64,000 bases of DNA, taken from NCBI RefSeq assembly GCF_040215725.1, contig NZ_CP157969.1, positions 372,001 through 436,000 on the forward strand, written 5' to 3'. This DNA comes from Rhizobium sp. ZPR4 (GTDB taxonomy: Bacteria > Pseudomonadota > Alphaproteobacteria > Rhizobiales > Rhizobiaceae). The position numbers and the translations under genes were made by a program. The notes under the pieces are model-generated. The model was not told where the DNA came from, did not search any database, and was given only the letters and a program-made list of their open reading frames with translations. Positions 1 to 64,000 of the stretch are shown one piece after another. The number at the start of each line of letters is the position of its first letter. Within the stretch, counting starts at the first letter, position 1.

Positions 1-263
1 GCCCGCATGATGTGGTTGTTACCACGCTCTGCCCGGGGCACACTGCGACGGGCTTCGATGAGGCGGCCGGCGCAACCCCGTCGGCCCTGCTGCGCCTCCT
101 CACCATGAAACCTCGTCCGGTCGCCGCAAGCGGTATTCGGGCGTTGTTGCGAGGAAAGGCCATGGTGATCGCAGGCCTATCGAACAAGATGGTGGCCTTT
201 TCCAATCGTCTGACGCCGCGATCAATGCAACGGTCCACTATGAAAAAAATAGTGGATGCTTAG
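1..263 (+). CDS. C-terminal part of a short-chain dehydrogenase/reductase (5' truncated by window)
   Basis: The reading frame is open from the first bases of the window and stops at 263, so only the C-terminal ~85 residues are visible. The stretch TTLCPGHTATGF resembles the conserved 'xxxPGxTxTxF' segment that follows the catalytic YxxxK region of classical SDR oxidoreductases (known for the family). The catalytic Tyr-Lys and the Rossmann glycine motif lie outside the window, so the substrate cannot be named. It ends 27 bp before the methyltransferase start on the same strand and may be co-transcribed with it. An internal GTG at 12 is not taken as the start, because the SDR match continues upstream of it. 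Confidence 0.7.
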   Translation, partial: PHDVVVTTLCPGHTATGFDEAAGATPSALLRLLTMKPRPVAASGIRALLRGKAMVIAGLSNKMVAFSNRLTPRSMQRSTMKKIVDA

Positions 264-290
264 TAGGAAGCAAACCAGATAGGACATGCC

Positions 291-1148
291 ATGACAGAGC
301 AAAGTGGCGCTCAGGTCGAGTGGAATGACCAAAGCGGGGAGCGCTGGGTCGCCCATCAGGCGCGGCTCGACGCCATGCTGGCCTTGTTCGGCCAGGCCGC
401 GATCGAAGCCGCCGCGCCCGTGACGGGCGAGCGCGTGCTTGATGTGGGCTGCGGCGCGGGCGCGTCAAGTCAGGCACTGGCCACCCTCGTCGGCCCGAGG
501 GGCCAAGTATTGGGCGTGGACATATCCGAATCGTTGATCGAAAGAGCGCGCGCGCTTACGGCACTGGATATGCCAGTCGTGTTCGCAGTGGCCGACGCCA
601 GCAGCGCTGAGTTGCCAGAGCGCGCGTTCGACATCCTATTCTCGCGATTCGGGGTGATGTTCTTCGATAATCCGACAGGAGCCTTCGCGCATATGCGCCG
701 CGCGCTCCGGCCGGGCGGACGGGTCGCTTTCGTCTGCTGGCGCGGCGTGGCCGAGAACGATTGGATTCGCCTGCCGATGAGCGCAATCAAGGACATCGTC
801 CCGCCGACCGCGCCGCCCGATCCCGAAGCGCCCGGCCCGTTCTCGTTCGGTGACCGCGGACGGGTGGCTCGCATCCTGACGGCGGCCGGCTTCACCGATA
901 TCGCTATCGCGCCCTTCGATGCTTCCGTCCCGTTCGGCGAGGGCGCGACGCGGGAGGCGGCGGTCGACGACGCGGTGCAGATGGCGCTCGAGGTCGGCCC
1001 GCTGTCGCGCGCGCTCGCTCGTCAGCCCGACGACACACGCGCCCGCGCCTCGGCTGCGGTTCGTGCCGCCTTCGCCGACCGCCCCGGCGAGCGATCGGTG
1101 ATGATCAATGGTGCGGCATGGATCGTCACCGCACGCAATCCGGTATGA
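291..1148 (+). CDS. class I SAM-dependent methyltransferase
   Basis: This 285-residue protein carries the SAM-binding motif I VLDVGCGAGASS at residues 49-60 and a post-I acidic region (VLGVDIS). A downstream FDILFSRFGVMFFDNP segment is typical of UbiE/COQ5-like Methyltransf_11/25 proteins. It should transfer a methyl group from S-adenosylmethionine to a small molecule in the cytoplasm; the acceptor cannot be read from the sequence. The ATG at 291 follows a weak purine-rich stretch (ATAGGA). The gene lies just downstream of the SDR fragment on the same strand. The fold assignment is secure and the substrate is unknown. Confidence 0.85.
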   Translation: MTEQSGAQVEWNDQSGERWVAHQARLDAMLALFGQAAIEAAAPVTGERVLDVGCGAGASSQALATLVGPRGQVLGVDISESLIERARALTALDMPVVFAVADASSAELPERAFDILFSRFGVMFFDNPTGAFAHMRRALRPGGRVAFVCWRGVAENDWIRLPMSAIKDIVPPTAPPDPEAPGPFSFGDRGRVARILTAAGFTDIAIAPFDASVPFGEGATREAAVDDAVQMALEVGPLSRALARQPDDTRARASAAVRAAFADRPGERSVMINGAAWIVTARNPV

Positions 1149-1283
1149 CCGCTTATGACGCATTCGTGCGATCAATGTCGCAGCGGTAGCGTTCTGCCTA
1201 TCGCGCTTGGTCAATGTGCAAGGATGTTTGCGGGGCATCGGGATGGCACAAACTTGCAGATCTCAATCGGGCGAGACAGCGAA

Positions 1284-1308
1284 GGAACACGGCTCAGAAC
1301 GGATTGTT
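1284..1308 (+). promoter_or_regulatory. possible EcfG-type promoter (near match, GGAAC-N16-TGTT)
   Basis: GGAAC at 1284-1288 is followed after exactly 16 bases by TGTT at 1305-1308. This differs from the EcfG consensus CGTT at one base. It lies about 120 bp upstream of the membrane protein starting at 1427. It is weaker evidence than the five perfect sites elsewhere in this region. Confidence 0.3.
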
Positions 1309-1426
1309 CCTCCTTCGGGGAACGGAAGTACATTAGAAACCCAATCCTTCCGTCATATTTTCAGTCCTGCCATGCTGACGCCTGATTTTTCTGGTGTCTG
1401 TCGGGCTTACTTTCGAAGGGCGCAAC

Positions 1427-1954
1427 ATGGAATTCGTCAATCGGTACATCGATCGTCCGCTGCTTGGCGGCGGATCAGCAGCTATGCGGTTGTGGCACAG
1501 TCGGACGGGCCATTCTCCGCAGAAGCTCGGCCCGCTGTTGAATCTTGTCGTCATCCTTGCCCTTCTGTCGACAAGCGGCCTGCTTCTGAATGGTCCGATC
1601 TATCTTTTTGCCGTCGGCACGCTCTTCTTGCTTGCCGTTCCGTCACTGCGCTTATTGGCGCGTGGTTGGACAGGGCAGAGTTACGATATACGAAGCTACC
1701 AGGCGCTGGCGGCCGCAGCCGCTCGCAAACGTGACGCTGAATGGGCGACACGCCTGACGGTTTTGCTCACCGCCACCGTCTTTCCCTTCTGTGTCTCCGT
1801 GGACGATCCAGCGGCGAGCATATTCCTGCTTGGCGCCAGTCTTTGGTTCGTGCTTACAGCGCCGGTGAAGATGTATCTGGACGCCGCCGAACCGCCCCCG
1901 CCGGACAGCGGCGGCAAGAAGGCCTTGAGGAGACAGGCGACAATGGCGGCATGA
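1427..1954 (+). CDS. hypothetical integral membrane protein
   Basis: The protein has about 175 residues counted from the ATG at 1427, which follows GAAGGG at a normal distance; an upstream GTG at 1394 in the same frame has no comparable ribosome site. It has about four hydrophobic segments in two pairs (LLNLVVILALLSTSGLLL with an adjacent segment, then LTVLLTATVFPFCV and IFLLGASLWFVLTAPV), separated by an Ala/Arg-rich hydrophilic loop. It ends in a basic tail. I do not recognise the family. It sits at the edge of the stress-gene block, upstream of the UPF0391 gene, and may have a weak EcfG-like promoter. Confidence 0.6.
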   Translation: MEFVNRYIDRPLLGGGSAAMRLWHSRTGHSPQKLGPLLNLVVILALLSTSGLLLNGPIYLFAVGTLFLLAVPSLRLLARGWTGQSYDIRSYQALAAAAARKRDAEWATRLTVLLTATVFPFCVSVDDPAASIFLLGASLWFVLTAPVKMYLDAAEPPPPDSGGKKALRRQATMAA

Positions 1955-1970
1955 CGCTGTCGTCATCTGA

Positions 1971-1996
1971 GGAACAAAGCACTCCCAGTTCCGTTC
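1971..1996 (+). promoter_or_regulatory. EcfG-type sigma promoter (GGAAC-N16-CGTT)
   Basis: GGAAC at 1971-1975 and CGTT at 1992-1995 are separated by exactly 16 bases, which matches the published alphaproteobacterial general-stress (EcfG) promoter. The UPF0391 start codon at 2024 lies about 28 bp after the -10 element, leaving room for a short leader with the GGAGAG ribosome site. It overlaps no coding sequence, since the upstream gene stops at 1954. Confidence 0.7.
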
Positions 1997-2023
1997 TCCT
2001 TCCAGCAACCAATGGAGAGCGAA

Positions 2024-2185
2024 ATGCTTTATTATGCATTGATATTTCTCGTCGTGGCTTTGATCGCGGGTGCCCTTGGCTTCGGCGGCATAGCGGGCGC
2101 GTCCGCGTCCATCGCACAGGTCCTGTTCTTTATCTTCCTTATTTTCTTCGTCGTTTCACTCATCATGAACGTGATGAGACGCTAA
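2024..2185 (+). CDS. UPF0391/DUF1328 small membrane protein (YtjA-like)
   Basis: This 53-residue protein starts [20 protein letters not shown] and has two hydrophobic helices (residues ~4-26 and ~31-49) separated by a glycine/alanine turn (GGIAGASA). It ends NVMRR. Size and pattern match the DUF1328/UPF0391 family of tiny inner-membrane proteins. These are often induced by stress or stationary phase, but their molecular role is not known. The ATG at 2024 follows GGAGAG. It sits directly behind a perfect EcfG-type promoter, so general-stress control is the likely mode. Confidence 0.85.
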
Positions 2186-2307
2186 GGCAGAAGACGAAAG
2201 AGGACACGATCATCGAGACCAGCCGCGTCGTTGTCGCCTTGTGACACCGGGCTGGTCTCCGCGAGCACACTCATCGCTACCGACAGCCAATGCGCGCAAA
2301 TGGCTCT

Positions 2308-2332
2308 GGAACGTTTCGGCCCTTTCGAAGTT
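2308..2332 (+). promoter_or_regulatory. possible EcfG-type promoter (GGAAC-N16-AGTT)
   Basis: GGAAC at 2308-2312 is followed after 16 bases by AGTT at 2329-2332, one base off the CGTT consensus. The site lies 26 bp upstream of the DUF4142 start codon, which is the spacing seen at the perfect sites. It is plausible but unproven. Confidence 0.4.
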
Positions 2333-2357
2333 CGAAGACGCAAGAAAGGAGAACGCC

Positions 2358-2885
2358 ATGAAACGCTCAATCATTACTGCAGGAATTCTACTCCTGGCCA
2401 CCACGGCATTTGCCCAATCAGCCGCGGAAAAGACAGGCGTCAATTCTCTCGTAGGCGCCGCGCCGACGACGCAGGATTTCGTCAACGAGGCTGCAAGCAG
2501 CGACATGTTCGAAATCGAAGCCAGCAAGCTTGCTCTACAGCGTGGCGATGCCCAGGCAAAAACTTTTGCCCAGCAAATGGTCAACGACCATCAAAAAACG
2601 ACCATGCAGTTGAAGGATCTGGTGACCGGCGGCAAGGCGAATGCGACGCTTCCCACCGAAATGACGTCCAGTCAGAAAAAGATGCTGACCAGACTCCAAA
2701 AGCTACAAGGAAAGGAATTCGACCAGCGATATGATTCCGACCAGCGCTCGGCTCACGCCAATGCCGTCGACCTTTTCAAGCGATATGGAGAAAAGGGAGA
2801 CAACGCTGCATTGAAAGCATGGGCGGCCAATACGACACCCACGCTCCAGCATCACCTGGAGATGGCCAAGCAACTGGGAAAATAA
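2358..2885 (+). CDS. DUF4142 periplasmic protein
   Basis: The 175-residue protein begins with a signal peptide (MKRSIITAGILLLATTAFAQ, cleavage expected near residue 20). It then has an all-helical DUF4142-like domain with the typical series DFVNEAASSDMFEIEASKLA, TFAQQMVNDHQK and a C-terminal HHLEMAKQL. DUF4142 proteins are exported, ferritin-like-fold proteins of unknown biochemistry that recur in rhizobial stress loci. The ATG at 2358 is chosen over upstream in-frame starts because AAAGGAGA lies at ideal spacing and the signal peptide starts there. A near-consensus EcfG promoter precedes it. Confidence 0.85.
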   Translation: MKRSIITAGILLLATTAFAQSAAEKTGVNSLVGAAPTTQDFVNEAASSDMFEIEASKLALQRGDAQAKTFAQQMVNDHQKTTMQLKDLVTGGKANATLPTEMTSSQKKMLTRLQKLQGKEFDQRYDSDQRSAHANAVDLFKRYGEKGDNAALKAWAANTTPTLQHHLEMAKQLGK

Positions 2886-2950
2886 AGCCTGGTCAGGCTC
2901 GCAAGTCGAGGCTTCCTATCTGATCAAAAGGACTTTCCATCTGGTTCCTG

Positions 2951-2978
2951 CCCCGCGAGCTTCACCTGGCGCGCGGGG
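2951..2978 (+). terminator. GC-rich hairpin after the DUF4142 gene
   Basis: CCCCGCG at 2951-2957 pairs with CGCGGGG at 2972-2978 around a 14-base loop, about 65 bp past the DUF4142 stop codon. There is no following T tract, so it may be a weak or Rho-assisted terminator or a stability hairpin. Confidence 0.3.
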
Positions 2979-3146
2979 GCCTATGCGACCTATTCGGCAA
3001 GGCTGTGAAGACGAGGCCATATTGCTTGCCCGAGCCCTGCCAAATCTGGAAAATTCGACTGGTCCGCCTACCTATAGATTGTTTCGCCAGGATATCTTCA
3101 AACGTTCACGGTTAGCCAATGGCGAAGTAAGCTTCGGAGGAAACCC

Positions 3147-4250
3147 ATGTCGACCCAGAGGGTTGCGGAGGCGCGGCCCGCTATTTTTCAGAATGCGCCC
3201 TCCCGCACTGCACAAACCAGGAATACGTTGCTGGAGCAGCTTGGATCCAACGCTCCCACCGCTCAGGCTTTCCTTGCGGCAATCGTCGAGAATTCGGACG
3301 ACGCAATCATCAGCAAATCCATCAATGGCATCATTACGAGCTGGAACAGGAGTGCCGAGCGGTTGTTCGGATACACCGCCGAAGAGGCGATTGGCGAGCA
3401 TATTACGATCATCATTCCCGAGGATCGACTTCTCGAGGAAGAAACGATCATCTCGGCAATCAGGGCGGGAGAAAAGATCGATCACTACGAGACGATCCGA
3501 CGCCGAAAGGATGGCACCCTGGTAGAGATCTCGTTGACCGCGTCCCCTGTCCGCGACGATCTGGGGAACATCATCGGAGCGTCGAAGGTGGCGCGCGACA
3601 TTTCCGAGCGCAAGCGTGTTGCCGAGGGCCAGGAGCTGCTACTGCGGGAAATGAACCACCGCACCAAGAATATCTTCGCGGTTATCGGCGCTGTAGTCGG
3701 ATTAAGTGAGCGCACGTCGACTTCGATCCAAGAATTCGCAGGGGATCTGAGAGCCCGTGTAAACGCGCTTGCGATCGCCCATGAATTGACCTTGCCAGGC
3801 GCAAGTGGCGCGAGCGTCCAGTCACACGATACGACACTCTTTACTCTGATCAAGGCGCTGTTCGCCCCTCACCAGGATGGGGGTACCGACCGCGTCTCCA
3901 TAAATGGCCGAGATGTTCCCGTTAGAGGTACAATTCTGACGTCGCTCGCCCTCTTGCTGCACGAATTCGCGACAAATGCGGTGAAGTATGGAGCCCTCTC
4001 CAGTCCGGAGGGTAGGATCGCGATCAACATAGGTTGCGACGACGATTTTGTCCTGACGTGGACTGAACTCGGAGGACCTCCGACCGCCCGGCCTGAAGGT
4101 CCCGGAGGATTCGGCTCACAGCTTGAGCGCGCGACGATCAGCTCTCTGCATGGAGCCATTGACCGCGAGTGGAATCCATCCGGATTGAAGATCCTGCTGC
4201 GAATCCCGTCGCATATCCTGCAGGACGAGCGAGGTTCGGGCACTGCTTGA
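3147..4250 (+). CDS. PAS domain HWE-family sensor histidine kinase
   Basis: This 367-residue soluble kinase has no membrane segment. Residues ~41-155 form a PAS/PAC domain ([17 protein letters not shown] ... ARDISERK), and the C-terminal half is an HWE-type kinase. The phosphoacceptor is His171 in [10 protein letters not shown], the N-box lies in [14 protein letters not shown] (Asn277), and the family-defining WxE is W305-T-E307. HWE/HisKA_2 kinases often act on PhyR in the alphaproteobacterial general stress response (known for the family). No response regulator or phyR lies beside it. The ATG at 3147 follows GGAGG at good spacing. Its place among EcfG-promoter genes supports, but does not prove, a role in stress signalling. 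Confidence 0.85.
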
Positions 4251-4305
4251 ATGAAAACGCAACGCAATCCATGACTGTACTTTCGTTGAGAACAGTCCAC
4301 ACCGC

Positions 4306-4803
4306 CTAGGCTGCGGCTGTCGGCCTCGTGTGCTCCAAAGAAAAGCGCATCAATAGTCCCTTGAGTTCCGGTTCCCGAACACGGCGCACGGCTTCCTCGG
4401 GCACCATCCATTCGATCATCCGCTGGCCGCTTTCGGGAAATTTCTGACACTGTTTGCGGACTTCAAGAAGGTGCACTTCGACGACCGACGGTATCGTCTC
4501 ACCATCATCAAGCACCTTCAAATAGGTGAAATAGCCAAACGTGTTTTTTTTGACCTTGCCCTTGACGCCTGCTTCCTCCCAAGCCTCGCGCTCGGCCACC
4601 TGGCCACCGGTAAGTCCCTTGATCGCCCATCCCTTCGGGGTCATCCATCGCCTGGTTTCCCGCGTCGTAATGAGCAACACCTTCAAGACATTTTCCTTGC
4701 TATATTGAAAGCATAGAGCGCCATATTGCTCGGCCATATCTCCGGCGGCGATGGTCTCGATATGCGGCGCAAGTCGCGCAAGATGGGGGCGATGTTTGGA
4801 CAT
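4306..4803 (-). CDS. Nudix hydrolase (diphosphoinositol-polyphosphate-hydrolase-like)
   Basis: The 165-residue protein carries a Nudix box at residues ~58-80 with REAWEEAGV intact. The first glutamate of the consensus GX5EX7REUXEEXGU is Leu64, a substitution I recall from alphaproteobacterial DIPP/NUDT3-like Nudix enzymes that use PKGW. The metal-binding glutamates are kept, so hydrolysis of a nucleoside-diphosphate-linked compound is expected; the substrate is not identifiable. It converges with the HWE kinase gene (stops about 55 bp apart) and has an independent upstream region of ~200 bp. No EcfG-type promoter was found there. Confidence 0.85.
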   Translation of the reverse strand: MSKHRPHLARLAPHIETIAAGDMAEQYGALCFQYSKENVLKVLLITTRETRRWMTPKGWAIKGLTGGQVAEREAWEEAGVKGKVKKNTFGYFTYLKVLDDGETIPSVVEVHLLEVRKQCQKFPESGQRMIEWMVPEEAVRRVREPELKGLLMRFSLEHTRPTAAA

Positions 4804-5007
4804 GGCACCTCTTAACTATCTCACCGGCCGGTTTCGAGCGGAGCCGAGCTGCGCGCTCGAAATTTGCCGATCCTTCCGGGCAACTGTTGCGAATCGCTCT
4901 ATCGCAGATATTCACTATCTTGCGTCGTAAAGTAGGAAATTTTCATATTCAAACTCTAACGGTGCGCCGCCTTCGCAACGCACCGAAATATGGAAACCAG
5001 GTGCGCT

Positions 5008-5508
5008 TTATGCCGCTTTCTTCGCCTTTGCATTCGCCGCGGTTTCCGCAAGCTTCGTCAGCTTCTGATCCGTGGCCTTTTCCTCGCTCAAGGTCTGCTG
5101 CAGAAGAGATACGGCGTCCTTGAGCCCAAGCTGCTTTGCCCATTCGATGAGGGTGCCGTAGCGGGCGATTTCATAATGCTCGACGGCCTGGGCCGAGGAA
5201 ATGAGGCCTGCATCGAGCGCCGGGGCGCCCTTGAATTCCTCCATGATCTCGTCGGCCTCTGCGATGATGCCCTGGATTGCTTCGCAAGTCTTTCCGCGCG
5301 CCGGCTTTCCCAGCATCTCGAACACCTGCTCCAGACGTTCGACATGACCCTGGGTCTCATCGCGATGATGAAGAAAGCCCTGTTTGCCTTCTTCAGCCTG
5401 GGCCGCGCGCGCCATCTTCGGCAATGCCCGAAGAATTTGCTTCTCGGCGTAATAGATGTCTTTCAACGTTTCGAGAAAGAGATCGTTCAAAGTCTTCTCG
5501 GATGCCAT
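5008..5508 (-). CDS. DUF892 ferritin-like protein (YciE/YciF family)
   Basis: The 166-residue all-helical protein starts MASEKTLNDLFLETLKDIYYAEKQ-like and contains the paired E/H helices of the DUF892 family (YYAEKQIL, HRDETQGHVERLE, EHYEIARYGTL, EEKATDQKL). It ends in a lysine/alanine tail. DUF892 proteins adopt a ferritin-like four-helix bundle with a di-metal site and are stress-induced. The E. coli members YciE and YciF are known, but the reaction is not settled. GGACC precedes the ATG. It lies downstream of the NRAMP gene on the same strand with its own possible EcfG promoter. A distant paralogue is encoded at 17354. Confidence 0.85.
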   Translation of the reverse strand: MASEKTLNDLFLETLKDIYYAEKQILRALPKMARAAQAEEGKQGFLHHRDETQGHVERLEQVFEMLGKPARGKTCEAIQGIIAEADEIMEEFKGAPALDAGLISSAQAVEHYEIARYGTLIEWAKQLGLKDAVSLLQQTLSEEKATDQKLTKLAETAANAKAKKAA

Positions 5509-5573
5509 TGGGGTCCTCCATCAGGTATGGGCGAGATCGTTTAATTGTGAGACTCCTCGGTCTCGCTTCCCCG

Positions 5574-5598
5574 AACAGACAGTCTGAAGTTTGGTTCC
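5574..5598 (-). promoter_or_regulatory. possible EcfG-type promoter for the DUF892 gene (GGAAC-N16-TGTT)
   Basis: Read on the minus strand, GGAAC (5598-5594) is followed after 16 bases by TGTT (5577-5574), one base off the consensus. It lies in the gap between the NRAMP stop and the DUF892 start at 5508. Confidence 0.35.
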
Positions 5599-5607
5599 CG
5601 CTTGGCC

Positions 5608-6906
5608 TCAGAAAAATGCGGTCACGGCCATGCCGATCACGGCAGCAAACATTGTGGCGCAGGAGATCCATCCAAGTGCTTTCAATCCGCCGCGGATAAC
5701 AAACTGCTTCATCACCTTGGGATTGGAGGCGATCAGCATGAGGATCGCCATGACGGGAACGGCGACTATACCGTTGATCACTGCGCTCCAGAACAGGGCC
5801 TTCATCGGCGGAATGGGCGTGAAGTTCAGCAACATGCCCACCATGGTCGCAAGTCCTACCGTCGTGTAGAAAGCCTTCGCCTCGCTCGGCTCGCGCGACA
5901 GCCCAACCTTCCATCGGGCCGCCTCCCCGACCGCATAGGCCGCAGAACCGGCGAGAACCGGCACGGCCAGAAGACCGGTTCCTATAATCCCGGTGGCAAA
6001 GACGATCTTGGCGAAGTGTCCGGCCAAAGGTTCAATCGCCTTCGCGGCATCGACGGAGCTCTCGATATTCGCGGCACCAGCCTTGTTAAGCGTGGCTGCG
6101 GTCGTCGTGATGATTGCCAGCGCGACTATATTGGATGCCGCCATGCCGATGAGCGTATCCAGTGTGATGCGAGCGTCCGCCCTTTTCGCTTCCCGCGGAT
6201 GCTTCACCAGCGCTTCCTGCCGGGGTTTTTCCTTCAGGTCCTCGGCTTCCTGAGATGCCTGCCAGAAAAACAGATAGGGGCTGATCGTCGTTCCAAAGAT
6301 CGCAACGATCATCGACCAGTAGTTCGGGTCCGCCTTGAACGTCGGCAGCAGTAGCCCGCGGGTGAAGCTCGACCAATCGACGTGCACCACGAACAGGGTC
6401 GCGATGTAGGACAAAAGCGCCAGGCTCAACCATTTCAGGACGGCCACGTAGCGCTTGTATTTGAGGAGAACCTGCAAAAGGATGCAGATCACGCCGAAGC
6501 CTGCGACATAAATCAGTGAATTGCCGTTCAACAGCAAATGAGCCGCGTCTCCCATCGCACCGAGATCCGCGCCCAGATTGATGATATTGGCAACCAGGAG
6601 CGGGACAGTAACGCTCACTCCAACCCAGCGGGGATAACATTTCGCCATGCTGCCCGCCAAACCCCGGCCCGTGGTTCGGCCGATACGGGCACTGATCATC
6701 TGCACGGCAACCATCAGCGGATAGGTGAGGACGAGCGTCCAACTCGCCATATAACCGAATTGCGCTCCGGCCTGCGAATAGGTCGCAATCCCGCTCGGAT
6801 CGTCGTCTGAGGCACCGGTGACCAGACCAGGCCCAAGGATTTCCAGTATCCGTGGTTTTGAAGGCTCAACGACCGCACTTTTGTCATCCACCTGATAGTC
6901 GCTCAT
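5608..6906 (-). CDS. NRAMP-family divalent metal transporter (non-canonical motif)
   Basis: The 432-residue protein has about 11 hydrophobic segments. Transmembrane segment 1 carries DDDPSGIATYSQAG (residues ~34-47) where classical MntH/NRAMP proteins have DPGN. Segment 6 carries TISPYLFFWQ (207-216) where MntH has the MPHN methionine motif. These substitutions place it in the divergent NRAMP-related branch, for which transport of Mg2+/Mn2+ rather than Fe2+ has been proposed. GGGAGG precedes the ATG at 6906. It is followed by the DUF892 gene on the same strand, a metal-handling pairing that fits stress physiology. The substrate remains an inference. Confidence 0.85.
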   Translation of the reverse strand: MSDYQVDDKSAVVEPSKPRILEILGPGLVTGASDDDPSGIATYSQAGAQFGYMASWTLVLTYPLMVAVQMISARIGRTTGRGLAGSMAKCYPRWVGVSVTVPLLVANIINLGADLGAMGDAAHLLLNGNSLIYVAGFGVICILLQVLLKYKRYVAVLKWLSLALLSYIATLFVVHVDWSSFTRGLLLPTFKADPNYWSMIVAIFGTTISPYLFFWQASQEAEDLKEKPRQEALVKHPREAKRADARITLDTLIGMAASNIVALAIITTTAATLNKAGAANIESSVDAAKAIEPLAGHFAKIVFATGIIGTGLLAVPVLAGSAAYAVGEAARWKVGLSREPSEAKAFYTTVGLATMVGMLLNFTPIPPMKALFWSAVINGIVAVPVMAILMLIASNPKVMKQFVIRGGLKALGWISCATMFAAVIGMAVTAFF

Positions 6907-6968
6907 CGTCGCCTCCCAGCAAATGCCGGAACTCGAACATTTTCTGTAAGTCGCGGCCGATGCGAGTG

Positions 6969-6994
6969 AACTGTACTTCCCGCCTGTTTGTTCC
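6969..6994 (-). promoter_or_regulatory. possible EcfG-type promoter for the NRAMP gene (GGAAC-N17-AGTT)
   Basis: On the minus strand GGAAC (6994-6990) is followed after 17 bases by AGTT (6972-6969), 63 bp upstream of the start codon. Both the spacer and one -10 base deviate from the best sites in this window. Confidence 0.3.
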
Positions 6995-7279
6995 GAAAAA
7001 GCATGCGACGCTAAATCGGTACAACTTCAGGGACTTGGCTACTATTCCCGCTCAATCGTTGAGGCTCCTTCGCAGATCGCTGGCCATCGGCAGTGGCGCA
7101 GGTTTGGCTCGCCGTTCGAGACCAGCATGGACCGGGGATTCACGACTTATGGGATTGAATGCTGCCGATGACGTGTCTGCGCCAAGACAGAAGATTCCCC
7201 GAGCCGTGGATGGGCAGACAGTTTCAAGAGGAGGTCTGCTGGCAAGTTCAGCAATGTCGGGAACATCGGCGGGTTGGCA
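6995..7279. other. intergenic stretch without recognised gene
   Basis: Together with the promoter segment just before it, this makes a gap of ~370 bases between the NRAMP gene and a tiny ORF at 7280. No frame has recognisable protein similarity and no repeat or stable terminator was seen. Confidence 0.4.
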
Positions 7280-7429
7280 ATGTTAGACCACTATATCGAT
7301 GGGCTCGCAGGAGCGACCATCGGATGGAAACTTGGATACGAACAAGCCAACTTTGTCGATTTCGTCCGTTCCTGCATCGTGGCCACGATGGAAGGTCTTA
7401 GTTTTCGCGCCTACCGACAGGGAAGATAA
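7280..7429 (+). CDS. possible 49-residue small protein upstream of the Old Yellow Enzyme
   Basis: An ATG at 7280 opens a 49-codon frame (MLDHYIDGLAGATIGWKLGY at the N-terminus, ending RAYRQGR) whose stop is two bases before the Old Yellow Enzyme ATG. The composition, with an amphipathic Gly/Ala/Trp segment then a FVDFVRSC helix, looks protein-like, but I know no family and there is no clear ribosome site. It could be a leader peptide, a translationally coupled small protein, or chance. Confidence 0.3.
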   Translation: MLDHYIDGLAGATIGWKLGYEQANFVDFVRSCIVATMEGLSFRAYRQGR

Positions 7430-7431
7430 AT

Positions 7432-8520
7432 ATGGCGAATCTATTTACCCCAATGGTCTTGAACGGCCTTGCACTTCCCAACCGCATCTGGATGTCAGCG
7501 ATGACCCGCACGCGCGCAACAGCCGAGAACGTGCCGACATCCTTGATGGGCGAATACTTTGCGCAGCGAGCGGCGGCCGGTCTGATCGTGACAGATTGCA
7601 CAGCGGTGTCGGAGCAAGGCAAGGGCATAATTAACGGCCCCGGCATCTGGCGCGACGATCAGATCGAAGGATGGAAGGTGGTTACCAATGCGGTTCATGC
7701 CGCCGGGGGCCGAATCTATTGCCAACTCTGGCATTGCGGCCGCGTCGCACATCCGCAAATGCGGGGCGGAGAATTGCCGGTCGCGCCCTCCCCTCTGCCG
7801 GCGAAGGGCAAGTACAAGTTTCCCGACCACGAGGCGGAGTTCCCAATTCCACATGAACTCGCTGCTGCCGAGATTCCGAAAATTATCGAGGACTTCGCAC
7901 AGGCGACCCGCAATGCCCGCATCGCAGGGTTCGATGGTGTCGAGTTGCATGGCGCCAATGGATACCTGCATGATCAATTCCTGCAGGACGTCAGCAATAG
8001 ACGCACCGATCGTTGGGGCGGCGCGATCGAGAACCGTTCATTGTTTATGCTTGAGACAATCGAAGCAATGGCAAACGCATGGTCAACCGACCGGATAGGC
8101 ATCCGCCTCGGGCCATCGACTTCACTCTATGGGATGGGCGACAGCGATCCGCTCAAAACGTTTGGCTATCTCGTCAAACAGCTTGATCGTCGCAAAATCG
8201 GCTATCTGACGATGCTGGAGCCGAACAGAAAGGAATTGGAGTCGGGTGTCCAGGTTTCGCATGTGGCCCAGACTTTTCGACCGATGACGACAGTGCCATT
8301 CATCGCCAATACGGGATTCGACAAGGCCAGCGGAATGGATGCTATCGCTTCAGGTAATGTCGATGCCGTGGCCTATGGCACTTTGTTTCTGGCCAATCCT
8401 GATCTGGTGGCGCGCTTTGCTTCGGGAGACCGCGAATTTAACAAGCCTGATCCCAAAACTTTCTACGGTACCGGGCCAAATGGTTACACGAATTATCCGT
8501 TGCGTCGCGGGGAACCTTGA
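7432..8520 (+). CDS. Old Yellow Enzyme family alkene reductase (NemA-like)
   Basis: This 362-residue TIM-barrel flavoprotein begins LFTPMVLNGLALPNRIWMSAMTR, the usual FMN-binding N-terminus. It has the substrate-binding pair H173/N176 and Tyr178 in HGANGYLHDQFLQDVSNR, and the C-terminal phosphate-binding region (AYGTLFLANPDLVARF). OYE/NemA enzymes use FMN and NADPH to reduce activated alkenes, quinones and nitro compounds in the cytoplasm. The ATG at 7432 is preceded by AGGGAAGAT. It is a single gene; the 49-codon frame at 7280 abuts it. No repressor of the NemR type is beside it. Confidence 0.9.
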   Translation: MANLFTPMVLNGLALPNRIWMSAMTRTRATAENVPTSLMGEYFAQRAAAGLIVTDCTAVSEQGKGIINGPGIWRDDQIEGWKVVTNAVHAAGGRIYCQLWHCGRVAHPQMRGGELPVAPSPLPAKGKYKFPDHEAEFPIPHELAAAEIPKIIEDFAQATRNARIAGFDGVELHGANGYLHDQFLQDVSNRRTDRWGGAIENRSLFMLETIEAMANAWSTDRIGIRLGPSTSLYGMGDSDPLKTFGYLVKQLDRRKIGYLTMLEPNRKELESGVQVSHVAQTFRPMTTVPFIANTGFDKASGMDAIASGNVDAVAYGTLFLANPDLVARFASGDREFNKPDPKTFYGTGPNGYTNYPLRRGEP

Positions 8521-8540
8521 GCACGCCGCCCGTCTGACGA

Positions 8541-8795
8541 TCACGCCTCAAATATCTCGACGCCACTTTCTTCGAGCGCGGCGAGGAATGCGGCTCTCGC
8601 TACAAGCGCCTCTACATGGCCTTCATGCGCGCTAATCAATGTGCGCTTCGCGTTTTTGAAGGCAATTCCGTGCGACTTTGCCGGCCAGCTTCGCAAAAGA
8701 TAATAGGTGGCGGCCTCGGTGTTGACAATCGTCAAGCGCTGACCGGGCTTGCTCGTTTCGACCGTGATTGGCTTGCTCCACAATTGTTGTGTCAT
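8541..8795 (-). CDS. DUF982 protein
   Basis: The 84-residue protein (from ATG 8795) matches the small DUF982 family, which is common and multicopy in rhizobia. Shared marks are a W..PITVE start, a LLRSWPAKSHGIAFKNAKRT core and a conserved C-terminal AFLAALEESGVE-type helix. No biochemical role is known to me. A longer frame upstream is rejected because a strong GGAGGAGG site sits just before ATG 8795 and because a perfect EcfG-type promoter overlaps the longer version. The leader would be only about a dozen bases. It is divergent from the Ku-LigD operon. Confidence 0.85.
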   Translation of the reverse strand: MTQQLWSKPITVETSKPGQRLTIVNTEAATYYLLRSWPAKSHGIAFKNAKRTLISAHEGHVEALVARAAFLAALEESGVEIFEA

Positions 8796-8815
8796 GGTTG
8801 TCCTCCTCCAGCAAG

Positions 8816-8840
8816 AACGGCACCACAACCCGAATGTTCC
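8816..8840 (-). promoter_or_regulatory. EcfG-type promoter for DUF982 (GGAAC-N16-CGTT)
   Basis: On the minus strand GGAAC (8840-8836) and CGTT (8819-8816) are separated by exactly 16 bases. The start codon lies about 20 bp beyond the -10 element, so the transcript would begin almost at the Shine-Dalgarno sequence. Confidence 0.7.
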
Positions 8841-8873
8841 ACGGGAGAATCCTTCGCGAACAATACCCAAACC

Positions 8874-8898
8874 GGAACAATGGGAACCTAATCTCGTT
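8874..8898 (+). promoter_or_regulatory. EcfG-type promoter for Ku1-LigD (GGAAC-N16-CGTT)
   Basis: GGAAC at 8874-8878 and CGTT at 8895-8898 are separated by exactly 16 bases. The Ku start at 8929 is 30 bp further on. The site is back-to-back with the DUF982 promoter in a 133-bp divergent intergenic region. Confidence 0.7.
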
Positions 8899-8928
8899 TG
8901 ACTCCCATCGTCTACATGGAGCCCGCCT

Positions 8929-9795
8929 ATGAGCCCGCGTGCGCAATGGAAAGGATATTTGAAAGTCGGAGAGGTCAGTTGCGCGGTCGCACTCTATACG
9001 GCCACGTCGACTTCGGAGCGGATTTCCTTCCACACGCTAAACCGCGAAACCGGCAACCGGGTCAGACGCGAATTCATCGATAGCGAGACCGGAAAGCCGG
9101 TGCCACGCGAAGATCAAGTTAAGGGATATGAGCTTAATAAGGATGACTACATCGTCCTCGAGCCTGAGGAAGTCGCCACAGCGGTGCCGGAAAGCGACAA
9201 GATCCTGCATATCCTAGCTTTCCTGCCATGTTCCGATATCGATGACGTCTATTTCGACCGGCCCTACTATCTGGCCCCCTCCAAGCATGCCGGTGAGGAG
9301 GCATTCGCGCTCATCCGTGAGGGCATGCGTACCCGGAAGGTCGCTGCCATTGCCCAGACCGTTCTTTTTCGCCGTCTGCGAACGATGATGATCCGCGCTC
9401 ATGGCAAAGGATTGATCGCCACCACATTGAACTTCGATTACGAGGTTCGCCCGGCAAAGGAAGCCTTTGAAGATGTCCCGGACATGAAGATCACGGGCGA
9501 GATGCTCGATCTTGCCAAACACATCATAGACACGAAGCAAGGCAGTTTCGATGCCAGCGAGTTCGACGATCGCTATGAGGCGGCACTTGCCGATCTCGTG
9601 AAAGCCAAGATCGAGGGCAAGGCGATGCCACAGCGCAAGCCGGCGAAACCTGCCAAGGTTACCGATCTCATGGAAGCCCTGCGCCAGAGCGCCAGGCTGG
9701 ATGGCAAGAGCAAGGCAAGGGCGAAGTCAGGCCCCAGGCCCAGAAAAGCAGCAAAAACGCGCGCATCTTCGCGCACGCAACGCAAGGCGAGCTGA
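8929..9795 (+). CDS. ku: Ku protein of non-homologous end joining (Ku1)
   Basis: The 288-residue protein starts MSPRAQWKGYLKVGEVSCAV and carries the bacterial Ku core: FHTLNRETGNRV, then KGYEL..DDYIVLEPEE and a FDRPYYLAPSKHAGEEAFALI-like segment. A basic Lys/Arg/Ala-rich C-terminal tail (~residues 225-288) probably adds DNA binding. Ku homodimers ring double-strand DNA ends and recruit LigD. GGAG lies 8 bases before the ATG. LigD follows after 2 bp, so the two form an operon under a perfect EcfG-type promoter. A second Ku lies beyond LigD on the other strand. Confidence 0.95.
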   Translation: MSPRAQWKGYLKVGEVSCAVALYTATSTSERISFHTLNRETGNRVRREFIDSETGKPVPREDQVKGYELNKDDYIVLEPEEVATAVPESDKILHILAFLPCSDIDDVYFDRPYYLAPSKHAGEEAFALIREGMRTRKVAAIAQTVLFRRLRTMMIRAHGKGLIATTLNFDYEVRPAKEAFEDVPDMKITGEMLDLAKHIIDTKQGSFDASEFDDRYEAALADLVKAKIEGKAMPQRKPAKPAKVTDLMEALRQSARLDGKSKARAKSGPRPRKAAKTRASSRTQRKAS

Positions 9796-9797
9796 CC

Positions 9798-12374
9798 ATG
9801 GTATTGGAAACCTACCACCGTAAGCGTGACTTTACCAAAACGTCAGAGCCGAAGGGTCGCGCAAAGAGAAAAAAAGCGGCTGCGGCCGGCGGCAGCTTCG
9901 TCATCCAGAAGCACGATGCACGCCGCCTCCACTATGATTTTCGTCTTGAACTCGACGGCGTGCTGAAGAGCTGGGCCGTGACCAGGGGACCGAGCCTCAT
10001 GACCGGCGAAAAGCGGCTCGCGGTGCAGACCGAAGACCATCCTCTCGAATATGGCGACTTCGAAGGCACGATCCCGAAGGGCGAGTACGGTGGCGGCACG
10101 GTCCTCGTCTGGGATAAAGGCTCCTGGACGCCGATTGGCGATCCGCACAAAGGACTGACCAAGGGACATCTCGAATTTGAACTCCACGGCAAAAAACTCG
10201 GCGGGCGCTGGCACCTGATCCGGATGGCAGGAAAACCGCGTGAGAAACGCGAGAATTGGCTGCTGATCAAGGGGGAAGACAATGCGGCTCGCCCGGAAGG
10301 AGCGCCCGACATCCTGGAAGAAAGGCCGGAATCGGCGAAAACGGGACGGATGATCAATGAGGTCGAGCGCGAGAGGCCGGGCTGGTCCTCCAAGACGGGA
10401 AAGCTCGATCGCAGAACGACGAGACCGAAGAATGGCTCGATTGAGATAAAATCGGGCAAGACCGAACCAGAACTCGATACAGAGCCTGTCGATCCCTCTT
10501 TCTTGAGGGGCGCCAGGAAGGCAGCGCTGCCGGCCTTTGTCGAGCCGGCCCTGGCGACCCTCGTATCCAAGCCGCCCGCGGGTAAGCGTTGGCTCCACGA
10601 AATCAAATTCGACGGCTATAGGCTCGAGGTCCGCATCGAGGCGGGCCGCATCAAGCTGCTGACGCGTAGCGGTCTCGACTGGACGCAAAAATTCGGCAAG
10701 GAGATTCTCGCCGCCTTCCGGGATCTTCCGGTCGGCACGGCCGTCATCGATGGCGAACTGGTCGTCGAGCCCGCGGCCGGAGCTTCCGACTTCTCGGCCC
10801 TCCAGGCCGACCTTAGCGAAGGGCGCAGCGACCGCTTCGTTTTCTACGCATTCGATCTTATCTATCTCGACGGCTACGACCTGACCGCCTGTCCGTTGAT
10901 CGGCCGCAAGGAATTGCTGCAGAAGATTATTCCATCCGAAACCGGGATCCTTCGCTTCAGCAGTCATTTTGATGAAAACGGTAACCTGCTGCTGAGCCAT
11001 GCCTGTCGGTTGAGCCTGGAAGGGATCGTATCCAAGGTCGCCAGCGACCCCTATCGCTCCGGTCGCGGCAAGACATGGGTCAAATCGAAATGCTCGTCAC
11101 GGCAGGAATTCGTCATCGGAGGCTTTGTGCCCTCGACGACATCTCGAAAGGCGATCGGCTCGTTGGTTCTCGGTGTCTACGAGGACGGCAAGCTGGAGCA
11201 TGTCGGTCGCGTCGGCACGGGCTATACGCACACCGTCGCCGAGCAGCTCTTCCAGAAGCTGACCCGCATGAAGGCGGCGGAAAACCCCTTTGCCACAAAG
11301 CTGACCGCGGAGGAAAATCGCGGCGTCCGCTATGTGCGGCCGGATCTCGTGGCGGAAGTCGAGTTTCGCGCCTGGACCGCCGACGGCCACCTGCGCCATG
11401 CCTCTTTTCGAGGCCTTAGAGAAGACAAGAACCCGCGCGACATCGTTCGGGAGACGCTGAAATCTCCGACGAAAGCTTCAACCCAAAAGCCTCCCAGAAG
11501 CAGCGTATCCCTCACCCACCCGGATCGCCTCTATTGGCCGGACGAAGGCGTGACCAAGGCCGGCCTTGCCGACTACTATAGCGAGGTCTGGCACTATATG
11601 GGTCCTTTCGTCGTGGGACGGCCGCTCGCGCTGGTGCGCTGCCCGAACGGGATCGGCGGCCAGCACTTCTTCCAGAAACATGCCTGGAAGGGCATGAACA
11701 AGAATATCGCGCTGGCAAAGGACCCGCAGGACGACGAGCCCTATGTTGGTATCGATGACCTGAGCGGCCTGATCGGCCTCGTGCAGGCCGCGGTCCTCGA
11801 AATCCATCCCTGGGGATCGATGGTCGGCGATTGGGAAAGGCCCGACATGATCGTCATGGACCTCGATCCCGGTCCGGACGTCGCATGGCGCGAGGTCATC
11901 GTCGCGGCCGAGGAAACAGCCGAACGGCTGAGACAGGCGGGCCTCGTCCCTTTCGTCAAGACATCGGGAGGCAAAGGATTGCACGTCGTCTGCCCGCTGG
12001 TCGCCAAGGCAGAATGGCCGGCCGTCAAGGCCTTTACCAAGGGTATCGCCGATGCGATGGCGGCAGATACCCACGATCGCTACGTCTCGACGATCACCAA
12101 GTCGAAACGGCGCGGCAAGATCCTCATCGATTATCTCAGAAACCAGCGCGGCTCGACCGCCGTCGCACCCTATTCGACCCGCGCGCGTCCGGGAGCCGCC
12201 GTCTCCATGCCCTTATCCTGGGAGGAGTTGAGCCCGGCAATCGGTCCGGACTATTTCACCGTGCTCAACGTGCCGACACGGCTTGGGGCGCTCAGATCGG
12301 ACCCCTGGGCCGACTTCAGGCGAGCCGCCGAACCGTTGCGTCAGCCTGACGGGAAGCGCAAGCGCGGTTCGTGA
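9798..12374 (+). CDS. ligD: multifunctional NHEJ DNA ligase D (PE-Lig-Pol)
   Basis: The 858-residue enzyme has three domains in order. The 3'-phosphoesterase domain spans residues ~30-190 (FVIQKHDARRLHYDFRLE, with metal-binding His39 and His45). The ATP-dependent ligase spans ~240-555 (adenylation motif KFDG with Lys270, then EGIVSK). The archaeo-eukaryotic-primase-type polymerase spans ~570-855 (HPDRLYWP; catalytic DLD at 688-690; SGGKGLHV). It processes and seals double-strand breaks with Ku. The PE-Lig-Pol order is like Pseudomonas LigD and all key residues are present. It starts 2 bp after the Ku1 stop and converges with Ku2, whose stop is about 30 bp away. Confidence 0.95.
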   Translation: MVLETYHRKRDFTKTSEPKGRAKRKKAAAAGGSFVIQKHDARRLHYDFRLELDGVLKSWAVTRGPSLMTGEKRLAVQTEDHPLEYGDFEGTIPKGEYGGGTVLVWDKGSWTPIGDPHKGLTKGHLEFELHGKKLGGRWHLIRMAGKPREKRENWLLIKGEDNAARPEGAPDILEERPESAKTGRMINEVERERPGWSSKTGKLDRRTTRPKNGSIEIKSGKTEPELDTEPVDPSFLRGARKAALPAFVEPALATLVSKPPAGKRWLHEIKFDGYRLEVRIEAGRIKLLTRSGLDWTQKFGKEILAAFRDLPVGTAVIDGELVVEPAAGASDFSALQADLSEGRSDRFVFYAFDLIYLDGYDLTACPLIGRKELLQKIIPSETGILRFSSHFDENGNLLLSHACRLSLEGIVSKVASDPYRSGRGKTWVKSKCSSRQEFVIGGFVPSTTSRKAIGSLVLGVYEDGKLEHVGRVGTGYTHTVAEQLFQKLTRMKAAENPFATKLTAEENRGVRYVRPDLVAEVEFRAWTADGHLRHASFRGLREDKNPRDIVRETLKSPTKASTQKPPRSSVSLTHPDRLYWPDEGVTKAGLADYYSEVWHYMGPFVVGRPLALVRCPNGIGGQHFFQKHAWKGMNKNIALAKDPQDDEPYVGIDDLSGLIGLVQAAVLEIHPWGSMVGDWERPDMIVMDLDPGPDVAWREVIVAAEETAERLRQAGLVPFVKTSGGKGLHVVCPLVAKAEWPAVKAFTKGIADAMAADTHDRYVSTITKSKRRGKILIDYLRNQRGSTAVAPYSTRARPGAAVSMPLSWEELSPAIGPDYFTVLNVPTRLGALRSDPWADFRRAAEPLRQPDGKRKRGS

Positions 12375-12405
12375 CAAACGCCCGATGGAAGTCCTGCCAC
12401 GTTGA

Positions 12406-13212
12406 CTATCGTTTCCTGGCGCCCTTTTCCCGCGAAAGGCTCTTTCGGAGCGCATCCATGATGTTGATGACGTTGTCTGGCGCAGAGGTCTCGTCCATCT
12501 TCGCCTTCGAGGGATGCTTGCGACCTTTCTTCTTGGAAGCGATGATATCGAGAAGCTTGTCCTGGACGGGATCGGAGACCATTTCAGGATCCCATGGCTT
12601 GGTACGCTCTTCTATCAGTTCTTCGACAAGCTTCATCAGCTTGGCATCGACCGGTTTCGCGTCGATATCCTCGAAATAATCCTTTTCGTCCCGGACCTCG
12701 TCGCCAAATCGCAAGGTCCAAAGGACAATCCCCCTGTCTCGCGGTTCCAGCATGACGGCCCGTTCGCGGCGATACATGACGAGCCTGGAGATGCCAACCA
12801 TATCGCTCGCGGCCATCGCGTCGCGGATGACGCAATAGGCCTCCTCGCCAACGGCATCGTCCGGTGTCAGATAATGCGGCGTATCGAACCAGACCCATTC
12901 GAGACTGTCGCGCGACACAAACATGTCGATATCGATCGTCCGGGTGCTATCAAGCGCGACCGCATCGAGTTCGTCATCCTCGAGCATCACATAGTCATCC
13001 TCGCCGCGCTCATATCCCTTCACCTCGTCGTCTTCGTCGACCACGCTGCCCGTGACGGAATCGACATAGCGGCTGACCACGCGGTTGCCTGTCTTTCTGT
13101 TCAGCGTGTGGAAGCGAATCTTCTCATTGTCGGTGATCGCAGGCGTCATGGCGACGGGACACGTCACGAGAGACAGTTTGAGGTAGCCTTTCCAAAATGA
13201 CCGCGGCGCCAT
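12406..13212 (-). CDS. second Ku protein (Ku2)
   Basis: The 268-residue protein starts MAPRSFWKGYLKLSLVTCPV and has the Ku core (FHTLNRKTGNRV, KGYERGEDDYVMLEDDEL, WFDTPHYLTPDD). It has a shorter basic tail than Ku1 and a very acidic insert (VDEDDEV). Rhizobia such as Sinorhizobium carry several Ku genes; those copies differ in partner and growth-phase use (known). The start at 13212 follows GGAGGAGAGC. The longer in-frame start at 13254 would overlap a perfect EcfG-type promoter and is rejected. It is convergent with LigD. Confidence 0.93.
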   Translation of the reverse strand: MAPRSFWKGYLKLSLVTCPVAMTPAITDNEKIRFHTLNRKTGNRVVSRYVDSVTGSVVDEDDEVKGYERGEDDYVMLEDDELDAVALDSTRTIDIDMFVSRDSLEWVWFDTPHYLTPDDAVGEEAYCVIRDAMAASDMVGISRLVMYRRERAVMLEPRDRGIVLWTLRFGDEVRDEKDYFEDIDAKPVDAKLMKLVEELIEERTKPWDPEMVSDPVQDKLLDIIASKKKGRKHPSKAKMDETSAPDNVINIMDALRKSLSREKGARKR

Positions 13213-13235
13213 AAGCTCTCCTCCAATAGGAAAGG

Positions 13236-13260
13236 AACGATCACCGAGAGGCATGGTTCC
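13236..13260 (-). promoter_or_regulatory. EcfG-type promoter for Ku2 (GGAAC-N16-CGTT)
   Basis: On the minus strand GGAAC (13260-13256) and CGTT (13239-13236) are separated by exactly 16 bases, and the Ku2 ATG is 24 bp beyond. The layout matches the Ku1 promoter. Confidence 0.7.
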
Positions 13261-13287
13261 ACGGAGAGGACAGTCGTTAGCTCAGGA

Positions 13288-14898
13288 TCAATGCACGCCG
13301 CCACCGCCGCCCTCCTTGAGATCGACATTGCTGAGGATCAGGGCGAGCGGGATGGCGCAAAGCACGATCAGCATCAACACATGGAACACATCGATATAGG
13401 CAAGAAAACTCGCCTGGGTCTGCACCTGTTGTCCGATCCAGGCGGTCGCTTGCGACTTCGCATCCGGCATCGTCGCACTCCTCTCGGCGAAATAGCGCGT
13501 CATGATCTGCAGTGTCTCATGATAGGCGGGTGCGGACGGCGTGATGTGCTCGACCAGGTGGCTTTGATGCCATTGTTCACGATGCGCGAGCACATTTGAG
13601 GCAATGCACACGCCGATCGAACCACCAATATTACGGGCGGCGTTGATCATGGCCGACGCCTGGTTGGTCTGATCCGGTCTTAAGCCATAATAGGAGGCCG
13701 ACGTGATCGGAATGAAGATCAGCGGTAGGCCGAGCCCAATATAGAGACGCGACCAGACGAAGAAACCGAAGTTCAGGCCGGGATAGAGCCGCGTCAGCTG
13801 CCACATCGATACGGCGATGATCGCCGCGCCGATGGCGATCAGATATTTCGGCTGAACCAGGGAATTCACGCGGCCGGCAACGAACATCATGACCATGGTC
13901 ACAAGACCGCCCGGCGAAAGTGCCAGGCCGGCCCAGGTCGCCGTATATCCGTAGTTCTGCTGCACGACCTCTGGAAGGAACTGCGTCGTTGCGATCAGGA
14001 TCGCACCGGTCGCCATCATGACGATGAAACAGGATCCAAATTGCCGGGTGCCGAGCAGCCATCCGTCGATAATGGGGTTCGCCCTTGTCAGAACCCATGG
14101 AATGGCGAGAGCGAAGGCCAGCACACATATCCCGGTCATTGCGATGATGAATGTGGAACCGAACCAGTCATCCGTCTGGCCTCGATCCAGGACGAGCTCC
14201 AACGATCCGAGAAAAGTCGCGACGAGGAGGAAGCCGATAATGTCGAAGCGCACTCCTTCTCGGCGAAACTCCTCGCGCTTGCGCCGCGTCTGTGACGATT
14301 CCTTCAGCAGCGCATAGACTAACACAAACGCGAATATGCCAACGGGACCGTTGATGAGAAAACACCAGTGCCACGACAGATTGTCGGAGAGATAGCCGCC
14401 CAAGGTCGGCCCGATAACCGGGGCGACGACAACGGCGACACCGAAGAGGGCAAAGGCCTGACCGCGCTTTGACGAAGGAAATGCGTCGGCAAGAATAGCT
14501 TGCGACGTCGGCACCATGCCGCCACCGGCGAAGCCCTGGATCATCCGGAAAATCAGCAATGTCTCCAGATTCCAGGATAGGCCGCACAGAACCGAAGCAA
14601 TCGTGAAGGTGGCAAGGCACAGAAGATAGAAGCGCCGTCGCCCGAAGCGCTCGGAAAAGTAGCTGCTGGCAACGAGCACGATCGCATTCGAGACGAGATA
14701 GGTCGTCACCACCCAGGAGGCCTCATCGGAGCTGACGGCAAGGCCTCCGGAAATATAGCGCAGCGCCACATTGGCGATCGTCGTGTCGAGCACCTCCATG
14801 AAGGTCGCCAGCGATACGACAATGGCGATCAGCCAGGGATTCGTTGCGCCTGTGGAGGATGCTCCGGCTCCGCCGGCCGTTGCGCTTGCCCCGCTCAT
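13288..14898 (-). CDS. emrB: EmrB/QacA-type MFS drug efflux permease
   Basis: The 536-residue permease has about 14 membrane segments of the DHA2 family. Marks are the N-terminal MEVLDTTIANVALRYISGG motif, the loop motif FGRRRFYL between segments 2 and 3, and the antiporter segment VVVAPVIGPTLGGYL. It exports drugs or toxic compounds by proton antiport and normally works with a membrane-fusion partner, which is encoded immediately upstream on the same strand with a 1-bp gap. No outer-membrane factor gene is present nearby. Its poorly conserved Gly-rich C-terminus (KEGGGGGVH) is an oddity without clear meaning. Confidence 0.92.
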   Translation of the reverse strand: MSGASATAGGAGASSTGATNPWLIAIVVSLATFMEVLDTTIANVALRYISGGLAVSSDEASWVVTTYLVSNAIVLVASSYFSERFGRRRFYLLCLATFTIASVLCGLSWNLETLLIFRMIQGFAGGGMVPTSQAILADAFPSSKRGQAFALFGVAVVVAPVIGPTLGGYLSDNLSWHWCFLINGPVGIFAFVLVYALLKESSQTRRKREEFRREGVRFDIIGFLLVATFLGSLELVLDRGQTDDWFGSTFIIAMTGICVLAFALAIPWVLTRANPIIDGWLLGTRQFGSCFIVMMATGAILIATTQFLPEVVQQNYGYTATWAGLALSPGGLVTMVMMFVAGRVNSLVQPKYLIAIGAAIIAVSMWQLTRLYPGLNFGFFVWSRLYIGLGLPLIFIPITSASYYGLRPDQTNQASAMINAARNIGGSIGVCIASNVLAHREQWHQSHLVEHITPSAPAYHETLQIMTRYFAERSATMPDAKSQATAWIGQQVQTQASFLAYIDVFHVLMLIVLCAIPLALILSNVDLKEGGGGGVH

Positions 14899-14899
14899 G

Positions 14900-16045
14900 T
14901 CAATGTCTCGGGCGCACGGTCACGGTCGGCACCACGGACATGCCGGGACCGATGGCGACATCTGCTGGCCATCTGTCGACGACAATCTTCACCGGCACGC
15001 GCTGCGTGACCTTGACGTAATTGCCAGTCGCATTCTCGGCCGGCAGCAGCGAGAAGGCCGTGCCTGAACCTGGCTGGACAGACGCAACCTTGCCGCGGAG
15101 CGTATGATCCGGATAGGCGTCGATCGTCAGATCCACCGGCTGGTCCGGCCGCATGTCGGTGAGCTGCGTCTCCTTGAAGTTCGCCGTGATCCAGACCTCG
15201 TCGGGAACGAAGGTCGAGATTGCCTGCCCCGCATCGATAAACTGCCCCTTGGCGCCGGTGAGACGAACAACGCGGCCCGGCTGGGCGGCGGTTATCCTCG
15301 TATAGTTCAGATTCTGCTGCGCCTCTTCCACCTGCGCCTGCGCCTGTTTCAGGCTTGCGAGCGCACTGGATTTCTGGGCTTCCGAAACCGCCTTGTTCTT
15401 TAGCGCCGAGGTTATATTCGCCTGCATCTGGGCAAGGCTCGCCTGATCCTGCTGCAGGGTTGCCGCCGCCTGCTGCACTGCCTGCACGCTGCCGGAACCG
15501 GTCTTGACCAGTTGTTGCTGGCGATTGGATTCCTGCTGCGCAAATTGCAGAGCCGCGCTCGCGGAATTCTGCTGCGCCCTTGCGACGTCGACGGAGGCGC
15601 TCGCCGCTTCGATCTGCGCGCTGGCGCTATCAATGGAGGCCTTTGCCACCTCCACCTGTCCGTTCGCCTGATCGAGCGCGATCTGATAATCGCGCGGATC
15701 GATCCTCAGGATGACATCGCCCGTTTTGACGTGCTGGTTATCCGTCACAGGGACCTCGGCCACGTAGCCGGAAACCTTGGCGGCGACTGCGAAACTGCGA
15801 GCGTCGATAAAGGCATCATCCGTCGTTTCATAGGGATAGAAATAGATCTTCCAGACGATCCATGAAGCGACGATCAGGGCTATCAATACCGCAACGCCGA
15901 ACACGATCCACCATGGATGGCGGCGAAGGAGAGAAGCTCGCTTGGGCTCTCGCTCCGTCTCCTTTCGACGATCAGTCTCGTCAAAAGCCTGCTGTCTCGG
16001 CCTATCCGGCCGCTGATCCATAGTCGAGGGTTGATTGTCAGCCAT
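14900..16045 (-). CDS. emrA: EmrA/HlyD-type membrane fusion protein
   Basis: The 381-residue adaptor has a charged cytoplasmic N-terminus, one membrane segment (~residues 48-70, WWIVFGVAVLIALIVASWIV), and a periplasmic lipoyl/barrel-hybrid part. That part is split by a long Ala/Gln-rich coiled coil (~130-250). This is the layout of EmrA. It links the inner-membrane EmrB permease, encoded 1 bp downstream, to an outer-membrane channel. No EcfG-type promoter and no local repressor were seen upstream. Confidence 0.92.
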   Translation of the reverse strand: MADNQPSTMDQRPDRPRQQAFDETDRRKETEREPKRASLLRRHPWWIVFGVAVLIALIVASWIVWKIYFYPYETTDDAFIDARSFAVAAKVSGYVAEVPVTDNQHVKTGDVILRIDPRDYQIALDQANGQVEVAKASIDSASAQIEAASASVDVARAQQNSASAALQFAQQESNRQQQLVKTGSGSVQAVQQAAATLQQDQASLAQMQANITSALKNKAVSEAQKSSALASLKQAQAQVEEAQQNLNYTRITAAQPGRVVRLTGAKGQFIDAGQAISTFVPDEVWITANFKETQLTDMRPDQPVDLTIDAYPDHTLRGKVASVQPGSGTAFSLLPAENATGNYVKVTQRVPVKIVVDRWPADVAIGPGMSVVPTVTVRPRH

Positions 16046-16105
16046 GACATGACCTTTGCATGTTGTCCTCGTAGCGCTGGCGTCCGATGGCCGGCAGAGA
16101 GGGTT

Positions 16106-16795
16106 TCAGTGGCGCAGAAAGCGCCGGATCTTTTTCAGATCCTGAACGAAGGCGAGTCGGTTCTTTTCCCTTTCGTCCACTTCCCTCATCCGCAAAAGCG
16201 CTGAGGGATGGATGGTGACGAGAACGTCGAACTTCGTAGACGGATGCAGGATACGGCCGCGGTCGCGCAGGACCCGCACCTTCGAGCCGAGCAGCGAGGA
16301 TACGGCCGTTGCGCCGAGTGCGACCACCAGCTTCGGCTTCAGGAGTTCGAGTTCCGCGCCGAGCCACCAGGCGCAACGCTGCACTTCCCCGGCATTCGGC
16401 CTTGCGTGCAGGCGCTTCTTGCCGCGCATCTGGTACTTGAAATGCTTGACGGCGTTGGTGACGTAGCAACGCTCCCTATCCACGCCCGCCTCTTCAAGGC
16501 AGCGATCGAGTAACTGGCCTGCCGGGCCGACGAAAGGCCGGGCGGCATGATCTTCCTTGTCGCCGGGCTGCTCCCCAACCAACACGATGTCGGCCGTGTC
16601 GGGTCCCTCGCCAAAGACGAGATGAGTGGCGTTGCGATAAAGTTCGCATCGCTTGCATGATTGCGCATTCTCACGCAGCTCACCGAGTCTATCGGCATCT
16701 GCGTGTTCGTACGCTAGCGAAGGGCCTGCGCCCGTCGAAGGAAGGTTTTCGAGCATTGGGGGGCTCGCAATGGTTTCAGCATCTCCGACGATCAA
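16106..16795 (-). CDS. UdgX-type uracil-DNA glycosylase (covalent uracil-DNA binding family)
   Basis: This Fe-S uracil-DNA glycosylase superfamily protein has CKRC near residue 47, the active-site motif GEQPGDKEDH (74-83) and the C-terminal HPSALLR. The loop GKKRLHARPN carries His130 (numbered from the TTG at 16795). It corresponds to the KRRIH loop of mycobacterial UdgX, whose histidine forms a covalent bond with the abasic site after uracil excision (known for UdgX). The start is uncertain: a TTG at 16795 gives 229 residues, while an ATG at 16756 gives 216 and suits a possible promoter at 16794-16818. The nearby Ku and LigD genes suggest a shared DNA-repair theme. Confidence 0.85.
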   Translation of the reverse strand: MIVGDAETIASPPMLENLPSTGAGPSLAYEHADADRLGELRENAQSCKRCELYRNATHLVFGEGPDTADIVLVGEQPGDKEDHAARPFVGPAGQLLDRCLEEAGVDRERCYVTNAVKHFKYQMRGKKRLHARPNAGEVQRCAWWLGAELELLKPKLVVALGATAVSSLLGSKVRVLRDRGRILHPSTKFDVLVTIHPSALLRMREVDEREKNRLAFVQDLKKIRRFLRH

Positions 16796-16818
16796 CTAAC
16801 CGCCGTTCTGTTTGTTCC
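16794..16818 (-). promoter_or_regulatory. possible EcfG-type promoter for UdgX (GGAAC-N16-AGTT)
   Basis: On the minus strand GGAAC (16818-16814) and AGTT (16797-16794) are 16 bases apart, one base off CGTT. If used, translation would start at the ATG at 16756 rather than the TTG at 16795. Confidence 0.4.
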
Positions 16819-16842
16819 ATGCATTGCAAGCTCGCGACTCGG

Positions 16843-16867
16843 GGAACTCACCACCTTGGCATTCGTT
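16843..16867 (+). promoter_or_regulatory. EcfG-type promoter (GGAAC-N16-CGTT)
   Basis: GGAAC at 16843-16847 and CGTT at 16864-16867 are separated by exactly 16 bases, 35 bp upstream of the YflT-like gene. It is divergent from the possible UdgX promoter. Confidence 0.7.
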
Positions 16868-16901
16868 AGGGCAATAGGAACACCGAAAAGGAAAGATCGT
16901 G

Positions 16902-17255
16902 ATGACCAGCGAAAGCAAACTCGGCTCCTTCGCGCTCAGCGCATTCTTCGACGACGAATATGATGCGGAGGCCGCCGCCCAGGCACTGATGGAGGCCGGC
17001 ATCCCCAGGGATGCGATCACCATGACGCCAGGCAATCGACCAGATACCGCCCCAATCGATCACATCGGTTTTCTGGACGCCCTAACGGGCATGTTCTTCC
17101 ATGAAGAACAGCGCGCAGCTTATGCGGCCGCTCTGGAACGCGGGGGAACGCTGGTGACCGTGCAAGAGATGAACGAGGCGCAGCATAATATCGCCCTGCC
17201 GATCCTGGCCGAAAAAGGCCAGATCGAACTCAACGAGAGGGAACGCAGCGGCTGA
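16902..17255 (+). CDS. YflT/general stress protein 17M-like small protein
   Basis: The 117-residue soluble protein begins with a βαβ-like unit: FALSAFFDDEYDAEAAAQAL, then AGIPRDAITM. This resembles the N-terminal domain of Bacillus YflT/GSP17M-like proteins, often found in general-stress loci; the match is by pattern only. The ATG at 16902 is chosen over the adjacent GTG at 16899 because AAGGAAAGA is better placed. A perfect EcfG-type promoter precedes it. It is followed by the second DUF892 gene about 100 bp away. Function unknown. Confidence 0.65.
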   Translation: MTSESKLGSFALSAFFDDEYDAEAAAQALMEAGIPRDAITMTPGNRPDTAPIDHIGFLDALTGMFFHEEQRAAYAAALERGGTLVTVQEMNEAQHNIALPILAEKGQIELNERERSG

Positions 17256-17353
17256 TATCGGCAAGCATTCACGTTCGACGATCACGGAAAACCGGTGTGC
17301 CCCCGTTGTTCGGGAGGTTGCCGGGCAATGACCGCCAACCAATGGAGGATGCC

Positions 17354-17872
17354 ATGGCACAGACTGAGATTCACGACATGTTCGTCATCGGCCTTCGCAA
17401 TGCCTATGCGATGGAAAATCAGGCATTGGGGATAATGAGACCGCAACTGTCACGCCTGGAACATTATCCGGAGGTGGCGGCAAAGATTGAGCAGCATATC
17501 GACGAGACGGAAGATCAAATCAGCCGACTTGAGCACATCCTCAAGGATATGGACGCGAATTATCTCGACCTCAAGGACATGATCCTGTCCTACACCACGC
17601 CGACGACGGTGATGAGCTATACTGGCTCGGGCGACGCGGTATTGAAGGACGCATTTGGCGACTTCGCGTTCGAGAACTACGAGATCGCCACGTATAAATC
17701 GTTACTGACGATCGCCGATGCCGGAAATTTTGGCGAGGCAAAAAGCGCGCTGCAGGATAGCCTTGTCGAAGAGCAGGCCATGGCCAAATGGCTCGATGAC
17801 AATCTACCGGCCGTCACGCGAAAGTTTCTGCTGATGTGGGAGCAAGACGCGCCACTCGCGCATCGAGCGTAG
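17354..17872 (+). CDS. second DUF892 ferritin-like protein
   Basis: The 172-residue protein starts MAQTEIHDMFVIGLRNAYAM and has the DUF892 helices with paired acidic and histidine residues: YAMENQAL, EQHIDETEDQISRLEH, FENYEIATYKSL and LVEEQAMAKWLDD. It is clearly a diverged paralogue of the protein encoded at 5008-5508, so two family members sit 12 kb apart in one island. GGAGG lies 5-6 bases before the ATG at 17354; an in-frame ATG at 17342 overlaps that site and is rejected. It is probably a stress-related metal-binding four-helix protein. Confidence 0.85.
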   Translation: MAQTEIHDMFVIGLRNAYAMENQALGIMRPQLSRLEHYPEVAAKIEQHIDETEDQISRLEHILKDMDANYLDLKDMILSYTTPTTVMSYTGSGDAVLKDAFGDFAFENYEIATYKSLLTIADAGNFGEAKSALQDSLVEEQAMAKWLDDNLPAVTRKFLLMWEQDAPLAHRA

Positions 17873-17904
17873 AATGCGTGCTGCACCCCGGCGATCGGAC
17901 CCTG

Positions 17905-18102
17905 TTAGTCTGACGGATGGCCAGGCACGTGCTGATCGCTGCGGATCTTTTGCGCATCCATAAATCCATGCGCCCATTGATCGCAGCGATGATCATCCTT
18001 TGGAAATGGGTTGTGGTCACTGCTCGCTCCCTTTTCAAAGGCCTTCCGGCCGAGCTCGTAGGCGTCCTCTTCTGAAATCGCATCATCGTTGCTCGTCTTC
18101 AC
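17905..18102 (-). CDS. ribosome modulation factor/CrpP-like small protein
   Basis: The 65-residue protein, read from a GTG start at 18102, has the pattern AYELGRKAFEKG ... NPFPKDDHRCDQWAHGFMDA. The G..A...G, NPF and R..W..GF positions match the ribosome modulation factor (RMF)/CrpP family. RMF dimerises 70S ribosomes in stationary phase, and CrpP-like members have been linked to antibiotic tolerance (known for the families). The GTG is preceded by AAGGAGG at 5-6 bases; an upstream in-frame ATG at 18249 lacks this. It lies among stress genes, which suits RMF-like dormancy. No promoter was recognised. Confidence 0.7.
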   Translation of the reverse strand: MKTSNDDAISEEDAYELGRKAFEKGASSDHNPFPKDDHRCDQWAHGFMDAQKIRSDQHVPGHPSD

Positions 18103-18667
18103 GACGGCCTCCTTCCCGGCATCAAGCGCGCGTCGAGGCAGGCAATCACAAAAGCGGCTCGCGATGCCTCGACGGGGATTTTGTGCGAAACCGCCGCAAT
18201 GCATCTTTCTGTCGCACGCGCGTAGGAAGTACTCCGCTCGCAAGGCCATCGCCGTGACAGGAAATGGATCGCGTCCTCCGGCCCCTGGATCAGACAGTTG
18301 TCTCGACTGCTGGTCGCAAGGCAGACTGGCATCGACCAGAGCATTTTGAATTCCACATCAATCACATTATGCATCTGGCCCTCCCGTGTCGTGGATGCCC
18401 CTCTCCTGGGCTCGAACCATATGCGCTGCTGTTTGTTCCCGAAACCGACCCTGTCCGGGACTGCTTTCCAGGAATTATCGCATCAAATCTGGAAACCTTT
18501 GCCGACGGCATTTGTTCGTATCTGAGGGTAAGGATTTCCTCTCATTCCTGCTCACCTAAGGCCCCTCTTGATGAGCTTACAAAGCCAGCCGTTGCCGCAC
18601 GCGAGCCATGGTTCACGTTCGGTTCACGCGCCGACGCCTATAAGCAGGGCTCAATCCGGATCGAGAA
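18103..18667. other. 565-bp stretch without recognised gene
   Basis: Several short frames cross this interval but none resembles a known family or has a good start site. It must contain the promoters of the leftward RMF-like gene and the rightward receiver gene. Only a poor GGAAA-N17-TGTT match was seen near 18500-18526. Confidence 0.4.
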
Positions 18668-19060
18668 ATGGACGGTTCAGCACCTCTCTTTTGTCAGATG
18701 TTTTCGGGGAAACGGCTCCTGGTGGCAGAGAGCGGTTACTTTCTAGCCGACGAGGTGCGCCAAAAACTGCGTGAGCTCGGGGCAATGATAGTTGGTCCAA
18801 TCCATAATCTCGAATATGCGTCCGATCTCATCGAGGCGAATGACGTGGACGCGGCGATACTCGACCTGAATCTCGAGCCGGAACAGGTATTTCCCCTGGT
18901 TGAACGGCTCGACAGGCAAAAGATTCCCTATCTCTTCGCTCTTGGCGGAGAGCCAATCGATGCAAGCATGAAATTTACGGGTTTTGTATTATCCAAGAGG
19001 CCAGTCGCCCTCGAGCATATTGCCAAGGCACTGTTCGGCACCCCAGACAAGGATACCTAG
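18668..19060 (+). CDS. single-domain response-regulator receiver protein (partly degenerate)
   Basis: The 130-residue protein is one CheY-like receiver domain. It has the phosphoacceptor region DAAILDLNL and a conserved lysine near the end (LSKRP). At the N-terminal acidic pocket the usual V(E/D)DE is VAES, so one metal-binding acid is missing. It lacks an output domain and lacks the sigma-like domain of PhyR. Such proteins are common near HWE kinases in rhizobia and can act as phosphate sinks or modulators. It precedes the convergent sigma factor gene. Whether it still accepts phosphate is unclear. Confidence 0.75.
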   Translation: MDGSAPLFCQMFSGKRLLVAESGYFLADEVRQKLRELGAMIVGPIHNLEYASDLIEANDVDAAILDLNLEPEQVFPLVERLDRQKIPYLFALGGEPIDASMKFTGFVLSKRPVALEHIAKALFGTPDKDT

Positions 19061-19106
19061 CGCCGCGCATTGCGACGCAGTACAATGAGGAGAAGGGCGG
19101 GCCTCA

Positions 19107-19610
19107 TCAATGCCTGTCTTCATCAAGGTGGGCTGCTAACTGCTGCCGAGCTCGACTGAGCCGGCTTTTTACCGTCCCGATCGCACAGCCAAATTTCTCG
19201 GCGGCAGCATCATAGGAGCGTCCTTCGATGACCACATATTCGAGCACGACGCGATAAGGCTCCGGCAGCAGATTACACGCCTCTTCCATTTCCTTGGCTC
19301 TTATGGTCCATTCCTGCGATGGCGGGGCCGCCCCAGCGCCGGAAACGCATTTCTTGATACCGGGAGCCTCGCGCTTGGCGATGCGGAATTTCGTACAGAA
19401 CGTATTGCGCATGATCGTAAACAGCCAGGACTTCAGTCGAGTGCCCTGATCGAATTGATTGAGATTGGCCAGCGCCTTCGCAAGGGTTTCCTGGACCAGA
19501 TCATCGGCGTCGTTGGCGTTTCTATGAAATGTGCGCGCGAATGCGCGAAGGGCCGGAATAAGCTCCACTATTTCGTTTTGCAGACCGGCTGTGCTCGGGC
19601 TATCGGTCAC
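19107..19610 (-). CDS. EcfG-like ECF sigma factor (general stress response type)
   Basis: The 167-residue protein has sigma region 2 (LRAFARTF, DADDLVQETLAKAL, residues ~21-47; LKSWLFTIMRN) and region 4 (AAEKFGCAIGTVKSRLSRAR, ~136-155). The linker with PSQEW is typical of the EcfG/ECF15 group. EcfG directs RNA polymerase to GGAAC-N16-17-CGTT promoters, is held by NepR, and is released by phosphorylated PhyR (known). Neither nepR nor phyR is in this window, so this looks like an additional EcfG copy. The GTG at 19610 is chosen because AAGGAG precedes it; the longer ATG-started frame has no such site. Confidence 0.85.
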   Translation of the reverse strand: MTDSPSTAGLQNEIVELIPALRAFARTFHRNANDADDLVQETLAKALANLNQFDQGTRLKSWLFTIMRNTFCTKFRIAKREAPGIKKCVSGAGAAPPSQEWTIRAKEMEEACNLLPEPYRVVLEYVVIEGRSYDAAAEKFGCAIGTVKSRLSRARQQLAAHLDEDRH

Positions 19611-19918
19611 AACTTTTCTCCTTGAAAAACGCGCGCAACGACACTGCCCGCATTGATGCGCAATGCGTGGTTCGGCTGCCGCCAAACGCACTAGACCGAC
19701 ACCGGTGCCCTACGGGCGTCGGAGAGAGCCTTGATTGATTTTGATGTAAGCAGACTTGTTGTCAGCCATACCGATTGCGATGCCGGGATGCTTCCTAGCG
19801 ATCTCGGGGTTTAGATGTTCTTTGCATCTCGTAAGGGAACGGCTGCACCCTGAGCTTGTTCCATGAAAACCTAAATAAGCATGGAAGCGTAACCAGAGTG
19901 AGATCTGCCAGTATTGGT
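19611..19918. other. intergenic region upstream of the sigma factor gene
   Basis: These 308 bases lie between the sigma factor start and the nuoB stop. No perfect GGAAC-N16-CGTT site precedes the sigma gene, so self-activation is not evident. No other structure was recognised. Confidence 0.4.
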
Positions 19919-20476
19919 CTATCGCTCGATCGTGCCGTTGCGGCGAATTTTGCGCTGGAGGAGGAAAATGCCATAAAGCAGCGCCTCGGCGGTTGGCGGA
20001 CAGCCGGGCACATAGATATCGATGGGGATGATCCGATCGCAGCCACGCACCACCGAATAGGAATAGTGATAATAACCGCCGCCATTGGCGCATGAGCCCA
20101 TCGAGATCACATAACGCGGCTCGGGCATCTGATCATAAACCTTGCGCAACGCCGGCGCCATCTTATTGCAAAGGGTGCCCGCGACGATCATCAGATCTGA
20201 CTGCCGCGGACTGCCTCTCGGCGCGGCGCCAATACGTTCCACGTCATAGCGCGGCATGGACATCTGCATCATCTCGATGGCGCAGCAGGCAAGGCCGAAC
20301 GTCATCCACATCAGCGAGCCGGTGCGCGCCCAACTGACGAACTCGTCCGTGCTTGTGACGAGAAAGCCCTTGTCTGCAAGTTCATTGTTGATCGTTCCCA
20401 TGAACGAGTCCCCACCGGGGGCCTCGCCTGGATATTGAAAGTCGCTGATGACAGGACGATCCTTGTAAGAAGACAT
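19919..20476 (-). CDS. orphan NADH-quinone oxidoreductase subunit B-like protein
   Basis: The 185-residue protein matches NuoB. The tetranuclear-cluster ligands of N2 are present: the adjacent cysteines in GLACCAIEM (64-65), Cys129 in MGSCANGGG and Cys159 in [10 protein letters not shown]. In complex I, NuoB sits next to the quinone site. Here no other nuo gene is nearby, so it is a stand-alone paralogue. Extra nuoB copies on secondary replicons are known in rhizobia. The start at 20476 is used because the longer frame begins with a TTG. A near-consensus EcfG promoter lies upstream. Confidence 0.9.
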
Positions 20477-20504
20477 GGTTAGCTCTCTGATGGAAAAGAC
20501 ACCC

Positions 20505-20529
20505 AACTTGCGGGGGATCAGCTTGTTCC
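20505..20529 (-). promoter_or_regulatory. possible EcfG-type promoter for the nuoB-like gene (GGAAC-N16-AGTT)
   Basis: On the minus strand GGAAC (20529-20525) is followed after 16 bases by AGTT, about 30 bp upstream of the start codon. It is one base off consensus, as at the DUF4142 and UdgX genes. Confidence 0.4.
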
Positions 20530-20644
20530 CGCAGGGGCATCTTTCGATACGGCTGATCCCTTCGAGAACAAAAATCCAAAAAGCTTGGAAACAACCGCTC
20601 CATTGCCGAGTTCGAAGACGGCAAACTGAAGAGAGGAATGTTTC

Positions 20645-20971
20645 GTGTTGATGAAAATGATCGCAGTCTGTGCCTTGTCGATCGGCATGACCACGGCCGT
20701 CATGGCGCAGCAGTCCGGCTCAGGCGGCACGGACACCGGCGGCTCCGGCAGCGGCCATGGTGCCGGTACGGGTTCGCAGAACGGCGGCACGTCCAACGGA
20801 AATGGCGGCACCACGAACAACGGCTCGACCGGTACGAACGGCGCCCCGAATTCCAACGGCCAGTCGCAGGATTGCAACGCCATGAAAACCGGTAAGAACA
20901 CGACACAGGGCAATGGCATGCAGGGCAGTCAGTCGAGCGACAACACGACGAACAAAAACTGTCAACAATAA
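20645..20971 (+). CDS. secreted Gly/Ser/Asn-rich low-complexity protein
   Basis: The ~108-residue protein starts at a GTG (or an ATG two codons later) behind AGAGAGGA and opens with a signal peptide ([17 protein letters not shown]). The mature part is almost entirely Gly, Ser, Thr, Asn and Gln (residues ~25-75), with two cysteines near the C-terminus (DCNAMK, NKNCQQ). This resembles small periplasmic or surface low-complexity proteins of unknown function in rhizobia. No domain was recognised. Confidence 0.6.
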
Positions 20972-20979
20972 CGAAACTT

Positions 20980-20999
20980 ACACGGCTCTCGGGCCGTGT
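20980..20999 (+). terminator. hairpin after the Gly-rich protein gene
   Basis: ACACGGC (20980-20986) pairs with GCCGTGT (20993-20999) around a six-base loop, 9 bp past the upstream stop codon. No T-run follows. A third segment, ACACGGGCC just downstream, could pair with the second arm instead, giving two mutually exclusive hairpins. Confidence 0.45.
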
Positions 21000-21031
21000 C
21001 GGCCTACACGGGCCAATCGAGGAGCACGGTC

Positions 21032-21241
21032 ATGAAGAACAACGCACAGGAGCTTGCAAACGAATATCTTCGGCTCGGCGGGCACAGGCTTTTGGTCATG
21101 GACGACAATATCCTGTCGACTCAAAGCTGGGAGCAGGACTCACCCGAAGCCGAGACCTTCTGGAAACAGGAAATCGAGATATTGGCACCACGGCGACGCA
21201 ACGAAGTCATGTCCTTCCTGCCGTCCATCAACGTTACCTAA
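21032..21241 (+). CDS. small conserved-looking hypothetical protein
   Basis: The 69-residue protein is read from the ATG at 21032, which follows GAGGAG. It starts MKNNAQELANEYLRLGGHRL and is amphipathic and charged throughout, with no signal peptide or membrane segment (core DDNILSTQSWEQDSPEAETFWKQ split across a predicted helix). I do not recognise a family. It follows the hairpin after the Gly-rich gene and precedes the MFS transporter gene on the same strand. Confidence 0.5.
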   Translation: MKNNAQELANEYLRLGGHRLLVMDDNILSTQSWEQDSPEAETFWKQEIEILAPRRRNEVMSFLPSINVT

Positions 21242-21440
21242 TTTGGGCGGGCGGGATCGGAGCGTCGTTATAATAATACGAAATCTCGACGATGATTGAC
21301 CTCATCAATGCATGGATCTGCAGTTCAAGGCATTGGCTTTTCATGCCAATCGAGGATCGATGCAGGCTGTCCAAACACTTCGATACCTTCAAAGCGAAAC
21401 CAATCAAACCGCCCTGCGTTTGCTTCCGAGAGGAAACGTC

Positions 21441-22811
21441 ATGCAATCGCAGACACAGCACGATACGCCACACTCGAAGTTTTACCCCGCCTCCCTCACC
21501 GTTCTTTGCCTGGGCGTGATCGTTGCGCAAGTCGACACATCGGTTGTCAACCTGGCGGTTCAGCCGATCGGCAAGAGCCTTCAGGCTTCGGTGACACAAT
21601 TGCAATGGGTCGTCGATGCCTACAACCTTGTCTACGCCGCCCTCCTCATCAGCGGCGGCCTACTTGCCGACCTTTACGGACGCCGCCTGATTTTCATGAT
21701 CGGCTGCATCGTCTTCACAATCGCAAGCCTTGGATGCGCCTTGGCTTCAACGACCGCTATCCTGATCGGCGCCAGAGCGGTAACGGGCTTGGGTTCGGCC
21801 CTCCTGATACCAGCCTCGCTTTCGCTCATTCGAGTGATCTATCCTGACGAGCGGATTCGAGGCCGAGCGTTGGGTATCTGGGCCGGCTGCAATGGCATGT
21901 CGCTTGCCATCGGGCCAAGCCTTGGCGGGTATCTGATCCACAGTTTCGGATGGCGCGCTGTCTTCCTCGTCGTCGTCCCGATCGGTGTGATGGCCGCTAT
22001 CGGTGCATTGCTTTGGGTTCCGGAAAGTGCGGACCGGGAGGGAAGAACCTTCGATGCGCCTGGGCAGTTGTTGGGCATAGTCTCCCTGGCAGGCATCACG
22101 CTTGCAGCAATTCAGTCCTCGCATTTTCCGGTCGTCTGGACCATCCTGCTGGCGCTTTGCGGCTTCGGTTTGCTGGCGCTCTTCGTTGTGGTGGAACGGC
22201 GCCTGGGTCAGCAAGCTCTCATGCCGGTATCGATGTTTTCCACTGGGCAGTTCAACGGTGCGATGGCCGGAACGGCCGCAATGACGTTCGGCATGTATGG
22301 GACTCTTTTTCTGTTCCCACTCGCGTCCCTCAGTCTGGGGCGGCTGGCTCCAACCGGGGTCGGACTGGCACTCCTGCCGATGGCGCTCAGTTTTGTGGCG
22401 ATCGCACCTTTCTCCGGCTTGTTTTCAGAATATCTGGGAAAAAGGCACACTATTAGCATCGGGCTGGCGACAATAGGATTGGGGAACATAGCGCTCGGTA
22501 TCGCGTTTGCCGACAGCCTGTTGATCGCCGAGGAATTCGGTTTGCTTCTGACCGGTATCGGAATGGGGATGGCGACCGGACCTCTTACCGCAGTTGCAGT
22601 TTCCAGCGTCGCCCGTGAACGCGCCGGAACAGCAAGCGCACTGATCAACGTCGCTCGCATGGTCGGCGCAACGATCGGCGTGGCAGCGCTTGGATCGGTC
22701 TACGCATTCCTCCGAGAACCCACCCTCGGCTTCATCATTGCCATGCTTTGCGGCGGTAGCATTCAGCTCTTTGGCAGCATCGCAACCTGGCGATATCTCA
22801 AGCGGGCGTGA
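21441..22811 (+). CDS. DHA2-type MFS efflux transporter
   Basis: The 456-residue permease has about 14 membrane segments. It shows the DHA2 marks VAQVDTSVVNLAV in segment 1, the loop motif LYGRRLIF, and a Gly/Pro-rich antiporter motif (GMSLAIGPSLGGYL). It probably exports a toxic organic compound by proton antiport. The ATG at 21441 follows GAGAGGAAACG; the longer in-frame version starting at 21312 lacks a ribosome site. There is no adjacent regulator or adaptor, so it differs from the EmrAB pair at 13.3-16 kb. Confidence 0.88.
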   Translation: MQSQTQHDTPHSKFYPASLTVLCLGVIVAQVDTSVVNLAVQPIGKSLQASVTQLQWVVDAYNLVYAALLISGGLLADLYGRRLIFMIGCIVFTIASLGCALASTTAILIGARAVTGLGSALLIPASLSLIRVIYPDERIRGRALGIWAGCNGMSLAIGPSLGGYLIHSFGWRAVFLVVVPIGVMAAIGALLWVPESADREGRTFDAPGQLLGIVSLAGITLAAIQSSHFPVVWTILLALCGFGLLALFVVVERRLGQQALMPVSMFSTGQFNGAMAGTAAMTFGMYGTLFLFPLASLSLGRLAPTGVGLALLPMALSFVAIAPFSGLFSEYLGKRHTISIGLATIGLGNIALGIAFADSLLIAEEFGLLLTGIGMGMATGPLTAVAVSSVARERAGTASALINVARMVGATIGVAALGSVYAFLREPTLGFIIAMLCGGSIQLFGSIATWRYLKRA

Positions 22812-22859
22812 TGTCCGTCGATGGCGCAACGCCGCTTCGTAGCTTCCTCGACTCCGTGA

Positions 22860-23234
22860 CTACTTTTCCGTTCGTTGCAAAAGAATACGCATCTCTTCGA
22901 ACCGTCGCTTGCGGTCGGCATCGCTGTCATTAGGCGCATAACAGATGGTTGATATGCAGAACTTAGCAAGATTATGAGGTTTGTCGGGCTTGTCGAATTC
23001 GCATTCGAACGTGTCGGTCATTTCCGCAGGCGACGTTCCCTGACGAGTAGAATAGGCCATCCGCACACCAGGCGGCTTCAGTTCCGGAAAGGATTGGATG
23101 GCGCCAATTGTAAGGCTCTCCGACAGGAAGAAGTTTTTAGCCACGATTTTGCAGGTTGCTTCAAGATCGGCAGATTGCGCGAAAGCCGCCGTCGGCATCA
23201 ACGCAAGGCCGAATAAAATGAGGGGTTTGATCAC
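22860..23234 (-). CDS. hypothetical periplasmic protein
   Basis: The 124-residue protein is read from a GTG at 23234 that follows GAAGGAGAT. It has a clear signal peptide (MIKPLILFGLALMPTAAFAQ) and a small mature domain with four cysteines (ATCKIV, FECEF, KFCIS, ICYAP), which could form disulfides. The family is unknown to me. It is convergent with the MFS transporter gene. The longer frame to 23321 is rejected because it hides the signal peptide. Confidence 0.65.
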   Translation of the reverse strand: MIKPLILFGLALMPTAAFAQSADLEATCKIVAKNFFLSESLTIGAIQSFPELKPPGVRMAYSTRQGTSPAEMTDTFECEFDKPDKPHNLAKFCISTICYAPNDSDADRKRRFEEMRILLQRTEK

Positions 23235-23547
23235 AGTGATCTCCTTCAACGGGATTCCAGACTGTTTCAGGACGCAAACAACAAAGAAAGGAATGCCGAT
23301 CACGTTGCAAAGTTCCTCCAAACAGCCCGCTTGGAATGATCAAAAGTTGCACCCGGACGACAAAGTCAGCGGAAGTTTCGCTACAGGAGAGACTGCGCTG
23401 CAGAACGCTGGAAGCCCACGGCAGGCCTTCAGTCGCATGCCCATGCGACTGAAGGCCCAACGCCGGAACACGAGGCCTGTTATCTTGTTCGTCCTATAGC
23501 GGCGGAAACACGCCGCCCTCCGCTCAACAGCAAAAAGAGAGAAAATC
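23235..23547. other. intergenic region, no recognised gene
   Basis: This interval lies between two divergent genes, the cysteine-containing secreted protein and a broken secreted-protein remnant. It contains one inverted repeat, AGTCGCATG-N-CATGCGACT around 23431-23450. Nothing else was recognised. Confidence 0.4.
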
Positions 23548-23714
23548 ATGAAGACGACGAACAGACTTGCCGCTCTGATGACGGCCCTTTCCATCAACGT
23601 TTCCTTCGCGGCTATTACACCGCAAGCGCGCAGGATACTCAAGTCATCCCCAAGGGCGGTACGACGCGCGACAGCAAGCCGTCGGCCGGCGATGTCACGT
23701 TGTTGATGGCTTAA
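23548..23714 (+). pseudogene. remnant of a small secreted (possibly cupin) protein, truncated at the IS element
   Basis: An ATG at 23548 opens a signal-peptide-like start (MKTTNRLAALMTALSINVSF). The sequence then makes better protein sense in another frame, reading YTASAQDTQVIPKGGTT and ending GDVTLLMA with a stop at 23712-23714, immediately before IS6-like sequence. This suggests a frameshift plus loss of the 3' part by the insertion. The QDTQVIPKGG segment recalls secreted cupin proteins, a weak inference. Confidence 0.4.
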
Positions 23715-24443
23715 GGGTTGGCGGATAGTTGGGCGGGATGAGCCAACCGACGATCAGTTACAAGAACCACCGTTTTCCACGTCAGATCATCGCTCATGCG
23801 GTCTGGCTGTATTTCCGGTTCCCCTTGAGCTTGCGGCTGGTCGAGGAAATGTTGTTGGAGCGCGGCATCGTCGTTTCTTATGAAACGATCCGGCGATGGG
23901 GTCGCAAATTCGGTGCGGCTTACGCGAAGCGGCTGCGCCGAAAGAAGCCGTCGCGAGAGGACATCTGGCATCTGGACGAGGTGGTGATCTCCATCGGCGG
24001 CCGGAAACATTGGCTTTGGCGCGCCGTTGACCAGGACGGCTATGTTCTCGACGAGATTGTCCAGACTCGTCGCGATACCAAGGCTGCCAAGCGATTGCTG
24101 CTTAGGCTGATGAAGAAACAGGGCCTTTCGCCGAAGCGCATCGTCACGGATAAACTGTGCTCGTACGGATCGGCAAGACGGGATATGATGCCCGGCGTCG
24201 AACATCGATCGCACAAAGGCCTGAACAATTGCGCTGAGAATTCTCACGTGCCCCCTTCGAAAACGAGAGCGGATAATGCAGCGATTTCGATTGGTCGGCG
24301 GCTTGCAACGTTTCATCGCGGTCTTTTCCGCAGTCAGAAATGTCTTCGTGCCGCCGCGTCAGCAACGCTCCGCTCTCGCCACCCACATTCATCGCATCCG
24401 CGCAATGGCGCAGTGGAAAGCCGTAACCGGCGCAACGGCGTAA
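23715..24443 (+). mobile_element. IS6-family insertion sequence remnant
   Basis: A segment holding an IS6-like (DDE, IS240-type) transposase gene follows directly after the broken secreted-protein gene. The left boundary is set just after that gene's stop, where GGGTTGGCGGATAGTTGGGC begins. I could not find a matching right inverted repeat or a target duplication, so the right boundary is taken at the transposase stop and the element may be incomplete. Confidence 0.6.
23738..24443 (+). pseudogene. IS6-family transposase, frameshifted
   Basis: The N-terminal part is intact: zinc/HTH-type region RFPRQIIAHAVWLYFRF, LRLVEEMLLERGIVVSYETI, and the first catalytic Asp in WHLDEVV. The second Asp lies in RIVTDKLCSYG. 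At a CCCCC tract (24251-24255) the frame breaks. Removing one C restores the family's C-terminus (RKRERIMQRF, then LQRFIAVFSAVRN and ATHIHRIRAMAQWK) up to a stop at 24441-24443, and restores the catalytic Glu neighbourhood (NNCAENSH). As written, the protein has an unrelated tail, so the transposase is probably inactive unless slippage restores it. Confidence 0.8.
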
Positions 24444-24602
24444 GTTCGCTGACAGATGTCTCGTCTGGCTCCGGTAAAACAGCGTGACATCGCCTCGCAA
24501 ACATATCAACGTCAGCCATTTGTCGCCGGCGAAGGTGCAGAGCGATGCGATGTCAGAGGTGAAAGATTTGGTAGCTTCAGCAAAAGCTTGGGGACGCGCC
24601 CG

Positions 24603-25412
24603 TCACTTGCCGAAGCCGAATGTCTTGCGCAAACTCTTATCGACCGCGTTCGCCGGCATGAATCTGCGCAAGCGGCTGAGAAGCGTCGCTTGACCGCCCG
24701 CCGGTTGACGCATGCGATACGGACCGTTGATGGCCGCTAGGATTTTTGCAGCTACCGCCTGCGGTGACGGTGCTGACTTGATCTGCGCCTGAACCGTCTC
24801 GATGGTCGCATAGGCCTGTGTTTCATAGACGCCCAAGGGGGCCTCCGTATGTGCCGCGTTGACGTCGAGCTTCGTGTTGGTGAAGGTGGGCTCGAGCAGC
24901 ACGACCCTGACGTTGAACTCGCGGATTTCGTGGTCCAGCGACTCCGACAGCCCCTCAAGCGCATGCTTGCTGCTGGCATATAGTCCCATGAACGGTGCAG
25001 GCAGGAAGCCCAAAACCGAGCTGACATTGATGATGAGTCCACTCCGGAGAGCTCGCATGGATGGCAAAACGGCCCGGATCATGCGTAAAGGGCCGAATAC
25101 GTTGGTATCGAATACCCTTTGGGCTTCCGCAGTTGAGGTGTTCTCGACGGGGCCGACCAGCGAAACGCCGGCATTGTTGATCAGAATGTCGATCTTACCT
25201 GCTTCGGACAGAACCCATTCCACAAAGTTCGTAACCGATGTGTCATCGTTGACGTCAACGGTTCCGAAGCGCACGCCGGGGATTGAATTGACACGGTTCG
25301 GGTTGCGTACGCCCCCGAACACCGTGAAGCCATTTTGTGCGAGAAGGCGCGCCGTGGCCTCGCCTATTCCGGATGATGCGCCGGTGATTACGACGACTTT
25401 CTGATTGGACAT
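24603..25412 (-). CDS. short-chain dehydrogenase/reductase
   Basis: The 269-residue classical SDR has the cofactor motif TGASSGIG (residues 10-17), NNAG, and the catalytic Ser-Tyr-Lys (NVSSVLGF, YASSKHALEG). The family reduces or oxidises diverse alcohols and carbonyls with NAD(P); no substrate is evident. AGGAG precedes the ATG at 25412, so the longer frame is rejected. Upstream, at 25524-25545, lies a 22-bp near-perfect palindrome that recurs at the RND and MATE loci, suggesting shared TetR control and a role linked to efflux or toxic-compound response. Confidence 0.88.
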   Translation of the reverse strand: MSNQKVVVITGASSGIGEATARLLAQNGFTVFGGVRNPNRVNSIPGVRFGTVDVNDDTSVTNFVEWVLSEAGKIDILINNAGVSLVGPVENTSTAEAQRVFDTNVFGPLRMIRAVLPSMRALRSGLIINVSSVLGFLPAPFMGLYASSKHALEGLSESLDHEIREFNVRVVLLEPTFTNTKLDVNAAHTEAPLGVYETQAYATIETVQAQIKSAPSPQAVAAKILAAINGPYRMRQPAGGQATLLSRLRRFMPANAVDKSLRKTFGFGK

Positions 25413-25523
25413 GCATGCTCCTGAGGTTTGCGCGAACGAGTGCAGGGAAGCTTTCAACGAGGCCCGATTTTTTGTTTTTTTGTCAGATCGGGGTTTCACA
25501 TTTTGCTTTGCACAACATTCCGA

Positions 25524-25545
25524 TTAGATTTCGATCGCAATCTAA
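25524..25545. promoter_or_regulatory. palindromic operator A (TTAGATT-N8-AATCTAA)
   Basis: TTAGATT (25524-25530) and AATCTAA (25539-25545) are exact inverted arms around TCGATCGC. Ten of eleven base pairs of the 22-bp palindrome match. It lies between the SDR and the thioesterase genes and resembles sites at 31412 and 34778. It is the only recognised element in the ~360-bp gap 25413-25771. Confidence 0.65.
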
Positions 25546-25771
25546 CTTGATTTTGGATGTCGATCAACATATAAATTGAGGCGCCGGCTGTTTTTGGGTG
25601 CATTTTCATTGAAGTGATGCGTTCGAGCGTGCCGGTTGCGGCTGCAACGGTCGGAGGTGCGCGTGCAGAGCCGTTGTTCGGTTGATTAATGACCGCCCCC
25701 GACATTGCAACATGCTTAGCGCCATCGCGTCGCATTGTGTTCGAGGCCGCTACGAGGTGGGCGCGCTATGA

Positions 25772-26248
25772 TTGACGATCGAGCAAACGAGGAGAGGTTC
25801 CTTGCCTGGCACTACGCTGATGAATGGTTTCGAGTTTGTGACCGGCCTTTCACAGGGAACCCTCCCTCGACCGCCGATGGCGGATCTGTTGCCGTTCACA
25901 CTTCTTCCGCCGGACGAAGGTCACGTTGAGCTTCTCGCCAGACCGGAGGCGCGTTTTCTCAATATGATGAATACCGTCCACGGCGGATGGATCATGACGA
26001 TGCTCGACACTGCCATGTCGCTTGCCGCGCAAACTACCTTGGCATCCGGTGAGGTTTGCCCTTCGCAAGAAACCTCGGCTAAATTTGTACGTCCAATTTC
26101 TGCCGACTGCGGCGAATTGAGGATCACCGGAAAGGTGATCTCTCGCGGTCGGACAGTCATCACTTTGGACGGCAGGATCGAGAACCCGCAAGGCAAGCTC
26201 TATGCGCACGGCACGTCGACCTGCCTGATCGTTCGACCCGGAACGTGA
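25772..26248 (+). CDS. PaaI-type hotdog thioesterase
   Basis: The ~158-residue protein has the hotdog-fold signature NTVHGGWIMTMLDTAMSLAA, with the HGG-D pair of PaaI/YbgC-type thioesterases, and a C-terminal β-strand series (LRITGKVISRGRTVITLDGR). It probably hydrolyses an acyl-CoA thioester; the acyl group is unknown. The start is uncertain: TTG codons at 25772 and 25802 and an ATG at 25820 are all possible, and the GAGGAGAGG at ~25790 favours 25802. It is divergent from the SDR gene across operator A. Confidence 0.8.
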   Translation: MTIEQTRRGSLPGTTLMNGFEFVTGLSQGTLPRPPMADLLPFTLLPPDEGHVELLARPEARFLNMMNTVHGGWIMTMLDTAMSLAAQTTLASGEVCPSQETSAKFVRPISADCGELRITGKVISRGRTVITLDGRIENPQGKLYAHGTSTCLIVRPGT

Positions 26249-26362
26249 TGTTCGTGTAGCTGGTTTCGGAACTGACTTGCGATTTGGCGGCAGCAAGCGG
26301 CAGGCCGAAGCCCGCTACTTGAATCCTTTCACGTATAGCGAATCAGGATCCATGGGACGAGC

Positions 26363-27142
26363 CTAGGCGGTTAGCCCTTCCTCCGAAGCCTCGGCACGCC
26401 GCCAATCCGATGTGCCGAGAGCTCGCATGATGAAGCGGATTTGCGCATGCACTGCATCCGCCATGTCCTCCCCCTCCTGAACGCGCTGCTCAAGCAAAAC
26501 CGGATGGAAGAACGGCAGGAATGCGGTGATCACTCCACGGGTAGCATGGTCGGCATCGTCCACCCGGAACTCACCCGTTTGCAGACCCTGGCGGATAATC
26601 GCTTCCGTGATTGCCCGGATGCGCTCACCATGTGCATTCATCGTTCCCCAATTTTCGCTGGCAGCAGCGACAAGCAGCTCGTGAATGGGTCTTTCTTCCA
26701 TCAGCGTCATTCTGCTATGCCGATGAAGGATGTTCAAAAGCTCAGCGAGCTTTTTGCTCGCCGGCGCGTCCGCTCGTGCGACGACAAAGGCAGTTTCAGC
26801 AACCTCTTTGATGATACGCCCACAGACAGAACTGTCGATCGCCGCCCTCGTGGGAAAGAAGCGATAGACGTTCGCTCGGCTTGTACCCAGGTCGGACGCG
26901 ATATCCGCAACGGTCGTCTTGCGATGGCCGATACGGCGAATGTGTCTTTCCGCAACATCCAGGATGCGGTCACGTCCTTGCGCCAAGGTTGCTTCATCCA
27001 AAGCTGAGGAATAAGGCCCTTGTTCCTGAAATTCCGGTTCCTGTCGATCAGGCCCCCAACCGGCATCCCGGACCATCGATGCTGAACGGTTCGTTTTGTC
27101 CTTCGCGTTAGCGGCGGTCGCGTCAGTACACATCCTAAACAT
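26363..27142 (-). CDS. TetR-family transcriptional regulator (downstream of RND pump)
   Basis: The 259-residue protein has a TetR helix-turn-helix (ILDVAERHIRRIGHRKTTVADIA, then LGTSRANVYRFFPTRAAI) that begins unusually late, around residue 60, after a hydrophilic N-terminal extension. The ATG at 27142 is used because CGGAG precedes it and it lies 4 bp past the RND permease stop, so it is the last gene of the adaptor-permease-regulator unit. An alternative start at 27076 would shorten the extension. It probably represses the pump or senses its substrate. Confidence 0.85.
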   Translation of the reverse strand: MFRMCTDATAANAKDKTNRSASMVRDAGWGPDRQEPEFQEQGPYSSALDEATLAQGRDRILDVAERHIRRIGHRKTTVADIASDLGTSRANVYRFFPTRAAIDSSVCGRIIKEVAETAFVVARADAPASKKLAELLNILHRHSRMTLMEERPIHELLVAAASENWGTMNAHGERIRAITEAIIRQGLQTGEFRVDDADHATRGVITAFLPFFHPVLLEQRVQEGEDMADAVHAQIRFIMRALGTSDWRRAEASEEGLTA

Positions 27143-27146
27143 GATG

Positions 27147-30100
27147 TCACTCCGCGGCCATAGCGCGTTGCAGTTCCGGAGCATTTTGCTCCGTATGATG
27201 TGTTGCTCCCTCAGTCGGCTTGATGCGGAACCAGGTGGCATAGAGAGCGGGAAGGAACAGCAGGATCATGACCGTCCCGACCGCCGTGCCGCCAATCAGC
27301 GTGTAGGCCATCGACCCCCAGAATACCGAGTGGGTGAGAGGGATGAAGGCAAGGACGGCCGCGAGTGCCGTCAGCATGACGGGACGTGTCCGCTGCACCG
27401 TCGCCTCGATGACGGCGTGATAGTCGTCGAGACCGGCCGCCTGGTTTTCCTTGATCTGCTCGGTCAGGATCAAGGTGTTGCGCATGAGAATTCCCGCAAG
27501 CCCGATCAGCCCGAGAATGGCATTGAAGCCGAACGGCTGATGGAAGATCAGCAAGACCGGAACAACACCAGCAAGCCCGAGTGGTCCCGTCAGCATCACC
27601 ATGGTCATCGTCGACAAGCTGCGGACCTGCAGGACAATGACGATCAGCATAGCGGCAATCATCGCCGGGAAGATCTGGACGAGGGCAACGTTGGCCTTCA
27701 AGGATTCCTCGATGTTTCCGCCCATCTCGATACGATATCCGGCCGGAAGCGAGCCGATCAGCGGCTGAAGCGCCTTCAGAATCTGTTGCGAGACTTCCGG
27801 AGGCTGTGTCGCCTCGTTGATGTCCGAGCGGACTGTAATGACAGGCGTTCGATCACGCCTTTTTAGGATCGGCTCTTCAAACCGGATTTCGGAATGACCG
27901 ATCTGATCGAGTGGAACCTGTCTGCCATCCCGGCTCATCAGCGAGAAGTCTGCCAGTCGTGACGGATCAAGCCTGTTTTCGCCGGCACTGCGCGCGATGA
28001 CGGGCACAGTGCGAATATTCTCGCGAACCTGCGTGATCGGAATGCCGCTCAACAGCAACTGCATCTGCTGGGCTGCCTCCGCCGGCGAAAGGCCGATCAG
28101 GTTCAGCCGGTCCTGATCAGGAACGAAGCGCAGCACTGGCGTGCGGTTGCCCCAATCGCGATTGGCCTGACGGACGTCCGGCACGCCCTTCATGATCTCG
28201 AGGGCTTTCTCGGATATCTCATACAATTTCTTGGGATCAGGTCCCATGACGCGAAACTCGACCGGGAATGGTGTGTAGGGACCGAATACGAGCTGGGTGA
28301 CACGCACATAGGCTTCAGGAGCGAGCCCCTCCGAAACTGCGGCGCGGAGGCGCTGCTTCAGCGCTTCGCGCGTCTCGGCGTCCGGCGTCAGCACGACGAT
28401 CTTGGCAAAGGACGGGTCCGGCAATTCCGGCGCCATCGCGAAAAAGAAGCGAGGAGCGCCCTGCCCTATATAGCTCGTGACGGTCTTTGCCTCGGGCTGC
28501 TTCTGCAGCCATCCTTCGAGCTTCTCGACTGTCGCCGTGGTCGTCTCGATACTGGTGCCCTCGGGTAAGCGGACCTCCACCAATACTTCGGGACGGTCCG
28601 ATGTCGGGAAGAACTGTTGCTTGACCGCTCCCATGCCAACGACGGACACACCCATAGCGATGCCGACCACCGCGCAGGTGACGAACTTGTGTCGCACCGC
28701 AAATGCGATCATCCCACGAAGGCGGCGATAGTTCGGCGTGTCGTAGATGGCATGATGGCCACCATCGATCGGCTTGATCGCCGGCAGCATCTTCACTCCG
28801 AGGTAGGGTGTGAAGACCACGGCGACGATCCAGGAGACAATGAGGGCAAAGCCCACCACCCAGAAGATGTTGCCGGCATATTCGCCGGCGGTCGAACGGG
28901 CGAAGCCGACCGGCATCAGCCCGATGATCGTCACCAGCGTACCGGACAGCATGGGGGCAGCGGTATGGCTCCACGCATAGGCGGCCGCCTTGATGCGGTC
29001 CATCCCTTCTTCCATCTTCACCACCATCACCTCGATGGCGATGATGGCATCGTCGACCAGAAGACCGAGCGCCAGGATGAGCGCGCCGAGTGTGATACGG
29101 TCGAAAAATCTGCCAGTCTCCAACATGATGAGGAAGACAACCGCAAGTGTGAGGGGCACAGCCAGAGCGACGACGATACCAACGCGCCAGCCGAGGCTGA
29201 TGAGGCTCACAAACAGCACGACGCCGAGAGCCATGGCGAATTTCAGCATGAACTCGCCGACGGCTTCCTGGATGTTGACGGCCTGGTCGCTGACCTTGGC
29301 GAGCGTCATGCCGAGTGGCAAGGTCCGTGCGATCGCGCCGGATCTTTCTTCCAGCGCTTTGCCGAGCTCCAGGCCGTTCCAGCCCTGCTGCATCACCACG
29401 CCAAGCATAATGGCCGGTTCGCCATTGTGACGGATGAGATAGGTGGCCGGATCTTCATACCCGCGGCGAATCTCTGCAAAATCCGAGAGCTTGAGCGTGC
29501 GTCCGCCCGCGACGATCGGCGTGTCGGCGATAGCCTGGATGCTGTCGTAAGCACCATTAAAACGAATGAACACCTGCGGGCCGCGCGTATCGATCGACCC
29601 CGCCGGCGTCACGGTATTCTGCCGCTGCAAAGCGGCCGCGATATCCTGTGCCGAAATTCCGAGCGTGGCCAGTTTGGCAAAGGAGAATTCAACAAAGATC
29701 TGTTCGGGCCGTTCTCCGAGAATGTTGATCTTCTTTACGCCGGGCACATGCAGAAGGTCCTGCCGGATCACCTCTGCCTGACGCACAAGGTCGCGCATCG
29801 GCATGCCCTTGGCCTTTAGAGCATAGAGACCGAAGCTAACGTCGGAATATTCGTCGTTGACAAAGGGACCAAGAACGCCCTGGGGCAGGTCTGGCGCCTC
29901 GTCTCCAAGCTTCTTTCGTGCCTGATAGAACTCCTCCTCCACCGCTGTGGGCGGTGTACTGTCCTTCAGCGTGACGGTCAGAAAAGCGTATCCCGGCCGC
30001 GTGGTCGTCTCGACGCGGTCATACCATGTGAGCTCCTGGAGGCGCTTCTCAAGAGGCTCGGCGACAAGATCCTGCATCTCGCGCGCTGTCGCGCCCGGCC

Positions 30101-30257
30101 ACACGGCTGTCACGGTCAGTGTCTTGATGGTGAACGAGGGGTCCTCCGCCCGTCCCAGCTTGGCGAAGGCATAGACGCCGGCTGCGGCAAGCAGGACGAT
30201 GAAGAACAGCGTAACGGCTCTCTCGCGAACCGCGAGCGCGGATAGATTGAAGTTCAT
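27147..30257 (-). CDS. RND (HAE1-type) efflux permease
   Basis: The 1036-residue permease has the RND layout: an N-terminal membrane segment (VTLFFIVLLAAAGVYAF), a large periplasmic loop, membrane segments 2-6 with the proton-relay acidic residues in LALGLLVDDAIIAIEVMVV, a second loop and segments 8-12. It exports drugs or toxic organics across the envelope with an adaptor and an outer-membrane factor. The start overlaps the adaptor stop by 4 bases (ATGA), showing translational coupling. A TetR gene follows 4 bp on. No outer-membrane channel gene lies nearby. Confidence 0.93.
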   Translation of the reverse strand: MNFNLSALAVRERAVTLFFIVLLAAAGVYAFAKLGRAEDPSFTIKTLTVTAVWPGATAREMQDLVAEPLEKRLQELTWYDRVETTTRPGYAFLTVTLKDSTPPTAVEEEFYQARKKLGDEAPDLPQGVLGPFVNDEYSDVSFGLYALKAKGMPMRDLVRQAEVIRQDLLHVPGVKKINILGERPEQIFVEFSFAKLATLGISAQDIAAALQRQNTVTPAGSIDTRGPQVFIRFNGAYDSIQAIADTPIVAGGRTLKLSDFAEIRRGYEDPATYLIRHNGEPAIMLGVVMQQGWNGLELGKALEERSGAIARTLPLGMTLAKVSDQAVNIQEAVGEFMLKFAMALGVVLFVSLISLGWRVGIVVALAVPLTLAVVFLIMLETGRFFDRITLGALILALGLLVDDAIIAIEVMVVKMEEGMDRIKAAAYAWSHTAAPMLSGTLVTIIGLMPVGFARSTAGEYAGNIFWVVGFALIVSWIVAVVFTPYLGVKMLPAIKPIDGGHHAIYDTPNYRRLRGMIAFAVRHKFVTCAVVGIAMGVSVVGMGAVKQQFFPTSDRPEVLVEVRLPEGTSIETTTATVEKLEGWLQKQPEAKTVTSYIGQGAPRFFFAMAPELPDPSFAKIVVLTPDAETREALKQRLRAAVSEGLAPEAYVRVTQLVFGPYTPFPVEFRVMGPDPKKLYEISEKALEIMKGVPDVRQANRDWGNRTPVLRFVPDQDRLNLIGLSPAEAAQQMQLLLSGIPITQVRENIRTVPVIARSAGENRLDPSRLADFSLMSRDGRQVPLDQIGHSEIRFEEPILKRRDRTPVITVRSDINEATQPPEVSQQILKALQPLIGSLPAGYRIEMGGNIEESLKANVALVQIFPAMIAAMLIVIVLQVRSLSTMTMVMLTGPLGLAGVVPVLLIFHQPFGFNAILGLIGLAGILMRNTLILTEQIKENQAAGLDDYHAVIEATVQRTRPVMLTALAAVLAFIPLTHSVFWGSMAYTLIGGTAVGTVMILLFLPALYATWFRIKPTEGATHHTEQNAPELQRAMAAE

Positions 30258-31375
30258 TGGTTGGCCGCCTCTGCTTGTTCTGTCGTGGTCCGGACGCTGG
30301 CGCCGTCCTGCAGGAGATGCGCTCCAAGAGCGACAATGGGCTCGCCTGCCTTGAGGCTGGAAACCACCGCGACCTCCTCACCCATCTTCTCGACCTTCAC
30401 CTGGCGGAAGTGGACGGTCGATGTTTTTTCGTCAAAGATCCACACTCCAGTTCGGCTGCCGTCGTCAAAAACAGCGCCGACTGGCACCACCGCATGCGCC
30501 TGGCCGGTATCGTTGGAGATTTTGATGGTGACTGTCGCGCCGAGCGGGGCCGAGGCTGCGGCGCCATCCAGAACCCAGCGTGCTTCATAGGTGCGGGTTT
30601 GCGGATCGGCGGCATCCGAGATCTGCCGGAGCCGCGCCTTGTCTTGCCGGCTCTCGCTTCCATAGATGCTCGCCTCGGCCTCGTCCCCAATCTGCGGCCG
30701 AATGGATTCCGGTAGCCAGACCAGTGCCTCACGAGGCCCGGCCTGGGCGAGCCGGATGACTGTCTGCCCAGCCGCGACAACTTGGCCCGGCTCCCCAAGC
30801 GTTTCGACGACGGTGCCATCGGTATCGGCGATCAGCAGTGAGTAAGTCGCCGCGTTTTCGGCGACCCTGGCATCGGCTTCCGCTGCCGCGAGTTGCGCGG
30901 TTGCTGTGTCCAACGCAGCCTTTGCTTGCTCGTAACGCTGCGGAGAAGCGGCCGCCAACCCGTTTTTCACCAAGGCGGCGTAGCGTCTCTCGTCAGCTTG
31001 CGCCTGGGTCAAGACGGCTTGAGCCGCCGCGACCGCGTTGCGTTTCGCGGTAAGCGCCAGATTAAGATCGGTCTCGTCAATGCGCATCAAGGGCTGACCC
31101 GCCTTGACCTGCTGGCCAACGTCAACGTAGCGCTCAATGATCTTGCCGGGCACCCGAAATCCCAGATTACTTTGCACACGGGCGGCAATCGTACCGGTGA
31201 AGGTGCGCACAGTGGTATCTGGCCTCTTTGCATCCACCACACTGACGAGCGGCGGCACGACGCGGGGGTCTGCGGCTTGCGCTCTTCCTTCCGAAGATTC
31301 GGCAAGGAGAACGAACGCCGTGGCGCCAGCGGCCACCAATATGCCCACAGAGGCGAGGAGAATTTTGCGGTTCAT
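30254..31375 (-). CDS. RND periplasmic adaptor (membrane fusion protein)
   Basis: The 373-residue protein has an N-terminal membrane/signal segment (ILLASVGILVAAGATAFVLL). A periplasmic lipoyl/hairpin region follows (FRVPGKIIERYVDVGQQVKA, coiled coil ~115-180) and then barrel domains. It bridges the downstream permease to an outer-membrane channel. It is the first gene of a three-gene unit with the permease and a TetR. The intergenic region to the divergent TetR at 31475 carries operator B, so repression by that TetR is likely. Confidence 0.92.
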   Translation of the reverse strand: MNRKILLASVGILVAAGATAFVLLAESSEGRAQAADPRVVPPLVSVVDAKRPDTTVRTFTGTIAARVQSNLGFRVPGKIIERYVDVGQQVKAGQPLMRIDETDLNLALTAKRNAVAAAQAVLTQAQADERRYAALVKNGLAAASPQRYEQAKAALDTATAQLAAAEADARVAENAATYSLLIADTDGTVVETLGEPGQVVAAGQTVIRLAQAGPREALVWLPESIRPQIGDEAEASIYGSESRQDKARLRQISDAADPQTRTYEARWVLDGAAASAPLGATVTIKISNDTGQAHAVVPVGAVFDDGSRTGVWIFDEKTSTVHFRQVKVEKMGEEVAVVSSLKAGEPIVALGAHLLQDGASVRTTTEQAEAANQ

Positions 31376-31411
31376 GTCATTTGACCCTTGTTGACGGGTA
31401 CAGCGGTTAAT

Positions 31412-31427
31412 TTAGATTGCGATCTAA
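31412..31427. promoter_or_regulatory. palindromic operator B (TTAGATTGCGATCTAA)
   Basis: TTAGAT and ATCTAA are inverted around TGCG. It lies between the RND operon and the divergent TetR gene; an AATCTAA half-site lies at 31456-31462, next to the TetR start. With 20-30 bp of following sequence (AACTC-N, ATGTCAA) it closely matches site C at 34778. Confidence 0.65.
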
Positions 31428-31474
31428 CTCTAAATATGTTATAGATGTCAAGTGAAATCTAAATGGAGATCGAT

Positions 31475-32062
31475 ATGAGAGTCAGTCGGGCTCAGGCAGA
31501 GGCAAATCGCGAAGCAGTGATCAACGCGGCAAGCCGGCTCTTCCGGGAGCATGGATTCGATGGGATTGGGCTGAAAGACCTGATGAAGGGCGCCGGCCTC
31601 ACCCAGGGCGCGTTCTACAAGCAATTCGCGTCGAAGGACGATCTTGCCGCCCTTGCATCGAGGCGGGCACTGGAAAGCGCCACGAGACGATGGTCGACCG
31701 CAGCCGCGGACGCCTCCGATCCGCTGGAAGCTGTCATGGCATTCTATCTCTCCAAGGATCACAAAGGAGAGAAGGCAGAGGGTTGCCCCCTTGTGGCGCT
31801 GGGAGCGGATGCTGCTCGGCAAAGCAGAGAGGTCAGGCGTCCGTTTGAGGATGGCATTCGAGCTCACTTCGAGGTGTTGGACGAACTGATGGGTGACGCC
31901 GACAGCGCAAGTCCCAGCGATAAGGCGATGGCGATACTGTCTTTGATGGTGGGTGCCGTTACGTTATCCCGCATCATCGAGGACGAGAGCCTGTCGCAAG
32001 GCGTGCTCGACGCAGCCAGTGGCGAAGTCAGGCGCATTGCGCATCGCGACGATGTTGCCTGA
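31475..32062 (+). CDS. TetR-family repressor divergent from the RND pump
   Basis: The 195-residue protein has a TetR helix-turn-helix near residues 10-55 (REAVINAASRLFREHG, then LKDLMKGAGLTQGAFYKQF). It is similar in type to efflux repressors such as AcrR. The ATG at 31475 is used because GGAG lies 6-7 bases upstream; the earlier in-frame ATG at 31463 overlaps that site. Because operator B lies in its divergent promoter and like sites occur at the SDR and MATE genes, it is the best candidate for controlling all three. Confidence 0.88.
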   Translation: MRVSRAQAEANREAVINAASRLFREHGFDGIGLKDLMKGAGLTQGAFYKQFASKDDLAALASRRALESATRRWSTAAADASDPLEAVMAFYLSKDHKGEKAEGCPLVALGADAARQSREVRRPFEDGIRAHFEVLDELMGDADSASPSDKAMAILSLMVGAVTLSRIIEDESLSQGVLDAASGEVRRIAHRDDVA

Positions 32063-32244
32063 GAGCCATGTCGGGCTCCAGGCCCCCGACGCTGACATGG
32101 GCCGAGATGTGGCTGCCGCTTGTGCAGGATGAGAGCGTCTTAGGTCTTTGAGTAAGCTGCATGTTTGGAGAGCAGGCCCTGACCCATTGTCGGTCGAGAC
32201 GCCGATTGCATGCCTATTTTAATGCGAATACAGGTGGAAAGCAG

Positions 32245-33543
32245 ATGCGTCGCATCGTTGTCACAGGTATGGGAGCTGTCAGCCCCCTTGGAGCAAATGT
32301 CGATATTTCCTGGTCACGCCTTCTCGCGGGCCAAAGCGGTATTCGGCGACTGGGTGACGATGTGGTCGGAGACCTGCCCGCGAAAATAGGAGGCGTGGTC
32401 CCCTCACTGGACGAAGACCCTGAAGGAGGCTTCGATCCGGATACGATCATGCCGCCAAAGGATCAACGCAAGGTCGACCGGTTCATCATTTTCGCGCTGG
32501 CAGCCGCAGAAGAGGCGCTAACGCAAGCGAACTGGAAGCCGGCGTCGAATGAAGACAGGCTCAGAACAGCGACGATCATCGCGTCCGGCATCGGTGGCTT
32601 TCCGGCAATAACCGAGGCCGTCCGCACCGTCGATCAACGCGGGGTGCGCCGCCTCTCGCCCTTCACGATTCCGTCCTTTCTCGTCAATCTCGCAGCCGGG
32701 CAAGTCTCAATCCGCCATGGCTTCAAAGGCCCTCTCGGCGCGCCTGTGACGGCATGCGCTGCCGGCGTTCAGGCTATCGGCGATGCCGCCAGGCTTATTC
32801 GATCCAATGAAGCCGACATTGCCATATGCGGCGGAACGGAAGCCTGCATGAACATCGTCAGTCTGGGCGGTTTCGCCGCAGCGAGATCGCTGTCGACCGG
32901 TTTCAACGAAACGCCGAACAAGGCGTCGCGTCCTTTCGACACGTCGCGTGACGGCTTCGTTATGGGCGAAGGAGCGGGCATACTCGTGATCGAAGCACTG
33001 AGCCACGCTCTTGCTCGCGGCGCCACCCCGATTGCCGAACTTGTCGGATACGGCACGACAGCCGACGCCCACCACATCACCTCCGGTCCCGAGGACGGAA
33101 GCGGGGCGCGCAGGGCAATGGAGCTTGCCATCGCGCAAGCCGGCGTGGCCCCTCATGACGTCGGTCACCTGAACGCACATGCCACCTCGACACCGGTGGG
33201 AGATCTCGGAGAAATCAGGGCTATCAAGGGTCTATTCGGCAACGGAAATTCTGTCGCCGTCAGCGGAACGAAGTCGGCAACAGGACACCTGCTTGGCGCG
33301 GCCGGAGGCCTGGAAGCCATCTTCACGATTTTGGCGCTCAAGAACCAGGTCGCGCCACCGACCCTGAATTTGAATACACCGGATTCGGAGGCGAACGGCA
33401 TCGATTTCGTCGCAAACGAAGCGCGCCGCGTGGACACTGAATACGCGATATCCAACGGCTTCGGTTTTGGAGGGGTCAATGCCAGCGCACTTTTTCGACG
33501 CTGGCCGACGGAAAGCAGTCGCCGGACACCCTCCAGCGGGTGA
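32245..33543 (+). CDS. beta-ketoacyl-ACP synthase II (FabF-like)
   Basis: The 432-residue enzyme has the condensing-enzyme triad Cys171 (PVTACAAG), His312 ([13 protein letters not shown]) and His348 ([11 protein letters not shown]), with the N-terminal [12 protein letters not shown]. FabF elongates acyl-ACP with malonyl-ACP in fatty-acid synthesis. This is a stand-alone extra copy away from any fab operon, so it may serve a special lipid. The ATG at 32245 follows AGGTGG. It stops 62 bp before the FtsZ start on the same strand and may be co-transcribed with it. Confidence 0.9.
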
Positions 33544-33605
33544 TGGTTCATCACCACCTTCGCAGCATCATCAAACCTTTATCTTTGCCCAGGAGCTGGC
33601 CTTCC

Positions 33606-34610
33606 ATGAAACCAACGGAGGTTACTATCCAGAACATAACACACCTCAAGCCCAGGATCGCCGTCATTGGCGTCGGTGGCGGCGGAGGTAATGCTGTCAA
33701 CAATATGATCACACAGAATCTGGTCGGGGTAGAATTCACCGTTGCAAACACCGATGCCCAGGCTCTGTCGACGTCAAAGGCACCGCGGCTTATCCAGCTT
33801 GGCCTGGCGGTCACCGAAGGGCTTGGCGCCGGATCTCTGGCCGAGATCGGACAGGCGGCAGCGGAAGAATCGATCGACGAGATTATGGACCACCTGGCCG
33901 GAACGCACATGTGTTTTGTCACCGCGGGCATGGGAGGCGGCACTGGAACAGGCGCAGCGCCCGTCATCGCTCGGGCCACGCGGAAGGCGGGCATACTGAC
34001 GGTCGGTGTCGTCACCATGCCATTCGCCTTCGAGGGTACACATCGAATGCGGACGGCACGGCAGGGGATCGAGCGTCTCAGCGAAAGCACCGACACGGTG
34101 ATCGTAATTCCCAATCAGAACCTTTTCCGGATAGCCGATGCCAAGACAACCTTCGCCGACGCCTTTGAAATGGCCGATCGCGTTCTTCACGCGGGCGTCA
34201 GCTCCGTTGTCGATCTGATCGTCAAAGAAGGGTTGATCAATCTGGATTTCGCTGACGTAAGGTCGGTGATGCGCGATATGGGTCGAGCGGTGATGGGCAC
34301 GGGCGAAGCGGCGGGGGACAGCCGCGCCAGAGTTGCTGCAGAGGCAGCGATTGCCAATCCGCTTTTCGATGACACGTCGGTCAGAGGAGCGAGGGGACTA
34401 CTCGTCTCCATCTCCGGCGGGCCGGATATGACGCTTTTTGACGTCGACGAAGCAGCCACACGCGTCCGCGAGGAGGTCGACGCTGACGCAAACATCGTCG
34501 TCGGCGCGACTTTTAACGAAACACTTGAAGGGCGACTGAGGGTTTCTGTCGTTGCAACCGGGTTGCGGCAACCGGCAGAAGTGATCTCTCTTTCTGAACG
34601 GAGGGCATGA
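33606..34610 (+). CDS. short FtsZ-like protein (second FtsZ)
   Basis: The 334-residue tubulin homologue has the GTP-binding signature GMGGGTGTG (residues ~108-116), N-terminal [11 protein letters not shown], and the T7-loop type INLDFADV. It ends soon after the GTPase domain ([17 protein letters not shown], ~20 more residues). The flexible linker and conserved C-terminal peptide that bind FtsA and ZipA in the main FtsZ are missing. Rhizobia are known to carry such a shortened FtsZ2. It probably polymerises but cannot be recruited in the usual way. The ATG at 33606 has AGGAG ~10 bases upstream; a terminator follows. Confidence 0.9.
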
Positions 34611-34632
34611 CGCTCTTGATATCGCCGGGATG

Positions 34633-34664
34633 AAGCCGGAAGTCGTGTAGCATCCGGCTTTATT
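34633..34664 (+). terminator. Rho-independent terminator after the FtsZ-like gene
   Basis: AAGCCGGA (34633-34640) and TCCGGCTT (34653-34660) form an 8-bp stem with a 12-base loop followed by TATT, 22 bp past the stop codon. Confidence 0.75.
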
Positions 34665-34777
34665 GCATTCGGTCATTGCAAGCGGAAGCTAAATTGTAAG
34701 GCCCGACTTTCGATCATTGCTATTGCCGAAGGTTCCAAATCAGACCTTTCGCCGGATCCGAATAACGCGCCGAATTT

Positions 34778-34821
34778 TTAGATTGCGCCCGAACTCTATA
34801 TGTGATTTTGATGTCAATCAT
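34778..34821. promoter_or_regulatory. operator-like site C upstream of the MATE pump
   Basis: TTAGATTGCGCCCGAACTCTA and the following ATGTCAA match site B over most of their length with identical spacing (15 bases from AACT to ATGTC). The left half-site TTAGATTGCG is exact, while the right half-site is degraded. It lies ~140 bp before the MATE start within the gap 34665-34931, which holds nothing else recognised. Confidence 0.55.
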
Positions 34822-34931
34822 AATCTATTCTCTCATCCCGGGAATACAAATCATCCGCCGCTGAGCGATATCATGATGGCTAAGCGTGGCCTAGCTCGAC
34901 ATCGGGTGTCAAATTTCGCTAAGGACCAGCC

Positions 34932-36347
34932 GTGACCAACATGCGCAGCCCGAAAGACACTCCTGCCCTGAAAGTCTTGCCGAGAGCGCCCCTCGGCGTT
35001 CTGGATGGCCCGATCACCTCCACGTTGCTCAGGTTGGCATTGCCCACAATGGTGGTTCTTATAGTCCAGACCTTTGTCGGAATTGCAGAAACCTACTTCA
35101 TCAGCTTTCTTGGCACGGAGGCCTTAGCAGGTGTTACCCTTGTCTTTCCGGTGCTCATGCTGATGCAGATGATGGCGAATGGCGGGATTGGAGGAGGAGT
35201 TTCTTCGGCCGTTGCGCGCGCCCTCGGGGCCAATCGCCAAGCCGATGCGGATGCGATTGTCTGGCATTCAATTGTCCTCGCCACGGTTCTTGGAGCCGTC
35301 CTCTCAGTCATTGCAATCCTGTTTGGACCGATGCTTTATCGGTCGATGGGCGGGACGGGAGCGACCCTTAAGGCCGCGCTTACCTATTCAGGAATGGTGT
35401 TCATAGGCTCCATTCCGATCTGGATCACTGCTCTGCTTCCGGCTGCCCTGCGCGGCGCAGGGAACGTGAATATTCCGGCGCTCGTGATCATCTCTGGCGC
35501 CGTTCTTCTGTTCGCCCTGTCGCCAGCTTTGATTTTCGGCTGGGGAACATTTCCGAAGCTCGGCGTTGCAGGCGGCGGTGCGGCAATCTTGATATATTAC
35601 ATCGTCGCAGCATTGGTGCTTTCGCTTTACCTGCGCTCGTCGGGTAGCCCGCTAAAGCTCAGGATCGTTCCACTGCAAGGTCGATTGTTCGCAGATATAT
35701 TGGGCGTCGGCCTCCCATCCGCTGTTGGCACTGTTCAGGTCAATCTCACGGTCACTTTCGTGACGGCCGCCGTCGGCCACTTCGGCGCTGACGCTATCGC
35801 GGGGTTCGGCATTGCGTCGCGCCTTGATTATCTGCAGATCCCTATCATCTTCGGCCTTGGAACCGCCATCGTCACCATGGTCGGCATCAATATCGGAGCC
35901 AACCAGATCGAACGGGCGCGCCGCGTGACATGGGTTGGCGCAGCTATTGCTTTTGGCATCACGCAGACCATTGGCATTGTGGCCGCTCTGTTTCCAACGA
36001 AATGGATGAGCTTGTTCACATCCGACCCGCATGTACAGGAAATGGGTACCCTCTATCTACGAACGGTGGCTCCAGCCTATGGCGCAGTTGGATTAGGACT
36101 GGCACTCTATTTCGCCAGCCAGGGAGCAAAACGCGTGCGTCTCCCGGTCCTCGCGGGAACCGTAAGAATGATTGTGGCCGCTTTTGTCGGATGGGCTTCC
36201 GTTATCTGGTTTGGAGCAAGCCTCTCTTCCCTTTTCCAGATCGTGGCAGTTGCGGCCATCGCATACGGAGTGCTCACGGCCATTGCCGTGTTGCCGCGTC
36301 GGATGTTTTTCCGCGGCATGAAACTCGACAGTCAAACTGCGGTGTAG
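34932..36347 (+). CDS. MATE-family multidrug efflux transporter
   Basis: The 471-residue transporter has ~12 membrane segments and the MATE internal repeat: TFVGIAETYFISFLGTEALAG in segments 1-2, then AVGHFGADAIAGFGIASRLD in the second half. It exports cationic drugs or related compounds with Na+ or H+. The GTG at 34932 follows AAGGA at good spacing; an ATG three codons on is possible. Site C upstream suggests control by the TetR that also flanks the RND pump. Confidence 0.9.
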   Translation: MTNMRSPKDTPALKVLPRAPLGVLDGPITSTLLRLALPTMVVLIVQTFVGIAETYFISFLGTEALAGVTLVFPVLMLMQMMANGGIGGGVSSAVARALGANRQADADAIVWHSIVLATVLGAVLSVIAILFGPMLYRSMGGTGATLKAALTYSGMVFIGSIPIWITALLPAALRGAGNVNIPALVIISGAVLLFALSPALIFGWGTFPKLGVAGGGAAILIYYIVAALVLSLYLRSSGSPLKLRIVPLQGRLFADILGVGLPSAVGTVQVNLTVTFVTAAVGHFGADAIAGFGIASRLDYLQIPIIFGLGTAIVTMVGINIGANQIERARRVTWVGAAIAFGITQTIGIVAALFPTKWMSLFTSDPHVQEMGTLYLRTVAPAYGAVGLGLALYFASQGAKRVRLPVLAGTVRMIVAAFVGWASVIWFGASLSSLFQIVAVAAIAYGVLTAIAVLPRRMFFRGMKLDSQTAV

Positions 36348-36478
36348 AGGCATGAAAGCACCCCTGAAGCATGTGATTGCGGCCATCGCACGAGCATCCA
36401 CCACCGGCCCTATCCGGCTTTTTTGAAGATCGCACCAAGACAGATGGAATTTCGCCGCTGAGAACCTGCCGCCAACAC

Positions 36479-36859
36479 ATGCCACAGCAGTCAGCAAATT
36501 TGCCGGTGCTGCTGCGCCTGCGACAGGGAAACCGCTATATCGTCGCGGTTCAAACCACTGAGCGCACTGTCACATCGAAACTGTTCTGGAACGAGCTACA
36601 GGCACTGGCGGCAACAGGAATACCCAGTGAATTTTGGCCTTGCGTCAGGACCGAAGTGCTCGCGATGGTTCACAACGACGACCTGCCGCCAGGAGCACTT
36701 CTATTTGCCAGGAAAAATAGGCGCGGATATATCCTCAGCGTTGTAGCGTGGCTCGCAAACGGTATCGACCCTGTGATTTATGCATCGGTCGAAGAAGCTA
36801 TTACGGCCTTGCATGCGAAAGGTGCCCCGAAGAAAGCCGGGGCAATCGCGCCTCGATAA
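36479..36859 (+). CDS. hypothetical protein
   Basis: Read from the ATG at 36479 it has ~126 residues; the same frame can start at a TTG at 36377. The composition looks protein-like (RYIVAVQTTERTVTSKLFWN, a GYILSVVAWLANG segment and a helical C-terminus), without signal peptide or clear membrane segment. No family was recognised and no good ribosome site was seen. It lies between the MATE gene and a convergent HxlR gene. Confidence 0.4.
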   Translation: MPQQSANLPVLLRLRQGNRYIVAVQTTERTVTSKLFWNELQALAATGIPSEFWPCVRTEVLAMVHNDDLPPGALLFARKNRRGYILSVVAWLANGIDPVIYASVEEAITALHAKGAPKKAGAIAPR

Positions 36860-36906
36860 CTGCCCGGAAGACTACATCATCAGAAAGGTCCTGGCCATTA
36901 CGCTGC

Positions 36907-37290
36907 TCACGCCGGATCTTGCCGCGTCGAGGCTCGCGCGTCACGGCGCATGAAGGCCCAGTCGATCAGTTCCGCCATTGATGGACCCAAGGCAATTCCC
37001 ATCTCGCTCAGAGCGTACTCGACCCTAGGCGGAACCTGCGGATAAACCGTTCTCGTAACGATGCCATCTTTTTCGAGCTCTTTCAGTTGCTGAATGAGCA
37101 TCTTCTGGTTCACGCCTTCAACGCGCTTTTCCAGTTCCGAGAAGCGAAGCGGCCCCTTTGCGCCGAAAAGCTGGCAGATGATGACGATCTTCCATTTTCC
37201 TTCGAGTACCTGCAGAGCGTCACGCGTCGCCGCAGCCCATATCAATTGCTGCTTGGGGTCGTCACAGCGCCAGTCTCGTTCGACAGCCAT
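36907..37290 (-). CDS. HxlR-family transcriptional regulator
   Basis: The 127-residue winged-helix protein starts MAVERDWRCDDPKQQLIWAA and has the HxlR core (LEGKWKIVIICQLF, GPLRFSELEKRVEGVNQKML, IVTRTVYPQVPPRVEY, then LGPSMAELIDWA). HxlR regulators bind palindromic operators and answer redox or aldehyde signals. AGAGG precedes the ATG at 37290. It is divergent from the F420-type reductase gene (137 bp apart), which is therefore the likely target. A second, related HxlR gene lies at 43641. Confidence 0.9.
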   Translation of the reverse strand: MAVERDWRCDDPKQQLIWAAATRDALQVLEGKWKIVIICQLFGAKGPLRFSELEKRVEGVNQKMLIQQLKELEKDGIVTRTVYPQVPPRVEYALSEMGIALGPSMAELIDWAFMRRDARASTRQDPA

Positions 37291-37426
37291 ACTTACCTCT
37301 TGGTATGTTACCCACTTTTTAGTCGGTTCTTGCGGGGTATGGTAGCTACACCTATCATTCGGAGCAAGGCAAGTCCCCGCTCCTTTGGGATGGCTCGTCC
37401 CTGAGTTCTTAATGCAAGGAAACGAC

Positions 37427-38161
37427 ATGAAAATCGGAATCATCGGCGCAGGCAACATCGGCGCAACCCTGGCTCGCAAGCTGTCCGCAGCGGGTCATGA
37501 AATCAAGCTTGCGAACTCCAAGGGGCCTGAATCACTTCGTGAACTTGCTTTAGAGGCGGAAGCGACAGCCACAACCAAGGAAGAAGCAGTAAGGGACGTG
37601 GACGTCGTCATTCTTTCAGTGCCGTTCTCAGCCTATCGCGATCTTCGCCACCTGTTCGACAATGTTCCCGAGGATATCATCGTCGTAGACACATCCAATT
37701 ATTACCCGTTCCGCGATGGAATGATCTCGGAGGTAGACAACGGCAAGGCAGAGGCAGTGTGGGTCAGCGAACAAATCAACCGAACTGTCATCAAGGCTTG
37801 GAATGCGGCACTTGCTACGACCCTTGCGGAAAAAGGAGTGGCGCGGTCCCAAACACAACGTATCGCCCTTCCGGTTGCAGGTGATGATCCCAAAAGCAAA
37901 CTCGTCGTCATGAAGCTGGTCGAGGAAACGGGCTTCGATGCATTCGATGCCGGTTCGCTCACATCATCCTGGCGCCAACAGCCAGGTACACCTGCCTACT
38001 GCACTGAGTTGACGGCCGATCAGTTGGAATCAGCGCTCAAACGGGCTGATCAAGCTCGCGCGGCTCGCGACCGCGAAACGTTGATCACGGGTTTCATGGA
38101 GGCCGGCGGAAGCTTGACCCATGACGCCATTGTTGCTCGAAACCGCGCCGTCACTGCTTGA
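37427..38161 (+). CDS. NAD(P)-binding F420-dependent-oxidoreductase-like protein
   Basis: The 244-residue protein begins MKIGIIGAGNIGATLARKL, a Rossmann motif. It continues ADVVILSVPFSAYRDL-type (VDVVILSVPF) with the layout of the NADP-oxidoreductase coenzyme-F420-dependent family. In non-F420 bacteria such proteins are NADPH-binding reductases of unclear substrate. AAGGAAACG precedes the ATG at 37427. It is divergent from an HxlR regulator, so a redox or aldehyde-inducible reductase is plausible. Confidence 0.8.
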   Translation: MKIGIIGAGNIGATLARKLSAAGHEIKLANSKGPESLRELALEAEATATTKEEAVRDVDVVILSVPFSAYRDLRHLFDNVPEDIIVVDTSNYYPFRDGMISEVDNGKAEAVWVSEQINRTVIKAWNAALATTLAEKGVARSQTQRIALPVAGDDPKSKLVVMKLVEETGFDAFDAGSLTSSWRQQPGTPAYCTELTADQLESALKRADQARAARDRETLITGFMEAGGSLTHDAIVARNRAVTA

Positions 38162-38344
38162 GGCACCAGCACCCCAGACCCGGAACCTGCCTTCGTTCAC
38201 AGTGCGCACAATGGCGGGTAGATGCGAATTTGGGACTTAGTCGACTGGTAAGCTGCGAATGGGCTTCAGCCGATTGCTACGGCACCCCACATGGCCTTTC
38301 CCGAAAACGACCATTTCTGGCGAGCGCTCGGATGCTAAGTCTTC

Positions 38345-38635
38345 CTAGCCTGCATCAACAATGAACATGCGCGCTTCTTGCGCCTCGCCCCGTTCAATCT
38401 TGATCGGAGCGTATTCCGCCGACTGGTAGAACGCCAGGGCGTCGGAGACGGTCGCGAACTCGAAGATGCCGGCCATTGGTAATGGTTCGATGTTCCCCTC
38501 CAGGACCTGGACCACCGGACCAAAGTGAACAATACGACCGCCCGCAGCTTCCAGCGCCGCCCGGAAGCGCGGTGCCAGTGCGGCCTGCTTGGCCGCATCT
38601 TTGATGCGCAGATTGACGTGTACATACGCTGTCAT
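38345..38635 (-). CDS. DUF1330 family protein
   Basis: The 96-residue protein has the DUF1330 dimeric ferredoxin-like pattern (MTAYVHVNLRIKD; EAAGGRIVHFG; ALAFYQSAEYAPIK). Family members are small α/β proteins without a firm function. It lies downstream of the crotonase-like gene on the same strand (75 bp gap). Confidence 0.8.
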   Translation of the reverse strand: MTAYVHVNLRIKDAAKQAALAPRFRAALEAAGGRIVHFGPVVQVLEGNIEPLPMAGIFEFATVSDALAFYQSAEYAPIKIERGEAQEARMFIVDAG

Positions 38636-38710
38636 GGAATGCTCCTCAATGGGAAGGAATAATGTTGCATTTCTCGCGCCCCTGTCACATCCGAGAAATG
38701 CATGTTCGGA

Positions 38711-39691
38711 TCAGTTGCCATGGAAGACGGGCGGACGGCCTTCCGCTTGCGCGGCCAATCCTTCGATGAAGTCTTCGGTGCGATAGAGTGCGGCATATTG
38801 ACCGCCAAGCTTCGAAAACGCTTCGGCATCACCAGAATCGACAGCAAAGTGTGCTGACGCGAGGGTCGTCGTCACGCCGAGCGGCGCACATGCTGAAATC
38901 TTATTGGCAATCTCAATCGCGCGATCAAAGGCATCTTGGGCCGTCTCGACGATCTCTTGCAGGGTACCCATCCGATACGCGTCTTCGGCAGTCCAATGAT
39001 CTCCGGTGAGCATGTATCGCATCGCATTGCCCCAGCCGGCTTCGTGCACGAAGCGCACAGTCGATCCGCCACCAGGGAAGCGACCATGTGCGTTTTCATC
39101 CTGTCCGAAGTTGGTATCGGCCGCGGCGACCCGGAGGTCGGCAGAAAGAAACAGTTCGTGGGCCAAATTCCAAGTGTCACCATGAACTGCCGCAATCAAC
39201 GGCTTTCTGCGCAGTGCTGGGCCGTAGTTAAGGGGATTCACGATGCGGGTCAGGCCCGCAAGGGGACCTCCGCTGTTAGCGACGGCCTTATATGCCTCGA
39301 CATCGATGCCGCGTGAAAATCGCTCACCGTGGCCAAACAAGACCGCCGCTCGTAGCGACGGATCGTGATCATAACCGTAAAGCGCTTTCGCTAACGCCCG
39401 AAAGGTTTCTGGATCGATGCGATTTTCAGCGGCGGGGCGATTGAGACCAAGCAGCGCCACTTGGCCGCGGCGTTCGATCGTCAATTTGGTGCCAGATCCG
39501 ACGCCGACCTCCTCGAGTGTCGTAGTCGTTTGTGCCTGCTGCATAACCTCAGTCGCTTGCGCGAATTGATCACGCTGGGCCGATTCTGCGCCAATGGCAG
39601 CGGTGGCCGCGGCGGTCACTGGGATGACGGCAGCTATCGTCGCCGTCGCCTTGATGAGATCGCGACGTCCGATGACAGGTTTGTTCTTCAT
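38711..39691 (-). CDS. crotonase-fold (enoyl-CoA hydratase/isomerase) protein with a Tat-like leader
   Basis: The 326-residue protein has an N-terminal GRRDLIKATATIAAVIPVTAA segment, which resembles a twin-arginine signal (RR followed by a hydrophobic, alanine-rich stretch). Behind it is a crotonase domain (~70-310): FSRGIDVEAYK for the first oxyanion region, and AVHGDTWNLAHELFLSADLRVA. Crotonases normally act in the cytoplasm on CoA thioesters, so an exported one is unusual. Catalytic glutamates are not evident, so it may act as a hydratase or isomerase, or be a non-CoA variant. The gene is followed by DUF1330. Confidence 0.75.
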   Translation of the reverse strand: MKNKPVIGRRDLIKATATIAAVIPVTAAATAAIGAESAQRDQFAQATEVMQQAQTTTTLEEVGVGSGTKLTIERRGQVALLGLNRPAAENRIDPETFRALAKALYGYDHDPSLRAAVLFGHGERFSRGIDVEAYKAVANSGGPLAGLTRIVNPLNYGPALRRKPLIAAVHGDTWNLAHELFLSADLRVAAADTNFGQDENAHGRFPGGGSTVRFVHEAGWGNAMRYMLTGDHWTAEDAYRMGTLQEIVETAQDAFDRAIEIANKISACAPLGVTTTLASAHFAVDSGDAEAFSKLGGQYAALYRTEDFIEGLAAQAEGRPPVFHGN

Positions 39692-39844
39692 TCGTTGACT
39701 CTCCGAGTTTGACCCTTCAAGCTCATTGGACGGCAGTGGAGGCTTCTTTGCTGCACACTGCTGACGAGGATGACCAAAAACATTGGCAGATACGAATAAG
39801 CGCTTGGTCAGTTCACTTGATTTTCCCTTGCTGACGCAAGCCCG

Positions 39845-40675
39845 TTAATGAAGGAACTCAAGAACCTGCTGCACGAACAGCTTGTGGTGCTGGAAGATGG
39901 CGCCATGACCTGTGCTCGGGAAAATGCTTACCCGTGCATTGGGCAGACGTTTTGCGAGCTCGAAAGAGTTCACGGTAGGCACCATGATGTCCTCGTCTCC
40001 GTTTGCGATGAAGACCGGATGCTTGATGGTGCTAAGATCGGTTGCTTCACTTGCCCCCCAATTGTCGATGGCAGCGATCTGCGCACCGATCGTCTCATTT
40101 CGGGCGGGTACATCGCGATGTTCCGTGCGCTCGTCCAGGCGTGCCAGGAATGAGTCGCCAGCAGCCTGCCCCTCGGCCGACTCGGTGAAAAACAGAAAGT
40201 GCTTAGGGTGCTTCCCCGTCTCTCCAGCCTTCTGGAAGGCATTTTGAATCAGAGCCCCAACACCCGATATGCCCTCCCCTCCAGCCGGGCCTGTTCCAGC
40301 AAGAATGATCTTGCGAACAAGATCAGGTTCGCGTTGGACGAAGGCCTGAGCAACGAAACCTCCAAGCGAAAAGCCTAAGAGGTCAATCTTCGCTAGCCCC
40401 AGCGCGTTCACAAAAGCAACAGCGTCCAGCGCCATCTCCTCGACAGTTGCGGGCGCATCGCCATCAGTTCCGCCCACGCCACGGTTATCGAAAAGAATAA
40501 CGGGATGGCCGGCAGCAATTCCGTCAATCAACCGCGGATCCCAGTCATCCATAACGCCAGTCAGGTGATGAAGGAAAAGAACGGGCACACCGTCCGTCGG
40601 GCCAAGCGTGCGGTAAGCAAACTTAGTTCCGTTTACGTCAATTTCCTTGGTTTCAGCGGTCATAAAGGTCGTCAT
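39845..40675 (-). CDS. alpha/beta hydrolase
   Basis: The 276-residue hydrolase has the nucleophile elbow GFSLGGF (Ser103), an oxyanion-region LFLHHLTG, a probable acid in NGDEDIMVP and a catalytic His in STGHGAIF near the C-terminus. The substrate is unknown; related proteins are lactonases and esterases. The ATG at 40675 follows AAGG; a TTG at 40696 in the same frame is possible. It is divergent from a TetR gene across a double palindromic operator, so inducible control is likely. Confidence 0.88.
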   Translation of the reverse strand: MTTFMTAETKEIDVNGTKFAYRTLGPTDGVPVLFLHHLTGVMDDWDPRLIDGIAAGHPVILFDNRGVGGTDGDAPATVEEMALDAVAFVNALGLAKIDLLGFSLGGFVAQAFVQREPDLVRKIILAGTGPAGGEGISGVGALIQNAFQKAGETGKHPKHFLFFTESAEGQAAGDSFLARLDERTEHRDVPARNETIGAQIAAIDNWGASEATDLSTIKHPVFIANGDEDIMVPTVNSFELAKRLPNARVSIFPSTGHGAIFQHHKLFVQQVLEFLH

Positions 40676-40729
40676 GGGTAGAACCTTTTTTTTCAAAACA
40701 CATCGTTGCCAGCGGAATGCTGACTTTAA

Positions 40730-40757
40730 ATAACGATCGTTATATAACGATCGTTAT
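40730..40757. promoter_or_regulatory. tandem palindromic operator (2 x ATAACGATCGTTAT)
   Basis: Two perfect 14-bp palindromes, ATAACGATCGTTAT at 40730-40743 and again at 40744-40757, abut exactly in the divergent promoter between the α/β hydrolase and TetR genes. This fits cooperative TetR dimer binding. Confidence 0.8.
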
Positions 40758-40802
40758 GCTATCTGGGCGCAATAGATGTCAAGGCGTGAATTGGGGCGAC
40801 TA

Positions 40803-41393
40803 ATGAGATATCCACCCGACCAGAAGGCGAAGGCGCGGGCCGCGATGGTGGCGGCTGGAGCAAAAGCTCTCCGACAGAAGGGATTTAATGGGATTGGAGT
40901 CGATGGACTTGCGTCTGCAGCAGGTGTGACATCGGGCGCCTTCTACTCGAACTTCGCCAACAAGGAGGCACTTTTAAAGGACATCATCGGGACTTGTCTT
41001 GGAGAGCCATTTGTCACTGCGGAGGGAACGGTTCTCGAACGGAGAGAGAAGCTAAAAGAATGGCTGGCCTTGTATTTCAGCGTTGGTCATCGAGACAATC
41101 CAGAAACTGGATGTGTAATGCCCACTCTGAGCGCAGATGTCGCCCGCGCGAACAAGGATGTTCGTGTCACCTATACAGGGCGAATCAAGGTCCTGGTGAC
41201 AAAAATCGCCGAAGTCTTGGAAGGTGAAACTAACGACCGCGAACGGAAGGCGTGGAACATAATCGCTTTGATGATCGGTTCAGTTTCCACTGCGCGCGCT
41301 ATGTCCGACCAAGAATGTGCAGAAGCCGTTCTTAATTTTGGCTTGGTGTCGGCAATGGCTCAAATCGGCGAGCCAAACCGAAGTCGTTTATAA
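40803..41393 (+). CDS. TetR-family repressor
   Basis: The protein has ~196 residues from the ATG at 40803 (behind GGGG); an ATG at 40776 gives 205. It has a TetR helix-turn-helix (ALRQKGFNGIGVDGLASAAG, VTSGAFYSNF) and the usual all-helical ligand domain. It most likely binds the tandem ATAACGATCGTTAT operator immediately upstream, repressing the divergent hydrolase and itself. The helix-turn-helix pattern is similar to that of the TetR at 31475 (both have GIG and SGAFY/QGAFY). Confidence 0.88.
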   Translation: MRYPPDQKAKARAAMVAAGAKALRQKGFNGIGVDGLASAAGVTSGAFYSNFANKEALLKDIIGTCLGEPFVTAEGTVLERREKLKEWLALYFSVGHRDNPETGCVMPTLSADVARANKDVRVTYTGRIKVLVTKIAEVLEGETNDRERKAWNIIALMIGSVSTARAMSDQECAEAVLNFGLVSAMAQIGEPNRSRL

Positions 41394-41642
41394 GATGCAC
41401 GAACTCATTGGGTCACTCCATTTCCTTCCGACGACTGCCTTACCCCAGCCGCCGTCATCGACGGCTCTGCCTTCTTCGCGCTTGTCGAGCTCTTCAGCTA
41501 TTTGCAGAAATAGAAATGACAATCATCGGCATCACCGACGCAGCAATGCTGTCCATCATAGTGGGGTTTGGCAGTGCCCTCAGCTCGGCTTCGCAATTTT
41601 TTGGTTGAAATTAGCACGAGCCGCAAGTCAGTTCTCAGGAGA

Positions 41643-42284
41643 TCAAATCTTGCGCGAACTGATACCGGGCGCTTGGTGCACGAAATCACCCTGCGAGACT
41701 TGATCCAGCATGAAGATTGCAAGGTCCTCGCGATTGACCGTCCACGAATGCTTCGTGTGGCCATATAGACCGATGTTGACATGCCTGGAGGCCGGACTGC
41801 TCTTCAAGACGGCCGCGCGGACCATGGTCCAATCCAGATTTGAGTACCGTATCGCCTTCGCCAGCCCAATGATGTCATCATAGGTACTGCGCATTGCGTA
41901 TTTGATCACCATGGCGGGAAGCCAGATCTTCCAATCGGAACCATCCCTCGGATCGACGGCGGTACCGGTGGAAACGGCGATCAGTCGCGTTATGTCCTCC
42001 TGCCTCATGGCGGAAATGATCGCTTCTGTCGCACGAGTGATGGGGAGATCCTTGGGATGCGGAACGGATGTCGGTCCCAGGGCGGAGAGCACGGCATCAG
42101 AGCCACGAATGGCATCTCGCAGGAGCGCAGTATCGGACAAGTCCCCTCGAACTACCCGCACTCTTGGCTCCTCGAACGGAGTTGCCGAGCGAGCGAAGAC
42201 GGTAACATCGAGACCACGCTTCAATGCCTCACCGATGAGATACTTGCCAGTTTTACCGGTGGCTCCGAATAGGGTGATTTTCAT
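41643..42284 (-). CDS. NAD(P)-binding NmrA/atypical-SDR-like protein
   Basis: The ~213-residue protein begins MKITLFGATGKTGKYLIGEA, the GxTGxxG-like dinucleotide motif of atypical SDR/NmrA proteins. It continues VRVVRGDLSD, SDAVLSALGP and STGTAVDPRDG. It lacks an obvious catalytic YxxxK, so it may be a redox sensor or a quinone/NADPH-handling enzyme (inference). It starts about 17 bp past the stop of the SDR gene, so the two form a unit. An ATG at 42305 in the same frame is possible. Confidence 0.82.
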   Translation of the reverse strand: MKITLFGATGKTGKYLIGEALKRGLDVTVFARSATPFEEPRVRVVRGDLSDTALLRDAIRGSDAVLSALGPTSVPHPKDLPITRATEAIISAMRQEDITRLIAVSTGTAVDPRDGSDWKIWLPAMVIKYAMRSTYDDIIGLAKAIRYSNLDWTMVRAAVLKSSPASRHVNIGLYGHTKHSWTVNREDLAIFMLDQVSQGDFVHQAPGISSRKI

Positions 42285-42301
42285 GGGTTCGGTCCTGTAG
42301 A

Positions 42302-43048
42302 TCACCGTGCGCTGTCGATGATTGCGCCGCCGTCAGGCGTGAGGCTGTAGCCCGTAATGAATTGCGAATCCTTGCTGGCAAGGAACAGGACGACAGGGGC
42401 GATATCGCCCTCCGGCGAGCCGAAACGGGCAAGCGCATTGGTAGGCGGCGGAACGTCCTTACCCGCGGCACCCCAGGTGTCGGCGATCGGCAGAATGTTG
42501 TTCACCGTGATATTGTCCGCACCCCATTCGCGTGCTGCGGTCCGGGTGAGTGCGCGTACCGCCTCTTTGGCCATGTTGTACGGACCGTAACCACCCAATC
42601 CGATAGTGGCAGCCATCGAAGCAAAATTGATGACGCGCCCCGCCCCGCTTTGCTTGAGATAAGGATAGCAAGCCTGCATGAAGCGCAGACATGCGATTGG
42701 CCCTGTGTCGAAGTTGCGTTGCAATTGTTCGACCGAAAGATCCAGAACGGATGACAAGACCACAGAACCATCGAAGGCGTTGTTCACGAGAATGTCGATG
42801 CGACCATAGACGGCGATCACCTTGTCCACGGTAGCCCTGATCTGGTCGGCTTCACCGACATCGCAGATGACACCGAGCGCAGTGCCGCCGGCTTCCCGAA
42901 TATCTTCCACAACGCGTTCCACGCCTTCGGACGTGCGTGAAAGCACCGCAACTGTGGCACCTTCTGCTGCAAAGAGTTTCGCGGTGGCGCGACCAATTCC
43001 GCGGCTTGCGCCTGTGACGATGGCAACTTTTCCATCAAGTCTGCCCAT
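42302..43048 (-). CDS. short-chain dehydrogenase/reductase
   Basis: The 248-residue classical SDR has TGASRGIG (N-terminal cofactor motif), NNA and Ser/Tyr/Lys of the active site (FASMAAT, YNMAKEAVRAL), with VNNILP and a C-terminal GYSLTPDGG. The ATG at 43048 follows GGAGATG; the longer frame is rejected. It is preceded by the DoxX-like gene and followed by the NmrA-like gene, all on the same strand, which suggests a redox operon under the divergent HxlR. Confidence 0.9.
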   Translation of the reverse strand: MGRLDGKVAIVTGASRGIGRATAKLFAAEGATVAVLSRTSEGVERVVEDIREAGGTALGVICDVGEADQIRATVDKVIAVYGRIDILVNNAFDGSVVLSSVLDLSVEQLQRNFDTGPIACLRFMQACYPYLKQSGAGRVINFASMAATIGLGGYGPYNMAKEAVRALTRTAAREWGADNITVNNILPIADTWGAAGKDVPPPTNALARFGSPEGDIAPVVLFLASKDSQFITGYSLTPDGGAIIDSAR

Positions 43049-43091
43049 ATTCATCTCCATCCATAGCTGGGGGTTTTCAGTTGTCGGAATG

Positions 43092-43484
43092 TCAGCGCTG
43101 TGCTGCCTGAACGTAGGGGGATCGCGCGGCGCGAGCCTCGTTTTGTGTGGCGAACGATGTGACCATGAGAATGAGACCAATAATGGCTGGCAGAGCTTCG
43201 AGCGGCTTGCGAACGCCGATATGCGCCAAGGCCGCTAACGTCAGATGAAAGAAGATGCCGGCATAGGCCAAATCGCTGAGAGGCACGCTGATGCGCCAGA
43301 GAATGGCGACTGGTGCAAGGATTTTGACGATGATCAGGAGTGGCACAAGATGAGATGCCTTGTATCCCAAGTCGCCAAGAGCCTTGCGGACCCAATCCCC
43401 TTTTGTCAGGTACATGGTCGCGGATGTCAGATAAAGCAGGGACAGAAGTGCCGTGCTTATCCAGTATGTGCTGTATTCAAGCAT
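43092..43484 (-). CDS. DoxX-like membrane protein
   Basis: The 130-residue protein has four hydrophobic segments (YWISTALLSLLYLTS, LVPLLIIVKILAPVAILW, LAYAGIFFHLTLAALAHIG, LPAIIGLILMV), the DoxX_2-type layout. DoxX proteins act in membrane redox or quinone-linked processes (known loosely). It is the first gene of the SDR-NmrA unit, 43 bp before it, and divergent from an HxlR gene across an inverted repeat. Confidence 0.8.
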   Translation of the reverse strand: MLEYSTYWISTALLSLLYLTSATMYLTKGDWVRKALGDLGYKASHLVPLLIIVKILAPVAILWRISVPLSDLAYAGIFFHLTLAALAHIGVRKPLEALPAIIGLILMVTSFATQNEARAARSPYVQAAQR

Positions 43485-43611
43485 GATCTCTTCCTTGCCG
43501 CCGAACGGGCGGCAACATCACTTTGATTCGATTTTTGGTTAGCCTTGAGGGTCGCAAGCTCGTCGCGATCCCTGGTGCATGATTAGAAAATGTCGTCTAA
43601 TATCGATTACC

Positions 43612-43633
43612 GCAAGTAGGATGAATTACTTGC
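43612..43633. promoter_or_regulatory. inverted-repeat operator for HxlR (GCAAGTA-N8-TACTTGC)
   Basis: GCAAGTA (43612-43618) and TACTTGC (43627-43633) are perfect arms with an 8-base spacer, just before the HxlR start and ~130 bp from the divergent DoxX-like gene. It fits a dimeric winged-helix regulator. Confidence 0.7.
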
Positions 43634-43640
43634 TGCTAGT

Positions 43641-44021
43641 ATGGAAAAGCAGACTATGGCCGATCAAGATGTCAATATGCATGAGGAGATGCGCCGGGCG
43701 TTCTCGCTGCTCTCGGGCAAGTGGAAGCTTGAAATCATGTGGTTGCTGAACCAGCGGGTCTACAGGTTCGGGGAACTGCGTAAGGCGATACCCGGCATCA
43801 CCCAGCATATGCTGACGGCCCAACTGCGCGAGCTCGAAGCCGACGGTCTCGTATTACGCACCGTCTTTCCGGAGGTTCCGCCGCGCGTCGAATACGAGAT
43901 TACAGAGAAGGCGCGCGGCCTTGGCCCCACGATGGAGGCGCTGACCGCGTGGTGGAGCGAGTATGGGAGGAGCGTGCCGGTGAGACCCAGTGCACGCGGG
44001 CGCAAGGCCAGAGATGCATAA
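43641..44021 (+). CDS. HxlR-family transcriptional regulator
   Basis: The 126-residue winged-helix protein has the HxlR core (LLSGKWKLEIMWLLNQ, YRFGELRKAIPGITQHMLTA, VFPEVPPRVEYEITE, LGPTMEALTAWW). It probably senses redox or aldehyde stress and binds the GCAAGTA inverted repeat just upstream, controlling the divergent DoxX-SDR-NmrA unit. The ATG at 43641 is used; an in-frame ATG at 43656 is also possible. Confidence 0.9.
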   Translation: MEKQTMADQDVNMHEEMRRAFSLLSGKWKLEIMWLLNQRVYRFGELRKAIPGITQHMLTAQLRELEADGLVLRTVFPEVPPRVEYEITEKARGLGPTMEALTAWWSEYGRSVPVRPSARGRKARDA

Positions 44022-44212
44022 GCTGCCTAGGCAACAAGTCACGTTATTTTTCGCCGATCTATAATGGCTGCGGCAGGATGGCCGGTTGCACGGCGCCCGA
44101 GCTCAGGCGAGTATGGAGTAGCGTATAGCGCCTGTTTCTCTCGTCAGCGTAAACGTCGCGGCGGAAGAGGCGATCGCGAACCTTCTCTTTGAAGGCGCAT
44201 TTGTTGGAGAAG

Positions 44213-44728
44213 CTAAAGGCGTTCCTGTCGACTTCTAACGCATATGACATCTGACCATTCGACATAGACGACGCGGCTATCGTAGCCGGCGGCCGCGATG
44301 TCGGTCATGGCATAGTCGATGACGATCTCAAATTTGATATCGGGATATTTTTCCATGAAGGGGGCGAGTTTCGGCCAGAGTATGTAATCGACGGTAAAGT
44401 CGATCGCCGAGACGCGGAAGGTGCCCGCCGGTTTGTCTCTCAGTTCGCGCAGCGATTCCAGCTCGGCTTTGGTTTCATCGAGACGTGGGCCAGAGCCTGC
44501 AGCAAGCGCTCGCCGGCTTCGGTCGGCGATACACTCCGCGTCGTGCGGATCAGCACGCACCCTGAGCCGTTCTTCCAAAGCGCGAATGGTTTGGCTTAGC
44601 GTCAGCTGCGCGACGCCCAGTCTAGCTGCCAACCGCGTAAAATTTGCCACAAAACCGTAAATCATGCTCTTGATGAGATTTGAACCTAACCCATACCGAT
44701 CTAGCGACGCGCCCGATTGGATCAGCAT
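44213..44728 (-). pseudogene. LysR-type regulator, truncated and frame-damaged
   Basis: The frame shows a LysR helix-turn-helix (FTRLAARLGVAQLTLSQTIR, ALEERL). A region whose sequence no longer fits the family follows (RADPHDAECIADRS), then part of the effector domain (LRDKPAGTFRVSAIDFTVDY, KYPDIKFEIVIDYAMTDIAA). Family sense returns after a presumed pair of frame changes and ends after ~170 of the usual ~300 residues. It is likely inactive. The following ~170 bp toward 44040 hold no recognised gene. Confidence 0.65.
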
Positions 44729-44859
44729 GCTAATTTGACGAATTCAGTGTCGCCGATGGCGATGCCGGACTTCTGCTTATGACAAAACAAAACTATAGGC
44801 GCCCCTCAAGCTGAGCGCCCTTAATTGCTTTTATATTTCTCGAGTAGCAAGGCGTCTGC

Positions 44860-45903
44860 TTAGCAGATCGTAACACCCTGCTGATCAAACAAATGAACAA
44901 CCCCAAGATCAGGCTGCACGCGAATGATCGATCCGGCTTGCGCCGAAATCCGTTCACGAAATACGCAGGCGACGTTCTGATTGCCAAGCCTTGCCAGAAC
45001 CATAGTCTCCGAGCCGGTTGGCTCGAGCACGACGACTTCAAGCGGAAGTCCATCATCAGCAAGACGAAGGTTTTCCGGTCTCACGCCATATGTCGTGGCA
45101 AAACCCGGACGTTCGGCCGGCGTCGGCAGCGCAATTCCGTCCTCGGTCGTGAAACCGGATGCGCTCATCGTACCTTTGATAAAATTCATGGAAGGTGAGC
45201 CGATGAAGCCAGCGACAAACATGTTCTTCGGATGGTCATACAGATCGAGCGGTGTGCCGATCTGCTCGATCGCGCCATCGCGCATCACGACGATCTTATC
45301 AGCCATGGTCATGGCTTCGACCTGATCGTGCGTGACGTAGATCGTCGTGGTTTTCAAGCGCTGATGCAATTCCTTGATTTCCGCGCGCATCTGGACGCGC
45401 AGCTTGGCGTCGAGGTTCGAGAGCGGTTCGTCGAACAGGAACACTTGCGGGTCTCGGACAATGGCGCGCCCCATGGCGACGCGCTGGCGCTGGCCACCGG
45501 AGAGCTGGCGCGGATAGCGGTCCAGCAGGTTCGTAAGGCTGAGAATTTCCGCTGCATGCTTGACCTTTGCCTTGATCTCCGCATCGGGAATCTTTTTCAG
45601 TCGAAGCGCAAACCCCATGTTCTCAGCCACCGTCTTGTGCGGGTAGAGAGCATAGCTCTGGAAAACCATGGCAATGTCGCGGTCTTTCGGCTGCAGATCG
45701 TTGACAACGCGGCCACCTATAGCGATCTCTCCAGACGAGATTTCTTCGAGGCCGGCGACCATCCGTAGAAGGGTGGATTTGCCGCAGCCCGAAGGTCCGA
45801 CCAGCACGACAAACTCGCCGTCCTGAATATCGATGGAAACATTCTTGAGAACTTCGAGCGACGCATAACGCTTGCCCGCCTGCCTGATCTGTACGCGCGA
45901 CAT
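44860..45903 (-). CDS. sugar ABC transporter ATP-binding protein (UgpC/MalK type)
   Basis: The 347-residue ATPase has Walker A GPSGCGKST, the signature LSGGQRQRVAMGRA, Walker B VFLFDEPLSNLDA, a switch His (VTHDQVEAM) and a C-terminal OB/TOBE regulatory domain typical of CUT1 MalK proteins. It energises the two permeases encoded upstream. It is the last gene of the unit (26 bp gap). Sugar uptake is inferred from the CUT1 family; the substrate is unknown. Confidence 0.92.
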   Translation of the reverse strand: MSRVQIRQAGKRYASLEVLKNVSIDIQDGEFVVLVGPSGCGKSTLLRMVAGLEEISSGEIAIGGRVVNDLQPKDRDIAMVFQSYALYPHKTVAENMGFALRLKKIPDAEIKAKVKHAAEILSLTNLLDRYPRQLSGGQRQRVAMGRAIVRDPQVFLFDEPLSNLDAKLRVQMRAEIKELHQRLKTTTIYVTHDQVEAMTMADKIVVMRDGAIEQIGTPLDLYDHPKNMFVAGFIGSPSMNFIKGTMSASGFTTEDGIALPTPAERPGFATTYGVRPENLRLADDGLPLEVVVLEPTGSETMVLARLGNQNVACVFRERISAQAGSIIRVQPDLGVVHLFDQQGVTIC

Positions 45904-45929
45904 ACGCTCCCCCTGGAAATATTATTCGG

Positions 45930-46760
45930 TCAGCCTTTAACAGCGCCCATGGTCATGACGTTGGTGATTTGTTTGTGCAGCATGAGGACCAGAATCAATG
46001 GCGGCGCGAGATAAGCGGTCGCCATTGCCATAATGCCGCCCCAGGCGACCCCGTCTTCATTGCTCATCGCGATGGCGATGATAACCGGAGCGGTGCGTGC
46101 GTCGTTTGACGTGAACACCAGTGGGAACAGATACTCGTTCCACGACCCGATCGCGACGACCAACGAGACTGCAGCGATCGCCGGTGTCAGCAACGGAAGA
46201 GTGATGCGGGTGAAGGCACCCACGCGCGAACATCCGTCAATCATCGCCGCCTCTTCGAGATCGATCGGGATATCGTCGACAAATGTCTTGATGAGCAAGG
46301 TCGCCATGCTTACGGCAAATGCCGCGCTGCACAGTACGAGCGGGGTGATCGTATCCAGCCAGCCCAATTCGTTAAAGACCGGGTAAAGCGGGATCACCAC
46401 GATGATCGACGGAAACATCCGGATGAAGATCATCAAGAAGGCCGGTACTTTCAACCAGGGCTGGCGCAGGCGGGAAAACACGAAGGCCGAAGCGATGGCC
46501 ATCACTAGCGTCAGCAGCGTCGTAAGGATTGTCACGATAACGCTGTTGAAGAAAGAGCCCCAGAAGCGCGGGAAGAGATTCGCAATATTCTGGTAGTTGG
46601 CGACCGTCGGTTCGGCGATCAGCCTGGGCGGATAAGACCAGATCAGGCCGCCTGGCTTGAAGGAACTACTGATCATGAAGACGATCGGGAAGAACGCCCA
46701 GATGACGGCAATGCAGAGAAGGATGAAGACAGCAATGCGTCCGGTGATATTTCCGCTCAT
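45930..46760 (-). CDS. sugar ABC transporter permease (MalG type)
   Basis: The 276-residue permease has six membrane segments and the EAA loop EEAAMIDGCSRVGAFTRITLP that docks with the ATPase. A long periplasmic N-terminus (FKPGGLIWSYPPRLI) is typical of MalG. It starts 3 bp after the stop of the MalF-type permease gene. Confidence 0.92.
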   Translation of the reverse strand: MSGNITGRIAVFILLCIAVIWAFFPIVFMISSSFKPGGLIWSYPPRLIAEPTVANYQNIANLFPRFWGSFFNSVIVTILTTLLTLVMAIASAFVFSRLRQPWLKVPAFLMIFIRMFPSIIVVIPLYPVFNELGWLDTITPLVLCSAAFAVSMATLLIKTFVDDIPIDLEEAAMIDGCSRVGAFTRITLPLLTPAIAAVSLVVAIGSWNEYLFPLVFTSNDARTAPVIIAIAMSNEDGVAWGGIMAMATAYLAPPLILVLMLHKQITNVMTMGAVKG

Positions 46761-46763
46761 CGT

Positions 46764-47693
46764 TCAGGCCTTGGTTTTGGGGAACATGTCGCGATAGGCG
46801 CGCCAGATGATCAATGCAGCCATCAGCATGGTCAAAGCCAGCATGACCCAGCCCACCGCAGCACCCATGCCGAACCGGAACGTGCCGAAGGCCGTCCGGT
46901 AAAGGTAATGGGATAACAGCGATGTGGAGGTCCCGGGGCCACCGCCAGTCATGGTCTGGATCGTGTCAAATTCGCGCACGGCAAAGATCGTTTCGAACAG
47001 TGCCATGATCGACAAAGCCGGCATGATGAAGGGCAGTTTGACATGCCAGAAGATCTGGAACGCCGTGGCGCCATCGATCTTGGCCGCTTCCTTCACCTCG
47101 GTCGGAATTCCGCGCAATGCGGCAAACAAAATGATGGCTATGAACGGAAAGCCGCGCCAGACGGCAACGATCACTACCGCCAGCATGGAGGTCAACGGCG
47201 TGGACATCCACGGTACTGCTGGCAGGCCGAGCGAGGTGATGACATAGTTGACCAGCCCGTAGGATGGGTCCAGTAGGTTCTTCCAGATCACCACGCCCAC
47301 GACCGGGCTGATGGCAAAAGGCGCGATCAGCAGCGCCATCCAAAGCCTGCGAAGCGGCAGTTCATTGTCGAGAAGCAGCGCGATGCCAAGCGCCACAAGC
47401 AATTGCAGGCTGACCACGCCGATCACATAGCCGATGTTTCTCAGCAGAATGGCGTAGAAGACGGAGCTGTTGAACAGCGTGGTGAAGTTCTTCATCCCGA
47501 TGAATTCGGCATCGATCCCCGGCGAATAATCGGTGAAGGCAGTCGCCAGCAGAGCGACGGCCGGAATGCCGATGAACAGCAGCATGAGCAACATGGGCGG
47601 CGTCACGGCCGTGGCTGCAATGACCGTCTCCGAGAACCGACGTCCTCTGGCAAAGGGTGAATGGGGGGTGGCGGTCGTGCCGTTCGTAACCAT
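46764..47693 (-). CDS. sugar ABC transporter permease (MalF type)
   Basis: The 309-residue permease has about six membrane segments and the EAA motif (EVKEAAKIDGATAFQIFWHV, KLPFIMP). The ATG at 47693 is used since GGAAGACC precedes it; the longer frame runs into non-coding-like sequence. A 191-bp gap with a small hairpin separates it from the binding-protein gene, but the same strand and order argue for one operon. Confidence 0.9.
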   Translation of the reverse strand: MVTNGTTATPHSPFARGRRFSETVIAATAVTPPMLLMLLFIGIPAVALLATAFTDYSPGIDAEFIGMKNFTTLFNSSVFYAILLRNIGYVIGVVSLQLLVALGIALLLDNELPLRRLWMALLIAPFAISPVVGVVIWKNLLDPSYGLVNYVITSLGLPAVPWMSTPLTSMLAVVIVAVWRGFPFIAIILFAALRGIPTEVKEAAKIDGATAFQIFWHVKLPFIMPALSIMALFETIFAVREFDTIQTMTGGGPGTSTSLLSHYLYRTAFGTFRFGMGAAVGWVMLALTMLMAALIIWRAYRDMFPKTKA

Positions 47694-47846
47694 ACCGGTC
47701 TTCCAGTTTAAAGAGAATGGCGAAGCAACGAAGCAACAGGGCTCACCAAAGCGCTTGACAAGAGAGCAGCGACGAGCGCAAGCCACTCCGGTAAACAGCC
47801 CGGGAAAACATCTCCCCCGGGCCACAGGCCTCGATCGACGCCTCTT

Positions 47847-47858
47847 CCGGCTTGCCGG
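47847..47858 (-). terminator. short intercistronic hairpin after the binding-protein gene
   Basis: CCGGC (47847-47851) and GCCGG (47854-47858) form a 5-bp stem with a 2-base loop, 27 bp past the binding-protein stop codon. In CUT1 operons a hairpin here often limits readthrough, raising the binding-protein level over the permeases; here this is an inference. Confidence 0.4.
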
Positions 47859-47884
47859 TTAAGCCATACGATTAAAGGCTTCGA

Positions 47885-49159
47885 TTATTCGTAGATGTCC
47901 TTGAGTTCGCCGGCGAGCGTGTCGAGCGTGTTTTTGGCGGGAGCACCGTTGACGACGATGTTCTGGACGGCAACAGCGATGGCGTCACTTGCTTCGCCGA
48001 GCCGCGGATTGCCCGGAAGGGGCGGCCGCGAAATGGCCAGTGTGTCGATGCCCACCTTGTTGGCGGCAATCGTTTCGCCAAGCTTTGCCAGCGGCGCCGC
48101 GCGACAAGGCTGGTTGCCGTTGGACATCATCATGGCCTCCGGCTTGGGGCCGGCCAGGTATTTGAGCAGTTCGTAAGCCTGTTCCTTGTTCTGAGAGCCC
48201 TTCAGAATGCCGGCACCCCAATAGAAGGACTGGCTACCGGCGTAATCGACACCGTTCTTGCGCAAGGAATCCTGGATCGGAACGTGGAAGGCAACCGTGC
48301 CACCCGGACCAAGTGCTTCGGTCGATTCGAATCGCGACGTGAAATTGTCATTGCTGACGACCATGGAGAGCCGGCCCTGCGTGAACATCTGGTCGGCATC
48401 GACGCTGGTCCAGTTCGGCGGCATGATGCCTTCTGCATAGAGCTTATGCAGGAACTCGGCAGCCTGTACCATCGCCGGGCTGTTGACGGCCACTTCACCC
48501 TTCTCAGTGATGATCGAGCCGCCGAACATGGCGCCGATTGTGGCGAAGCCGGAAGGCACCTGGTCACTGATGCCGCGAACTGCGAAACCATAGACCTTTT
48601 CGCCGCTCGGCTTGGTGAACGTGGCCTTCTTGGCCGCGTCATACAATTGTTCGGGGGTCTTCGGCTCGGCGCTGATGCCTTGCTCGGACATGTATTTCTT
48701 GTTGCCCCAGAAGATCCAGACGCCGCAGCGCAGCGGCACAAGATAATGCTGGTTCTTGATGGTGCCGGCTTCTACCGGCGGCTTTACCCAATCCTGCGGG
48801 AAGCCGGAAATGGCGTTGGCCGCCATGTACTTGTCGAGCGGCTCGAGAAATGCGGCAAGGCGCGGATTCGACATCAGTTGCGACACCATGATGACGTCTT
48901 CGGCCGACTTGTTGAGCGTTCCCAGACGCGGCAAGGCTTCAAGAATGCCGGGGCCGGTCTCGACATTGACGGCGACCTTCATGCCCTTTTCCTTTTCGAA
49001 ATCGGCAAGTGCGTCGACGCCGGATTTGACGCCCACGCCACGCATCGACGATTCATGGATGTTGACGCCCACTACGGTAAGCTTCTTTTCCTGAGCAAGA
49101 GCCGTCGATGACAAGGCCGCCAACAGGGTGACGGCCAGAATTTGAATCCTACGCTTCAC
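47885..49159 (-). CDS. sugar ABC transporter extracellular solute-binding protein
   Basis: The 424-residue protein starts at a GTG behind GGGAGGACAAA and has a signal peptide (MKRRIQILAVTLLAALSSTA). A two-lobe CUT1-type binding domain follows (KLTVVGVN, FYWGAGILKGSQNKEQAYEL). It should bind a sugar or oligosaccharide in the periplasm for the ABC permeases encoded downstream. It is divergent from the glycosidase-like gene across a set of three repeated boxes. Confidence 0.88.
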   Translation of the reverse strand: MKRRIQILAVTLLAALSSTALAQEKKLTVVGVNIHESSMRGVGVKSGVDALADFEKEKGMKVAVNVETGPGILEALPRLGTLNKSAEDVIMVSQLMSNPRLAAFLEPLDKYMAANAISGFPQDWVKPPVEAGTIKNQHYLVPLRCGVWIFWGNKKYMSEQGISAEPKTPEQLYDAAKKATFTKPSGEKVYGFAVRGISDQVPSGFATIGAMFGGSIITEKGEVAVNSPAMVQAAEFLHKLYAEGIMPPNWTSVDADQMFTQGRLSMVVSNDNFTSRFESTEALGPGGTVAFHVPIQDSLRKNGVDYAGSQSFYWGAGILKGSQNKEQAYELLKYLAGPKPEAMMMSNGNQPCRAAPLAKLGETIAANKVGIDTLAISRPPLPGNPRLGEASDAIAVAVQNIVVNGAPAKNTLDTLAGELKDIYE

Positions 49160-49253
49160 TTTGTCCTCCCAATACATTCAGACTTAGATTGACTGCCAAT
49201 TCGTCTGTGAGTGCCCCCAACACCCTAGCGATCGCTCAAATCACCACATCAAC

Positions 49254-49269
49254 TTTTCGACCGATCTAA
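49254..49269. promoter_or_regulatory. repeat box 1 (reverse orientation, TTTTCGACCGATCTAA)
   Basis: This is the first of three copies of a box whose consensus is TTGGATCGGTCTAAAA, here in the opposite orientation. It lies in the divergent gap between the binding protein and the glycosidase-like gene and is a likely LacI-family operator. Confidence 0.55.
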
Positions 49270-49284
49270 TTGTTTCTGACACTC

Positions 49285-49300
49285 TTGGATCGGTCTAAAA
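49285..49300 (+). promoter_or_regulatory. repeat box 2 (TTGGATCGGTCTAAAA)
   Basis: This is the second copy, 31 bp after box 1 and 52 bp before box 3. Spacing close to whole helical turns suggests cooperative binding. Confidence 0.55.
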
Positions 49301-49336
49301 ATGTCAACTTCTTTTTATTATCGACATAATTGACAC

Positions 49337-49352
49337 TTGGAACGGTCTAAAA
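49337..49352 (+). promoter_or_regulatory. repeat box 3 (TTGGAACGGTCTAAAA)
   Basis: This third copy differs from box 2 at one base and ends 35 bp upstream of the glycosidase-like gene. It overlaps the possible promoter of that gene. Confidence 0.55.
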
Positions 49353-49387
49353 TATCTCAATTATATGCTGCTGGAGGAAAGTTCGCT

Positions 49388-50893
49388 ATGACATCAGAAA
49401 CGCCCATCACGCTTGGAGCTGGTCGCCAGCTTCTGTTTGATGACTATCTGATCGCGTCGTCGCAGTTGTCACGTAAATTCCATCAGCCCAAGGTTCATCC
49501 GGCAACGCCTGTACTCAAACCGGAAACGGCGATCGAAATGAACGGCGGCTATTGTCCGGTCGCCTGCACCTTCCAGGACGGCGTCTTCTTCGATCCCGCC
49601 GACAATCTCTTCAAGATGACCTATCATGCCGGCTGGTTCGCCGCGACGGCGCTAGCCACCAGCCGCGACGGCATTCACTGGGATCGCCCGGTACTGCCGA
49701 TCGATGGCATCACCAATCGCATCTTGCCGATCAGCTATCCGCGATTTCGAGATGGCGCAGGTTTCTGGCTGGACAGTTTCGCCACTGATCCAGCCGAACG
49801 CTTCAAGATGATGGTCTACTATCGTCACGGCTCTCATCCGAGCATGCCGTATGTCGATTACGACTTTGACGGCGTGAAAGAACAATATGGCGAGATCTAC
49901 ACTTCGCCGGATGCCATCAACTGGACGCCGCGCGGGCGAACCGGCTTGTGCGGTGACAATAGCAACTTTTATTACAACCCCTTCGATCGAAAATGGTATT
50001 ATTCGCTGCGTGTCCACGCCGAACGCGGCCGCCAGCGAAACTACGTGGCGCATGAGGATTTCGTCGAGGGCCGCAACTGGACGGAAGAAGAGCGCAAGCC
50101 CCTGGTCGTTCCCGATGAGATCGACCATGCCAATCCTCTCGGTGTCGTACATTCCGAAATTTATAACTTCGACGCCGTGGCCTATGAAAGCGTGATGCTT
50201 GGCGTCTACGGCATGTTCCGGGGGCCGCAAAACCCTGAAAGCTTCTATAACGGCCTGCCCAAGATCACTGACCTCGAGATCGGCTTCAGCCGCGACGGGC
50301 TGAACTGGATCCGACCCAACCGCGGAGAACCATTCCTCAAGCCGTCACAGGTTCCGGGCCAATGGGATCGAGGATATCTGCACGCAACCGGCGGCGTTTG
50401 TCTGGTCGTCGGCGACGAACTTTATTTTTATGTGTCAGGCTTCTCGGGGATCTCTCCCAATCTTGGAACACATTCTTATGCAGGGGGTGCCGTTGCATTG
50501 GTTACCCTGCGCCGTGACGGATTTGCCTCCCTTCACGCGCAAGGCAGTGGAGAGATGGTCACCAAACCGCTGATTTTTTCCGGTAGTCATTTCTTTATCA
50601 ATGCCGATGCCAATCAAGGCCAAATCAGAGTTGCCGTTTTGGGCGAAGACGGTCAGCCCCTGACCGGATACGGTCTTGAAGACTGTACGGCCATTACAGT
50701 GGATAAGGTGACATGCGCCGTTAACTGGACAGGCCGCGACCTCAGCGGGCTTGCAGGCAAGCCTGTCCGCTTTCAGTTCGCACTCGAGAACGCCCACCTT
50801 TACGCGCTCTGGGTCAGCTCATCCGAACGCGGCCAGAGCGGCGGTTATCTTGCAGCCGGCGGTCCCGGCTATTCTGGCGTCACCGACGAATGA
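49388..50893 (+). CDS. beta-propeller glycoside-hydrolase-like protein
   Basis: The 501-residue protein has repeating FxxDxxxW-like strands with TSRDGIHWDRPVLP, TSPDAINWTPRG and GFSRDGLNWIRPN. This is the sort of recurring S(P/R)DGxxW blade motif seen in five-bladed propellers of GH32/43/130-like enzymes. No single family was recognised and the catalytic residues are unassigned. No signal peptide is visible, so it may act in the cytoplasm on imported oligosaccharide (inference from the ABC transporter). GGAGGAAAG precedes the ATG at 49388. It starts the LacI-dehydrogenase unit. Confidence 0.65.
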   Translation: MTSETPITLGAGRQLLFDDYLIASSQLSRKFHQPKVHPATPVLKPETAIEMNGGYCPVACTFQDGVFFDPADNLFKMTYHAGWFAATALATSRDGIHWDRPVLPIDGITNRILPISYPRFRDGAGFWLDSFATDPAERFKMMVYYRHGSHPSMPYVDYDFDGVKEQYGEIYTSPDAINWTPRGRTGLCGDNSNFYYNPFDRKWYYSLRVHAERGRQRNYVAHEDFVEGRNWTEEERKPLVVPDEIDHANPLGVVHSEIYNFDAVAYESVMLGVYGMFRGPQNPESFYNGLPKITDLEIGFSRDGLNWIRPNRGEPFLKPSQVPGQWDRGYLHATGGVCLVVGDELYFYVSGFSGISPNLGTHSYAGGAVALVTLRRDGFASLHAQGSGEMVTKPLIFSGSHFFINADANQGQIRVAVLGEDGQPLTGYGLEDCTAITVDKVTCAVNWTGRDLSGLAGKPVRFQFALENAHLYALWVSSSERGQSGGYLAAGGPGYSGVTDE

Positions 50894-50927
50894 GTTCTAC
50901 CGCCTTACCGGCCAGGGGAGAATGCAG

Positions 50928-51947
50928 ATGAACGACGAAATGGACCGCCGGATGACGATCGACGATGTCGCGAAAGCCGCAGGTGTTTCGCGTTCAACGG
51001 TCTCTCTCGTACTCAGAAACAGCGGCCTTGTGGCCGAGCGAACCAATATTGCCGTTCGCGAAGCTGCCGAACGCCTTGGCTACGTTTATAATCGTACTGC
51101 CGCCCTGCGCGCGCGCCTGAGCAACCTGGTCGGCATCATCATTCCCGATCTGACCAACCCGTTCTTCTCGGAATTGACCGCGGGCGTCGACCAAGTCTTA
51201 AACGAAGCTGGCTGGATTTCCCTTCTTGGCAATTCCTGGGAGTCGGGAGCCAGCCAGGAAAAGATCCTCCGACGAATGCACGAACACAATGTCGATGCCG
51301 TCATTGTCTGCCCCGCGACGGATGGCGACAATTCCGCGATCGAACAGTTGGCCCGACCCGACTTGCGCATCCTTCAAGTCCTTCGCCGTGTGGATGCAGA
51401 CACCAGCTATCTCGGCATTGACTACGCAGATGGCGTGGCTTTTGCGGTCGAACACCTACACGCCCTGGGACATAAGGATATCGTGTTCCTCGGCGGTGAA
51501 CGGGTGCATTCGGCTGCGGCTGAACGCCTTGCCGGATATCAGTCCTCGATGCGTGAGCGTGGCCTCGCGGCTAGACATATTCCCTGCGCCTTACGCAGAT
51601 CAGCAGCCGTCGAAGCTGTTAGCGCGTTGTCGAATGCGGACAAGCTTCCAACGGCATTCATTTGCTTCAACGATGTCGTGGCGATGGGAGCAATGGCCGG
51701 ACTGGAGCGCATCGGCAGGAAAGTCGGACAGGATGTCTCGGTTGTCGGTTTCGACAACGTCGCCGATGCGGCGTTTTCGATGCCCCCACTGACCACAGTA
51801 GATACCCATGCCCGTCAATTGGGAGAGACGGCAGCCAGACTCGTGCTGGAGAGTATTCGCCAAGGCCGATCAATGCAAATCACGACGATAACTCAACCAT
51901 CTCTCGTCGTGCGCGGATCCACCGCCAAAGCCCCCGGCTTGCCCTGA
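50928..51947 (+). CDS. LacI-family transcriptional repressor
   Basis: The 339-residue protein has the LacI helix-turn-helix (MTIDDVAKAAGVSRSTVSLV, residues ~9-28), hinge (RAALRAR-type, ALRARLSN) and a periplasmic-binding-like effector domain (IIIPDLTNPFFSEL ... VSVVGFDNVADA). It probably senses a sugar imported by the adjacent ABC transporter and binds the three TTGGATCGGTCTAAAA boxes. GGGGAGA with seven bases of spacing marks the ATG at 50928. It is 34 bp after the glycosidase-like gene. Confidence 0.92.
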   Translation: MNDEMDRRMTIDDVAKAAGVSRSTVSLVLRNSGLVAERTNIAVREAAERLGYVYNRTAALRARLSNLVGIIIPDLTNPFFSELTAGVDQVLNEAGWISLLGNSWESGASQEKILRRMHEHNVDAVIVCPATDGDNSAIEQLARPDLRILQVLRRVDADTSYLGIDYADGVAFAVEHLHALGHKDIVFLGGERVHSAAAERLAGYQSSMRERGLAARHIPCALRRSAAVEAVSALSNADKLPTAFICFNDVVAMGAMAGLERIGRKVGQDVSVVGFDNVADAAFSMPPLTTVDTHARQLGETAARLVLESIRQGRSMQITTITQPSLVVRGSTAKAPGLP

Positions 51948-52034
51948 AAGCCCGATCCCGACCGACTGCTTCCACACCGGCACATCCACAAAAATACACG
52001 AGCCAATTCGCTCAACCGATTCATTGGCAAACAC

Positions 52035-52973
52035 ATGAAACCCGATATTCTGCTAATCAAACCTTTAATGAAGCCCATCGAGGACGCGCTCGATGCCCGC
52101 TACACGGTCCATCGTCTCTGCGATACCGGCCAGGTCGATAGCCTGCAACAGGCAATGCCGGCCATCCGGGCCGTTGTGACCGGCGGTGGCCGCGGATTGT
52201 CAAACGAATGGATTGAAAAACTTCCGGCGCTTGGGGTGATTGCTATAAACGGCGTCGGCACCGACAAGGTCAATCTGCCCTTCGCGCGCGACCGCGGTAT
52301 TCATGTCACCACTACGCCCGGGGTTCTGACTGACGACGTGGCAGATATGGGCCTGGCACTTTTGCTGGCCGTGCTGCGCAGAATTCCTCAAGGCGACAGT
52401 TTCGTAAAGGACGGTCTTTGGCCCGGTAAAGGCTTCCCTCTTGGAAGAAGCCCCAAGGGCAAGCGCGTGGGCATTTTAGGATTGGGGCTGATCGGTCGGG
52501 CATTCGCCCGCCGGGCAGAAGCATGCGGGATGGTGGTTCAATATTGGAATCGCTCCGAGATCACGGATGTCTCTTGGCGTTCTATGGAATCTCCGATCCT
52601 GCTCGCAAATGAAAGCGACATTCTGGTAGTCTGTGTCGCAGCAACTGCCTCCACGCACAACATCGTCAACAAAGAGGTGCTGCAAGCCTTAGGATGCGAC
52701 GGCGTTCTCATCAATATTGCTCGCGGTAGCGTTGTGGATGAGGATGCCCTGCTTGCGGCACTCGACGAAGGCACGATCGCAGCAGCCGGCCTGGACGTGT
52801 TCGTTAATGAGCCTAACATCCGGCCGGACTTTTTTACGGCGCCCAATACCGTGTTGATGCCACATCAGGCGAGTGCGACATACGAGACCCGCATCGCGAT
52901 GGGCAACATCGTTGTCGAAAATCTCGCTGCCTTTTTTGAAGGCCGCATTCCGCCAACCACAGTCAATTCCTAA
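52035..52973 (+). CDS. D-isomer-specific 2-hydroxyacid dehydrogenase
   Basis: The 312-residue NAD(P)-dependent dehydrogenase has the Rossmann motif GILGLGLIG (147-155) and catalytic residues Arg230 (NIARGS), Glu259 (VNEPN) and His277 (PHQAS). Related enzymes are glyoxylate/hydroxypyruvate and 2-ketogluconate reductases. Next to a gluconokinase remnant and a sugar transporter, a role in sugar-acid catabolism is likely. The ATG at 52035 lacks a strong ribosome site. Confidence 0.88.
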   Translation: MKPDILLIKPLMKPIEDALDARYTVHRLCDTGQVDSLQQAMPAIRAVVTGGGRGLSNEWIEKLPALGVIAINGVGTDKVNLPFARDRGIHVTTTPGVLTDDVADMGLALLLAVLRRIPQGDSFVKDGLWPGKGFPLGRSPKGKRVGILGLGLIGRAFARRAEACGMVVQYWNRSEITDVSWRSMESPILLANESDILVVCVAATASTHNIVNKEVLQALGCDGVLINIARGSVVDEDALLAALDEGTIAAAGLDVFVNEPNIRPDFFTAPNTVLMPHQASATYETRIAMGNIVVENLAAFFEGRIPPTTVNS

Positions 52974-53020
52974 CAGAAATTCTCGCATCATCGTTGATGG
53001 CATATCCCTCGGAGGCAGAG

Positions 53021-53500
53021 ATGAGCAGATCCGACCTCGATCATGTACCATCAATCATCGTGATGGGTGTCAGTGGTTGTGGTAAGTCGTCAGTCGGCCA
53101 GAAGCTCTCGGAACATCTCGGTCTCAGTTTCATCGAAGCCGATCAGCTTCATCTGCAAGCGAACATCGTCAAAATGTCTCAAGGTGTCGCGCTGACGGAC
53201 GATGAGAGAGCACCGTGGCTGGACCTTATCGGGGACGCGATCAAACTATTGCAAGCCCGAGGTGAACACGTTGTTGTATCCTGCTCAGCATTGAAGCCGG
53301 GCTACCGAGATAGATTGAGGATGGCCTGCAATGGGCGCCTGTTCTTTGTCTACCTATCGGGCTCGAGAGAATTGCTGTGTGAGCATGGGGTAGACTGCGC
53401 TTCGACAACGATCTTAAGTTACGGTGAATTGGACCCGCCGGAGGACCACCCTTTTCCACATTTCGCTTTTCCGCTTTCCTGGCTTCGCATATCGGGGTGA
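53021..53500 (+). pseudogene. gluconokinase, C-terminally truncated
   Basis: The first ~115 residues are a normal gluconokinase: P-loop GVSGCGKS (16-23), EADQLHLQANIVKMSQG, then DDERAPWLDLI and VVVSCSALKPGYRDRLR. After YLSGSRELL the frame continues into unrelated sequence (CEHGVDCASTTILSYGEL) and stops. The normal protein would have another ~45 residues with the active-site lid. GGAGG precedes the ATG at 53021. The truncation is probably from insertion or deletion at ~53385. Confidence 0.75.
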
Positions 53501-54078
53501 ACCCCTTGCTGTTTGGTGTCCGGCAAAAAACCGGCCAGCAACTAACTGTACAAGTCGTTCTTTCGACATCGGCGGGGCGGCTAAACGCATGATAGGCATC
53601 CATTTTGACGTCTTGATCGTGCCAATGCATGCTCATGCGAGCAATGACAGGGCGGGACCCTCCCCAAATAATTTCACATGAGAACATTTCCAGTCGATCT
53701 GAAGACAATGCAAATTCAAGGCAATCTGGCCTTGGTCGTAAAATGGTAGCCGACGGTTGGTCGAGTTGCTCCCACATACTGATCCGCTCGATATTTCGGG
53801 CGGGGGCCACCCGGCGATGAGCGCCACAAGCCACTTCGTCCCTGCCGCGATTTTCTTCTATATCAATGCCGCAAAGGATTGGTTGTTCAGGCAAATGAAA
53901 GTTTAACCCCTCTCCAAGCTCGCGTTCATCCGAAGCTGTAAAAGAGGGGGAGCAAGGCCTGTTCCCACAGGCACGCTTAGGCCGAACGGATCATGAATAT
54001 CACATATTCGATTTCGTGTTCACGAGCGCCTGTCATGTGCGGAGGTGATTGATCGGAAACATCCTTACACGGCACATC
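53501..54078. other. 578-bp stretch without recognised gene
   Basis: Overlapping frames on both strands give short products with no recognisable family. The minus-strand frame running from 53894 toward 53241 contains charged, protein-like stretches but no domain I can name. The GC texture is uneven next to the truncated gluconokinase, so remnants of an insertion are possible. Confidence 0.4.
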
Positions 54079-55467
54079 TTACGTATTGAAAATAACGCGA
54101 TTTTTGCCGGATCGCTTTGCCTGATAGAGCAACATGTCTGCTGAAGACAACGCTTGCGCAAAGTCGCGTGAGAGAAGGTTCACAAGATGCGTCGCACCTG
54201 CGCTGATAGTGACAGGAAACGGTCCTGTAGCTAATTCCAAGGGCATGCTTCCGATGTCTTCGACAAGCCGGTTACAGACGGACTTTAGGTCTGCCGGAGA
54301 AATATCCGATAGGATCAGCAAAAACTCCTCGCCGCCCCAACGGGCGGCAATGTCCGTCTTGTGGCGAACGAGTTTTCTGATTTTTGCCGAGACTGCCGCG
54401 AGAACTTCGTCGCCTACGTGATGCCCATGACGATCATTGATCTGTTTGAAGTTGTCGATATCGATAATAACGAGCCCAATCGGCATGCGGACGGCCGCCC
54501 GTTCGAATGCTTTTAATACGTAGTGTCGATTGTGGAGGCCAGTGAGCCGATCGGTTTCAGCATGCCGCTGGGCACCCTTTAGAAGACGATTGCGCTGGCT
54601 GACGAGGTCGCTCATGAAGATACTGAAAACTGCCACCATCGCCGTGTTCATTCTATGCGCAAAAAGCTCTGGGAAAAAAAGTGCTGGAGGCAGAAGCGAG
54701 TTGGCTGAGGTATAGAAATAAGCCTGTGTGACCGATGAAAAAATCATGAATCCGCCCGTCACCAATAGCGACCACAAGAACCCCAGGCGAGCAATGGCGA
54801 TCAGGCATGGAATGATAGCGATCGATGTGATCGACAGCCATTGGGAAAAGGAAATGGCAACCTGAATTGCGGCCAGAAGCGCGATGAAAAGGACCGATTT
54901 AAGTTCCAGCGCTTTGATTCTAGCTTTCCATCCCGGATAAAAGCAGCCCACGACCATCATCGTGACGATGAGACATGTCGTTAACTGTTCATTGGTCCAC
55001 TGAATGATGTTGAAACCGGAAAACTCTCCATGCAGCAGCATATTGAGTATCGTCCCGGCGATGATGCCGTGGACGAAAACAGATAATATAACGGGAAGGG
55101 CGATTATAGCCGTGCGTCTATAGGGCATAAGATATCCTATATATTTCAGACTTAATTGCATAAATTTGAAATAAAGTGGGATATATAGAGCATCCATTGA
55201 GCAATATAGGAGATTTGTTGAGAAATTAGGCAGGCCATAAACCAGTATCGTTGCGATACACCCGCTCGAGAAATACAGGAAAGCAAAGGCTAGGAATAAT
55301 GGCGCACCCTGTTGTAGACGCCCGCGCCATTGCATTGCGAGTGTCGCGCCAAGGGCATTGCCGGGCCAAAATAGTACAGTCCCGGTGGACTTCACCATTT
55401 CCAAGGCGAGCCAATTTACCAGGCTGCATAAGACGAGAAAAACGGCTAGCTTTGCTCCAGTGCTCAA
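54079..55467 (-). CDS. membrane diguanylate cyclase (GGDEF domain)
   Basis: The 462-residue protein has about eight N-terminal membrane segments (~residues 7-285) of MASE1-like layout. A GGDEF domain follows (~305-460) with GGEEF at 378-382 and the metal and base sites (IDIDNFKQIND). It should make c-di-GMP. The usual inhibitory-site RxxD, five residues before GGEEF, is HKTD, so product inhibition may be weak or absent. No EAL domain is fused. Its sensing cue is unknown. Confidence 0.9.
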   Translation of the reverse strand: MSTGAKLAVFLVLCSLVNWLALEMVKSTGTVLFWPGNALGATLAMQWRGRLQQGAPLFLAFAFLYFSSGCIATILVYGLPNFSTNLLYCSMDALYIPLYFKFMQLSLKYIGYLMPYRRTAIIALPVILSVFVHGIIAGTILNMLLHGEFSGFNIIQWTNEQLTTCLIVTMMVVGCFYPGWKARIKALELKSVLFIALLAAIQVAISFSQWLSITSIAIIPCLIAIARLGFLWSLLVTGGFMIFSSVTQAYFYTSANSLLPPALFFPELFAHRMNTAMVAVFSIFMSDLVSQRNRLLKGAQRHAETDRLTGLHNRHYVLKAFERAAVRMPIGLVIIDIDNFKQINDRHGHHVGDEVLAAVSAKIRKLVRHKTDIAARWGGEEFLLILSDISPADLKSVCNRLVEDIGSMPLELATGPFPVTISAGATHLVNLLSRDFAQALSSADMLLYQAKRSGKNRVIFNT

Positions 55468-55673
55468 TATCTCACCATCAGCTGATTTCGGTTCATGCCC
55501 AAGAATCTTGCCCAGTCAGACGATAGCGCTGCCATCGTACCTGATGGCGGCCAGATGATGCCCGATCATCACCCCTTCCGTTCCTGAAAATACCACATGA
55601 AAATGCACAAATCGGAAATTTCCCGATGAATTTTCGCCTGATTCAGTCGTGCAATATTTTCGAGATCGCAGGC

Positions 55674-56000
55674 TTAGGTAAATGAAGGAGCAGCTCTGAC
55701 GCGCATGACGGCCGCCGGCTTGCTGCGAATTTCCTCGCGATCGCCGAAACGCTCATCTCCATGGCAAGACATCCGCAAATTCTGCTTCTGCTTGTCGCTC
55801 AGCATTGAGGGACGGCCGAAGATTTTAACGTATTTGAGGACGGATCGCGTCGGCTCGATCAGCAAGTCCCGCTCGAACTGTGCGACTGCATTGGGCACGT
55901 TCATGGTCACGGCACAGACCGAACCAGGGAGATCGGCACCGTCGAGCGCAAGGCAATACCCCAGGCCATTGCTCGCCCAGAGCAAGCAAGTTTCCGACAA
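55674..56000 (-). pseudogene. serine resolvase/invertase remnant
   Basis: A minus-strand frame contains AVAQFERDLLIEPTRSVLKY, a near copy of the AVAQFERDLLIERT helix of serine resolvases. It is followed by FGRPSMLSDKQKQNLRMS, resembling the DNA-binding C-terminus. The catalytic N-terminal serine domain is absent and upstream sequence fits only in short pieces, so it is a decayed end of a recombinase gene, a trace of a former mobile element. Confidence 0.6.
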
Positions 56001-56207
56001 GCCGGCATTTTGTAGTGCTCTTGATGAGGTTCGAATTGCTGGCCTAGGTATCACTCTCAGAGTATCGCAGATCAAGTGGTTGAAAAAAACGAATCTCAAT
56101 TTCGAGGTTTACGAAAAAGTCACCGACTGCGATTGGCAGATATGTTTGTTAAGATGTGTTTCCAAGCCACTGCTTGGTGGACCTCGACCAGAACGGAATT
56201 CACACCC

Positions 56208-56882
56208 TCACGGAGATCGCGTGAGCGTTCCGGAGAATGTGGCCGGGGCCGCAGCAAACGTGATTGACGCGGTATTCTGTCCGGTCAGGACCATGGTTGC
56301 GGTTCCCTGCGATCCATCACCTTGAGCAACATAGTTAAACATTAGAGTATTGCCGCTAATCAGCCCGGTAAATGGCGTGTTGAAACCGCTCTTCCCATCG
56401 TGCCACGTGCCAGTCACGTTGGAACCTCGAGCGCTAACCACGATGTCCGTGGCATCGGAGACAAAAAGCCAACGGACATGTCCCGACCAGTGCCCCGGGA
56501 AACCGCCCTGACCCATCGCTTCTTTTGGAATTGCGGCTCGCGGACCGGGCTCTCCCTTGGACGCGTAGGCCGTGCACCTGCTGGCCCGAATATCCTGCTT
56601 CAAAATAGGCTTGCTGCCAAACAAGCTTTCGGTGTCAGCATTGCTGTTACTCAGTACGGTTTCATAGGGTGTCGAATTGACAAAATATTCGACCTTGGAG
56701 CACTTCCGTGCCGAGCTTCGCACCAACAGCTCTGCGCCATAACTCGGTGCTGAACCGCGGGTCCGCTCGAGTGTGATCGTCGGTGTACATTTACCAATTG
56801 GTCTGCCGAAATCGCAATCGCCAGCGTTTGCCCCCGTCGCGATACCACACGCAATTGCTGCCAGAACTAGCTTTGCTTCCAT
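56208..56882 (-). CDS. secreted hypothetical protein
   Basis: The 224-residue protein is read from the ATG at 56882, behind GGGGAATT. It has a signal peptide (EAKLVLAAIACGIATGANA) and four cysteines in its first ~115 mature residues (GDCDFG, GKCTP, ARKCSK, RCTAYA). The second half looks like β-strands (WLFVSDATDIVVSARGSNVT, MVLTGQNTASITFAAA). No family was recognised. Confidence 0.65.
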   Translation of the reverse strand: MEAKLVLAAIACGIATGANAGDCDFGRPIGKCTPTITLERTRGSAPSYGAELLVRSSARKCSKVEYFVNSTPYETVLSNSNADTESLFGSKPILKQDIRASRCTAYASKGEPGPRAAIPKEAMGQGGFPGHWSGHVRWLFVSDATDIVVSARGSNVTGTWHDGKSGFNTPFTGLISGNTLMFNYVAQGDGSQGTATMVLTGQNTASITFAAAPATFSGTLTRSP

Positions 56883-57001
56883 AAATTCCCCGACCGCCCG
56901 CTTTAGAACCATGTCTCCACGAAGCCGCATGGCACAACACATTGATCAATATATTGAAATCAAAGTATCCCGCACCATACAGGCTCAAAGTGACCGGAGG
57001 C

Positions 57002-57023
57002 ATCCCCTAAATGGGGTATGGAT
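57002..57023. promoter_or_regulatory. inverted-repeat site (ATCCCC-TAAAT-GGGGTATGGAT)
   Basis: CCCC and GGGG arms around TAAAT, with flanking ATC/GAT, form a small palindrome in the divergent gap between the secreted protein and the LuxR-family gene. A similar block lies at 58399-58422 before the porin gene. Confidence 0.4.
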
Positions 57024-57178
57024 GTCTATTACCATTACGATAGGAAGTTCAGGTTCCAACACGAGATGCAGGTTTCGAACTTGTCGGTTCTACCATGAGG
57101 CCCGTTGTTCTTCGAGCGTTCCGACAGGCGTAGTTGAGTAGCTGATCTGTTCTCTTCGATCCCGCCAGTTTTGAGATA

Positions 57179-58327
57179 ATGCTGAACTTGAATAATCACC
57201 GCAGACGCATTGTTAGTAATCTTTCCACCATTATCGAGGAAGCGGCGTTCAACCCCGATCAATGGCAGGTTTTTGCCGACACGTTTTGCGAACTGATCCC
57301 TGGCGCAAAAACACTCTTCCTCGCCAACGATCGAGAGGCCTACCGTGATATACCTCTGGTTCATTCCGGTTTTGAAAACGACGCGATAAGGAAGTTTGCT
57401 GAACACTATGGTGCGATTAGCGGCTGGACACCGTTCAATCTCGCGCTTCCAGTGATGATGCCGCGCAGAACCGAGGACTATCTTCCGGCTTCCTCGTTCC
57501 ATGACACCGAATTCTACACCGATTTTCTGCGACATCTGTCCGATAGCGACGCAGCCACGGCTATCAAACTCAGCGCCGATCACGAACGAAGTGCGGAATT
57601 TGTCGTGCACTATGCCGCACGGGATAACGAGCGGATCAACTCGGACGTTGAGCCGGTAATGCGAGCGCTGGCACCGGCTATGACGCATGCTCTGTCGATG
57701 CTGCGCATCCGCATGGCTGATGGAAAAAAAGCCCACCGCGCTAGCATTGCAGAAGCGATTCTCGATCCGGCTTTTATGCTTTCCTCCAAAGGTCGTGTAC
57801 TGGCGACAAACAGCGCAGCACGCGTACTTGCAGACGAAGCCGTGCTGGTACGCGTAGCACCTGGTGACCACCTGCAGTTCCTATCCCCGCAAACGGCTGC
57901 AACCGTCACGGCACAAATGGCGAAGATCATGCGTGGACAGTTGCTGGCCGTCGGTCATGAAACCATACAAGCTCGCCATGCAGACGCTCTTTACTCGATT
58001 GCTGTCCATCCAATGGCGCTAGGTGCACGGATTGGTTTTGATCTGCTCGCAGCCGCGGAGCCCTGCATTTTGCTGATCATTCGTCCATTGCTCGCATTGG
58101 AGGCAAATGCTTCTGCGGTATTGCGCGGAACATTTGGATTGACCGCGGCGGAAGCGCGTTTGGCAATCGGATTGGCGAAAGGTGCTTCCTTGTCCGCAAC
58201 GGCCATCTCTTTGGGAATTACCTACCAGACAAGCCGGTCGCAGTTGAAAGTCGTCTTCGCAAAACTTGGCGTGCACCGTCAAAGCGAGTTGGTCGCCGTC
58301 CTTCATCCCCTCATCAACGCCTTGTAG
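57179..58327 (+). CDS. LuxR-family transcriptional regulator
   Basis: The 382-residue protein has an N-terminal sensor-like region and a PAS-like middle part (PAFMLSSKGRVLATNSAARV). A C-terminal LuxR helix-turn-helix lies at ~315-375 (FGLTAAEARLAIGLAKGASL, then GITYQTSRSQLKVVFAKLG). It has no receiver domain. Such orphan regulators sense small molecules or redox; the ligand is unknown. A CCCC/GGGG palindrome lies just upstream, and a related site precedes the Omp25-like gene, so that porin is a possible target. Confidence 0.85.
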   Translation: MLNLNNHRRRIVSNLSTIIEEAAFNPDQWQVFADTFCELIPGAKTLFLANDREAYRDIPLVHSGFENDAIRKFAEHYGAISGWTPFNLALPVMMPRRTEDYLPASSFHDTEFYTDFLRHLSDSDAATAIKLSADHERSAEFVVHYAARDNERINSDVEPVMRALAPAMTHALSMLRIRMADGKKAHRASIAEAILDPAFMLSSKGRVLATNSAARVLADEAVLVRVAPGDHLQFLSPQTAATVTAQMAKIMRGQLLAVGHETIQARHADALYSIAVHPMALGARIGFDLLAAAEPCILLIIRPLLALEANASAVLRGTFGLTAAEARLAIGLAKGASLSATAISLGITYQTSRSQLKVVFAKLGVHRQSELVAVLHPLINAL

Positions 58328-58398
58328 GGGTAGAACCCGCTCCGTCCTGTTGCGGAATTACAACGGACCTCAACGGCGATGCGCAATCGAGGAGCGAG

Positions 58399-58422
58399 AC
58401 CCCTCAAATGTGGGATGCGGGT
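58399..58422. promoter_or_regulatory. second CCCC/GGG site upstream of the porin
   Basis: ACCCCTCAAATGTGGGATGCGGGT resembles the block at 57002-57023 in its CCCCT-AAATG-GGG core but is less symmetric. It lies 91 bp before the porin start, in a 185-bp gap. Confidence 0.3.
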
Positions 58423-58512
58423 CCATCTCGATTTCCCGAACAATGATCATGCAAAACATCGGGTACGCCCCGTGCCGATGTCGGACGTCTTTTGGTGAAT
58501 TAAGGATCAGCC

Positions 58513-59217
58513 ATGACGAAAAATACCATTCTTGCAGCCGCTCTGCTTCTCTTTTCTCCAGTCGCTGGTCTTGCCGCTGACCTAAGCTCTCAGCCTGCCG
58601 AACCACCGGCCCCGACGGCTTCGCCGTTCACCTGGACCGGTTTCTATGTTGGCGGCTACGCTGGCGGTGCCTTCGCAACGAACAAGCTCAAAAGCTTTGG
58701 CGGATCGACGAGCGTTTCGCTGTCGCCGGACGGTTTCACCGGTGGTGGCTTGGTTGGCTTCAACTACCAAATCGGTTCGGTCGTTTTCGGTGGTGAAGGC
58801 GAATTTGGCTATGATGGCTGGGAGGCCGGCAAGAACTATCTCAACGCTCGCGGTGGCACGCGTCATGCCGAATCCGAAGGCTCTTATATCGGCCGTGTTC
58901 GTGGCCGCGTCGGCTATGCCTTGGACAATCTGCTCCTGTACACAGCTGGCGGTGTCTCCTTTGCTGACGACAAAGTGACGCAGACCAACAACTTCGTCGG
59001 TGTTTCCAATTCGATCACCAAGGACTTCGTGGGCTGGAATGTCGGCGCCGGAGCAGAATACGCGTTCACGCCGAACTGGATTGGACGATTGGAATACATC
59101 TACGACGGCTTCGGTAAGAAGACCTACGATTTTCAGTCATTGCCGGGCACCTTCGCCAACCGCAGGGTCGGCCTCGATCAGAACACGATCCGCGTCGCAC
59201 TCTCTTATAAGTTCTAA
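58513..59217 (+). CDS. Omp25/31-like outer-membrane beta-barrel protein
   Basis: The 234-residue protein has a signal peptide (MTKNTILAAALLLFSPVAGL, Ala-Ala-Asp at the cleavage). An eight-strand barrel pattern follows (WTGFYVGGYAGGAFAT, YIGRVRGRVGYALD, AEYAFTPNWIGRLEYIYD) and it ends in a terminal Phe, the BamA signal. It is the Rhizobium/Brucella Omp25/RopB type of surface protein. AAGGA precedes the ATG. A GC-rich hairpin follows the gene. Confidence 0.9.
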   Translation: MTKNTILAAALLLFSPVAGLAADLSSQPAEPPAPTASPFTWTGFYVGGYAGGAFATNKLKSFGGSTSVSLSPDGFTGGGLVGFNYQIGSVVFGGEGEFGYDGWEAGKNYLNARGGTRHAESEGSYIGRVRGRVGYALDNLLLYTAGGVSFADDKVTQTNNFVGVSNSITKDFVGWNVGAGAEYAFTPNWIGRLEYIYDGFGKKTYDFQSLPGTFANRRVGLDQNTIRVALSYKF

Positions 59218-59223
59218 GACCGG

Positions 59224-59247
59224 AGCCCAGCTGCAACTGGCTGGGCT
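59224..59247 (+). terminator. hairpin after the porin gene
   Basis: AGCCCAGC (59224-59231) pairs exactly with GCTGGGCT (59240-59247) around eight bases, just past the porin stop. The following T-run is short, so it is a moderate terminator. Confidence 0.55.
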
Positions 59248-59351
59248 TAGCAAACGTCGGACATCCCGCATGTTTCCATTAGGATTCGGGAATGCGGCGC
59301 GGCCGATTTCATTTTCAACGACAGGTAACACTTTCAATAGGGAGAGGACCC

Positions 59352-59657
59352 ATGAAACCCATAATATTGTCGATCATCACAACCCTTCTCGTCGCCGGCG
59401 CAGCACCAACGACGCAGGCTGCATCCCCCGTGCTCCAGCTCAAGGAAACCAAATTCGACGGATGCAAGAAATTTACGACACGCGCGGGCAAGACCTGGAA
59501 GGCGGCCGGGAAAATCGTCGTGCAGGGAGCATCATGCCCCGCAGATTTCAAAGGAAAGCCGACAATCCGCGGTGAGATGCTGGACGCTCACTCGGTCAAA
59601 TTGGCGAACGGCTCAATCTGCAGGTTCGACGACACCGGCAAAGGGCATTGCAGTTGA
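59352..59657 (+). CDS. small secreted hypothetical protein
   Basis: The 101-residue protein is read from the ATG at 59352, behind GGAGAGGACC. It has a signal peptide (IILSIITTLLVAGAAPTTQA) and a small mature domain with four cysteines (DGCKKF, GASCPA, SICRFD, GHCS). The family was not recognised. It lies between the porin and an autotransporter remnant. Confidence 0.65.
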   Translation: MKPIILSIITTLLVAGAAPTTQAASPVLQLKETKFDGCKKFTTRAGKTWKAAGKIVVQGASCPADFKGKPTIRGEMLDAHSVKLANGSICRFDDTGKGHCS

Positions 59658-59811
59658 CACCTTGCCGCTCACTATAGCGACGCATGTTGCGAATTTGCGC
59701 CGCCAGCAAAATCCTCCAGGCGCTGACAGGTACTCTTATAGTTCTGGTATAGTTCTGGCAGCGCTTGTGATCTCTCTGCTATCCGCGTTTGCTGATACGC
59801 CGGTATCGTAG

Positions 59812-60168
59812 GTAGTCCGTGCAGCCAAGCCTTCACCTACACTGGGGTTCGACGACTATACCGTCAAGAATAGCTCCGGTGACGCCATCGCCATCGACGG
59901 CTTCAACGAGGACCAGTTCCGTGTCAGCCTGGGTGCTGAGATCGCGCGCTCTTTCGTGCTGGAGAGCGGTAGCAAACTAACACCGAAGCTCGGCCTCACC
60001 GGTGGCTTCTCCGGCCTCGACGGCGCCGGCGCTTTCGGTGCCGTTACAGCCGGATTGCGGCTGCAGACCATGAACTTCTGGATGCTCGATACAAGCCTGC
60101 TCTTCAACATCGAGGGTGACGGGCAGAAATCCGTCGGTGCCAAGGTCGCTGCAGCCAAGAAGTTTTAA
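59812..60168 (+). pseudogene. autotransporter beta-domain remnant
   Basis: Downstream of an in-frame TAG near 59811 the frame reads FDDYTVKNSSGDAIAIDGFN and QFRVSLGAEIARSF. It goes on to LTPKLGLTGGFSGLDGAG and ends KKF at 60168. This is the final strand pattern of an autotransporter or large barrel C-terminus, with no start codon or signal peptide. The internal 70-residue frame starting at 59956 is not a separate gene. Confidence 0.55.
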
Positions 60169-60226
60169 GCGATGCCTCAATGATCGCTCGCGATCGATGA
60201 CATCTAAATGGGTTCAGGACAAGCAA

Positions 60227-62140
60227 TTACGACAGGCTGAGGCGTGCGACGGTTCCTGCTGTGTTGGAGTGCAATGTGAATGTGCCGCCGAGAGCATCGG
60301 CTCGCGCTTTGATATTGACCAAGCCGCGCCCACCGCCCTTGGTGGCGGCAGTGGCATTATCGATGCCGATCCCGTCATCGATGACCAAGACCACACATGA
60401 CGACAGGTCGGAATTCCTTGATACTTTATTTGGACACATAATCTTCAATGTTACGATCTTCGCTTGTCCATGCCGTACGGAATTTGTGATGCATTCCTGA
60501 ATGATGCGGAGCACATGCAGCGTGGCCTCGGCAGAGAGCACAAGGTCTTCCGCCTCCGGGCCGATTTCCCAACGTGTTTCCACTCCGACCGCCGTCAAAC
60601 GCGGGCCTAGTCGATAGCGAAGGTTGGCCAGAGCGTCGATCAGCGTCACAGTGCTTGGGCCGCGTGCATCGAGAAGCAGATGAAGCTCTTCCAGCGAGGC
60701 CCGTACGGCATCCTCAACTTCATGGGTAGAGATTTCGCCTTGTGTGAGACCGCTGAGGAGGAGTGATAGCCGTGTGCCCACGCCGTCATGCATATCGCGC
60801 ATCAGCCGAAGCCGCTCCTCGGTACCGATGGCTTCGCGCTCCGTTACGCGTCTACTCTCATAGAGTACTTCAAGGTCCTGGCGTGCAGCAGCGACGCGTG
60901 CTTCTAGAACTTTGTTCACGCTGCTCAGCGCGGCCCTGGTTCTCGCCATATCGTCGGCGAGAAGGACGCTCGTAAGAATGAGGGTAACGGGAAAGCTCAG
61001 TGCCATCCACAGCATGCTTGAGAAGGATCCAACACCTCCGATCCAGAGAACGTCATGAACGGCCGGTCCGATCTGCCCCAACACGCCGCTCAAAAGAATG
61101 ATCCGATGGAGCGTTGGTTTCGAGATTGCACGATATGTGAATACACCAACGCAAAACAGCCCGATAAGGAGCTCGGGAACATACCAGAGCCAAGGCGATA
61201 GAGCCATGAAGTGGTCGGTCGGAATGAGGAACAGCACGATCGATCCGGCGATTGTGAACATTGTCAGCGCAGCTTCGAACCTGGGCCAGCGACAATCGGA
61301 GAAACGCAGCAGAAATACCCAAATGAAGCCAAGTGACCAACCGAGACTGGCACTGACCAGTGGCCACCAATACTCGATCGACATCGGAAGAAAGTCGAGA
61401 AAACCGTGAAAATTACGCAACCCGAACAGGATAGAGCCGGCGCTGAATAAACCATAGTTGGCAGAGGCAGCAGGATCGCGGAGCCAACTGAACAATAATG
61501 GAATGGCAAGAACGATGACGGTAAGATTTGCGACGCCTAACAGATCGACCTGAAACAGCCAGCGCAGTCTATACGCTTGGTGAAGAGGATCCTTCGGACC
61601 AAAATAGCTCTCCGAAAGCCCGGCCCTGCTGTTGGCCACGCCGGTGACCGATATCACGATTTCGTTGTCGCCGGGATGGAGCGTCTCGGCGGGAATCGTG
61701 AGATAGAGAGGGCGATTCCAACGCCAGGAAGCACTATCACCACTTGGCGATTCAGCAAGCGACACGCCGTTGATCGTTACACCGCCCCGATTACTGACAC
61801 GGGGAATGTAGAGGGCCCTGTCGGCAAGCGCGCCCTGCTCCACCTTTACATGGAAGCGGTAACGCCCGATTCCACCGAATCCTGGATGCGACTTGTTCCA
61901 TGGATCAGGGAGTGTAGTCGGCATCTCCTGGGGCGTACCGCTGGAAGAGCGATCACTGCCCCCAATCTTGTCGTGGGGTAGCAAAGTAAGCTCGGGCGCT
62001 TCCAGCCGCCACTGATGCAATGCGTGTGACGGTATCATCCACACGATGACAAACGGCACAATCGCGACGACAGCGATGATGCTCACTACCATAGCGAAGT
62101 GCCAGTTGATGTGACTGCGGACGCCTACATTTGTCGTCAT
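60227..62140 (-). CDS. NarL-type sensor histidine kinase with periplasmic sensor
   Basis: The 637-residue kinase has an N-terminal membrane segment (~15-37) and a periplasmic β-rich domain (~40-195) similar in layout to 7TMR-DISM_2 sensors. A bundle of about seven membrane segments follows (~200-395), then a coiled coil and a HisKA_3 kinase. His451 lies in MRDMHDGVGTRL, and the ATPase region has ECITNSVRHG, DDGIGI and GGGRGLVNI. It phosphorylates the NarL-type regulator whose gene precedes it by 16 bp on the same strand. The ligand is unknown; the periplasmic domain suggests a carbohydrate-like cue. Confidence 0.9.
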   Translation of the reverse strand: MTTNVGVRSHINWHFAMVVSIIAVVAIVPFVIVWMIPSHALHQWRLEAPELTLLPHDKIGGSDRSSSGTPQEMPTTLPDPWNKSHPGFGGIGRYRFHVKVEQGALADRALYIPRVSNRGGVTINGVSLAESPSGDSASWRWNRPLYLTIPAETLHPGDNEIVISVTGVANSRAGLSESYFGPKDPLHQAYRLRWLFQVDLLGVANLTVIVLAIPLLFSWLRDPAASANYGLFSAGSILFGLRNFHGFLDFLPMSIEYWWPLVSASLGWSLGFIWVFLLRFSDCRWPRFEAALTMFTIAGSIVLFLIPTDHFMALSPWLWYVPELLIGLFCVGVFTYRAISKPTLHRIILLSGVLGQIGPAVHDVLWIGGVGSFSSMLWMALSFPVTLILTSVLLADDMARTRAALSSVNKVLEARVAAARQDLEVLYESRRVTEREAIGTEERLRLMRDMHDGVGTRLSLLLSGLTQGEISTHEVEDAVRASLEELHLLLDARGPSTVTLIDALANLRYRLGPRLTAVGVETRWEIGPEAEDLVLSAEATLHVLRIIQECITNSVRHGQAKIVTLKIMCPNKVSRNSDLSSCVVLVIDDGIGIDNATAATKGGGRGLVNIKARADALGGTFTLHSNTAGTVARLSLS

Positions 62141-62156
62141 TCCCTTGCCGACCTAT

Positions 62157-62843
62157 TCAGATGAGCCCGAGGAGAGATGCCTCGAACACAGCTTCACCGC
62201 GCGTGCTCACTTCGAGCTTCCTATAGATAGCCTTTGCATGGGAGCGTGTCGTGTGCGGCGAAAGATTGAGAAAGCGAGCAACTTCGACGAGCGTAAATCC
62301 CTTGGCAACGAGCTGAAGCACTTCCATCTCCCGTGGCGACAGTCTCGGATCTTGGGAACCGGTCGTTCCGGTACTTGAGTGCGATAATCGGATATCGCTC
62401 TTAGGATCCCGTGGAGTTGCCGCTCCTCTTTTTTGGACGGCGCCAAGAATGTGACGAGCTATTTTCGGATCGATTGGCGAATGCCCGGCCCGAAGGTCGT
62501 CGATGGCAGCACTCCATTGCTGGGGAGCGCTCTCCTTCAGGAGATATCCCGTGGCACCGGCAAAAATCGCCGCAACAACATTTCCCTCATCGGCAAAAAC
62601 CGTTGCGACCAGGATATCAGCCTCAGGTTGATGCTGACGCGCCGCACGAATGGCTTCAATCCCAGATCCATCCGGTAGGCCGAGGTCGACGATCATCAAA
62701 TCGAAGGCCTCCGTCTGAATACTGCGGAATGCCTGACGCAGATTGGCGCACCATGCGACAACATGATATTCAGGCTGAACGTAGACGATTGCCTGAATTG
62801 CCTGCTGCCAATACGGATCGTCTTCAACGACCAAAAGTCGCAT
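62157..62843 (-). CDS. NarL/FixJ-type response regulator
   Basis: The 228-residue regulator has a receiver domain with VVEDDP at residues 5-10 and phosphoacceptor Asp53 in LMIVDLGLPDGSG. The switch Lys is in GYLLKES. A C-terminal LuxR/NarL helix-turn-helix follows (LSPREMEVLQLVAKGFTLVE, HTTRSHAKAIYRKLEV). It is the partner of the sensor kinase that follows (16 bp gap). GGGAGGGA overlaps the start region; the ATG at 62843 is used. Longer upstream frames have no signal for translation. Confidence 0.9.
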   Translation of the reverse strand: MRLLVVEDDPYWQQAIQAIVYVQPEYHVVAWCANLRQAFRSIQTEAFDLMIVDLGLPDGSGIEAIRAARQHQPEADILVATVFADEGNVVAAIFAGATGYLLKESAPQQWSAAIDDLRAGHSPIDPKIARHILGAVQKRGAATPRDPKSDIRLSHSSTGTTGSQDPRLSPREMEVLQLVAKGFTLVEVARFLNLSPHTTRSHAKAIYRKLEVSTRGEAVFEASLLGLI

Positions 62844-63219
62844 CATTCCCTCCCTAGGGCTCGTCCGACATAAGCTGATCGAGACTTTCGCGCCGCCGCC
62901 ACAGTATTTCAACGTAGAAATTTGCGAAAAACCAACCTCATTCACATTTCGCACGCATTTGAGGTACGGATTGGGCATGCTGAACCTCTCTACTTTTCGA
63001 AATGTCCATAAAACACTAGGAATAGAGGTCCCATGGCCGTAAGTCTGGCTGGCCCCAATGCAACAATTGTTACTGCTGTTGCAGAAGACTGCATCTGGGT
63101 GGCGACCATCGTCAGTCCGAGAATAGATAACATCATGAACGTTGTGCAAAGCAGTCTGAGCGACGACAAACAGGACGAGATTCGTCTTATCCTGTTTGTC
63201 GCGCTATACTGCGAAGCTG
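62844..63219. other. 376-bp gap without firm gene
   Basis: Two frames overlap here: a plus-strand frame from 63033 (84 codons) behind GAGGT, and a minus-strand frame from 63265 (91 codons) with a hydrophobic centre (MMLSILGLTMVATQM). Neither has a family match and they exclude each other, so neither is called. Confidence 0.35.
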
Positions 63220-63516
63220 CTACGGCGCCTGTGGTTCCGGCGGACGACAACGACCTGCGTTCCAATCATTTTGTGGACAGTAGGTAAAGTTAACGCGTGC
63301 ATTGTGAGACGTGTAGATGCCTGTGGTCCGGCCAGCTCCGACGGTGAAGCCGCCAAAATTCCCGTCGCTCGCCTTATATGAGCCGACTATCGCGTAAGGG
63401 CAGTTGTTTATAATAACTGACGGAGATCGACTCGTATCAGCACTGGCGCAAGCCAGTGCTGCGTTTGCGGTTGCGAACCCCGTAATAATCGAAAAGACAA
63501 ATTGACAAACACGCAT
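63220..63516 (-). CDS. small secreted hypothetical protein
   Basis: The 98-residue protein has a signal peptide (VCQFVFSIITGFATANAALA) and a short mature domain with three cysteines, rich in Gly and Asn (NNCPYAIVGSYKASDGNFGG). The family was not recognised. It is the last well-supported gene in the window. Confidence 0.6.
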   Translation of the reverse strand: MRVCQFVFSIITGFATANAALACASADTSRSPSVIINNCPYAIVGSYKASDGNFGGFTVGAGRTTGIYTSHNARVNFTYCPQNDWNAGRCRPPEPQAP

Positions 63517-63931
63517 GATGATTCTGCTCCCTATCTTGCTTCAAGATCGACCTGCAGCTGAGCGGGTCTTGGCAAATATGGAACAAACCAATATGGGCTT
63601 CTCCCCCCGATTGCGGGATGTCCAAGCAAAAGATTATATGAACGACCTTTCTATATCCTCATCACGAGGATCAGAAGGCCTGTCCTGGCTGCCACGGTCA
63701 CGCTAAGCGGAAATCGCGGGTGTCAACGTGCAGAAATGAGCGCGTACCGTATGCGAACATAGTATCCATCGGACATAGCAAGGTGTACATCTATGCTCTT
63801 GAACCAACTCAAACCAACAGCCGGTTAACTCTCTAAGACCCAAGGCTCTTATAAAAGCGGAACGTGGAGTAGAAGCAGGAAACGATCACATATCGTGTAG
63901 CTTGCCGGGATAGACCTGCGGAGGCGCTCCA
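63517..63931. other. intergenic region, no recognised gene
   Basis: Short frames cross this interval without similarity or ribosome sites. It must hold the promoter of the secreted protein at 63516. Nothing else was recognised. Confidence 0.35.
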
Positions 63932-64000
63932 ATGTTCATGATTTTTGCATCTGCGTTGCCGAGTTGGGGCGTTAGAGGAAGCCGATGGAAATCCATGGAA
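63932..64000 (+). CDS. possible start of a gene cut by the window end
   Basis: An ATG at 63932, with GGAGG at 7-8 bases upstream, opens a frame (MFMIFASALPSWGV...) that stays open to the last base. Only 23 codons are visible, so it may be a gene start or chance. Confidence 0.25.
   Translation, partial: MFMIFASALPSWGVRGSRWKSME

Follow-up and report, generated by a model that had tools for sequence, protein, structure and literature searches.

A non-canonical ecfG2 gene within a dense cluster of EcfG-type boxes on an accessory replicon of Rhizobium sp. ZPR4

Approximately half of the sequenced alphaproteobacterial genomes hold extra copies of EcfG, whose exact function has been called unclear (PMC3892343). 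The locus described here raises the question of whether such a copy could serve the genes that surround it. The window, i.e. the whole stretch of 64 kb that was analysed, belongs to C3, a large extra replicon (1.24 Mb), and carries an ecfG-like gene amid boxes of the form GGAAC-N16-CGTT, which is the motif reported for the R. etli EcfG1 regulon (PMC3892343). We favour the view, at a probability of roughly 0.6, that the accessory replicon carries here an island of stress-regulon genes, in which a non-canonical ecfG2 lies among its likely targets (Table 1).

Table 1. Boxes and genes of the window, by position; homologues are those in EcfG2-type loci of relatives
Feature	Position	Strand	Remarks
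Near box (TGTT), dyad (both strands)	1284..1310	.	upstream of ORF 1394-1954
Exact box	1971..1995	+	upstream of DUF1328/UPF0391; box at 3/3 homologues
DUF1328 (UPF0391) gene	2012..2185	+	Pfam
Near box (AGTT)	2308..2332	+	upstream of DUF4142; box at 1/1 homologue
DUF4142 gene	2358..2885	+	Pfam
PAS-HWE histidine kinase	3147..4250	+	Pfam PAS, HWE_HK
DUF892 gene	5008..5508	-	Pfam
Near box (TGTT)	5574..5598	-	upstream of DUF892; box at 5/6 homologues
NRAMP transporter gene	5608..6906	-	Pfam
Near box, N17 spacer	6969..6994	-	upstream of NRAMP; N17 box in 1/3 homologues (CIAT 899)
Near box (TGTT)	7260..7284	+	before OYE-type oxidoreductase gene 7432-8520
DUF982 gene	8541..8795	-	Pfam on longer ORF
Exact box	8816..8840	-	upstream of DUF982
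Exact box	8874..8898	+	upstream of Ku1-LigD; box at 5/5 Ku1 homologues
Ku1	8929..9795	+	Pfam, NCBIfam
LigD	9798..12374	+	Pfam; without box of its own
Ku2	12406..13215	-	Pfam, NCBIfam on longer ORF to 13254
Exact box	13236..13260	-	upstream of Ku2; dyad with 13234-13258+
UdgX-family uracil-DNA binding protein	16106..16783	-	NCBIfam TIGR03914 on longer ORF to 16795
Near box (AGTT)	16794..16818	-	upstream of UdgX; box at 4/4 homologues, every one AGTT
Exact box	16843..16867	+	upstream of YflT-like gene; box at 4/4 homologues
YflT-like gene	16902..17255	+	name from the sequence-only reading
Second DUF892 gene	17342..17872	+	Pfam on longer ORF
Near box (GGTT)	18415..18439	-	target uncertain
Single-domain response regulator, FATGUY-like	18692..19060	+	tail-to-tail with ecfG2
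ecfG2, non-canonical EcfG-type ECF sigma factor	19107..19610	-	Sigma70_r2, Sigma70_r4_2, PhyR_sigma2; groups with R. etli p42f EcfG2
Exact box	19838..19862	-	225 nt ahead of the ecfG2 start used
Stand-alone nuoB-like gene	19919..20476	-	Pfam Oxidored_q6 on longer ORF
Near box (AGTT)	20505..20529	-	upstream of nuoB; box at 5/5 homologues
Exact box	22483..22507	+	inside MFS gene
Near box (TGTT)	23465..23489	+	right end of cluster

All five exact sites listed by the sequence-only reading (1971+, 8816-8840-, 8874+, 13236-13260- and 16843+) are in place, but the list was incomplete, as it missed 19838-19862- and 22483-22507+; its six near sites are also present, 6969-6994- having an N17 spacer. The window thus holds seven exact matches versus 0.44 expected, and none of 100 shuffles reached seven. 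Genome-wide there are 74 in 7,736,088 bases, and all seven of the window fall in its first 22.5 kb, a density that is not that of the genome as a whole. For GGAAC-N16-NGTT, the genome has 180 matches, of which 19 lie at positions 1-24000 of the window (counting three dyad pairs, where both strands match) and none at 24001-64000, while 9 more were found to its left (C3:352001-372000). The cluster had been placed within 20 kb of the sigma gene; the clustering is real, but its extent was underestimated, since it spans approximately 40 kb with some 25 distinct box places and runs leftward past the window. In the 40 kb beyond its left end there is no match, save one uncounted edge match at C3:351983. 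Over 44 kb, 28 matches compare with 0.87 expected from the density in the rest of the genome, with a P value that is nominal because this region was picked after the cluster had been seen. In the same 44 kb, 18 other spacers (8 to 26) gave 22 matches in total, or about one each. A tRNA search of the window and the 60 kb to its left found none.

Twenty-three of the 28 island boxes lie outside genes as defined by a simple gene caller, and 15 of these are at most 150 nt from the start of a gene on the same strand; of the exact matches in the 44-kb island, 8/9 are outside genes. The caller takes the longest ORFs, which makes gene starts uncertain, and box 2308 was counted as intragenic because an early DUF4142 start was taken. 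This sorting covered the genome matches except 9 of the 180 (two repeated-element copies, one edge match and six unlisted).

Judged by its sequence, the local sigma factor is a non-canonical, plasmid-borne EcfG2. The EcfG-like gene proposed at 19107-19610 is borne out by its Pfam matches and by its grouping with R. etli EcfG2 (PF00052, p42f), apart from other ECF sigmas, in a FastTree analysis of 44 sequences that took in 8 of the 10 other ECFs of the same genome and in which some deep support was modest (0.34 to 0.98). The two proteins are approximately 52% identical, and both genes are plasmid-borne with nepR and phyR not adjacent, although their other neighbours differ; orthologues of ecfG2 were also found on named plasmids. 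The sole NepR of the ZPR4 genome is on C1, and a canonical EcfG1-NepR-PhyR locus is present on the chromosome. The island has neither NepR nor PhyR, unlike that locus, but the -35 element and spacer of the canonical system are the same as in the island boxes. The box upstream of ecfG2 is kept in 13/14 orthologues (at least 80% identity) and in 10/10 loci, window included, with CGTT retained in orthologues; among less similar EcfG2 homologues an N16 box precedes the sigma gene in only 4/13, and orthologue L201 is also without it.

In R. etli, EcfG2 is autoregulated and able to read a phyR promoter, and its loss reduces survival of oxidative stress (PMC3892343, PMC3188799); an ecfG1-like genomic context has been stated not to be recognised for PF00052. 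The 30 kb around its gene are likewise rich in boxes (14 of the NGTT type, 13 of them outside annotated genes), and we found no mention of this clustering in the available text of PMC3892343 and PMC3188799. Unlike in the window, no N16 box was found before R. etli ecfG2 itself.

The proposed placement of boxes upstream of the listed genes holds overall, with the exception that NRAMP relies on an N17 box repeated in one of three homologues, none of which has an N16 box. Support from relatives, scored as a box upstream of homologous genes in their EcfG2-type loci, is given in Table 1 for most genes, to which Ku2 (7/7; five N16, two N17) and the second DUF892 gene (4/5, own box not seen in the window) can be added. 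No box was found at homologues of ORF 1394-1954 (0/2), LigD (0/7, one of them lacking upstream DNA), the RMF-like gene downstream of 18415..18439 (0/5), EmrA (0/4), MFS2 (0/2) or NUDIX (0/1); the single box scored among five EmrB homologues was discarded, as it arose artefactually from a slice that met a contig edge. The OYE-type oxidoreductase and DUF982 genes have no homologue in the loci of relatives, the YflT-like gene has no match in Pfam or NCBIfam, and the exact box within the MFS gene is probably a chance match. In having Ku and LigD genes preceded by boxes of the EcfG type, the island recalls the NHEJ system of S. meliloti, which is stress-inducible under RpoE2 (PMC12844678); it differs in combining two Ku genes and one LigD with an EcfG2 of its own.

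The response regulator next to ecfG2 shares a single receiver domain with the FATGUY regulators MrrA and SdrG (PMC5964349). It differs from them in that, although the acceptor Asp is kept, the FAT-type motif reads FALGG and the acidic pocket is altered; it has no Pfam match and a weak NCBIfam match (24 bits versus a cut-off of 151), and a homologue in a relative matches Response_reg. Homologues occur in 22/27 EcfG2 loci, tail-to-tail with ecfG2 in nine, and read FATGY in nine cases, FATA in five and neither in eight (one partial); a box precedes 4/15 of them. At the thresholds used, no homologue of the PAS-HWE kinase was found in the 27 loci.

Crowding of boxes is not peculiar to ZPR4. In relatives, 147 boxes were counted over 20 EcfG2-type loci versus 13.8 expected, with enrichment failing at P 0.05 in two of these loci, and the crowding recurs in loci of differing gene content. 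Boxes at canonical ecfG1 loci are nearly confined to the locus core: beyond 3.5 kb, 17 genomes together show 5 boxes at these loci versus 48 at EcfG2 loci, the ecfG2 locus not exceeding the canonical one in three of the 17. Clustering stronger than that of a scattered regulon, as had been claimed, is thus found in ZPR4 and recurs at EcfG2 loci, and much less at ecfG1. Such recurrence suggests that this kind of sigma factor travels in company with protective genes of its own.

Could chromosomal EcfG1 alone read the island promoters, ecfG2 being a further target or a weak amplifier whose position is incidental? We consider this unlikely, though it deserves real weight: the seven exact boxes of the window fit the published EcfG1 motif, as does the CGTT retained upstream of ecfG2 orthologues, and in S. 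meliloti overexpression of RpoE5, a second sigma of the ECF15 class that RpoE2 activates, gave one putative target (PMC6180224). It is opposed by the box-rich surroundings of EcfG2-type genes across many genomes, whereas at ecfG1 loci the crowding does not reach past the core, and by the largely parallel action of EcfG1 and EcfG2 in R. etli (PMC3892343). The first base of the -10 element also argues against it. The C of the EcfG1 motif is missing from 91/118 boxes near EcfG2; it is present in 27/118 of these versus 49/61 canonical-core boxes, the latter representing a few orthologous promoters sampled in 17 genomes, in a comparison of several positions. Raw counts outside genes in ZPR4 (CGTT to DGTT, 8 to 15 in the island and 23 to 24 elsewhere) give no clear contrast alone; with dyads dropped, C is found at 19/27 chromosomal versus 6/18 island sites (P 0.03). 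Sites on C2 are also mostly without C (3/13), so that replicon, and not sigma factor, may be the cause of the difference.

It is possible that EcfG2 has a candidate promoter grammar of its own, which would be GGAAC-N16-NGTT. The study of R. etli sought an EcfG2 motif and found none with the CGTT consensus, as would follow from such a grammar: around R. etli ecfG2 only 2/14 boxes read CGTT. On the other hand, that only 1/19 units lowered in the R. etli ecfG2 mutant had the CGTT motif (PMC3892343) counts against the island as a set of EcfG2 targets.

That stress genes merely gather on accessory replicons, ecfG2 being one of them and its proximity without function, appears to us quite improbable. 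Non-canonical ecfG genes are as a rule on plasmids (PMC3892343), and a second, smaller cluster of nine GGAAC-N16-NGTT matches at C3 927-935 kb, with no ECF sigma match nearby, indicates that box clustering needs no local sigma. Mere accumulation is opposed by the repetition of the pattern in loci of different gene content, and by the decrease in box number with distance from ecfG2 (43 within 10 kb and 10 farther in five named 40-kb loci).

A dyad operator of a dimeric regulator, with GGAAC and GTTCC halves, would fit the three dyad pairs of the island and the C that often follows GTT in the loci studied. Within ZPR4, C follows GTT at 7/18 island versus 3/27 chromosomal sites (P 0.06), a difference that we treat as a lead. 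Despite these true dyads we set it aside as very unlikely, in view of the asymmetry of the halves: where N16-NGTT was fixed, the left word in 21 loci was GGAAC in 154 cases, CGAAC in 50, AGAAC in 27 and TGAAC in 14; placement before start codons and the fit to a mapped promoter motif likewise favour a promoter. Chance or base composition predicts the intragenic location of most exact matches outside the island (41/65), but for the island it is refuted by the shuffles, the spacer control and the boxes at homologous genes.

The sequence-only interpretation is thus partly supported. In a stress-regulon island with ecfG2 among its likely targets, a stress signal passing via HWE kinases, PhyR and NepR would release EcfG1, encoded on the chromosome, and either EcfG1 or EcfG2 would fire the box upstream of ecfG2, whereupon EcfG2 would build up and sustain its own synthesis. 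Together with EcfG1 it would turn on the adjacent protective genes, among them those for NHEJ, UdgX, catalase and ferritin-like proteins, which, being kept near the sigma gene, could be inherited along with it; the neighbouring response regulator would probably tune the phosphorelay. A more tentative proposal, which we would not yet bet on, is that EcfG2 and the genes around it amount to a second general stress response, portable and in part autonomous, that does not need the first -10 C, with selection holding targets near the sigma, such that gene content turns over and promoter type and proximity persist.

The component parts are already known, and no report of their arrangement was found among the open-licence papers that were searched. 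That a plasmid EcfG copy sits, in many genomes, amid closely packed promoters of the EcfG type offers a concrete hypothesis for the role of such copies, and supplies a candidate EcfG2 promoter grammar together with approximately 20 promoters. By the same finding, an accessory part of the stress response would extend to DNA end-joining and to a uracil-DNA binding protein.

The five exact (GGAAC-N16-CGTT) and six near EcfG boxes reported by the sequence-only reading were all recovered by a motif search of the window, which also revealed two exact boxes absent from that list, one of them upstream of the sigma gene of the window (ecfG2) and the other within an MFS gene. The proposal that this stretch is denser in boxes than the genome at large (7.74 Mb, 7 contigs) was borne out, as the first 22.5 kb of the window contain 7 of the 74 exact genome matches. 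When the first -10 base was left free (GGAAC-N16-NGTT, the NGTT box), 180 matches were found in the genome, with 19 in window 1-24000 and none in window 24001-64000. The window corresponds to C3:372001-436000, and the 20 kb that adjoin it on its left on this contig (1.24 Mb) contain nine further NGTT matches. Five of the nine precede, by 8-46 nt, genes encoding a short-chain dehydrogenase, a PCC/DUF296 protein, catalase, topoisomerase IB and a thiamine-pyrophosphate enzyme; the next 40 kb leftwards hold no NGTT match, bar one at the edge of the fetched region (C3:351983). In one relative (locus L114), genes of both the left and right parts surround its own ecfG2, which supports the view that the two halves form one island.

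Coordinates of the features described (window positions unless a contig or locus is named)
Feature	Position	Strand	Remark
Island	C3:352001-372000 and window 1-24000		region of the island counts, 44 kb
Exact box	19838-19862	-	upstream of ecfG2
Exact box	22483		within MFS gene
Dyad	1284-1310	both	GGAAC-N18-GTTCC
Dyad	13234-13260	both	GGAAC-N18-GTTCC
Dyad	19836-19862	both	GGAAC-N18-GTTCC
Small protein	17905-18105		sub-threshold ribosome modulation factor match
Response regulator	18692-19060		single-domain
ecfG2	19107-19610	-	EcfG-like sigma
nuoB-like gene	19919-20476		stand-alone
Cluster 2	C3 927-935 kb (L135, C3:920001-940000, at 7062-15006)		nine NGTT matches
Canonical ecfG1 locus	C1 ~2.31 Mb		EcfG1-NepR-PhyR-HWE kinase
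25-base NGTT match	C1:3125802, C1:3437591, C1:3451914		same sequence three times
Second ECF sigma gene	L203 (R. etli p42f 45000-75000) 12082-13271		NrsF-type neighbour

Of the 101 GGAAC words in the island, 28 have NGTT after a spacer of exactly 16 bases; the 18 remaining spacer lengths between 8 and 26 gave 22 matches in total. At the density of the rest of the genome 0.87 matches would be expected versus the 28 observed, for a region chosen post hoc and with a count inflated by dyads (28 matches at 25 places). A simple gene caller, which placed 171 of the 180 NGTT matches, located 23/28 outside genes in the island, 8/9 in a second cluster on C3 (cluster 2) and 47/134 elsewhere; for exact matches, the values were 8/9 in the island and 24/65 elsewhere. 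Across the genome, the reversed pattern is commoner than the motif (104 versus 74 exact, 307 versus 180 NGTT), so the motif shows no overall enrichment there. The three dyads of the window, each of which forms a box on either strand, are possible bidirectional EcfG promoters; others of this kind exist elsewhere on C3 and on C1. The threefold C1 match probably sits in a repeated element.

Upstream stretches in 27 loci of relatives, fetched around homologues of the window sigma gene, were searched for the N16 box; by our arithmetic, a 360-nt stretch would contain an N16-NGTT match by chance in approximately 0.5% of cases. The box was present at homologues of Ku1 (5/5), UdgX (4/4, AGTT in all four), YflT-like (4/4), nuoB (5/5), DUF1328 (3/3), DUF4142, catalase and the TPP enzyme (1/1 each), the two DUF892 genes (5/6 and 4/5), Ku2 (5/7, or 7/7 with N17 allowed), the dehydrogenase (3/5), topoisomerase (1/2) and DUF296 (1/3). 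No N16 box was found at homologues of the presumed operon-internal LigD (0/7) and EmrA (0/4). Between homologous boxes the -35 and -10 elements are kept and spacer sequences vary. Of 14 ecfG2 orthologues with 80% identity or more, 13 have a box upstream, compared with only 4 of 13 less similar homologues; in the orthologue comparison the box preceded the sigma match by 171-257 nt. The nuoB-like gene encodes a lone complex I subunit, which would be an unexpected stress gene; the small protein has homologues at five ecfG2 loci.

The best 20 sigma matches after the own gene, among 61 genomes searched (~20 kb each, two shorter at contig ends), hold 147 NGTT boxes (dyads unmerged), where the counts of the respective genomes would predict 13.8; the excess reaches nominal P < 0.05 at 18 of these loci, values that are not independent since the loci are related. 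When the canonical ecfG1 locus was compared to one ecfG2 locus in each of 17 of these genomes, the former yielded 58 boxes (5 beyond 3.5 kb) and the latter 118 (48 beyond 3.5 kb), ecfG2 loci having more boxes in 14 genomes, an equal number in one and fewer in two. In five named 40-kb loci, 43 boxes are no more than 10 kb from ecfG2 and 10 are more distant; at ten further ECF loci of the own genome (~3.5 kb each) no box was found. Cluster 2 has no ECF match nearby, which counts against a strict tie of box clusters to a sigma gene. By the look of their translations, genes near it encode an MgtC-type protein, a PEBP-type protein and a phosphoketolase and acetate kinase pair.

The window sigma is indeed EcfG-like, with sigma regions 2 and 4 and a PhyR_sigma2 match. 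In a tree whose deep supports are in some cases modest, it groups with R. etli p42f EcfG2 and similar copies, beside canonical EcfG1 and apart from the eight other own ECF sigmas included. Its closest counterparts in plasmid records sit on large plasmids of Rhizobium sp. 11515TR and AB2/73, followed by CCGE531/532 and R. tropici CIAT 899, so the strain very probably belongs to the R. tropici group. We infer from position and annotation that RHE_RS26680 on p42f is PF00052. Some 2.5 kb from R. etli ecfG2 there is another ECF sigma gene, which has an NrsF-type neighbour. The canonical ecfG1 locus holds the only NepR found.

Homologues of the response regulator were identified in 22 of the 27 ecfG2 loci. 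In 15 loci the distance to ecfG2 is ~1 kb or less: here 9 homologues are tail-to-tail with ecfG2, the arrangement of the window, 5 lie upstream of it and share its direction, and 1 is divergent. Another 6 lie at ~2-7 kb, and one, a weak match (32% identical), is more distant. FATGY is carried by 9, FATA by 5 and neither by 8 (one partial). In the window lineage FALGG takes the place of the FAT motif, with the acceptor Asp kept; the acidic pocket is partly lost, and more distant relatives retain FATGY. In other Alphaproteobacteria, FATGUY regulators have been suggested to act as phosphorylation hubs within the stress response (PMC5964349). A PAS-HWE kinase is also encoded in the island; at the thresholds used, none of the 27 loci yielded a homologue of it.

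EcfG2 may have a promoter grammar of its own, a lead suggested by base counts at predicted sites. C occupies the first -10 position in 49/61 canonical-core boxes versus 27/118 ecfG2-locus boxes. At non-gene sites C is found in 19/27 chromosomal versus 6/18 island cases, around R. etli ecfG2 in 2/14, and among in-gene matches, mostly chance, in 40/87. The base after GGAAC is A at 12/18 island versus 6/27 chromosomal sites (P 0.005), and the two sigma groups, EcfG2 and EcfG1, differ in regions 2.3-2.4. Four points count against such a grammar: the canonical boxes are few and orthologous; several positions were inspected; sites on contig C2 are likewise poor in C (3/13); and EcfG2 recognised the phyR promoter in a published E. 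coli assay, the counterpart of that promoter in the own genome having CGTT.

The two R. etli sigmas EcfG1 and EcfG2 work mostly in parallel, each preferring its own promoter; the EcfG1 motif is GGAAC-N16-CGTT, and EcfG2-dependent genes yielded no motif (PMC3892343). A stress RNA-seq paper places ggAAC-N16-cgTT upstream of R. etli genes (PMC4167512). S. meliloti RpoE2 controls a large regulon across three replicons (PMC3616915), and RpoE5, a second ECF15 sigma on pSymB, has one putative target (PMC6180224). Titles and abstract beginnings in open-licence PubMed Central gave no report of EcfG promoters crowding around a plasmid ecfG. EcfG2, EcfG1 or both may read the island boxes. The box cluster itself is real, is found at homologous genes and is recurrent; its parts are known, and what appears to be new within the searched literature is how they are arranged, how often a response regulator accompanies ecfG2, and the possible EcfG2 grammar.
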